From contig DXCM01000091.1 in the NCBI GenBank assembly GCA_019116025.1, forward strand, positions 1-32,862: a stretch of DNA of 32,862 nt. Direction: 5' to 3'. The notes under the pieces were generated by a model. It worked only from the letters and a program-made list of their open reading frames with translations, ran no database searches and was not told the origin of the DNA. This document shows, one piece after another, positions 1 to 32,862 of the stretch (the first letter of the stretch is position 1; each line of letters starts with the position of its first letter). This DNA comes from Candidatus Companilactobacillus pullicola (GTDB taxonomy: Bacteria > Bacillota > Bacilli > Lactobacillales > Lactobacillaceae). The translations under genes and the position numbers were made by a program.

Positions 1-172
1 AAATGTCAACCATAGTGGGACTATAGCAGAACGCTATGGGCACGATTCGGAGCTAATTATTTTACACTTCGTGCAAAATAATTAGCTCCGAAGTCGGCCT
101 TATTGTAATCGGCAAAGCCGATAACAATAATCTCATAGCTGAACGCATTCCCAATTTTTGCTCCGGACTAAA
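1..172 (-). repeat. structured repeat element, copy 1 (possibly cut by window edge)
   Basis: Read on the minus strand this starts with TTTAGTCCGGAGC (172-160) and shares an architecture with copies at 381-546, 17493-17658 and 17993-18197. Visible parts: a 6-bp stem GCTATG (33-38) / CATAGC (134-139); a long hairpin with arms 46-67 and 71-92 (loop TTC, one mismatch); a hairpin 100-130 with a 3-nt AAA loop (UUU on the minus strand) and an A.A (U.U) mismatch six pairs below the loop. The outer stem seen in the other copies is reduced to about TGGGA (16-20) / TCCCA (149-153), so this copy is either degraded there or has a different left end outside the window. No ORF. Function unknown; a structured RNA is an inference. 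Confidence 0.7.
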
Positions 173-380
173 GAGTACTTTGATTGTTTAGTTGGTCAAA
201 TATAATTAGGTATTTAGACTTTGTTTCAAAAAACGTTCTTAATCTAGAAGAAAAAATCTGTATATAACGTGTAATGTGTGTAATAGGTAATATATTTAAT
301 CAGTCTAGAAATATATAATCGATTAGAACCGTTCCAGAAAAAATATAGAAATTAATAAACAGAATAGTACAAATATTTAA
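173..380. other. AT-rich spacer between divergent structured repeats
   Basis: No credible ORF. The first 25 or so bases after the copy-1 motif (up to about 195) resemble the matching position in the second locus (17659-17683), after which similarity fades. Both flanking repeats point outward from this spacer, so it would have to carry any promoters for them. A weak minus-strand candidate is TTGAAA (about 230-225) with an AT-rich -10 region 17 nt further, but I would not call it with confidence. Confidence 0.4.
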
Positions 381-546
381 CCCGGAACAACAAGGCACTA
401 TTGGTCTCAGCCGTGAGATTTTACTTGGTGGGTTTCCCACCTAGTAAAAGACCTGTATTTGAGATAATTGCGAACTTCAATTAGCTCAAATCAGTGTCCA
501 CAGCGTTCCAGACCAATAGCGCCTTGTTGTGGAGGGTGGCATACTT
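381..546 (+). repeat. structured repeat element, copy 2
   Basis: Plus-strand copy of the repeat. Outer stem 387-407 / 510-530 pairs at 20 of 21 positions (only A397.C520 fails). Inside it: GCCGTG (410-415) opposite CACAGC (499-504) with one mismatch; hairpin 419-449 with loop TTT and a T.T mismatch six pairs below the loop; a second hairpin 458-490 (loop 471-477), shorter than in the other copies. The 3' strand between the two main stems carries the conserved GCGTTCC (503-509). After the outer stem comes GGAGG (531-535) and GTGGCATACTT (536-546), an 11-mer found again at 18187-18197. The GGAGG looks like a ribosome binding site, but no ORF follows at the right distance. Confidence 0.8.
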
Positions 547-665
547 AACCAATAAGCTTTTCTGAGGGTTTAGTATTTATTTTCTGTAAAATTAGGGCTT
601 AACTTGAAAAAAAATACTAAAAAACCCATAATTATAGTTAATTAACTTTGTAAGGTGAGAGAAAA

Positions 666-1316
666 ATGGAATTGTATTTTGTCAGACATGGAAAGACCCA
701 ATGGAACTTAGAGGGGAAATATCAAGGTGGACATGGGGATTCACCTTTGTTGTCAGAAAGTATGCACGATATTGGTTTGTTAGCGAAGCGTCTTGAAGAT
801 GTTGAAATTGATCATATGTATTCAAGTCCGCTTCCACGCGCTAAAACAACTGCTGAAACGCTGATTAAAGATTTGCATCGTGACATTGACTTATCCATTG
901 TTGATGATTTACGTGAATTCGATCTAGGAATTATGGAAGGTCGTAAATTTTCAGAATTAGAACGTGAGATGCCTGAGGTTATTTACGCTTTTAGAAATCA
1001 ACCTAAGGATTACGATTATGATTTGATCCGTGGCGAATCTTTTGAAGAAGTGGCTCAAAGAACTACAGGCGCTGTTCAAAGAATTGTTGAAGCTAATAAT
1101 GAAAAGGGTAGTATCGTAATTGTTAGTCATGGTGCTGCTTTAGTTACAATGATTCAGTCATTGTTGGGAACGAAAGTTGACGACATTAGAAAAGATGGCG
1201 GATTGTCGAATACAAGTTTGACGCATTTACAATATAATGATGGCCAATATAAATTGGTTGAATGGAATGAAACAGGTTACTTACATAAGAAACTTGAGAG
1301 TTCCGATACGATTTGA
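666..1316 (+). CDS. histidine phosphatase / phosphoglycerate mutase family protein
   Basis: 216 residues, normal for the small GpmB-like branch. The N-terminal catalytic RHG motif is at residues 7-9 (VRHGKTQWN), followed by the conserved SSPLPRAKTTAE stretch near residue 53 and the second catalytic histidine in IVSHGAALVT near residue 155. The family transfers or removes phosphate through a phosphohistidine intermediate; whether this one is a mutase or a phosphatase on sugar phosphates cannot be told from the motifs. The ATG is preceded by an AAGGTGAGA ribosome binding site. The TPR gene begins 8 nt after its stop, so the two are probably co-transcribed with recD2. The structured repeats lie directly upstream. 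Confidence 0.9.
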   Translation: MELYFVRHGKTQWNLEGKYQGGHGDSPLLSESMHDIGLLAKRLEDVEIDHMYSSPLPRAKTTAETLIKDLHRDIDLSIVDDLREFDLGIMEGRKFSELEREMPEVIYAFRNQPKDYDYDLIRGESFEEVAQRTTGAVQRIVEANNEKGSIVIVSHGAALVTMIQSLLGTKVDDIRKDGGLSNTSLTHLQYNDGQYKLVEWNETGYLHKKLESSDTI

Positions 1317-1324
1317 GGTATTAG

Positions 1325-1987
1325 ATGGATAAAAAAGCAGAAAAATTATTCAACGATGGCAATAAACAGGATGCGATTAAATTATTAGTCGCCGATTTGA
1401 ATAAAAATCCTAAACAGTTGCCGGAAATTTTACAATTGTCGACTTACTTAGTTCAAGCTGGCGATTTAGAACAAGCGGAGGAATTATTAGCTCGTTCGTT
1501 AGAAATGTTCAAGAATAATCAGGATTTACTTTATAATTTAGGAAATGTTTATTATTTGGCTGACAAGTATGATAAAGCTAATCAGATTTTTCAAAGTTTA
1601 ATTGATGACAACTATGCCTTTGAAGCTTATTTTATGATGGCTAAAACATTGGATCAGCAAGGTAAACGTCAATTAGCAATTATGTATGCTTTGACGGCGG
1701 CTGAAAAAGCTCCCAAAGATTTACAAGCTAATGAGTTATTAGCCGATTTATTGCTTGCTAACGGTAATTTTAATGAGGCACTAGGATTTTATAAGGTTGC
1801 CAATGAAATCCAGCCAGAAGCTAAGCATTACTTTAATATGGCATTGTGTGCAATGAATCTAAAGCAAGACTATCAAAACTATTTAAATGAGTCCAAAAAA
1901 TTGGATGAAGCTTACTATGTGAAGCACGAGAAAAAATTAGCTGATCTACAAGAATTTATTAAACAGCAAGGAGATAAGAATGACTGA
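1325..1987 (+). CDS. TPR repeat protein
   Basis: 220 residues made almost wholly of helical tetratricopeptide-like repeats. Typical signatures are LEQAEELLARSLEMF near residue 48, LLYNLGNVYYLADKYDKANQIFQ near 69 and ANGNFNEALGFYKVANEIQP near 145. There is no signal peptide or membrane segment, so it is cytoplasmic and probably a protein-binding scaffold. The partner is unknown. The start has GAGGT a few bases upstream, and the last codons overlap the recD2 start by 8 nt, indicating translational coupling. A TPR protein directly before recD2 is a layout I associate with Firmicutes (from memory), but no function can be assigned. Confidence 0.88.
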   Translation: MDKKAEKLFNDGNKQDAIKLLVADLNKNPKQLPEILQLSTYLVQAGDLEQAEELLARSLEMFKNNQDLLYNLGNVYYLADKYDKANQIFQSLIDDNYAFEAYFMMAKTLDQQGKRQLAIMYALTAAEKAPKDLQANELLADLLLANGNFNEALGFYKVANEIQPEAKHYFNMALCAMNLKQDYQNYLNESKKLDEAYYVKHEKKLADLQEFIKQQGDKND

Positions 1988-4361
1988 AAGTGAGAAGCAG
2001 TATTTTGTGGGTACTGTTAAAGCCATTTTCTTCGAGAACCCTGAAAATCTATTCAAAATCTTTACGATCAAGATCAAAAAAACTAATACTGATTGGGACG
2101 CTAATGATATCGTCGTAACCGGTAGTTTTGGTGAAATCTCGGAAGAAGAAGAATATCGTTTTGAAGGCAATATGGTCGATCATCCAAAATACGGCAAACA
2201 ATTTCAAGCCACTTCTTACAAACGTAGTCGTCCCAGCGGACGTAAAGAGTTGATCAGTTTCTTTTCCAGCGATGAATTTCCTGGGATTGGTAAAAAGAAA
2301 GCTGAAAAAATTGTTGATACACTTGGAGAAAATGCCATCGACAAGATTCTACAGGACCCTCATGCTTTGGATTTTTTGAAATTGGGTGAAGAGAAGACTA
2401 ATAATATCGTTGACCAGATTTCAAAGAATCATTTAACAGAACAAGTTTTGTATCAACTCAATAATTATGGTTTCGGGACTACCTTGAGCGCACGTATTTT
2501 TCAAAAATATGGTCCGCAGACACTGGATAAGATTACAGAAGACCCCTATCAATTAGTTTTAGATGTTAAAGGAGTCGGATTCAAACGTGCTGATGAGTTA
2601 GCCAAGCGATTAGGAATTACTGGCGATGACCCCAGAAGAATCAAAGGAGCCTTGATTCAGATGGTCAGTTTGATCATCAATGAGACAGGTGACACCTATG
2701 TGGCCCAGGATGATTTGATCAAACGAGCTAGTGGTGTCCTTAATGCTAATTCGACTACTGATTTAAATAAGAAACTATTATCAGGATTGAAGAAGTTAGT
2801 CAACGATGGCGTTTTAGCAGTTGAAGACGGTCACGTTTATGAGAAAAATTTATCTGACAGTGAATGGTCGATTGCGCAATCACTCAAAATGATTACCGAT
2901 ACCTTCAAAGGTGTGGAATGGACTAAGCGTGAATTCAAAAAAGAGTTGAAGCATGTTGAAAAAACGTTTAAAGTCCAATACGATGAATCACAGGAAAGGG
3001 CTATCGAACAGTCTTTGACACATTCAATTTTCCTACTAACAGGTGGTCCGGGAACTGGTAAAACTACGATTATTAATGCCATCGTTTCGTCATATGCTAA
3101 GTTAAACGATATGACGTTAGATCCCAGTTCTGAAGATTATGCTATTGCCTTAGCTGCTCCGACTGGACGGGCGGCAAAACATATGGGTGAATCAACCGGT
3201 TTACCTGCGATGACGATTCACCGTTTACTAGGATTGACTGGTACAGAAGACGACGAATTTGCGGAACCAACTTTGGATTGTAAATTATTGATCATTGATG
3301 AGATGTCGATGGTCGATACGAAATTGTTTAGAACTTTGATCAATGCCGTTCAACCGGGAACACAGGTTGTTTTGGTAGGTGATAAGGATCAATTGCCATC
3401 AGTAGGACCAGGACAAGTTTTCTCAGATTTGATCAATAGTGACGCTTTTCCAACAACAATTTTGAATGAAATTCATCGTCAAGATGAGGATTCAACGATT
3501 ATTCAATTAGCGCATGACATCAATGAGGGTATTATTGATGAAGGTATTTTCCAAAATAAAGCTGACCGTAGCTTTATCAATTCCAATAGCCGGAATGTTC
3601 CAGAAGTGTTGTCACAAATTATCAGCAAGTCAGAGGATCGTGGTTTTGATATTGCTGATGTCCAAGTATTAGCACCCATGTATCGAGGACAAGCAGGAAT
3701 TGACAATTTGAATGTTGTCATTCAAAACGTCGTCAATCCTATGGCACCGAAGCGAAAAGAAGTTTCTGTTGGCAATACGAAATATCGTATCAATGATAAA
3801 GTCGTTTATCTGGTCAATTCTCCAGAAGATAATGTCTTTAATGGTGAGATTGGTAAAATTGTCGGAATCTTGTTAGCTAAAGAAAATACTGATCACGTTG
3901 ATAAATTGGTGATCGATTTTGATGGCAACGAAGTCTCCTTGGATCGTAAGGATTGGTTAAATATCTCTTTAGCCTACTGTACTTCGATTCATAAGGCTCA
4001 AGGTTCTGAATTTGAAATGGTTATTCTACCGTTAGTCAATGAAGAATCTCGAATGTTGCGTCGGAATCTATTATATACAGCGGTAACCCGCTCAAGACGT
4101 CTGTTAATCATGGTCGGTGACCGTTCAGCTTTTGAAAGATCGATCCGTGATCAGTCCAACGAACGGCAGACAACTTTAAAAGAACGGATTTTTGCTACAT
4201 TTAAGATTAAGCCTAAAAACGAAGATCCCGAAGAACCAGAAGACAGCGAGCCAATAGATTATCATTTAACCTTGGATATGGTAATGAACAATTCTATTGA
4301 TCCAATGATCGGCATGGACAATGTCACTCCATATAATTTTCTCGAAAAAAATAACGCTTAG
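1980..4361 (+). CDS. recD2: RecD2-type ATP-dependent 5'-3' DNA helicase
   Basis: 793 residues, the length expected for stand-alone RecD2 rather than the RecBCD subunit. The N-terminal region has helix-hairpin-helix motifs (FPGIGKKKAEKIV near residue 100, GVGFKRADELAKRLG near 199). The SF1B helicase core follows: Walker A GGPGTGKTT (about 355-363), Walker B LLIIDEMSMVD, motif III VVLVGDKDQLPSVG, an SH3-like insertion around DKVVYLVNSP, motif V CTSIHKAQGSEF and motif VI YTAVTRSRR. RecD2 unwinds DNA 5' to 3' and contributes to repair and fork restart in bacteria lacking RecBC. The start overlaps the TPR gene by 8 nt; the AAGGAGA upstream serves as ribosome binding site. Confidence 0.95.
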   Translation: MTESEKQYFVGTVKAIFFENPENLFKIFTIKIKKTNTDWDANDIVVTGSFGEISEEEEYRFEGNMVDHPKYGKQFQATSYKRSRPSGRKELISFFSSDEFPGIGKKKAEKIVDTLGENAIDKILQDPHALDFLKLGEEKTNNIVDQISKNHLTEQVLYQLNNYGFGTTLSARIFQKYGPQTLDKITEDPYQLVLDVKGVGFKRADELAKRLGITGDDPRRIKGALIQMVSLIINETGDTYVAQDDLIKRASGVLNANSTTDLNKKLLSGLKKLVNDGVLAVEDGHVYEKNLSDSEWSIAQSLKMITDTFKGVEWTKREFKKELKHVEKTFKVQYDESQERAIEQSLTHSIFLLTGGPGTGKTTIINAIVSSYAKLNDMTLDPSSEDYAIALAAPTGRAAKHMGESTGLPAMTIHRLLGLTGTEDDEFAEPTLDCKLLIIDEMSMVDTKLFRTLINAVQPGTQVVLVGDKDQLPSVGPGQVFSDLINSDAFPTTILNEIHRQDEDSTIIQLAHDINEGIIDEGIFQNKADRSFINSNSRNVPEVLSQIISKSEDRGFDIADVQVLAPMYRGQAGIDNLNVVIQNVVNPMAPKRKEVSVGNTKYRINDKVVYLVNSPEDNVFNGEIGKIVGILLAKENTDHVDKLVIDFDGNEVSLDRKDWLNISLAYCTSIHKAQGSEFEMVILPLVNEESRMLRRNLLYTAVTRSRRLLIMVGDRSAFERSIRDQSNERQTTLKERIFATFKIKPKNEDPEEPEDSEPIDYHLTLDMVMNNSIDPMIGMDNVTPYNFLEKNNA

Positions 4362-4400
4362 TATTATTGAATAAAATAATAATATTTAGAGATTCATATA

Positions 4401-4473
4401 AAAAAGCAGCTTCTATTAGGTATTCAAGGACAAACACGTATGTTCTTGAATCTCTTAATAGGAGCTGCTTTTT
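4401..4473. terminator. two-way terminator between recD2 and the lipid kinase gene
   Basis: A long imperfect hairpin: AAAAAGCAGCT at 4401-4411 pairs with AGCTGCTTTTT at 4463-4473, and CTATTA and TTCAAG pair with TAATAG and CTTGAA further in. The A-run on the left and T-run on the right let it terminate both convergent genes. Confidence 0.85.
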
Positions 4474-4504
4474 ATTTGGTATTTGGATTTTATAATAAGA
4501 TATA

Positions 4505-5458
4505 TTAGGCGTTATTTTTCACGGGTAGCCAGAAAGGATGTTGACTGATTTCAAAATTAAAATCAAATTCATGCTGATTTAATTCCTCACCATCCATTTG
4601 ACCATGCTGGTTAGTATAATTCTTTAATTCAAACTTGTCGGTTTCAATATGCCAAACATTTTTATCTTGCAAGTGTGAACCATTTGTTAATAATTTAGTC
4701 ATCAATTTAGCAAATTTCGGTGTACTGATTTTTTTAACTACTACCAAGTTTAGATGATGATTAAATGGTGTAGCAGTTGGATCAATGGCAAAACCACCCC
4801 CAAAATAAGGATGGTTGGTAGCAACAACGACATATGCAGAATCAAAGTGCTTTTGGTGTTGCTGATAATTGACATCTAATCCAAAAGCTTGTTGACGCTT
4901 CAGTACTTTGAGCAGATTGGTGAAGTAGGAGAGAGTCCCCAATCCTAGACTGTTGAGAAACTCTTTGCGTTCTGAATGATTAGTGTAATAAACAGTACTG
5001 GCGTCAAAGCCGATTCCAATATTATTGATAAAATAATGGGAAAAGTTTTTACTAGTTGCTTTACCAACATCGATCATTCGAGGATTTTTCAAAGAGAGAA
5101 TGGCTTGCATCAGAATAACGGGATCTTTAGTCTTTAATTTGATTCCGCGACAAAAGTCGTTACCAGAACCACCAGGGATATAACCTAAAGCAGTGTCAGG
5201 ATAATTGGATGTTTTAACGCCATTAACCGCCTGATTTAAAGTTCCATCGCCACCGATGACGACAATTTTATCATTTTGGTGTAGGTCGGCTAATTGTTTA
5301 GCAATTCTTTGACCGTCACCGTCACACTTTGTTAAATGAACCTCATAGGGAATATTTTGTTGTCTCAGAAAGTCTGTGACTTTGTTACAAGCTTTTTGGG
5401 CACGTCCGTTTCCAGCGTGATGGTTTAAGATGATTTCGATTCTTTCAGTTTTTTCCAT
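4505..5458 (-). CDS. diacylglycerol kinase catalytic-domain lipid kinase
   Basis: 317 residues, usual for the DagK/YegS-like soluble lipid kinases. The nucleotide-binding motif GGDGTLNQAVNG starts at residue 69, and the conserved PGGSGNDFCRG is at 95-105. The family phosphorylates diacylglycerol or related lipids with ATP at the inner face of the membrane, recycling lipids from wall and teichoic acid synthesis; the actual substrate here is not determined. The ATG at 5458 has only an AAGGG-like ribosome binding site. A terminator separates it from rnjA upstream, so it is partly or wholly its own unit. Confidence 0.88.
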   Translation of the reverse strand: MEKTERIEIILNHHAGNGRAQKACNKVTDFLRQQNIPYEVHLTKCDGDGQRIAKQLADLHQNDKIVVIGGDGTLNQAVNGVKTSNYPDTALGYIPGGSGNDFCRGIKLKTKDPVILMQAILSLKNPRMIDVGKATSKNFSHYFINNIGIGFDASTVYYTNHSERKEFLNSLGLGTLSYFTNLLKVLKRQQAFGLDVNYQQHQKHFDSAYVVVATNHPYFGGGFAIDPTATPFNHHLNLVVVKKISTPKFAKLMTKLLTNGSHLQDKNVWHIETDKFELKNYTNQHGQMDGEELNQHEFDFNFEISQHPFWLPVKNNA

Positions 5459-5471
5459 TTTATAACCCTTA

Positions 5472-5502
5472 AATAAAAAAAGTAGATCAAGTGATCTACT
5501 TT
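5472..5502 (-). terminator. terminator after rnjA
   Basis: Read on the minus strand: an 11-bp perfect stem (AAAGTAGATCA / TGATCTACTTT, 5502-5479) followed by a T-rich run, starting 10 nt after the rnjA stop. Confidence 0.85.
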
Positions 5503-5512
5503 AAAATTGAAT

Positions 5513-7204
5513 TTAGATTGAAGTACCAATTAGCATTGGTAAGATAACAGGATTTCTTTCAGTACGTTTGTAAAGGAATTCTTGTAATCCTTCAATGATA
5601 ACACGTTTCAGCACTGCTTCGGTTACTTTAGTTTCTTCATCGTCAAAGGCATTCTTGATCAAGTGGAAGACACGTTTTTGTGCTTGATTGATCAATTCAC
5701 CTGACTCACGCATATAGACAAATCCACGTGAAAGAATATCAGGACCAGCTAAAACGATATGTTTTTGATAATCGATAGTTGCTACAACTACGACCATTCC
5801 TTCCTCAGAAAGAACTTGACGATCATGGATAACAACATTACCGATATCACCAACACCTTTACCGTCGACATAAACATCGCCAGCAGGGAAGTGACCTGCA
5901 ACTCGTGCATTGTCCTTAGTCAAAGCTAAGACATCACCATTTTCTAGTAAGAATGAGTGATCTTGAGGAACGTCACACAATTCAGCTAATTCTGTGTGAA
6001 TCTTCAACATACGATATTCACCGTGAATTGGCATGAAGAACTTAGGTTTCATTAAACGAAGCATCAACTCTTGTTCCTCTTGACCACCGTGTCCTGAAGC
6101 ATGGATGTTGTTAACTTTACCATGAATAACTTCAGCACCAGCTTCTGATAATTGGTTGATCAAGTGGTTAACACTGATTGTATTACCAGGAATTGGATTA
6201 CTTGAGAAGATAACAGTATCTCCAGGTTGAATAGTGATCTGTCTATGTGTTCCGTTAGCGATACGGCTCAAAGCAGCTAATGGTTCACCTTGAGAACCAG
6301 TACATAGAATCAAAGTTTCACTAGCAGGTGTTTGATTCAAGGCGTGTGGGTCGATCAACATATCATCAGAGATATTTAGATAACCTAGTTCACGTCCATT
6401 TTCGATTGCTTGTTCCATACTTCGTCCAAAGACCGCAATCTTTCGACCTTGTTGGATAGCAGCATCAACTGCTTGAGAAATACGATAAATATTAGAAGCA
6501 AAGGTAGCAAAAATAATTCTGCCATTGATAGTTTCGAATATTTGATGAATTGTTAAACCAACTGAACGTTCAGACTTTGAAAATGTAGGAATTTCTGCAT
6601 TTGTACTATCTGATAGTAAACATAAAACACCCTTTTGTCCCAAGGCAGCCATCTTTTGTAGGTTAGGGGATGGTAGGCCAGCAACTGGAGTTAAATCAAA
6701 TTTGAAATCACCAGTTTCAACGATAATACCTTGAGGCGTATGAACAGCAACACCTAAAGTATCAGGAATAGAGTGAGTAGTTCTGAAGAAAGAAACGCTT
6801 GTCTTAGGGAATTTGATAACATCATCTTCGTGCAAGACATGCATTTCTGTAGTTCTTAATAAGCCATGCTCTTCCAATTTACCCTTGATCAATGCACATG
6901 CCAATGGACCGGCGTAAACAGGGATGTTTGGAAGTTGTTGGAGTAGATAAGGAATACCACCAATGTGATCTTCGTGACCATGAGTGATGAATAATCCCTT
7001 GATCTTGTCCTTGTTTTCTACTAAGTAACTGTAATCAGAAATGACGTAGTCAATTCCTAGAAGTTCATCTTCGGGAAATTTAATTCCGGCATCAATAACG
7101 ATCAGTTCGTCTTGATATTGAACTCCATACATATTTTTACCGATTTCACCAAGGCCCCCGATGGCAAAAACAGCAACTTCATTATTTTTAACTTTAAATG
7201 ACAT
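5513..7204 (-). CDS. rnjA: ribonuclease J1
   Basis: 563 residues; metallo-beta-lactamase/beta-CASP ribonuclease with endonuclease and 5'-3' exonuclease activity, central to mRNA decay and rRNA maturation in Firmicutes. All metal ligands are visible: HGHEDH at residues 75-80, the histidine in TTHSIP (H144), the aspartate in TGDFKFD (D166) and the histidine in [10 protein letters not shown]. The beta-CASP part includes [16 protein letters not shown] and [10 protein letters not shown]. It starts 3 nt after the rpoY stop on the same strand, a pairing conserved in Firmicutes. Its paralogue RNase J2 is at 28560-30257 and lacks two of these histidines. Confidence 0.96.
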
Positions 7205-7207
7205 TAA

Positions 7208-7420
7208 TTAAAACTCCGTCAATTTAAAATCAGGGCTCTTCTTTTCGTACTCTAAGTGTTTTTCGTCGAGTTCCTGAATAAATTCAATGTTATAGTCAGT
7301 ATTTTTTTCAACTGCTTCACGGACGGCAATGTTTGATTCTGCATCCATGTATAGTGAATGTGTAAATTCACGACGGGGGTTATCTAGTTCGCTTGTTTGA
7401 TATAAAACTTTATAAATCAA
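7208..7420 (-). CDS. rpoY: RNA polymerase epsilon subunit
   Basis: 70 residues, matching the small YkzG/DUF1447 family (MIYKVLYQ start, conserved acidic middle). RpoY is an accessory RNA polymerase subunit found in Firmicutes and is characteristically encoded just before rnjA, as here. The first codon is TTG (7420-7418), supported by AAAGGAG nine bases upstream; no ATG is available nearby. It lies in an operon with rnjA. Confidence 0.93.
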   Translation of the reverse strand: MIYKVLYQTSELDNPRREFTHSLYMDAESNIAVREAVEKNTDYNIEFIQELDEKHLEYEKKSPDFKLTEF

Positions 7421-7446
7421 TATAATTTTCTCCTTTAAATCGAATT

Positions 7447-7470
7447 AAATGAAACAGGTCAGTTTCATTT
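7447..7470 (-). promoter_or_regulatory. hairpin in the rpoY-rnjA leader
   Basis: Perfect 9-bp stem AAATGAAAC (7447-7455) / GTTTCATTT (7462-7470) with a 6-nt loop, between the predicted promoter and the ribosome binding site of rpoY. No T-run follows it on the minus strand, so it is not an obvious terminator. It could stabilise or regulate the leader. Further upstream is another dyad, TTGTGC (7490-7495) / GCACAA (7511-7516). Confidence 0.4.
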
Positions 7471-7515
7471 GACGTTTTTTCTAGTCCATTTGTGCGTTAA
7501 TCAATAGATAGCACA

Positions 7516-7526
7516 ATTCTACCATA
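7516..7526 (-). promoter_or_regulatory. extended -10 promoter for rpoY-rnjA
   Basis: Minus strand TATGGTAGAAT contains TGG directly before TAGAAT, an extended -10 element, with no good -35 at the expected place. The same 11-mer lies before rnjB (28451-28461). It is embedded in the dyad TACCAT/ATGGTA (7520-7525, 7533-7538). Confidence 0.55.
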
Positions 7527-7557
7527 TATAAAATGGTAAGTATACTTGAAGACTATA

Positions 7558-8118
7558 TTAAGAAATCACAACAGTACTTGGGTCAAGCGTGAATGGTTCT
7601 TTCTTATTAATCTTGTCGTAATATAGGTGACCATTCAAATGGTCAATTTCATGTTGACAAACGATGGCAGGGTAACCTTTAACACGTAGTGTCTGAGAAT
7701 TTCCTTCAAAATCATCATATTTAATAGTAATACGATCTGCACGTGGAACGAATCCAGGAACATCTTTATCAACTGATAGGCAACCTTCACCCTCAGATAA
7801 GGCAGCTTTTTGAACTGAGTTTCTGACGATAACAGGATTGATTAGAGTGATTTTTAGAAGAGGCTTGTCAGGATCTTCTTCATTAGGTACTAAGACAGCG
7901 GCCATCATTTCTGAAACACCAACTTGAGGAGCGGCCAAACCGACACCAGCACGTAATTGATGTTTTTCAGCGTAATCTTCATCTTGACTCTTAACAAGAT
8001 ATTCCATCATATTAGCGGCTAAGGCTTTGTCTTCGTCACTCAATGGAAATTTAACATCTGCTGCAACTTTTCTTAAAACGGGATCGCCATCACGGACGAT
8101 ATCTTTCATAAAATACAT
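7558..8118 (-). CDS. def: peptide deformylase (type II)
   Basis: 186 residues, the longer type II form of Gram-positive bacteria. It removes the formyl group from the starting methionine of nascent proteins using a metal bound by the cysteine of EGCLSV and the two histidines of [10 protein letters not shown]; motif 1 [10 protein letters not shown] is also present. The first ATG (8118) is chosen because GGAGG stands 5 nt upstream; a second ATG three codons later has no matching spacing. It is divergent from ldhD and is followed at 137 nt by rpoY with no clear terminator, so read-through into rpoY-rnjA is possible. Confidence 0.96.
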
Positions 8119-8164
8119 AGTTTCCTCCGAATGTTTAATTGTATAAAAATACTTCAGTATATCT

Positions 8165-8170
8165 ATTATA
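8165..8170 (-). promoter_or_regulatory. -10 box for def
   Basis: Perfect TATAAT on the minus strand about 47 nt before the def ATG. A recognisable -35 at 16-18 nt is missing. Confidence 0.4.
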
Positions 8171-8225
8171 GATTATTTTGCCTAAAAAATAGAAGTATTT
8201 GGAAAAAAAGCTGTCTGATAATATT

Positions 8226-8239
8226 AGAAAACGATTTCA
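8226..8239 (+). promoter_or_regulatory. cre-like CcpA site upstream of ldhD
   Basis: AGAAAACGATTTCA matches the cre consensus TGWAANCGNTNWCA at 13 of 14 positions (only the first base differs). It lies 28 nt before the predicted -35 of ldhD, a position from which CcpA usually activates; it is also upstream of the divergent def promoter. Confidence 0.55.
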
Positions 8240-8267
8240 GATGTACTATTTTTGTTTTAGTAAGGGG

Positions 8268-8310
8268 TTGCATGATAAAATATTCTTATATGTTATCGGT
8301 TACACGATAA
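8268..8310 (+). promoter_or_regulatory. ldhD promoter with overlapping inverted repeat
   Basis: TTGCAT (8268-8273), 17 nt, TGTTAT (8291-8296). A perfect 6-bp inverted repeat TTATCG (8293-8298) / CGATAA (8305-8310) overlaps the -10 and the expected start of transcription and could be an operator; no known factor is assigned. Confidence 0.45.
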
Positions 8311-8339
8311 TACATAAATACTGCTACTGGAGGTTTTGT

Positions 8340-9338
8340 ATGAGATTAATTGATTTTGGTGTCAGACACGACGAAAAGAAATATATTGAGGAATGGTCAA
8401 AAGAGAACAATATAGAAGTAAAAATCGTTACAGATTTATTAACACCTGAGACTGTTCAGCTAGCAAAAGGCTATGACGGTATTGTTGCTTACCAACAATT
8501 GCCATATGACGAGAAAATATTCGACAAGATGAATGAATATGGTATTCATGTTCTTTCACTTAGAAATGTTGGTGTCGACAATGTTCCGTTTGAGGCTCTA
8601 AAGAAGAATCAGATTCGTTTAACGAATGTACCAAGTTATTCACCAGAGGCTATCGCTGAATATTCTGTTGCAGGCTTGATGGCTTTGTTAAGAAATCTAA
8701 AACATATGTTCAGAAAAATAGATAATCATGACTTTAGATGGGCTCCAGACATCGGTCGAGAGCTAAATCAACTAACAGTTGGTGTAGCTGGTACCGGTAG
8801 AATCGGTCGAGCTGCAATAAAAATTTATCAAGGTTTTGGAGCAAAAGTTATAGCATATGACAAATTTCACAATCAAGAATTAGAAAAACAAGGAATGTAC
8901 GTTAATGATCTGGATACCTTGTTGAAAGAATCAGACGTAGTAACTCTACATATACCAAGTTTAGGTAAGGGACACACTGTAATCAATCGTGAGTCTATTG
9001 CTGAGATGAAAGATAACTCCATTGTGGTTAATAGTGCCCGTGGCGATTTGATCAACACTAAGGATCTATACGACGCAGTTGCATCTGGTAAGCTATATGG
9101 CGCTGTTTTGGATGTTTATGAAAATGAAGTTGGTGTCTTTAACTCCGATTTAAGTGATCAAGAATTTTCTGATGAAGTTTTGGAAAAGGTAATTAAGAGT
9201 CCAAGATTCATTTTGACACCACATATTGCGTTCTATACAACTAAGGCTGTGAAAAACATGGCAACTATTTCATTGAATTCGATGGTTTCAGAATTAGAAA
9301 CTGGAACCTCAGAAAATGAGATAAAATTAGAAAAATAG
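8340..9338 (+). CDS. ldhD: D-lactate dehydrogenase (D-2-hydroxyacid dehydrogenase)
   Basis: 332 residues from the ATG at 8340, which has GGAGG six bases upstream; the frame is open further upstream (an ATG at 8199) but that extension has no ribosome binding site and no family counterpart. The enzyme reduces pyruvate to D-lactate with NADH. The NAD-binding GTGRIG is at 151-156, the catalytic arginine in NSARGDL (R234), the glutamate in DVYENEVG (about 261-263) and the catalytic histidine in LTPHIAF (H295). A related activity such as D-hydroxyisocaproate dehydrogenase is possible. A cre-like site and an operator-like dyad precede it. Confidence 0.9.
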   Translation: MRLIDFGVRHDEKKYIEEWSKENNIEVKIVTDLLTPETVQLAKGYDGIVAYQQLPYDEKIFDKMNEYGIHVLSLRNVGVDNVPFEALKKNQIRLTNVPSYSPEAIAEYSVAGLMALLRNLKHMFRKIDNHDFRWAPDIGRELNQLTVGVAGTGRIGRAAIKIYQGFGAKVIAYDKFHNQELEKQGMYVNDLDTLLKESDVVTLHIPSLGKGHTVINRESIAEMKDNSIVVNSARGDLINTKDLYDAVASGKLYGAVLDVYENEVGVFNSDLSDQEFSDEVLEKVIKSPRFILTPHIAFYTTKAVKNMATISLNSMVSELETGTSENEIKLEK

Positions 9339-9394
9339 TGACCACTTTCACAAGCTTTATAAAATTTTTTATATGCAAAGAATGCCTAAACTAC

Positions 9395-9422
9395 TTGTTT
9401 TTTGAGCGATCAATGTTAGACT
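9395..9422 (+). promoter_or_regulatory. promoter of the pdh operon
   Basis: TTGTTT (9395-9400), 16 nt, TAGACT (9417-9422). Transcription would begin near 9429, just at the cre-like site. Confidence 0.45.
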
Positions 9423-9429
9423 AAATTTA

Positions 9430-9443
9430 TGAAAGCCCTTACA
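9430..9443 (+). promoter_or_regulatory. cre-like CcpA site at the pdh transcription start
   Basis: TGAAAGCCCTTACA matches TGWAANCGNTNWCA at 13 of 14 positions; the mismatch is in the central CG (CC here), which is a costly position. Its location over the predicted start of transcription would suit carbon catabolite repression of pdhABCD. Confidence 0.4.
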
Positions 9444-9483
9444 GGATTCACAAGGGATAGTTTTTATGAAAGGACTGTGGAGA

Positions 9484-10584
9484 ATGGCAAATAAACCAAT
9501 TGTTGATTTTGAAGCACTTAAAAATAATTTATCGGATGTTTCAAAACCCATTCAAGTATTGAATGAAAAAGCTGAGATAACAGATCAAGAAGTCTTTGAT
9601 TCATTTTCAGATGATGATTTAGTTGAGTTTATGAAAAAAATGGTATGGGAGCGTGCATTGCATGAACAGACAATGAACTTCTCACGTCAAGGTCGGATGG
9701 GCTTCTATGCACCGACTGAAGGTGAGGAAGCTTCAGAGATGGGAACTGTTTTAGCAATGAAGAAGAATGATTATCTTCTTCCTGCATATCGTGATGTACC
9801 TCAATTAATTCAACATGGTGCTACTGTAACCCAAGCTTATTTGTGGTCACGTGGACATGTTGCTGGTAATAAATATGATGCTCGTTCAATGATGCCTCAA
9901 ATTATCATCGGTGCTGCATATGATGAAGCTGCCGGTGTAGCTATGGGTCTAAAGAAGAATGGCGAAGATGCTATTGCCTTTACCTATACTGGTGATGGTG
10001 GTACTTCTCAAGGTGATAGTTATGAAGGTATGAACTTTGCTGGTGCCTTTAAAGTTCCTGCATTGTTCATCGTTCAAAATAATGGCTTTGCTATTTCAAC
10101 ACCACGTGCAAAACAAACTGCTGCTCCAACATTAGCTCAAAAAGCTGTTGCTGCCGGTATTCCAAGTATTCAAGTAGATGGTATGGATATTTTGGCATGT
10201 TACGCTGTTGCTAAAGCAGCCCGTGAGTACATTACAGCTGGTAATGGTCCTGTAATGATCGAAACTTTGACATATCGTTTCGGTGCTCACTCAAGTGCTG
10301 GTGATGATCCTAAGCGTTACAGAACCAAGGATGAAGAACAACCATGGTTCGATAAGGATCCATTAATTCGTTTAAGAAAAGTTCTTGAAGACAAGGGTCT
10401 ATGGTCTGAAGAACAAGAAGATAAGTTAGTTGATGAATATAAAGCTTCATTTAAGGAAGCAATTAAGGAAGCCGATGCTGTTCCTGAAGACAAGGTTTCA
10501 GATATGTTGAAACGTACCTTTGAAATTCCAACTCCAGAAATGAAAAAAGAAATCGCTAAATTTGAAGCAAAGGAGTCGAAGTAA
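9484..10584 (+). CDS. pdhA: pyruvate dehydrogenase E1 component, alpha subunit
   Basis: 366 residues from the ATG at 9484. With PdhB it forms the thiamine-diphosphate E1 enzyme that decarboxylates pyruvate and acetylates the E2 lipoyl group. The thiamine-diphosphate motif runs from GDGGTSQGD (about 170) to QNN (about 198-200). The conserved phosphorylation-loop-like region appears as [14 protein letters not shown]. An in-frame ATG at 9466 (AAGGGA 8 nt upstream) would add six residues; I prefer 9484 (AAAGGA 9 nt upstream) because relatives begin MAxK. First gene of a four-gene operon. Confidence 0.93.
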
Positions 10585-10586
10585 AA

Positions 10587-11564
10587 ATGGCTAAGAAAAC
10601 TTACATTCAAGCAATTACAGACGCCTTAGACATCGTTCTTGAAGATGATCCAAAAACTTTGATCTTTGGTGAAGACGTTGGTAAAAACGGTGGTGTTTTC
10701 AGAACGACTCAAGGGCTTCAAGAAAAATATGGTGAAGACCGTGTATTCGATACACCTTTAGCTGAATCAGGAATTTTAGGTTTAGCAACTGGATTGGGCC
10801 TAACTGGATGGCGTCCAATTCCAGAAATTCAATTTATGGGATTCTCACTTGAAGCTGTTGACCAAATTATTGGTCAAGAAGCTAGAATGCGTTTCCGTTT
10901 TGACGGACTAAGAACATCCCCTGTAACAATTCGTACACCTTATGGTGGTGGTACTCATACTGCTGAAATGCATGCTGATAATCTAGAAAATATCTTTGCA
11001 AGCACACCAGGTCTACGTGTTGTTATGCCAAGTAACCCATACGATGCTAAGGGACTATTGATTTCATCTGTTGAAAATAACGATCCTGTTCTATTTATGG
11101 AAAACTTGAAGTTATATCGTTCAATGAAAGATGACATTCCTGATGGCAAGTATACTGTACCTTTGGACAAGGCAAATGTTGCCCGTGAAGGTAATGATAT
11201 TACAATCGTTGCTTACGGTGCTGAAGTAAATGAAGCATTGAAAGTTGCTGACGATTTAGCTAAAAAGAATATCTCTGTTGAAGTTATTGATCTTAGAACT
11301 GTTTCACCAATTGATACAGATACAATTTTCAAATCAATCGAAAAGACTCATAAAGTAGTTATCGTTCAAGAAGCACAAAAGATAGCTGGTGTGGGCGCAC
11401 AAGTTGCCTCAGCTATTGCCGAGGACGCGGTTCTTTCTCTTGATGCACCAATTGGTAGAGTTGCAGCTCCAAATAGTGTATATCCATTTGCTTTAGGTGA
11501 GGACATTTGGATTCCACGTGCAAAAGAAATTGAAGAAAAAGTAAATGAAATTCTCAACTACTAA
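10587..11564 (+). CDS. pdhB: pyruvate dehydrogenase E1 component, beta subunit
   Basis: 325 residues, full family length. It pairs with PdhA in the E1 heterotetramer and supplies the pyrimidine-binding domain of the cofactor site. Typical features are [18 protein letters not shown] near residue 27, [18 protein letters not shown] near 53, and the C-terminal transketolase domain with [11 protein letters not shown] and the [21 protein letters not shown] stretch. The start lies 2 nt after the pdhA stop, with its ribosome binding site (AAAGGAG) inside the end of pdhA, so translation is coupled. Confidence 0.96.
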
Positions 11565-11590
11565 TTAGATCGAAGGAAGGGAATCCAACT

Positions 11591-12877
11591 ATGGCTTACA
11601 AATTTAAATTACCTGAACTAGGCGAAGGGATGGCCGAAGGTGAAATTGCCAGCTGGCTAGTAAAAGAAGGAGACACAGTTAAAGAAGATGACTCCTTAGT
11701 AGAAATTCAAAATGATAAATCAGTTGAAGAATTGCCTTCACCTGTTGCTGGTACAGTTAAACAAATTGTTGCGCAAGAGGGAGACACTGTTGAAATTGGA
11801 GACACATTGATTGTTATTGATGACGGCTCTCCTGATACAGGTGACGATGATCAACCAGCTAAGGATGATAAAGAAGCTGACAAGTCAGAACAAAAGGATG
11901 AAAGTAACTCAGAACAAGCACCAGCAACAGCCGGACCTGCTACTGGATCAGCTGATACTAATTACTTAGCAATGCCTTCAGTTCGTCAATATGCTCGTGA
12001 TAAGGGTGTCGATTTGGCAAAGGTCACACCTAGTGGCAAACATGGACAAATCACTAAAGCTGATGTTGACTCATTCGATGGAAGTGCTGCACCACAAACA
12101 GCCGCTCCTGCAGCAGCTGCAGCACCACAGGCACCAGCAAATACAATTACACCATACAAGTCTGCTACTCCAGAGCTTGAGACACGTGAGAAGATGTCTA
12201 TGACTAGAAAAGCTATTGCTAAGGCAATGCTCAATAGTAAGCACACAGCTCCACACGTAACTAGTTTTGATGACGTTGAAGTAAGCGCTTTAATGGCTAA
12301 CCGTAAGAAGTATAAAGCAATCGCTGCTGATAAGGACATTCATCTAACATTCTTACCTTATATTGTTAAGGCTTTGGTAGCCGTAATGAAGGCATATCCA
12401 GAATTGAATGCTTCAATCGATGATTCTACAGAAGAAATCGTCTACAAGCACTATTACAATGTAGGTATTGCTACTAATACAGAACATGGACTTTATGTTC
12501 CAAATGTTAAGAACGTTGATTCCAAAGGTATGTTTGAAATTGCCAAAGAAATCACTGAAAACTCACAAGCTGCTTATGACAACAAGTTGAGTATGGATAA
12601 GATGTCCGGTGGATCAATCACAATTAGTAATGTTGGTTCTATCGGTGGTGGCTGGTTCACACCAGTTATCAATTACCCAGAAGTAGCAATCCTTGGTGTC
12701 GGTAAGATTGCTAAAGAACCTTATGTTGATGAGGATGGCAACATTCAAGTAGGTAATATGTTGAAGTTATCATTGAGTTATGATCACAGATTAATTGATG
12801 GTGCATTGGCTCAGAATGCTTTGAATCTATTGAAGAAATTGTTGCATGATCCAGATATGTTATTAATGGAGGGCTAG
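11591..12877 (+). CDS. pdhC: pyruvate dehydrogenase E2, dihydrolipoamide acetyltransferase
   Basis: 428 residues. Order of domains: one lipoyl domain (1-78) with the lipoylated lysine K43 in NDKSVEE; a flexible acidic linker; the E1/E3-binding domain (about 126-162, MPSVRQYARDKGVDLAKV); an Ala/Pro-rich linker (about 165-187); and the acyltransferase domain ending in SYDHRLIDG with catalytic H399 and D403. E2 forms the core of the complex and passes the acetyl group to CoA. Having one lipoyl domain is common in Firmicutes. The ribosome binding site is GGAAGGG. Confidence 0.96.
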   Translation: MAYKFKLPELGEGMAEGEIASWLVKEGDTVKEDDSLVEIQNDKSVEELPSPVAGTVKQIVAQEGDTVEIGDTLIVIDDGSPDTGDDDQPAKDDKEADKSEQKDESNSEQAPATAGPATGSADTNYLAMPSVRQYARDKGVDLAKVTPSGKHGQITKADVDSFDGSAAPQTAAPAAAAAPQAPANTITPYKSATPELETREKMSMTRKAIAKAMLNSKHTAPHVTSFDDVEVSALMANRKKYKAIAADKDIHLTFLPYIVKALVAVMKAYPELNASIDDSTEEIVYKHYYNVGIATNTEHGLYVPNVKNVDSKGMFEIAKEITENSQAAYDNKLSMDKMSGGSITISNVGSIGGGWFTPVINYPEVAILGVGKIAKEPYVDEDGNIQVGNMLKLSLSYDHRLIDGALAQNALNLLKKLLHDPDMLLMEG

Positions 12878-12882
12878 TTAAC

Positions 12883-14310
12883 ATGGCAGAAGACGTAATA
12901 GAAAAAGATACCGTTATTATTGGTTCCGGCCCTGGTGGTTACGTTGCAGCAATCAGAGCTTCAGAATTAGGACAAGATGTTACTATCATTGAAAAATCAG
13001 ATACCGTTGGTGGTGTTTGTCTAAATGTTGGTTGTGTGCCATCAAAAGCTTTAATTACAGCTGGACACAGACTTCAACAAGCTAAAGACTCATCAACTTA
13101 TGGAATTACCACAAGTGATGCCACAATTGATTTTACTAAGACACAAGCTTGGAAAGATGAAAAAGTTGTTGCCAGAATGACTGGCGGTGTACAAATGCTT
13201 TTGAAGAAGCATCATGTTGAATTGATCAACGGTGAAGCTTATCTAGACAGTGATACACAATTAAGAGTTATGCCAAGTGGTCCTAGACAATTCATGGACA
13301 ACGGTGGTGGACAAACTATCAAGTTCAAGCATTTGATTTTGGCAACTGGTAGTCGTCCTATCGAAATCAGAGGATTCAAGTTCGATGACCGCGTGATTGA
13401 TTCAACTGGTGGTTTGAACTTGAAAGAAGTTCCAAAGGAATTCGTCATCATTGGTGGTGGCTATGTCGGAACAGAATTAGCTGGAGCATATGCTGATCTA
13501 GGTTCTCATGTAACTATCCTTGAAGGTTCACCTAACATTATTCCTAACTTTGAAAAAGATATGGTCTCAATCGTTAAGAAGAACCTTGAAAAGAAGGGCG
13601 TTACAATCATTACTAACGCTATGGCTAAGAAGAGTGAAAACAAAGGCGATAGTGTTGAAGTAACTTATGAAGTCGATGGTAAACCAACAACAATCAGTGC
13701 TGATTATTGTATGGTAACTGTTGGTCGTCGTCCAAACACAGATAACTTTGGCCTTGAAATGACTAATGTTAAGTTGACTGATAAGGGTCTAGTTGAAGTA
13801 GACGAACAAGGTAAGACTTCAGTTGATAATATTTATGCAATTGGTGATATTACACCGGGACCAGCTTTGGCTCACAAGGCATTCTTTGAGGCTAAGACAG
13901 TTGCTGGAGCAATCTCTGGCAAAAACACTGCAAACGACTATATTGGCGTTCCAGCAGTTTGTTTCACTGATCCAGAACTAGCTAGCGTTGGTTTGACAGA
14001 ACAAGATGCTAAGGATAAAGGAATTGAAGTTAAAGTAGCTAAATTCCCATTTGCCGGAAATGCACGTGCTGTTTCACTTGATGCTGCTGAAGGATTCGTT
14101 AAATTAGTTGCTCAAAAAGACACTGGCACACTATTGGGTGGACAAATTGTCGGACCTGGAGCTAGTGACTTGATTTCTGAGTTGAGTGTGGCTGTTAACT
14201 GTCAACTCAATGCTGAAGATATTGCTCTAACGATTCATCCACATCCAACATTGGGTGAACCTATTCAAGAAGCTGCCGATATGTTAATTGGTTTCCCAAC
14301 ACACATTTAA
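12883..14310 (+). CDS. pdhD: dihydrolipoyl dehydrogenase (E3)
   Basis: 475 residues. It reoxidises the E2 dihydrolipoyl group with FAD and NAD. The FAD-binding GSGPGG is at 14-19, the redox-active disulfide is C46/C51 in GGVCLNVGCVPSK, the NAD-binding motif is IIGGGYVGTELAGAYADLG near 189, and the C-terminal HPHPTLGE (about 452-459) carries the catalytic histidine. It begins 5 nt after pdhC with the ribosome binding site GGAGG inside pdhC. Last gene of the operon. Confidence 0.97.
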   Translation: MAEDVIEKDTVIIGSGPGGYVAAIRASELGQDVTIIEKSDTVGGVCLNVGCVPSKALITAGHRLQQAKDSSTYGITTSDATIDFTKTQAWKDEKVVARMTGGVQMLLKKHHVELINGEAYLDSDTQLRVMPSGPRQFMDNGGGQTIKFKHLILATGSRPIEIRGFKFDDRVIDSTGGLNLKEVPKEFVIIGGGYVGTELAGAYADLGSHVTILEGSPNIIPNFEKDMVSIVKKNLEKKGVTIITNAMAKKSENKGDSVEVTYEVDGKPTTISADYCMVTVGRRPNTDNFGLEMTNVKLTDKGLVEVDEQGKTSVDNIYAIGDITPGPALAHKAFFEAKTVAGAISGKNTANDYIGVPAVCFTDPELASVGLTEQDAKDKGIEVKVAKFPFAGNARAVSLDAAEGFVKLVAQKDTGTLLGGQIVGPGASDLISELSVAVNCQLNAEDIALTIHPHPTLGEPIQEAADMLIGFPTHI

Positions 14311-14381
14311 TAGAAAAAGGGAAGAACGTTTAGAAACCGAAAAGAGGATTTTTCGTATACTAAATTAATTATTTCCGTATA

Positions 14382-14410
14382 AAAGCGATGCAATTGTATC
14401 GCTTTTTTTG
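14382..14410 (+). terminator. terminator of the pdh operon
   Basis: AAAAGCGAT (14382-14390) / ATCGCTTTT (14399-14407), 8-nt loop, T-run to 14410. It lies 70 nt after the pdhD stop. Confidence 0.85.
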
Positions 14411-14441
14411 TATAGTAGAGTAAAAATGAAGGGAGTTATCA

Positions 14442-14732
14442 ATGCATAATTACAGTTATCCCCTTGATGAAACATGGTCACAAGATGACATTGTTAAAGT
14501 AATTGCTTTGTATAATGCGGTCGAAAAGGCCTATGAATCAAGTATTAAAAGTGATGAATTTTTGCAGAAATATCGCGCATTCCAACAAGTTGTCCCAATG
14601 AAGATGGAACAAAAGAAATTAGATAAAGAGTTTGAACTTGAGTCAGGTTATTCTATTTATCAGGTGTTTAAAATGAGTCGTGCGGCAAAAAAAGGCGAGA
14701 AAGTAAGGATTCATAATGACAGTAGACAGTAA
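14442..14732 (+). CDS. UPF0223 family protein
   Basis: 96 residues, matching the small YktA/UPF0223 family of Firmicutes (conserved YPLDETWSQDDIVKVIALYNA start and SGYSIYQVFKMSR near residue 69). Function is unknown; it looks like a soluble helical protein. ATG with AAGGGAG 7 nt upstream. Its end overlaps the next gene by 17 nt, and the same pairing with an inositol-phosphatase-family gene is, to my knowledge, common in related genera, suggesting a shared role. Confidence 0.88.
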   Translation: MHNYSYPLDETWSQDDIVKVIALYNAVEKAYESSIKSDEFLQKYRAFQQVVPMKMEQKKLDKEFELESGYSIYQVFKMSRAAKKGEKVRIHNDSRQ

Positions 14733-15495
14733 AGAAATAGATGAATTTCTAGTAAAGCTTTTAAGAAATGTTGGTGAAAGCTTAAAAGACGATGCCCTGA
14801 AGAAAAAATCAGTCGATACTAAAAAGAATCGAAACGATTTAGTAACAAATTTTGACAAAAAAACAGAGCGCTATATTAATTCAGAACTTAAAGAGGCTTT
14901 TCCTGAAGCTACGATCGTTAGTGAAGAAGGCTATGGTGATTTAGTTACCGATATGTCAGGACTAGTATTTTTTGTTGATCCAATCGACGGTACGATGAAT
15001 TTTGTTAAACGCGGTGATGATTTTGCATCCATGATTGGCGTTTACATTGATGGAAAACCATTAATTGGTGCTATTATAGATGTTATGGGTAATAACATTT
15101 ACCACGGCGGTAAAGAAATTGGCTTGTTCATTAATGATGAGAAAATAGATGCTCCTAAGAATTTGTCTTTAGTTGAAGGTTTAGTTGATGTATCCGCACC
15201 AATGGCTTTAGCTAATAGATTTAATGTTCAGGACGTTATTAAAAAAAGCAGTGGTTATAGGGTTTATGGAAGTGCAGGAATTATTTTCGGTCATCTCCTG
15301 ACTGGAAAAGAAGTCATGTATATGTCATACTTAGCACCATGGGATTTGGCTGCAGGACGTGTTTTGTGTGAAGCTGCAGGTATGGACGTAGTAAGTATTG
15401 ACGATACACCAATAAATATGCTAAAATCACAAGTCGTAATAGTTGGTACTCAGAAAGTTGTTTCTGAAGCACTGACGACAGTCAAAACGCGTTAG
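14716..15495 (+). CDS. inositol monophosphatase family protein
   Basis: 259 residues. The three metal-site signatures of the FIG superfamily are present: VSEEGYGD near residue 73, DPIDGTMNF near 93, and APWDLAAGR near 211. These enzymes use magnesium to cleave sugar or inositol phosphates (SuhB-like); the true substrate in lactobacilli is unclear. It starts within the last 17 nt of the UPF0223 gene, with AAGGA upstream, and ends 3 nt before a strong terminator. Confidence 0.9.
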   Translation: MTVDSKEIDEFLVKLLRNVGESLKDDALKKKSVDTKKNRNDLVTNFDKKTERYINSELKEAFPEATIVSEEGYGDLVTDMSGLVFFVDPIDGTMNFVKRGDDFASMIGVYIDGKPLIGAIIDVMGNNIYHGGKEIGLFINDEKIDAPKNLSLVEGLVDVSAPMALANRFNVQDVIKKSSGYRVYGSAGIIFGHLLTGKEVMYMSYLAPWDLAAGRVLCEAAGMDVVSIDDTPINMLKSQVVIVGTQKVVSEALTTVKTR

Positions 15496-15497
15496 TG

Positions 15498-15525
15498 AAC
15501 TGTGAGAGGTTTCACAGTTTTTTTA
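15498..15525 (+). terminator. terminator after the inositol phosphatase gene
   Basis: AACTGTGA (15498-15505) / TCACAGTT (15512-15519), 6-nt loop, followed by a T-run. Confidence 0.9.
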
Positions 15526-15568
15526 TTGCAAGTAATTTAAACACGTATTTATGGAAGGAAGAACTAAT

Positions 15569-17410
15569 TTGACTAAGAGAAGAGAAGATATTAGAAACAT
15601 TGCGATCATCGCTCACGTTGACCACGGTAAAACTACATTAGTTAACGAAATGTTAAAACAATCAGACACACTAGGATCACATTATGAAATTCAAGATCGT
15701 GCCCTTGATTCAAATGCTATTGAAAGAGAACGTGGTATCACAATCCTTTCTAAGAATACTGCTGTTGATTACGATGGCAAGAAGATCAACATTTTGGATA
15801 CACCAGGACACGCGGACTTCGGTGGTGAAGTTGAACGTATCATGAAGATGGTTGATGGTGTACTTTTGGTTGTTGATGCTTATGAGGGTACAATGCCACA
15901 AACACGTTTCGTGTTGAAGAAGGCTTTGGAACAACATCTAACACCAATCGTTGTTATCAACAAAATTGATAGACCAGGTGCTCGTCCTGCCGAAGTAGTT
16001 GACGAAGTTCTTGAATTATTTATCGAATTAGGCGCTGATGACTCACAACTTGATTTCCCAGTTGTTTATGCTTCAGCTATCAACGGAACATCAAGTTACT
16101 CAGATGATCCTGCTGACCAAGAACACACAATGAACCCTATCTTTGATACAATTTTGAAGACAATTCCTGCACCAATCGACAACTCAGACGAACCATTACA
16201 ATTCCAAGTTGCCTTACTAGATTACAACGATTATGTTGGTCGTATTGGTATCGGACGTGTGTTCCGTGGAAAGATCAAGGTTGGTGACAGTGTTACTGTT
16301 ATGAAGCTTGACGGTTCTACAAAGAACTTCCGTGTTACAAAGCTATTTGGTTTCCTAGGTTTGAACCGTGTTGAAATCAACGAAGCTAAGGCCGGAGACT
16401 TAATTGCCGTTTCCGGTATGGAAGATATCTATGTTGGTGAAACAGTTACACCAGTTGATCATCAAGAAGCTTTACCATTATTGCGTATTGATGAACCAAC
16501 ACTACAAATGACTTTCTTACAAAATAACTCACCATTCGCTGGTCGTGAAGGTACAGAAGTTACTGCTAGAAAGATCGAAGATCGTTTAAGAAGACAACTA
16601 CATACTGATGTTTCACTTAAAGTTGAAAATACTGACCAAGCTGGTTCATGGCTAGTTTCAGGTCGTGGTGAACTTCACTTGTCAATTCTTGTTGAAGAAA
16701 TGCGTCGTGAAGGTTTCGAATTACAACTATCACGTCCAGAAGTTATTTACAAGACAATCGACAACCAAAAGTGCGAACCTTTTGAAGAGGTAACAATCGA
16801 TACACCTGATGAATACGTTGGTTCAGTTATTGACTCAATGTCACAACGTAAGGGTGATATGGAAAACATGGAAAGTACTGGTAATGGTCAAACAAGACTT
16901 ATTTTCTCAGCACCTTCACGTGGTTTGATCGGTTACTCTACAGAGTTCTTATCAATGACTGGTGGTTATGGTATCTTGAACCACACATTCTCAGAATACA
17001 AACCAGTTGTTAGAAACTGGAACCCAGGTAGAAGAACTGGTGCTTTGGTTTCAATCAACCAAGGTCCATCAACAACATACTCACTACAATCAGTTGAAGA
17101 TCGTGGTACATTGTTCATCGGTGCCGGTGTTGATGTATATGAAGGTATGATCGTTGGTGAAAGTAGTCGTGATCAAGATATCGCTGTTACTGTTACTAAG
17201 GGTAAGAACCTTACAAATACTCGTGCTTCTGGTAAAGATCATGCTGCTGCAATCAAGACTCCTAAGGCAATGTCACTTGAACAATCAATCGAATTCCTAA
17301 ACGAAGACGAACTTTGTGAAGTAACACCTAAGAGTGTAAGATTACGTAAGAAGATCTTGAACACAAACGAACGTAAGAAGTTCGATAAGACAAAGAAAAT
17401 GTCAAAATAG
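15569..17410 (+). CDS. typA: translational GTPase TypA/BipA
   Basis: 613 residues when started at the TTG at 15569. That start is preferred because GGAAGGAAG lies just upstream and the product then begins like other TypA proteins (about 612 residues); the in-frame ATG at 15551 has no ribosome binding site. GTPase motifs are [30 protein letters not shown] and NKIDRPGA, followed by EF-G-like domains and the TypA-specific C-terminal domain ([20 protein letters not shown]). It binds ribosomes and assists their assembly and stress adaptation. Codon use is that of a highly expressed gene. No clear promoter was found in the 43 nt after the preceding terminator. Confidence 0.96.
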
Positions 17411-17422
17411 TTAATTATTTAT

Positions 17423-17459
17423 GAAGCTAGGGATGGTCTAATCCCTGGCTTCTTTTTTT
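17423..17459 (+). terminator. terminator after typA
   Basis: GAAGCTAGGGAT (17423-17434) / ATCCCTGGCTTC (17441-17452) with one T.G wobble, 6-nt loop and seven Ts. Confidence 0.93.
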
Positions 17460-17492
17460 GTTTTGAGAGGGATGCGCTTGATGCCGTCTTCC

Positions 17493-17658
17493 ATAAAACT
17501 TGGGAATGCATTGGAACGCTGTGGGCGCGATTTGAAGCTAATTATTTCACACTTCGTGCAAAATAATGGATCTTCAAAATCGGCCTCATTGTAAATGGCA
17601 AAGCCATTAACAATGATTTCACAGCTGAATGCATTCCCAAGTTTTATTCCAGACTAAA
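17493..17658 (-). repeat. structured repeat element, copy 3
   Basis: Minus-strand copy. It begins with TTTAGTCTGGA (17658-17648). The outer stem is a perfect 20-bp pairing of 17493-17512 with 17628-17647. The inner 6-bp stem is GCTGTG (17518-17523) / CACAGC (17620-17625). The hairpin 17586-17616 has a 3-nt AAA loop and the same A.A (U.U on the minus strand) mismatch as copy 1, but with different paired bases (AATGGC/GCCATT instead of ATCGGC/GCCGAT). The other hairpin (about 17531-17576) is imperfect. It points toward typA. The minus-strand tail after the outer stem (GGAAGACGGCATC) resembles that of copies 2 and 4. Confidence 0.8.
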
Positions 17659-17992
17659 TCCTAGTTTAATTGTTTGGTTAGAGTATTGAAAAAGGGGTTG
17701 TTCTATTCTTTGATAGGAAGCCCATTAATAATAACTCCGACTTGCATACTGTTCTGCTTAATTCAAGACCTTGATGGTATTTGTTAAAAACATTAATATG
17801 GCAAATGATGTAATTTTGGGTCGATACCAGTATTTTTATCAAATTAGAATGAACAGTGAATAGAATTATAATTCGTTCAGAACAACATTTTTTGTTTTTG
17901 GTTGTGGCGTTAATACTAACGGATGTGCTTGATTTTCTAAATAGAGGTTGTTTTCTATTTAGGTTTAATAATGACCGATAAATAAAGCTGGA
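17659..17992. other. spacer between divergent structured repeats, no gene seen
   Basis: 334 nt of AT-rich sequence. An open frame on the minus strand (17678-18028) runs through it and into copy 4, but has no ribosome binding site or recognisable product. A 9-bp hairpin CTAAATAGA (17937-17945) / TCTATTTAG (17954-17962) is present just before copy 4. Only the first 25 nt resemble the spacer of the first locus. Confidence 0.5.
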
Positions 17993-18197
17993 TTTAGTCC
18001 GGAGCAACAAGAAAATTGGCCCAGCCATGAAATTTACCTTGGCAATTTATTGCCTAGGTAAAGGCCGAGCTTTAAGCTAATAATTTTGCACAACGTGCAA
18101 AATTATTAGCTTAAAGTCGTGCCCATGGCGTTCCGGCCAAATTTTCTTGTTGTGGAGGACGGAAATTTAAGCATATTCTTCAGAGAGTGGCATACTT
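17993..18197 (+). repeat. structured repeat element, copy 4
   Basis: Plus-strand copy beginning with TTTAGTCCGGAGC (17993-18005). Outer stem 18005-18021 / 18135-18152 has 17 pairs and one bulged A, and is unrelated in sequence to copy 3. Inner stem GCCATG (18024-18029) / CATGGC (18124-18129) is perfect. First hairpin 18033-18062 has a T.T mismatch below the loop. Second hairpin is a perfect 22-bp stem (18070-18091 / 18095-18116, loop AAC). GCGTTCC follows at 18128-18134. The tail has GGAGG (18153-18157) and, after an extra stretch, GTGGCATACTT at 18187-18197, identical to 536-546. Confidence 0.82.
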
Positions 18198-18271
18198 CAT
18201 CACAACCAAATAAGAACTGAATTCTTATGCCAAAAGACAGTAATGACCAGTTTTTTTCTAGTATTATTTGG

Positions 18272-18280
18272 TGGTATAAT
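18272..18280 (+). promoter_or_regulatory. extended -10 promoter of ftsW
   Basis: TGGTATAAT: a perfect -10 with the TGn extension, 28 nt before the ftsW start codon. The -35 region is only a T-run, as often seen with extended -10 promoters. Confidence 0.65.
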
Positions 18281-18308
18281 CTTATTATTAGATTTTAGGA
18301 GTTAAGAC

Positions 18309-19481
18309 GTGAAAAAATTAAAAAAAATTGACTTATGGATTGTCATTCCATATATCATCCTATTAGGTATTGGAATCGTTATGGTTTATTCAGCCAGTTT
18401 TTACAATTCACTGATTTCTGGCGGAAGTACAACCCAATATTTAGTCAAACAGGCGATTTTTGCGGTTTTGGGATTGTTTTTATGTTATTTTAACTTTATT
18501 CTCAAAGCTAAAATTTTTAAAAATCGGCACATTATCAAGTATGCATTGTTATTTACGATTTTATCTCTAGCAGCGTTACCGATCTTGGGTAAACTGTTTC
18601 CTAGTTTGCGTGTCAATGGTGCGGTGGCCTGGATTCCGATAGGACCATTTAATTACCAACCCTTAGAGTTGGCTAAGTTAGTCTTAATTCTCTATTTATC
18701 GTTTGTATTAACCAGTAAGCAAGAGCGATTGTTGTCTTATCAGAATTGGAAGGAAATCGGTTTTGAAGTTTTACCTCCCATATTGGTTGTGGCTCTAATC
18801 GTTATGTTACTTTTGATTCAACCTGATTTTGGTGGAGCAATTGTTATTTCGTTAATTACTTGGGTCCTTCTTGGTGCTTCAACGATACCTGGAAAGTATA
18901 TCGTGCGGTTGAGTGTCGGCTTGGGTGCCTTTTTAGGGTTATCGATCTATGGAATTTTTAAAATAGCTCCTTCAATTATTACGAGCCATTATCAGTATCA
19001 ACGTATTTTGGCTATGCAACATCCCTTTAAATTGGAACAACATGCTGGAGCACAGCTAGTTAATTCCTTTTATGCTATTAGTAATGGTGGCGTCTTCGGT
19101 GTTGGCCTGGGTAATGGGATACAAAAACGTGGTTACTTACCAGAACCACATACCGATTTTATTTTGGCGGTTATTAGTGAGGAATTAGGCTTAGTGGGTG
19201 TCTTCATTGTTTTGGCTTTATTGGCACTGATTATTTTAAGAATTATTCTTATCGGTATTCGTGCAAAGAAAAATTATAATGCTTTAGTTTGTTATGGTGT
19301 GGCGACAATGATGTTGACACAGGTAATTTTAAACGTTGGTGGATTGTTAGGCATGATCCCACTGACTGGTGTTACATTGCCGTTTATTAGCTATGGTGGA
19401 TCCAGTATGTTGATTTTATCAATAGCTTTAGGAATTGTACTGAATCTGGATGCCACGAATAAATTTGAAAGAACAAGGTGA
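18309..19481 (+). CDS. ftsW: SEDS-family peptidoglycan glycosyltransferase FtsW
   Basis: 390 residues, integral membrane, with about ten hydrophobic segments starting near residue 10. SEDS proteins polymerise lipid II; FtsW works with a class B penicillin-binding protein at the division septum. Family signatures: YQRILAMQHPF near residue 234, GVGLGNGIQKRGYLPEPHTD near 263, and the C-terminal PFISYGGSSML near 358. The GTG start (18309) is 7 nt after TAGGAG. The alternative is a RodA paralogue; neighbours (typA upstream, ylbG-rsmD-coaD downstream) match the usual ftsW locus of lactobacilli. Confidence 0.85.
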   Translation: MKKLKKIDLWIVIPYIILLGIGIVMVYSASFYNSLISGGSTTQYLVKQAIFAVLGLFLCYFNFILKAKIFKNRHIIKYALLFTILSLAALPILGKLFPSLRVNGAVAWIPIGPFNYQPLELAKLVLILYLSFVLTSKQERLLSYQNWKEIGFEVLPPILVVALIVMLLLIQPDFGGAIVISLITWVLLGASTIPGKYIVRLSVGLGAFLGLSIYGIFKIAPSIITSHYQYQRILAMQHPFKLEQHAGAQLVNSFYAISNGGVFGVGLGNGIQKRGYLPEPHTDFILAVISEELGLVGVFIVLALLALIILRIILIGIRAKKNYNALVCYGVATMMLTQVILNVGGLLGMIPLTGVTLPFISYGGSSMLILSIALGIVLNLDATNKFERTR

Positions 19482-19485
19482 TTTT

Positions 19486-19752
19486 ATGTTTAAAAAGGTG
19501 GAACGCCAAGCATTGTATGTTTGGGTCTACTCACTTAAATGGCGAAAAAAGTTACAACGCTATGGAACCATTTATTACACTTCTCCGAAAATGAAATATG
19601 TGATGATGTATGTGAATGCTAATCGTGTTGCAGAAGTTAAAAAAGAATTAAGCTCAAAGAATTATGTAAAACGAGTTTCGTTGGCTCATCGCAAAGAATT
19701 AGATGAACATTATGTTTTAAAAACTTCTGAAAGTAAGCAAGAGGAAAAGTAA
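19486..19752 (+). CDS. YlbG family protein (UPF0298/DUF2129)
   Basis: 88 residues from the ATG at 19486, which has AAGGTG five bases upstream. The frame is open back into ftsW but that extension has no support. The sequence matches the small YlbG family (ALYVWVYSLKWRKKLQRYG near residue 9, then MMYVNANRV). Function unknown. It sits 4 nt after ftsW and overlaps rsmD by one base (TAATG), so it is co-translated with both. Confidence 0.88.
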   Translation: MFKKVERQALYVWVYSLKWRKKLQRYGTIYYTSPKMKYVMMYVNANRVAEVKKELSSKNYVKRVSLAHRKELDEHYVLKTSESKQEEK

Positions 19753-20306
19753 TGAAAGTTGTATCTGGAAAATTCCGCGGTTTAAATTTAAAAGCAGTAC
19801 CTAGTAATAATACTCGACCCACTTCAGCTAAAGTTAAAGAAGCTGTTTTTAGCATGTTGACGCCATATTTAGTTGATGACGGTGTTGCATTAGACTTGTT
19901 TGCAGGAACTGGTAGTTTAGGAATCGAGGCCGTTTCACGTGGTTATAAGACGGCTTACTTAGTCGATAAGGCTTATAAAGCCATCAGTACGATCAAAGAA
20001 AATGTCGACAAGACTAGAGCTAATGATAGTTTTGTGGTTATGAAAACAGCTGCAACTGAGGCTCTAACTAAATTTAAAGATGATCAAGTAAAATTCGATC
20101 TCGTATTTTTAGATCCACCTTATCGTATGAAGATCACTGAACAAATCATTGAAGACATGGTTGAAGAAGATTTATTGAACCCTGGTGCTATTATTGTCGA
20201 TGAAACGGATTATGATATTGATCTTTCCAATTTTTCTAAAATCGATTTATTAAAAGAAAAGAACTATAAAGATACAAAAGTCGCATTATATCAGTTTGGA
20301 GGCTAA
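19752..20306 (+). CDS. rsmD: 16S rRNA (guanine966-N2)-methyltransferase
   Basis: 184 residues. The protein methylates G966 of 16S rRNA using S-adenosylmethionine. The N-terminal signature is VVSGKFRGLNL with TRPTSAKVKEAVFSML near residue 21; the SAM-binding motif is LDLFAGTGSLGIEA near 46, and the catalytic DPPY is in VFLDPPYRM near 117. The start shares one base with the ylbG stop, with GAGGAAAAG as ribosome binding site. coaD follows 1 nt after the stop, the usual rsmD-coaD pairing. Confidence 0.95.
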   Translation: MKVVSGKFRGLNLKAVPSNNTRPTSAKVKEAVFSMLTPYLVDDGVALDLFAGTGSLGIEAVSRGYKTAYLVDKAYKAISTIKENVDKTRANDSFVVMKTAATEALTKFKDDQVKFDLVFLDPPYRMKITEQIIEDMVEEDLLNPGAIIVDETDYDIDLSNFSKIDLLKEKNYKDTKVALYQFGG

Positions 20307-20307
20307 A

Positions 20308-20799
20308 ATGACTGAAAGAATTGGACTCTATGCAGGCAGTTTCGATCCAGTTACGAATGGACACTTAGATATAATTCGTCGAGCTTCAAAATTATTCGAC
20401 AAATTATATGTGGCACCGATGACCAATACGTCTAAGAATTATTTATTTTCTTATCAAGAGAAAAAAGCTTTTATTGAAGCAGAGATAAAGGATTTATCAA
20501 ATGTCTCAGTCGTAGATGGAAAGTCAGAACTTTCAACTAATTTGGCTCGCCAACTAGGGGCTGGATTTATGGTGCGGTCAATGCGTAATCCAGATGATTT
20601 TGGTTATGAGTCAGGAGTGGCCTCAATTAATAAAGTCTTGGATAAAAATATTGAAACAATATTCCTGCTAGCAAATGATCAGTATGCTACGATATCATCG
20701 TCAATGATGAAAGAAGTAGCTAAATTTGGTGGCGATATATCCGAATTCGTACCTCAAAAGGTTGCTTTGGAATTGATAAAGAAATTGAGGAAGGAATAA
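20308..20799 (+). CDS. coaD: phosphopantetheine adenylyltransferase
   Basis: 163 residues from the ATG at 20308, preceded by GGAGG 5 nt upstream. An upstream TTG in frame (20296) overlaps that ribosome binding site and is rejected. The enzyme joins phosphopantetheine and ATP to give dephospho-CoA, the penultimate step of CoA synthesis. Nucleotidyltransferase motifs are GSFDPVTNGHLD (residues 10-21) and the C-terminal ISSSMMKEV. Located between rsmD and ylbL as in many Firmicutes. Confidence 0.96.
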   Translation: MTERIGLYAGSFDPVTNGHLDIIRRASKLFDKLYVAPMTNTSKNYLFSYQEKKAFIEAEIKDLSNVSVVDGKSELSTNLARQLGAGFMVRSMRNPDDFGYESGVASINKVLDKNIETIFLLANDQYATISSSMMKEVAKFGGDISEFVPQKVALELIKKLRKE

Positions 20800-20805
20800 A
20801 CTATT

Positions 20806-21861
20806 TTGAGATTTAACAAAACTAGAAATAAAATCTTTGGTGCTATATTCATATTCATCGTTGTTGTGGCATTTTTCTTTACACCAACTGGTTATTATTT
20901 GGAAGTTCCCGGTAGTGCTGAAGATACTTCTCAATTTGTGAAGGTCAATGGTAAGCAGGATAAGAAAAAGGGTAATCTATTGCTTACGACAGTCGGAATT
21001 GTCAGTGGGACGCCATTTACCATTTTGAAATCCTTTGGAAATGATTTTGAAACGCTTTACACCCAGAATGAATTGATGGGAAATGAGAATAGTCAGGAGT
21101 ACTTCAAAGTACAGCAGTATTACATGAAGTCAGCTACTAATAATGCTATTCAAGCGGCTTACTCTAAGGCAGGCAAACCTTTTACTAAGAAGTATTTAGG
21201 TGTCTATATAATGGATGTCATGGATAATTCTGATTTTAAAGGTAAATTGCAAATTGGCGATACGATCACGTCAATCAACAATTACCGCTTCAAGAATTCA
21301 GAACAGTTTATAAATTACGTCAAGAAACAGAATAAAAAGTCTACAGTTAAAATTAATTTTACTCGTGATGGTAAAAAGAAATCAGCTTCAGGTAAACTGG
21401 TAAAATTAGCAGATACCAAACGTTTCGGCTTAGGAATCACTTTGACTGATAATACTGAGGCCAAAGGAAATCCACCAACGAAGATCGATGCCGGCAGCAT
21501 CGGTGGTCCTTCAGCGGGATTGATGTTTACCTTGCAGGTCTACTCACAAATCAGCAATAAGGATTTGAAAGCTGGACGTACAATTGCTGGAACAGGAACG
21601 ATTGCTCCTGATGGAACAGTTGGCCCAATCGGGGGGATTGAAAAGAAAGTTTATGCGGCCTCAGAAATGGGTGCTACCGTCTTTTTTGCTCCGAATGATC
21701 CTGTCACAAAAGAAATTAAGAAATACGAACCAGGTTACGTTAACAACTATAATTTAGCTAAACGTGCTGCTAAAAAAATTCATACTAAGATGAAGATTGT
21801 TCCTGTTAAGAATTTAGACGACGCAATTAATTATCTTGAAAAAACTAAACAGTCCAAATAA
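20806..21861 (+). CDS. membrane-anchored PDZ/Lon-type serine protease (YlbL/SepM-like)
   Basis: 351 residues. One transmembrane segment at about 10-27 anchors the protein with the rest outside. A PDZ domain (about 128-205) is followed by a Lon-type proteolytic domain with the serine-lysine pair: S236 in GGPSAGL and K281 in GGIEKKVYAA. The streptococcal relative SepM trims a competence peptide, but the substrate here is unknown. The start is TTG (20806), supported by GAGGAAGGA about 10 nt upstream. Its stop codon lies inside the terminator hairpin. Confidence 0.9.
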   Translation: MRFNKTRNKIFGAIFIFIVVVAFFFTPTGYYLEVPGSAEDTSQFVKVNGKQDKKKGNLLLTTVGIVSGTPFTILKSFGNDFETLYTQNELMGNENSQEYFKVQQYYMKSATNNAIQAAYSKAGKPFTKKYLGVYIMDVMDNSDFKGKLQIGDTITSINNYRFKNSEQFINYVKKQNKKSTVKINFTRDGKKKSASGKLVKLADTKRFGLGITLTDNTEAKGNPPTKIDAGSIGGPSAGLMFTLQVYSQISNKDLKAGRTIAGTGTIAPDGTVGPIGGIEKKVYAASEMGATVFFAPNDPVTKEIKKYEPGYVNNYNLAKRAAKKIHTKMKIVPVKNLDDAINYLEKTKQSK

Positions 21862-21876
21862 GGGCTGTTTTTTTTT
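21847..21876 (+). terminator. terminator overlapping the ylbL-like stop codon
   Basis: AAACAGTCC (21847-21855) / GGGCTGTTT (21862-21870), 6-nt loop containing the TAA, then a T-run. Confidence 0.85.
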
Positions 21877-21903
21877 GCGTAATTTAGTTCGAGGTGATTA
21901 AAG

Positions 21904-22533
21904 ATGGAAGAAGTTTATCAATATATTCGAAACAAGAGAATTATTTTACTGATTGCTACAATAGTTTTAATTGTGGGAGGATACTTTTTTCTGATTCACA
22001 GACCGATGTCGGTAAGTAAGGTGGAACCACAACAGGAATTAACTGCGAAAAAGAACGACGATACTAAAAGTGAATCAAAATCTAAAGCTAAGAAAGCACA
22101 GGATATTGTCGTTGATGTACAAGGGGCAGTCAAAAAGCCTGGAGTATATCACGTTAAAGATAAGGCAATTGTTCAAGAAGTAATCCAAATGGCCGGAGGA
22201 CTAACTGAGAAAGCGGATTTAAAGCAAGTTAATCAAGCTAAACGAGTAAATGATCAAATGCAGATTTACATACCAATCAAAGGGGAAATAGCTAATCCAT
22301 CAGTAAATAACGTAGCAGGGTCAAGTCATAGTCAGGATAAGAAAGTAGTTAACATTAATACAGCCACAGTTGATGATTTTAAAGATGTTACCGGTATTGG
22401 TCCTAAAAAGGCCGAGAAAGTTATTGCCTATCGTGAACAGCATGGACAGTTTAAATCTCTGCATGATTTAACTAATGTGTCGGGAATTGGTGAGAAAAGT
22501 TTGGCGAAATTAAAAGATCAGTTGACGATTTAA
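21904..22533 (+). CDS. comEA: competence protein ComEA
   Basis: 209 residues. An N-terminal membrane anchor (about 13-31), a charged linker, an SLBB-type domain (about 74-138, VDVQGAVKKPGVYHV) and two C-terminal helix-hairpin-helix motifs (VTGIGPKKAEKVIAY and VSGIGEKSLAKLK) that bind double-stranded DNA. ComEA is the surface DNA receptor for natural transformation and hands DNA to the ComEC channel, encoded 4 nt downstream. comEB, found between the two in Bacillus subtilis, is absent. Ribosome binding site GAGGTGA. Confidence 0.94.
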   Translation: MEEVYQYIRNKRIILLIATIVLIVGGYFFLIHRPMSVSKVEPQQELTAKKNDDTKSESKSKAKKAQDIVVDVQGAVKKPGVYHVKDKAIVQEVIQMAGGLTEKADLKQVNQAKRVNDQMQIYIPIKGEIANPSVNNVAGSSHSQDKKVVNINTATVDDFKDVTGIGPKKAEKVIAYREQHGQFKSLHDLTNVSGIGEKSLAKLKDQLTI

Positions 22534-22537
22534 GTTT

Positions 22538-24787
22538 ATGAAAGGCAAACTGATTTTTCCCGCGCTGATAGTAGTCTTACTAGTAGCGATATACTTTGGT
22601 AATAAATGGTTCATGATCCTGTTACTAATGTTAATGATCAGGGTCATATTGTTGAAAAATACTAAATTCAATTTCTTGATAATAATATTGATGATCCTAT
22701 TTGGTGTGCGTTGTTGGTTGATAAAAGCACCTACGACAGTTCCACGAGTACGAGATGGCATAATTTCACCGGATCAAATAACAATTAATGGCGATTTATT
22801 GTCGGGTAACCTAAGAACTGCAAACGAAACAGTTAGATTTATATACCAGATAAAAACGCACCGAGAACAACAATACTGGAAAAATTTAGATCATTTGATA
22901 CAGGTGCAAGTCCAGACTCAGAAGGTGACGCCTATAGCACAACCACGAAATCCTGGTGAGTTCGATTATGCCCAATATTTGGCAAAGAAGAACGTATACT
23001 ATCAAGTTGAAATTTCTGGTTTTACGAGTCTTAAAAAATATCAGCCTAGAAGTCTAAGTGACAAGATAAATGTTTTACGAATACATATTATTAAGTATTT
23101 AGCGCAACTACCGAAGTGGTTACGAATTCACGCTCAGAGTTTAATAGTCGGATATACTGATTCATCGGATAAAGATTTTTTGAAAATATTAAGTGCGTTA
23201 GGAATCATTCATCTTTTTAGTCTATCAGGATTACATGTGCTACTTATCTTAACTATCTTAAGAAAGATAACCTCTCTTTTGCGAATTCCTCTAGAATGGG
23301 TTGATACCTTAATGTTATTTCTATTACCGAGTTATGGAATTTTAGTAGGTTCAAAGAGTGGTATCTGGCGAGCAATTATTTTAGCGATGGTTGGTATAAT
23401 TTTAAAAAAATTGGATTGGTCGTTCAGTCGTTTAGATGTTTTTAGCATAACGATATTGATATGCTTGTTTGTTGATCCATTGGCAATTACGACAATGGGT
23501 GGACAGCTAAGTTTTTTATTAGCATTTGCTATTATGTACTTGTATAAAAATACTAATTTTATTTTGATGACTTTAAAAATGAATTTGGTCAGTTTGCCGA
23601 TAATTTGTTTTTATACATATCAATTGAACTGGCTGACTCTGTTAGTTAATCTCATCTTCATTCCGTTATTTACCTATTTAATACTACCGTTGAGCCTGAT
23701 TTCAGCATTGTTTGTCCATCTAAGTGTTTGGAATAGTGTTAATTTTCTATTTGAGAAAATGTATGCAATTCTCGATTATTTTGCTAGTGATGTTAATTTT
23801 ATTTTTGTGACAGGTAAGTTTGCCAGTTGGTCAGTTATTTTGTTAGTTTTGATTAGCATCTTTTTGATTGAAAGTAAAAATATCCTTAACAAATATTTTT
23901 ATCAATATATATTTGTTTTTAGTATTTGCGTGGCTTTGAATAAATTTCCTTTAAGTGGAGCCGTACACATAATTGATGTTGGTCAAGGAGATAGCATTCT
24001 GGTTACGACGCCTTTAATAAGAAAAACCTATTTGATCGATACAGCCGGCAAATTGAATTTTATGACTAAGCCATGGGCCAAACGAACTCGCAGCAACCAA
24101 GTGGAGCACAGTACGATTCCTTTTTTAAAATCACAGGGGATTTCACAAATCGACAAACTTTTCTTATCTCATAAGGATGTCGATCATATCGGTAATTTAG
24201 AAATTCTTCTGAGTAAGTTTCCTGTTAAACAGGTTAACTTTGGTATTGGATTGGATCAGAATCCTAGAATTAAAAAGGTGATTCATGATTATCCTAAAAT
24301 TGAATTTAAGAGTCATCGTCAAGGAGATAAAATAAATACTGGATTTATCGATTGGCAGGTTTTGTGGCCTAAAGTCAGAGGAAAAGGAGAGAATAGTGAT
24401 TCCTTAACCTTATTTGCTCAGATTAAGAATAAGAAATGGCTTTTTACTGGTGATTTAGACATTGCTTCAGAACAAAAGATATTGAAAGATTATCAATTTA
24501 AAGTGGATTATCTCAAACTCGGTCATCATGGATCTAAAACGGCAACGGGGGATGAACTGTTAACAAAAACGCGTCCTGGTTTAGGGTTGATTTCGGCCGG
24601 AATCAATAATCGCTATGGACATCCCAATAAAGAAACACTAGAACGGCTGGAAAAGCATCATGTAAAATATTTAAATACGGCTGATTATGGTATGATATCT
24701 TGGTATTACGATTTTTTCGGTAATGGAGAAAAGATAACAACTTTTTTAAAGGGTGACTCGTTTGAAAATAACAGAACTAAAAAATAA
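22538..24787 (+). CDS. comEC: DNA internalisation channel ComEC/Rec2
   Basis: 749 residues, close to the family length. Hydrophobic segments at the N-terminus and a large membrane core with the conserved FSLSGLHVLL near residue 227 form the DNA channel. The C-terminal metallo-beta-lactamase domain has IDVGQGDSILV, LSHKDVDHIGN, FTGDLD and LGHHGSKTATG, and is thought to degrade the non-transforming strand. The ATG at 22538 has no clear ribosome binding site; translation is probably coupled to comEA. The ORF is intact, so transformation machinery may be functional, though other com genes are not in view. Confidence 0.93.
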   Translation: MKGKLIFPALIVVLLVAIYFGNKWFMILLLMLMIRVILLKNTKFNFLIIILMILFGVRCWLIKAPTTVPRVRDGIISPDQITINGDLLSGNLRTANETVRFIYQIKTHREQQYWKNLDHLIQVQVQTQKVTPIAQPRNPGEFDYAQYLAKKNVYYQVEISGFTSLKKYQPRSLSDKINVLRIHIIKYLAQLPKWLRIHAQSLIVGYTDSSDKDFLKILSALGIIHLFSLSGLHVLLILTILRKITSLLRIPLEWVDTLMLFLLPSYGILVGSKSGIWRAIILAMVGIILKKLDWSFSRLDVFSITILICLFVDPLAITTMGGQLSFLLAFAIMYLYKNTNFILMTLKMNLVSLPIICFYTYQLNWLTLLVNLIFIPLFTYLILPLSLISALFVHLSVWNSVNFLFEKMYAILDYFASDVNFIFVTGKFASWSVILLVLISIFLIESKNILNKYFYQYIFVFSICVALNKFPLSGAVHIIDVGQGDSILVTTPLIRKTYLIDTAGKLNFMTKPWAKRTRSNQVEHSTIPFLKSQGISQIDKLFLSHKDVDHIGNLEILLSKFPVKQVNFGIGLDQNPRIKKVIHDYPKIEFKSHRQGDKINTGFIDWQVLWPKVRGKGENSDSLTLFAQIKNKKWLFTGDLDIASEQKILKDYQFKVDYLKLGHHGSKTATGDELLTKTRPGLGLISAGINNRYGHPNKETLERLEKHHVKYLNTADYGMISWYYDFFGNGEKITTFLKGDSFENNRTKK

Positions 24788-25775
24788 TTTAAAACAAGGT
24801 AATTTGAGTAATGTTTATCTAATTACAGGTGCAGAACAAGTTTTTATCAAAGATATTCAAAAATCATTTAAAGATATCATGACCCCAGAAGAAAGGGATA
24901 TGAACTTTTCCAATTTTGATTTAGAAGAGACATCGTTGGATGACGTTATTAATGAGGCCATTTCAGCACCTTTCTTTGGTGAAAGAAGATTAGTCTTTGC
25001 TCAAAATCCTTATTTTTTAACCGCAGAACGTGTCAAGAATGCTGTTGAACAGAATACTGACCTATTGTTGAGATATATTCAAAATCCTACGCCATCGACA
25101 ATTATGGTCATTTTTGCATCATATGAGAAATTGGATGCTCGTAAGAAAATTGTTAAACAGTTGAAAAAAATAGCAACAGTCGTGGATGCTGGACAAATGG
25201 AAGGGCCAGTGTTGACTAGAACGATTCAAAATGATTTAAAAGCTGACGGTTATCAAATCGATGGAGAAGCTTTAGATCTTTTGGTAAATAAAACTAAAAG
25301 TAACTATTCGTTGATAACTAATCAACTGGTTAAATTAAAGATGTACGCATTACAATCTAAAAAAATTGATAAACAGGCTGTGGAAGAATTGGTTCCACAA
25401 TCGTTGGAAGATAATGTTTTTGACTTGATGAACGAAATCCTCAACAAAAATATCTACCAAGCCGAAGAACTATATCATCAATTTCTCTTACAAAAGATTG
25501 ATCCAATACTTCTTATAGCCATTTTGATGTCACAATTGCGATTATTGATCCAGGTAAAGGTATTAACTGAAAGAGGGTTAACTGAAGCTACTATTTCTAA
25601 GAACCTTAAGCTACACCCATATCGAGTTAAACTTTCACATCAACAGTCAAGACGGTTAGTGATGAAACAATTAATTCTCATGTATCAGGATTTGGTCAAT
25701 TTGGACTACCAGATCAAATCAGGACAAGGAGATAAGGAATTACTGTTTGATTTATTTATAGCTAAATTTGCATAA
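24762..25775 (+). CDS. holA: DNA polymerase III delta subunit
   Basis: 337 residues from the TTG at 24762, with AAAGGG 8 nt upstream; an in-frame GTG at 24753 falls on that ribosome binding site. Delta is the clamp-loader subunit that opens the sliding clamp. The sequence has the family's N-terminal NVYLITGAEQVFIKDI and the middle-to-C-terminal helical part (LVPQSLEDNVFDLMNEIL, then PILLIAILMSQLRLLIQVK). It overlaps comEC by 26 nt. The convergent rpsT just beyond is the usual holA-rpsT arrangement. Confidence 0.9.
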   Translation: MKITELKNNLKQGNLSNVYLITGAEQVFIKDIQKSFKDIMTPEERDMNFSNFDLEETSLDDVINEAISAPFFGERRLVFAQNPYFLTAERVKNAVEQNTDLLLRYIQNPTPSTIMVIFASYEKLDARKKIVKQLKKIATVVDAGQMEGPVLTRTIQNDLKADGYQIDGEALDLLVNKTKSNYSLITNQLVKLKMYALQSKKIDKQAVEELVPQSLEDNVFDLMNEILNKNIYQAEELYHQFLLQKIDPILLIAILMSQLRLLIQVKVLTERGLTEATISKNLKLHPYRVKLSHQQSRRLVMKQLILMYQDLVNLDYQIKSGQGDKELLFDLFIAKFA

Positions 25776-25780
25776 CAAAG

Positions 25781-25817
25781 AAGGGGATTCAGATATTATT
25801 CTGAATCCCCTTTTTAA
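25781..25817 (+). terminator. terminator after holA
   Basis: Perfect 13-bp stem AAGGGGATTCAGA (25781-25793) / TCTGAATCCCCTT (25800-25812), loop TATTAT, T-run to 25815. Confidence 0.93.
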
Positions 25818-25822
25818 GAAAT

Positions 25823-25849
25823 AAAAAAGCAACCAATAATAGGTCGCTT
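25823..25849 (-). terminator. terminator after rpsT
   Basis: Minus strand AAGCGACC (25849-25842) / GGTTGCTT (25834-25827) with one G.T pair, loop of seven, T-run to 25823. It begins 4 nt after the rpsT stop. Confidence 0.85.
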
Positions 25850-25852
25850 AGA

Positions 25853-26101
25853 TTAATTCAATTTAGCAAGTCTTGACTTGTCGCGAGCAGCTTTGTTAGC
25901 CTTGATTAGACCCTTAGCTTTAGCCATGTCAATGGCGCGAACTGCCATTCTAAACATATCTTCTTTGTTGTCAGCGTTATTAGCGGCTGAAGCTTCAAAG
26001 TTTTTGATAGCTGAACGCATAGCGCTCTTTTGTGAAGTATTGCGAAGAGTTGCACTTTGTGCAGTCTTTACACGCTTCATAGCTGATTTGATTTGTGGCA
26101 T
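25853..26101 (-). CDS. rpsT: 30S ribosomal protein S20
   Basis: 82 residues from the ATG at 26101, which has GGAGG 8 nt upstream; an in-frame GTG nine bases earlier abuts the ribosome binding site and is rejected. S20 is an early-assembling protein of the small subunit that binds 16S rRNA. The sequence shows the typical basic helical composition ([17 protein letters not shown] at the start, [15 protein letters not shown] at the end). It is single-gene, convergent with holA, with its own promoter and terminator. Confidence 0.96.
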
Positions 26102-26148
26102 CAATTTCACCTCCGATTACCTAGTAAGCTTAAAACTCAATACATAGA

Positions 26149-26177
26149 ATTATACATAATTAGCTTTGGCAATGCAA
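26149..26177 (-). promoter_or_regulatory. promoter of rpsT
   Basis: Minus strand TTGCAT (26177-26172), 17 nt, TATAAT (26154-26149). The insertion element begins about 20 nt beyond the -35, so its arrival left this promoter whole. Confidence 0.75.
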
Positions 26178-26201
26178 TGAAATGTCGTTTTTTTTTATAA
26201 A

Positions 26202-26263
26202 GGTCGTCAATTGAGAAAACTCGGTAATTTATTGCCGAGATGAATCAATGTCTTGGACGACCA
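26202..26263. repeat. left-end hairpin of the IS element
   Basis: Inner palindrome CTCGG-TAA / TTG-CCGAG (26220-26239) with loop TTTA, enclosed by GGTCGTC (26202-26208) / GACGACC (26257-26263). The right side of this structure overlaps the last codons of the tnpA remnant. Confidence 0.6.
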
Positions 26264-26600
26264 TTATTATATTTTGTCAATTGTTGATTCATGTATTCTA
26301 TTACAATCTCTTTAGATACATTTCCTAATTACTCATAAAGTAACTTGGGGACCAAAGGTGACCACCCCATAATTGTGATTTTGTTTCTGGATATTTCTTG
26401 AACCATTTTCTTACCGATACTTTTTTCTAATTTTTCACGATATTCGTAGGTATTTCATCCGATGAAAAGTTTATTACCATATGAATATGGTAAAGCACTA
26501 CTTCCATATTTTGGATTGTAATAGACTTCTTATCGTATATGGCTCTAAGAAATCTCTTTATTGATTCTAATGTTTTTTTAATAGTAAAAAATATTTTTGA
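26245..26600 (-). pseudogene. tnpA: tnpA (Y1 HUH transposase) remnant
   Basis: Fragments of the IS200/IS605 TnpA are readable in changing frames on the minus strand: a segment with HIHMVINFSSDEIPTNIVK (the HUH-type metal-binding motif, near 26480-26430), then LWGGHLWSPSYFMSN (near 26371-26327), then LGNVSKEIVIEYMNQQ (near 26325-26280), which carries the catalytic tyrosine. A stop codon follows NIVKN, and at least two frameshifts separate the pieces; the first 50 or so residues are not recognisable. The gene is therefore dead. Confidence 0.8.
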
Positions 26601-26735
26601 ATATTTTTTGATACTTAGTAACTTAAAAAAATAGAAATCAAAATCAAGAACACTAGTTCTTCTTTTCGCTATCGTAGATGTTCCTTTAGGTGTTATTATT
26701 ATGGTGCATTTAACAGGGAAGGAGTTCTCACACGT

Positions 26736-27905
26736 ATGGCTTTAAAGGGAATAAAATTAAGAATTTATCCTAATGAATATCAACGTGAATTGATTAATTT
26801 CAATTTTGGGGCTAATCGTTTTGTTTGGAACAATATGCTAGATATGATGATTAAACGTCACGAAAATAATCCAGATTTGAAATCCTTGAAAGTTTTTGAT
26901 TTGAACTATATCCTAACTGCTTTTAAAAAGGAATATATCTGGTTAAAGAAAGCTGAAAGTACTAGTCTTCAAGCTTCTAATAAAGATTTGTTTGAAGCAT
27001 ATAAGGGCTTTTTTAGTAAAAAGTGTAAGTTTCCTCGTTTCAAAAGCAAGAAGTATCCCAAGCAAAGTTATCAATCTAAATTCGTGAATAACAACGTTGA
27101 AATCATTGATAGCTCTTATATTAAACTTCCTAAGCTTGGAATAATGAAATATAAGAATAAGAAATCAATTCCTAGTATCATCAAGTACGTTACTATTCGT
27201 AAGTCATCAACTAATGAGTATTACGCTGTTTTAACAGTTGATGAAGAGTTAGAACAGTTACCAAAGACCCATAAATCAGTTGGAATTGATATGGGTGTTT
27301 CTGATCTAGCTATTTGTTCAAATGGTAGAAAGTATAAAACTATTCGTTTTGATAAAAAATTGGCTAAAAAGAAACACTATTGGGAAAAACGATTAGCTAG
27401 AAGACGTACTCAGGCTTTGAAGGAAATACAATATAAGAAAAAGTTTGGGGTAAGTGATCCAAAACCTCTAGAACAATACAGTAATTATATGAAAGCTAAG
27501 CTCATGGTAGCTAAGTATAGTGAAAAGGTAGCTAATCAAAGAAAAGATTATCTTCATAAGATAACTCGTGAATTAGTTGGAAATAATGACACGATTGTAA
27601 TTGAAGATTTGAAAACCAAAAATCTTCTTGGAAATCATAAACTATCACGCGCTATTGCTAATCAATCATGGAGAGCATTAAGACTAATGCTTGAATACAA
27701 GTGTGAATGGTATGGGAAACAACTTTTGATAGTTAATCCATTCAAAACTAGTCAAATCTGTTCTAACTGTGGTTACGACGACGGTAAACATGGATTAGAT
27801 ATTCGAGAATGGGATTGCCCAAGTTGCGGTGTTCACCATGATCGTGATATCAATGCAAGTAAAAACATATTGAATAATGGCTTGGAACAAGCCTTAGTAA
27901 AATAG
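26736..27905 (+). CDS. tnpB: TnpB, RNA-guided endonuclease of IS200/IS605 element
   Basis: 389 residues, full length. The N-terminus (LKGIKLRIYPNEYQRELI, then NRFVWNNMLD) is the usual helix-turn-helix region. The RuvC-like triad is complete: D185 in GIDMGVSD, E290 in VIEDLKTKNL and D371 in HDRDINASKN. The zinc finger has C342, C345, C361 and C364. TnpB proteins of this type use an RNA copied from the element's right end to cut DNA next to a short motif, helping the element to persist. The ribosome binding site GGAAGGAG is 11 nt upstream. Intact although its tnpA partner is broken. Confidence 0.93.
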   Translation: MALKGIKLRIYPNEYQRELINFNFGANRFVWNNMLDMMIKRHENNPDLKSLKVFDLNYILTAFKKEYIWLKKAESTSLQASNKDLFEAYKGFFSKKCKFPRFKSKKYPKQSYQSKFVNNNVEIIDSSYIKLPKLGIMKYKNKKSIPSIIKYVTIRKSSTNEYYAVLTVDEELEQLPKTHKSVGIDMGVSDLAICSNGRKYKTIRFDKKLAKKKHYWEKRLARRRTQALKEIQYKKKFGVSDPKPLEQYSNYMKAKLMVAKYSEKVANQRKDYLHKITRELVGNNDTIVIEDLKTKNLLGNHKLSRAIANQSWRALRLMLEYKCEWYGKQLLIVNPFKTSQICSNCGYDDGKHGLDIREWDCPSCGVHHDRDINASKNILNNGLEQALVK

Positions 27906-27993
27906 TTCTAGCCACTACTGACTAGTTGAAATACTAGTTGGCAAGTATGGAATGTTCCTAGAAGCTCGGTACTTCAGTACCGATGTAGTTCAC
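27780..27993 (+). ncRNA. candidate omega (guide) RNA scaffold of TnpB
   Basis: By analogy with characterised IS200/IS605 TnpB systems, the scaffold would cover the end of tnpB and the right end of the element, including the hairpin 27966-27983, with the guide read from the host DNA just past 27993. The 5' limit is arbitrary. This is family knowledge plus position, not direct proof. Confidence 0.45.
27965..27983 (+). repeat. right-end hairpin of the IS element
   Basis: TCGGTAC (27966-27972) / GTACCGA (27977-27983), loop TTCA; shares CTCGGTA with the left-end hairpin. Confidence 0.65.
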
Positions 27994-27997
27994 ACTG

Positions 27998-28026
27998 TTG
28001 CAATATTCTCCATTATGTAGTAAACT
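27998..28026 (+). promoter_or_regulatory. promoter of rpsO
   Basis: TTGCAA (27998-28003), 17 nt, TAAACT (28021-28026). The -35 lies only about 5 nt from the inferred end of the insertion element. Confidence 0.5.
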
Positions 28027-28037
28027 AATTAGTTGTG

Positions 28038-28087
28038 TTAACCATGCTCTGTTTGACGAATCACCAACGCAGACATAGTTTGGCTAA
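28038..28087 (+). promoter_or_regulatory. candidate S15-responsive leader of rpsO
   Basis: The expected transcript starts near 28033 and would fold almost at once: TTAACC (28038-28043) with GGCTAA (28082-28087, one A.C mismatch), ATG (28044-28046) with CAT (28074-28076), and TCTG (28048-28051) with CAGA (28070-28073). The structure ends just before the ribosome binding site (28095-28105), as in leaders through which S15 represses its own synthesis. The match to a known leader class was not tested. Confidence 0.45.
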
Positions 28088-28111
28088 ATATATAAGGAAA
28101 AGGTGAATGAA

Positions 28112-28381
28112 ATGGCTATTTCAAAACAAAAGAAAAATGAAATTATCAAGCAATATGCACGTAAAGACGGAGACACAGGTTCTCCAGAAGTACAAATTGC
28201 TGTATTAACTTACGATATTAATTCTCTAAATGATCACTTGAAAGTAAACAAGAAAGACCACCACTCATATGTTGGTCTATTGAAGAAGATTGGTCACCGT
28301 CGTAACCTATTAGCTTACTTACGTAATAATGATGTTCAACGTTACCGTGAATTGATCAAGTCATTAGGTCTACGTCGTTAA
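28112..28381 (+). CDS. rpsO: 30S ribosomal protein S15
   Basis: 89 residues from the ATG at 28112, with AAAAGGTG 6 nt upstream; a GTG at 28103 in frame belongs to the ribosome binding site. S15 binds the central domain of 16S rRNA. Typical family segments are [23 protein letters not shown] near residue 21, [16 protein letters not shown] near 57 and [12 protein letters not shown] at the end. Monocistronic with its own promoter, a folded leader and a terminator. Confidence 0.97.
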
Positions 28382-28392
28382 TATTGAATTTA

Positions 28393-28424
28393 GAAGTTTC
28401 CTACATTGGAGGCTTCTTTTTTTT
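28393..28424 (+). terminator. terminator after rpsO
   Basis: GAAGTTTCC (28393-28401) / GGAGGCTTC (28408-28416) with two T.G pairs, 6-nt loop, eight Ts. Confidence 0.9.
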
Positions 28425-28450
28425 CGCTTTTTTTTATATATCGTCCCTCG

Positions 28451-28497
28451 TATGGTAGAATAGCAGACAGGTATAGCTTAAATAGTCTTATAAGACT
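28451..28497 (+). promoter_or_regulatory. extended -10 promoter and palindrome upstream of rnjB
   Basis: TATGGTAGAAT (28451-28461) has the TGn extension before TAGAAT, and a weak TTTATA 17 nt upstream of the -10. The 11-mer is identical to the one before rpoY-rnjA. A perfect 14-nt palindrome AGTCTTATAAGACT (28484-28497) lies in the leader. Confidence 0.5.
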
Positions 28498-28559
28498 TAA
28501 AAATCACAATAGAATATTATGACCTATGCTATTTTATTTTAATGAAATGAGAGATGAAA

Positions 28560-30257
28560 ATGAGCAAAACAATTAAGATAATTTTATTAAGTGGCGTACG
28601 TGAAAACGGAAAGAATATGTACGCAGTAGAAGTAAATGACGAGATCTATATTTTGGACATTGGATTACAATATCCTGACAATGATCTTTATGGAATTGAT
28701 GTAGTCGTACCTGATATGACTTACATTAAGAAGAATATCGACAAAGTGGTAGGTATTTTCTTATCACATGGACATGCAGATGCTATTGGAGCCTTGCCAT
28801 ATTTAATTAGTGATTACGATATTCCTGTATTTGGATCTGAAATGACAATTGAATTGGCTAAGATCGTTTGCTCAAACGATAATCGTAGCAAGAAGTTCTC
28901 AGACTTTCATGTTATTGATGAAAATACAGCAATTGATTTTGAGCAAGCTTCAGTTTCATTCTTCAAGACAACACATTCAATTCCCGGTTCTTTAGGAACA
29001 GTAATCAAAACTGAAGAAGGACAAATTGTTTATACCGGTGATTTCAAATTTGATCAAGCCGCTGTACCTGTTTACAAAACAGACTATGGTCGTATCGCAA
29101 AAATCGGTAGTGAACGTGTTCTAGCTTTATTAAGTGACTCAGCTAATGCGGAATCTCCATACGAGAATTCTAGTGAACGTGACATTTATGAATATATTTT
29201 AGATACTTTCAGTTATCATAACGGTCGTATCATTGTGGCTCAAGTGGCTTCAAATATTCAAAGAATGCAACAAGTTTTGGATGCAGCTGATAAAACTGGT
29301 AGAAGAGTCTTTTTGTCAGGAACTGATGCTGAAAAGATCGTTAAAACGGCTATGAAGTTAGGTTATTTGGAAGTTCCTAATAAGGAATTACTTTTGAAGC
29401 CTAAGGAACTTAAAGGCTTTGACAATAATAAATTGGTTGTAGTAGAAACTGGTAAGATGGGTGAGCCGGTCAAAGTTTTACGTAAGATGGCTAATCCTGC
29501 TGCTAAGACCAAGTTCCAAATTGAAGAAGGCGACCTAGTATTTATTGCTACAACACCTTCTCACTCAATGGACACGACAGTTGCTAAAGCTAGAGATGCT
29601 ATTTATCGTACAGGTGCTGAAGTGAAAGCCTTAGGCGATGATAAGCATTCTTCAGGTCATGCTAATAAGTCAGACTTACAATTGATGATCAATCTTTTGA
29701 ATCCAGAAAATGTTATCCCTATTCAAGGTGAATATCGTCTTTTGGATGCTCACGCTAGAATTGCTCATGAGACTGGTATTCCTTATCAAAACATTTTCCT
29801 TACTAAAAAGGGTGATGTTTTGAATTATGAAAATGGCCAATTTTATCAAGCTAAAGGTGTCGATGCCGGTGATACTATGATTGATGGAAAAGGTGTCGGC
29901 GATATTGGCAGCATAGTTTTACGTGATCGTGAATTATTGGCCGAGGACGGTGTTTTCATTGCGGTAGCTACAATTGACCGTAAGAAGAAAAAAGTCGTTG
30001 CTAAGCCTAAAATTACAGCTCGTGGTTTCGTTTACATGCGTGCTAGTCGTGACTTGTTAAGTGAAAGTTCGGATATTATCGTAAAAACTATTGTAGACTA
30101 TATGCAAAATAGTAAAGACTTTGACTGGTCTGATTTGAAGCAAGATGTTCGTGATAAGCTAAATCATTTCTTATACGAGCAAACTAACCGTCATCCGGTA
30201 ATTCTTCCAGTAATCATGGAAGTAAATCAAAACAGACATAGAAAAGCCAAAAAATAA
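28560..30257 (+). CDS. rnjB: ribonuclease J2
   Basis: 565 residues from the ATG at 28560 (an ATG two codons earlier is possible; GAGAG spacing and the usual MSK start favour 28560). Metallo-beta-lactamase/beta-CASP ribonuclease, partner of RNase J1. The fold signatures are kept (VRENGKNMYAVE, TTHSIPGSLG, TGDFKFDQA, SSGHANKSD). However, the HxHxDH motif reads HGHADA (70-75), so its last histidine is alanine, and the histidine of the J1 motif PIHGEYR is glutamine here (PIQGEYRLL). With two metal ligands changed, strong nuclease activity is unlikely; a structural or regulatory role in the J1/J2 complex is inferred. Confidence 0.94.
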   Translation: MSKTIKIILLSGVRENGKNMYAVEVNDEIYILDIGLQYPDNDLYGIDVVVPDMTYIKKNIDKVVGIFLSHGHADAIGALPYLISDYDIPVFGSEMTIELAKIVCSNDNRSKKFSDFHVIDENTAIDFEQASVSFFKTTHSIPGSLGTVIKTEEGQIVYTGDFKFDQAAVPVYKTDYGRIAKIGSERVLALLSDSANAESPYENSSERDIYEYILDTFSYHNGRIIVAQVASNIQRMQQVLDAADKTGRRVFLSGTDAEKIVKTAMKLGYLEVPNKELLLKPKELKGFDNNKLVVVETGKMGEPVKVLRKMANPAAKTKFQIEEGDLVFIATTPSHSMDTTVAKARDAIYRTGAEVKALGDDKHSSGHANKSDLQLMINLLNPENVIPIQGEYRLLDAHARIAHETGIPYQNIFLTKKGDVLNYENGQFYQAKGVDAGDTMIDGKGVGDIGSIVLRDRELLAEDGVFIAVATIDRKKKKVVAKPKITARGFVYMRASRDLLSESSDIIVKTIVDYMQNSKDFDWSDLKQDVRDKLNHFLYEQTNRHPVILPVIMEVNQNRHRKAKK

Positions 30258-30294
30258 ACTGATTTAATTGGTTTAGATATTGTTGAGGTATTGT

Positions 30295-31242
30295 ATGGAC
30301 GACTCAGATAATCTAAAAAGAATTATTGATCAAGCGGATGAAGCCTTTGAACAAGGTCTTTGGCCTGAGGCGGTAGATTTATATACGCAAGCATACGCAA
30401 TGCAGCAGTCATTCTCAATTAACAAGGGGTTGGCTGCTTCTTTGTTGAATCAAAAAAGACCAGGTGACGCGGAGGCTGTAATTTTAGATTATTTTAATTA
30501 TTACCTCAGTGAACCAGAAACGGCTGAATTAGCACTAGATATTATTTTAGAAAATAATGATTTTCTATTAGCTAATCAGATGTTAAATTTTTATGACGCA
30601 GAGACATTACCTCACATCAAGCCTGAATTCATAGATGATATAACCAAGAGAATAGAAGTGGCTGAAGATCGACATGAACGTTCTTTTAAACCAGAGAAGG
30701 AAAGATTGATCAAACAGCTCTATTCTATAGTCACGGAATCGACTCCAAAACAAATTCAATTGTTAAGAAATTTGAGACAATTTAAAAAGGACGATTACGT
30801 GAAAAATGCCAAGATTTTATTGGCCAATCCCTTGCTACATCCGCTATTGAAGAGTGAGGCATTGGAAAATTTATTGAAGCTGGGAATCGATGAAACACTA
30901 GATATTTCATTCTACGGCAAAAATAAAACTTGCAATCCGAGTGACTTAATGCCTATTATGTCAACTGATGTCTATTTGAAAATGTGCGACGAATTAGAAA
31001 AATTATTAACTGACGAGAATGAATCTCAAATCGATAACTTTAAAGGTGAATTGTCACTTTATGCTGCATTTGTCTATCCCTTTGGCGATGAAATAATAAA
31101 AAGCCCTAGACTCTGGACAAAAGCTATGCTTTTAAGGTATCGTTTAGTTGATGAATCACAAATAAGTGATAATCAGGGGTTGAAGGAAGTAAATAATTGG
31201 CTGAAAAGGTTCGATGAACTGATAAATGCCTTTCAAGAGTGA
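30295..31242 (+). CDS. TPR-like helical protein of unknown function
   Basis: 315 residues from the ATG at 30295, with GAGG 6 nt upstream. The N-terminal third has tetratricopeptide-like helices (QADEAFEQGLWPEAVDLYTQAYAM near residue 13, then KGLAASLLNQKRPGDAEAVI); the rest is acidic and helical without a motif I recognise. No signal peptide or membrane segment. It follows rnjB by 37 nt with no terminator between, so they are probably co-transcribed; a link to RNase J or translation is only suggested by position. Confidence 0.85.
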   Translation: MDDSDNLKRIIDQADEAFEQGLWPEAVDLYTQAYAMQQSFSINKGLAASLLNQKRPGDAEAVILDYFNYYLSEPETAELALDIILENNDFLLANQMLNFYDAETLPHIKPEFIDDITKRIEVAEDRHERSFKPEKERLIKQLYSIVTESTPKQIQLLRNLRQFKKDDYVKNAKILLANPLLHPLLKSEALENLLKLGIDETLDISFYGKNKTCNPSDLMPIMSTDVYLKMCDELEKLLTDENESQIDNFKGELSLYAAFVYPFGDEIIKSPRLWTKAMLLRYRLVDESQISDNQGLKEVNNWLKRFDELINAFQE

Positions 31243-31263
31243 AAAAGTTTAACTTTTTTCACT
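31238..31263 (+). terminator. hairpin at the end of the TPR-like gene
   Basis: AGTGAAAAAGTT (31238-31249) pairs with AACTTTTTTCACT (31251-31263) with one extra T. The T-run is inside the stem, so termination may be weak. Confidence 0.5.
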
Positions 31264-31270
31264 TAGAGTA

Positions 31271-31299
31271 TTTACAATTTCGTTTACTCCCCGTATAAT
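31271..31299 (+). promoter_or_regulatory. tuf promoter 1
   Basis: TTTACA (31271-31276), exactly 17 nt, TATAAT (31294-31299): close to the ideal vegetative promoter. Confidence 0.8.
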
Positions 31300-31341
31300 C
31301 CAAAGAGTATATTTTTAGTCGGTGATTTGCGCTTAATTACT

Positions 31342-31369
31342 TTGCTTTCACCTCTGAAAGTAGTATAAT
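31342..31369 (+). promoter_or_regulatory. tuf promoter 2
   Basis: TTGCTT (31342-31347), 16 nt, TATAAT (31364-31369), 70 nt downstream of the first promoter. The leader after it has an 8-bp hairpin CTAAAGAA/TTCTTTGG (about 31388-31407). Confidence 0.7.
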
Positions 31370-31447
31370 TTTTCAGTAAAGAGTCGTCTAAAGAACATTT
31401 TCTTTGGATCAATCTTATGAAATGAAATTTTAGGAGGATTCTTTGTA

Positions 31448-32638
31448 ATGGCAGAAAAAGAACATTATGAGAGAACAAAGCCCCATGTAAATATTGGGAC
31501 AATTGGTCACGTTGACCACGGTAAGACTACTTTAACAGCAGCAATCACTAAGATTTTGGCTGACAAAGGTTTAGCTAAAGCTGAAGATTACGCTGATATC
31601 GATAAGGCCCCAGAAGAAAAGGAACGTGGGATTACTATCAACACAGCCCATGTTGAATACGAAACTGAAAAGCGTCACTATGCACATATCGATGCTCCAG
31701 GACACGCTGATTACGTTAAGAATATGATCACTGGTGCTGCACAAATGGATGGTGCCATCCTTGTTGTTGCTGCAACTGATGGTCCTATGCCACAAACTCG
31801 TGAACATATCTTGCTTGCAAGACAAGTTGGTGTTGAATACATCGTTGTCTTCTTGAACAAGACTGATCTTGTTGACGATCCAGAACTAGTTGATCTAGTT
31901 GAGATGGAAGTTCGTGAACTTCTATCAGAATACGATTTCCCAGGGGATGACATTCCGGTAGTACGTGGTTCAGCTTTGAAGGCTCTTGAAGGAGACCCTG
32001 AAGAAGTAAAACACGTTGAAGAACTTCTTGATGTTGTTGATGAATACATCCCAACACCAGAACGTGATAATACAAAACCATTTATGATGCCCGTTGAAGA
32101 TGTCTTCACTATCACAGGTCGTGGTACTGTTGCATCTGGTCGTATCGATCGTGGTGAAGTTAAGATCGGTGACGAAGTTGAAATCGTTGGTTTGAAACCA
32201 GAAATCGAAAAGTCAACTGTTACAGGACTAGAAATGTTCCGTAAGACTCTTGATCTTGGTGAAGCCGGAGATAACGTTGGTATCTTACTACGTGGTATTA
32301 ACCGTGATGAAATCGAACGTGGACAAGTTCTTGCTAAGCCAGGTTCAATCCAAACTCACAACAAGTTCAAGGGTGAAGTTTATATCATGAGTAAAGAAGA
32401 AGGTGGACGTCATACTCCATTCTTCTCAAACTACCGTCCACAATTCTACTTCCATACAACTGATGTTACTGGTGTTATTGAACTACCAGATGGTGTAGAA
32501 ATGGTTATGCCTGGTGACCAAGTTACTTTCGAAGTTGACTTGATTGCTCCAGTTGCTATTGAAGAAGGTACAAGATTTACTGTTCGTGAAGGTGGCCGTA
32601 CTGTTGGTGCCGGAGTTGTTACAGAAATCTTAGACTAA
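31448..32638 (+). CDS. tuf: elongation factor Tu
   Basis: 396 residues, full length. EF-Tu delivers aminoacyl-tRNA to the ribosome as a GTP complex. GTPase motifs: [10 protein letters not shown] near residue 19, RGITINTAH near 59, [10 protein letters not shown] near 81, and NKTD near 136. Domains 2 and 3 follow ([29 protein letters not shown]). The strong ribosome binding site AGGAGG, biased codons and two promoters agree with very high expression. It is apart from the str operon, as usual in lactobacilli where tuf precedes tig. Confidence 0.98.
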
Positions 32639-32658
32639 TTCTAAGTGGTAATGATTTT

Positions 32659-32688
32659 AAAGAGTTGGTTAATCCAACTCTTTTTTTT
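32659..32688 (+). terminator. terminator after tuf
   Basis: Perfect 10-bp stem AAAGAGTTGG (32659-32668) / CCAACTCTTT (32674-32683), loop TTAAT, T-run to 32688. Confidence 0.93.
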
Positions 32689-32770
32689 ATGCTTAAATAT
32701 TCAAAAATGCTGCAAAGTATTTTATAATGTAACAATGATGTCTAAAATTACCTAGAAATGACGACGAATG

Positions 32771-32799
32771 TTTACAATATTGCCATTTTAGGGTAATAT
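32771..32799 (+). promoter_or_regulatory. promoter upstream of the last gene, with inverted repeat
   Basis: TTTACA (32771-32776), 17 nt, TAATAT (32794-32799). A 9-bp inverted repeat (32776-32784 / 32792-32800, one G.T pair) fills the spacer and the -10. Another possible -10, TATAAT, is at 32723-32728 with TTCAAA 17 nt before it. Confidence 0.55.
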
Positions 32800-32841
32800 T
32801 ACAAAGTATGAGATCGTTGAAATACCGGAGGGATAATATAA

Positions 32842-32862
32842 ATGTCTGCTAAGGCTAAATTT
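32842..32862 (+). CDS. tig: start of a gene, probably trigger factor (partial)
   Basis: Only seven codons (MSAKAKF) are inside the window. The ATG has GGAGGG 9 nt upstream and a promoter before it. The identification rests on position: tig commonly follows tuf in lactobacilli. Trigger factor is the ribosome-bound chaperone and prolyl isomerase. The visible residues alone could not prove it. Confidence 0.5.

Follow-up and report, generated by a model that had tools for sequence, protein, structure and literature searches.

The window, which is the whole 32,862 nt of contig DXCM01000091.1 of Candidatus Companilactobacillus pullicola, contains four related elements (c1 to c4, Table 1), scored by cmsearch at 139, 141, 209 and 164 bits. 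The alignment behind the covariance model includes c2, c3 and c4, with c1 left out. The four elements and their shared order of parts had been described in an earlier note on this DNA, and the order was recovered in c2, c3 and c4. Copy c1 is broken: an IS3-family insertion sequence (IS), of which one end is present, has inserted after GCGTTC, and the 3' strand of the outer stem and the GGAGG tail that had been read for it are missing. Outer-stem pairing was found as described in c3 (20 pairs) and c2 (20 pairs, one mismatch), while c4 has 18 pairs and one bulge rather than 17. The 6-bp stem is GCTATG/CATAGC in c1, GCTGTG/CACAGC in c3 and GCCATG/CATGGC in c4, all as reported; c2 has GCCGTG/CACAGC, with one C.A mismatch. 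Copy c2 forms its own branch in the module tree. The outer stems had been called unrelated in sequence and are not wholly so, TTGGGAATGC being common to c1 and c3 and a basal CAACAAG to c2 and c4. The fourth element, drawn previously to 18197, ends near 18168, and 18169-18197 is tail. The mostly divergent pairing of the elements inside transposon-like units with inverted ends, and the IS break in c1, had been missed.

Table 1. Features of the paired modules in the window, with the basis of each assignment
Feature	Position	Strand	Basis or remark
IS3-family IS left end (TGCTATAGTCCC... on the minus strand) in c1	1..28	-	contig ends here
Element c1 including IS end	about 1-175	-	139 bits
Module c1, subtype A, IS-cut: without P1 3' strand, GGA loop and P0 3' strand	29..175	-	
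Unit 1 spacer between divergent c1 and c2	176..372		coordinates from cmsearch; spacer folded
Module c2, a B subtype; short P4, C.A mismatch in P2	373..545	+	140.9 bits, fold
Whole unit 2 (c3, spacer, c4 and tails)	17458..18228		by eye; ends approximate to a few bases
Module c3, subtype A, 20-pair outer stem	17478..17661	-	209.3 bits, fold
Unit 2 spacer with terminator-like hairpins	17662..17989		fold
Module c4, a B subtype; long P4	17990..18168	+	164.1 bits, fold, tree
c4 P0 5' strand GTCC, pairs with GGAC 18157-18160	17997..18000	+	fold
c4 GGA of symmetric GGA/GGA internal loop; partner 18154-18156	18001..18003	+	
c4 CA side of CA/GUUCC internal loop	18022..18023	+	conserved in 44 sequences
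c4 P2 5' strand GCCATG, pairs with CATGGC 18124-18129	18024..18029	+	fold
c4 P3 hairpin of three-way junction	18033..18062	+	fold, covariation
c4 P4 hairpin of three-way junction	18063..18122	+	fold
c4 GUUCC loop, IS3-type target (GTTC^C)	18130..18134	+	93-98% conserved

The elements had been taken for a four-copy family. A covariance-model search found at least 150 module copies in this genome, the weakest five scoring 41-71 bits and some being partial. Full-length modules are branched and 147-190 nt long. Modules were present in 34 of the 36 Companilactobacillus genomes searched, this one included (no match in G002 and G020), and in 47 of 201 Lactobacillaceae genomes, spread over 11 of 40 genera, again with this genome counted. 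One of 49 elements overlapped an ORF of at least 150 aa by more than 20 nt. Partial matches were found in plasmids of Companilactobacillus, Pediococcus, Levilactobacillus and Lactiplantibacillus; two other queries and the end sequence gave none there. A phage origin was set aside after a search with c3 as sole query matched no phage record. The earlier statement that the elements match no named family holds: no module matched an Rfam family at the gathering threshold, with no matches at all in the window at that score and, among 13 sources of other loci, a single match to a T-box beside a module. Matches to drum and SSRC8_2 were weak and far below gathering scores. A literature search, from whose scope most subscription papers and bioRxiv were excluded, found no description of this repeat.

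Among the matches listed, all 24 neighbour pairs within 700 nt in this genome were divergent, as were 13 of 15 within 700 nt in other species (the exceptions, L065 and L167, being tandem) and 10 of 10 in a further set. One minus-minus neighbour, a 36-bit partial match, was the exception in this genome among 23 neighbours within 350 nt (402 kb). The real unit is not the single module; it is the pair, gene-less and transposon-like. Preservation was best in one species (G004), where a unit runs from an inverted end through a reversed module B, a spacer holding a terminator-like hairpin, and module A to a second inverted end. Nine distinct units, drawn from 13 rows of which some are repeated, measured 433-706 bp there without the outermost 11 nt. 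Most carry GGYTCTTWCTCAAGTTTGGTTRTAGYGTGAGTA-like ends on both sides; the inner end pattern lies on both sides, and in L196 and L197 decay has reached the outermost bases. Modules and central hairpin were common to all of six aligned units. An inner deletion of P3 and P4 is shared by four G004 units, so those hairpins seem not to be needed for spread. In our genome the ends are mostly decayed, with 7 pattern matches (control 3) against 35 (control 2) in G004. Ends differ between genera (G004, G223, G187), which makes a single common mover unlikely; the end sequences are GGYTCTTWCTCAAGTTTGG in G004 and CTAAAGGTTGAAAG in the G223 units.

The 24 own pairs have spacers of 130-445 nt. Of 21 own spacers, 9 (forward) and 12 (reverse) had strong terminator-like hairpins, against 2 and 5 after one shuffle each. 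In the unit 2 spacer, about 17904-17945 resembles by eye the outer tail of another B module, as a nested remnant would.

Exact 8-bp duplications (8 of 8 bases) flank the unit at two sites, AAGATAAG at own locus C96 and ATTTAAAA at L214. Several near-matches were seen by eye elsewhere, none was clear at L196, L197 or L217, and the c3-c4 unit gave at best 5 of 7. The corresponding typA-ftsW interval of C. kimchii, C. paralimentarius and G001 lacks this unit. In two relatives, 24 of 30 loci, matched to 16 of 17 own flanks, were without a module match at the site. Mobility of the unit is read from this absence at orthologous sites, together with the inverted ends and the exact duplications.

The sequence of the unit ends suggested an ISL3-type parent IS, a candidate that found no support: PF01610 had no match in our genome, and its two matches in G004 lacked the unit ends (best 13 mismatches in 33). 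An IS1595-type parent fared no better, PF12762 having no match in three genomes. No autonomous copy or transposase with unit ends was found in these searches (PF01610 in two genomes, PF12762 in three). An ORF in the long C96 spacer, considered as a transposase, proved to be a VEG-family host gene.

Covariation was measured over 44 sequences from 27 loci of this genus and six others. Double-changed cells numbered 728, far above the 199 (sd 12) of shuffles and the 96-141 of slid controls, in an alignment that had been fitted to the model; both partners vary in 57 of the 65 pairs. The covariation claimed earlier is real and much deeper than described, and it goes beyond relatedness as in structured functional RNAs. 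Selection on a folded form, RNA or DNA, had been inferred from it and is plausible as one of several possible causes: hairpin-templated repair (template switching) can yield matched changes (PMC8794818), and conversion between copies can do likewise. The P0 pairs (helix 1) are kept with changes on both sides, the 5'-side GGA is invariant in a 30-row alignment from this genome, and P4 is the part that varies most in length between subtypes. Loop bases are conserved over the 44 sequences and seven genera (C 93% and A 98% in the CA loop, 93-98% in GUUCC). In many copies the hairpin is preceded on its 5' side by a conserved YTAG-like tag. The strand with TTTAGTC first was the better folder in 47 of 49 A and 16 of 18 B copies, a test that counts related copies as independent and whose P values are therefore too small. 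G-U pairs occupy few cells (52 of 2373), a share that is low for RNA stems. Counts of G-U against C-A (52 vs 30 and 34 vs 9) lean toward the strand on which the model was built. Within this genome identity was 87.1% for A modules (30 of 49 compared) and 73.6% for B modules, against 39-54% for flanks and 35% for shuffled sequence; the modules have stayed alike although ends and spacers have decayed.

All seven IS ends found in this genome sit directly after GTTC, at the same GTTC^C point of the modules. Related IS in three other species lie there in 10 of 14 cases (G005a 5/5, G029 3/3, G009 2/6); the letter-context figures applied to 15 insertions were derived from our genome, and 8 of these insertions lie in other genomes. 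The IS genes, seen in L017, are of IS3-family type, with an orfA helix-turn-helix (PF01527/PF13518) and an orfB rve integrase core (PF00665/PF13276). Target duplication is 3 bp, TTC, in G005, G029 and G009; right ends were not seen in our genome. Several contigs break off within the IS that sits in a module.

We consider it probable that the paired elements form the inner arms of a small transposon-like unit of Lactobacillaceae, which lacks genes, is moved whole and carries an IS3-type parasite. The best reading is a new family of MITE-like structured repeats that has a parasite of its own; its mobilising transposase is presumed, and any RNA function would be putative. A transposase acting in trans, presumably of DDE type, would move the whole unit into intergenic spaces. 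The central hairpin probably stops transcription from both sides, and insertion between genes would thus be tolerated. Each module would fold into a branched hairpin, better on one strand. The sameness of the modules within this genome most likely has several sources acting together: constraint on the folded form, whether DNA or RNA, repair templated by hairpins, and conversion among copies. As part of this explanation a specialised IS3-family parasite has the GUUCC loop as its fixed point of insertion, just as REP palindromes serve IS1397.

That the module is instead a functional RNA, acting in cis or trans and kept by selection at each site, with mobility explaining its spread only, is possible but somewhat doubtful. 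The unpaired CA and GUUCC bases conserved in seven genera and the better folding of one strand argue for it, as does one orthologous locus, between PTS IIA and glycosyl hydrolase family 1 genes, in three species of another genus, where modules are 83-92% alike, the spacer 45-85% and coding sequence 87-94%. In the closest pair at that locus, however, the spacer (85%) nearly equals the modules (89-92%), and both the varied gene context and the scarcity of G-U pairs count against such an RNA. At the orthologous C31 site the modules (65% and 80%) are less conserved than the spacer (85%) and the outer flanks (88-94%), so that no strict site-by-site constraint acts there. The module subtype at C31 has been replaced with both flanks kept, and the own A module is 89.6% identical to a copy 5 kb away against 83.0% to its ortholog. 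C31 was counted as the sole clean replacement, since at C56b and C96a the flanks differ too. The subtype replacement and the greater likeness to a nearby copy speak for neutral debris, in which covariation and sameness came from template-switch repair of palindrome arms and from conversion, without any function; the low G-U share and the matched changes made by template switching (PMC8794818) agree. Such debris, which we also hold to be a rather doubtful account of the family, leaves unexplained the asymmetric internal loops with conserved letters in seven genera and the likeness of modules from units with different ends and spacers.

An exchange of the branched module as a cassette between copies, guided by structure, inside a fixed shell of P0 stem and GGA/GGA loop, would explain the wholesale change of letters in the variable stem with flanks unchanged; it rests so far on C31 as its one clean orthologous site and is unlikely. 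If true, this would make the cassette a novel type of mobile part in its own right, separate from its carrier unit. Another candidate is a REPIN-like element that a hairpin-reading Y1/RAYT transposase would mobilise in single-stranded form. The high copy number, extragenic inverted pairs, YTAG-like tag and IS3-type parasites are shared with REP/REPIN (PMC3116915, PMC1525189). This reading is quite unlikely, since both the inverted ends and the 8-bp duplications suggest a DDE transposase, and REPs measure 20-40 bp (PMC3733652). Highly improbable is a riboswitch-like leader of downstream genes: same-strand genes start 121 nt after c2 and 141 nt after c4, and in three species a module precedes a gene of glycosyl hydrolase family 1, but modules also face gene ends, the neighbouring genes are unrelated, the sites number at least 150, and no module matched Rfam. 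A riboswitch or cis-regulator of one gene class was rejected on the mixed contexts (tandem, convergent and divergent, with ORFs called mechanically).

The transposon-like unit resembles MITEs in being short (below about 700 bp), intergenic, of high copy number, inserted whole, bounded by terminal inverted repeats and without a transposase gene inside, as searched in some spacers. A target duplication was exact at two sites, with near-matches by eye at others and none visible at several. Unlike in MITEs, each arm is a branched module of about 150-190 nt found in 11 genera, the ends differ between genera and no parent IS was found with PF01610 and PF12762. We know of no divergent pair of three-way-junction modules among the BOX, RUP and SPRITE repeats of Streptococcus pneumoniae. 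Those repeats are likewise structured and intergenic in a related bacterium (PMC3049150, PMC10969869). With REP/BIME/REPIN and RAYT the unit shares extragenic inverted foldable repeats on a hundred-copy scale, the inverted doublet as spreading unit and IS3 parasites, there IS1397 and ISKpn1 (PMC3116915; see also PMC2817692 and PMC3733652). It differs in its large three-way-junction modules in place of 20-40 bp palindromes, in the 8-bp duplication at two sites and in pairs that usually join different subtypes. IS1397 and ISKpn1 also belong to the IS3 family and use a fixed target in a dispersed foldable repeat (PMC1525189); here, by contrast, the IS targets the internal loop GUUCC within a large Gram-positive module, and TTC was duplicated in G005, G029 and G009.

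A family of this depth without an Rfam match would aid the annotation of many lactobacilli, and the IS inside its modules would explain assembly breaks. Orthologous copies allow selection to be separated from template switching and conversion as the source of covariation. The constancy of the IS3-type target hints, from genome data, that the cell presents the module as a distinct target. Gram-positives would have in this family an equivalent of REP/BIME whose fold is far richer.

Folding bore out the earlier note's view that four elements of the window are related copies of one fold. In these modules a 4-bp base stem (GTCC/GGAC-like) was followed by a GGA/GGA internal loop and a long variable stem; further in, a CA/GUUCC internal loop and a 6-bp stem led to a three-way junction that bears two hairpins (P3 and P4). 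The 6-bp stem of copy 2 carried one C.A mismatch. Copy 1 was broken by the end of an IS, where the contig stops.

Positions of modules and of IS insertions at the loop point
Feature	Position or locus	Strand or orientation	Basis
Copy 1 (c1)	1-175	minus	covariance-model match
Copy 2 (c2)	373-545	plus	covariance-model match
Copy 3 (c3)	17478-17661	minus	covariance-model match
Copy 4 (c4)	17990-18168	plus	covariance-model match
IS at loop point, four species	window 1-28; L234-L240; L242, L245, L249, L252, L254; L243, L246, L250; L244, L257	same each time	

Pairing was assessed in 30 copies from the window's own genome, where 40 of 65 pairs had at least one sequence altered on both sides with pairing intact, and in 44 sequences (27 loci, Companilactobacillus and six other genera), where 57 of 65 did. 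In the larger set 96.8% of cells were paired and double-changed cells numbered 728; shuffling gave a mean of 199 (sd 12), and slid controls gave 96-141. G-U pairs were scarce (52/2373 cells), and unpaired positions were conserved too, e.g. CA (93%, 98%) and GUUCC (93-98%). The TTTAGTC-first strand folded better in 47/49 copies of subtype A, 16/18 of subtype B and 20/28 from other genera, which is support, not proof, because the copies are related.

A covariance model built from the 30 copies gave at least 150 matches in the own genome, the weakest five among those listed scoring 41-71 bits. With the own genome counted throughout, modules were found in 34/36 genomes of the genus and, under stricter filters, in 47/201 Lactobacillaceae genomes (11/40 genera) and 3/198 genomes sampled across the order, all three Lactobacillaceae. 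FtsW, which shares 96-97% identity with its C. kimchii and C. paralimentarius counterparts, placed the genome in Companilactobacillus. ORFs of at least 150 aa made up 81% of about 402 kb of sequence from the own genome but contained 52 of the 8974 element bases there. A VEG-family gene lay between a unit whose A module is truncated and another A module (L118:14200-15400; own site C96, about 94.2-95.4 kb). In another genus a T-box leader directly followed a module (L158:1758-1964). By eye, an additional outer stem (GCGCTTGCGCA...GGTTGC-like) enclosed the single modules at L161 and L170, also outside the genus.

It is the pair of modules that forms the real unit. Among the 150 matches listed for the own genome, neighbours within 700 nt were divergent in 24/24 cases, with gaps of 130-445 nt. 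With weaker matches included, 22/23 neighbours within 350 nt in the own 402 kb were divergent, the sole exception being minus-minus with a 36-bit partial partner. Other species gave 13/15 divergent neighbours within 700 nt and two tandem (L065, L167); a further set of pairs gave 10/10. The units in the species of genome G004 are young. Nine units there measured 433-706 bp with the outermost 11 nt left out, and most carried ends resembling GGYTCTTWCTCAAGTTTGGTTRTAGYGTGAGTA at either side. Six aligned units had in common the B module, a central hairpin (A-run before, T-run after), the A module and, where covered, the ends. Modules were 94-95% alike (9 A, 8 B); similarity was 86-88% over the adjoining 90 nt of spacer and 75-77% over the 30 nt of it closest to the module. 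Divergent pairs of other genera had different ends (CTAAAGGTTGAAAG in G223, CTARAACTGTTAT in G187). Exact 8-bp duplications flanked one own site (AAGATAAG) and one in G223 (ATTTAAAA); elsewhere they were near-matches or absent.

Whole units insert between genes. The c3-c4 unit, which by eye starts just where the T-run of the typA terminator ends, was missing from the typA-ftsW interval of C. kimchii, C. paralimentarius and genome G001; two more distant species had a weaker match near ftsW (L084, 50 bits; L090, 47 bits). Sixteen of 17 own flanks gave 30 loci in two relatives, 24 without a module match at the site (E 0.01 or less). L131 and L140 had a match about 1.4 kb away, L129 and L136 short remnants by eye, and own site C93f aligned on one side only. 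Within the c3-c4 spacer, 17904-17945 looked like a B module's outer tail, which suggests nested insertions.

The GUUCC loop is used by an IS whose genes match IS3-family domains. The same IS occupied the same point in c1 and L017; its end lay directly after module GTTC in 7/7 own copies, in one orientation, and more than one subtype was hit. Relatives within the genus (E 1e-60 or less) were inserted at GTTC^C in 5/5 copies in G005 (76% identical, TTC duplicated), 3/3 in G029 (63%) and exactly in 2/6 in G009 (54%), where three more adjoined module-like sequence by eye and one lay elsewhere. A further related IS of the IS3 family (57%) was off this point in 6/6 G005 copies (L256, L258-L262) and 1/1 own copy (L247, site C19). 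By eye these copies lay mostly in terminator-like hairpins, two of them next to modules, and the element is possibly a terminator-seeking IS. In total 17/28 copies examined were at GTTC^C, or 17/21 without the 57% group, which was separated post hoc. In the own 402 kb, 34% of occurrences of the hexamer CGTTCC fell in modules on the right strand, so that by these letters alone 15/15 insertions in modules has a probability of about 1e-7; because the figure is 0.04 with the 10-position context CAYNNCGTTC, the target may be recognised by sequence. IS1397 and ISKpn1 treat REP in a similar way (PMC1525189).

Own unit ends were mostly decayed. Own A modules were 87.1% alike (30/49 compared) and B modules 73.6%; flanks were 39-54% alike, shuffled flanks 35%. 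Two loci are opposite cases on what maintains the modules. In three species of another genus, at a site flanked by genes for PTS IIA and a glycosyl hydrolase of family 1, modules were 83-92% alike, coding DNA 87-94% and spacer 45-85% (shuffled 38%). At the C31 locus of Companilactobacillus, similarity was 94% and 88% in the outer flanks, 85% in the spacer, just 65% in the left module (different subtype) and 80% in the right one, which G028 lacks; the own A module was 89.6% identical to a copy 5 kb away versus 83.0% to its ortholog. Replacement between copies therefore takes place, with room for constraint. PMC8794818 gives template switching as a source of matched changes in hairpins. The module arms retain their fold.

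A putative DDE transposase would move the unit in trans, and the central hairpin is predicted to stop transcription arriving from either side. Strong terminator-like hairpins occurred in 9/21 and 12/21 own spacers, against 2 and 5 after one shuffle per spacer. Inner deletions would give short forms, perhaps by slippage between short repeats; one short form was present at four G004 sites. These units (L184, L188, L196, L209) had in common one inner deletion of module A, with P3 and P4 lost, and this form seems to have spread as such. No Rfam family matched a module, and no description of the repeat was found in the literature searched. Since its ends and duplication fit MITEs, whereas its conserved branched arms do not, the repeat was filed as a MITE/REP-like variant.
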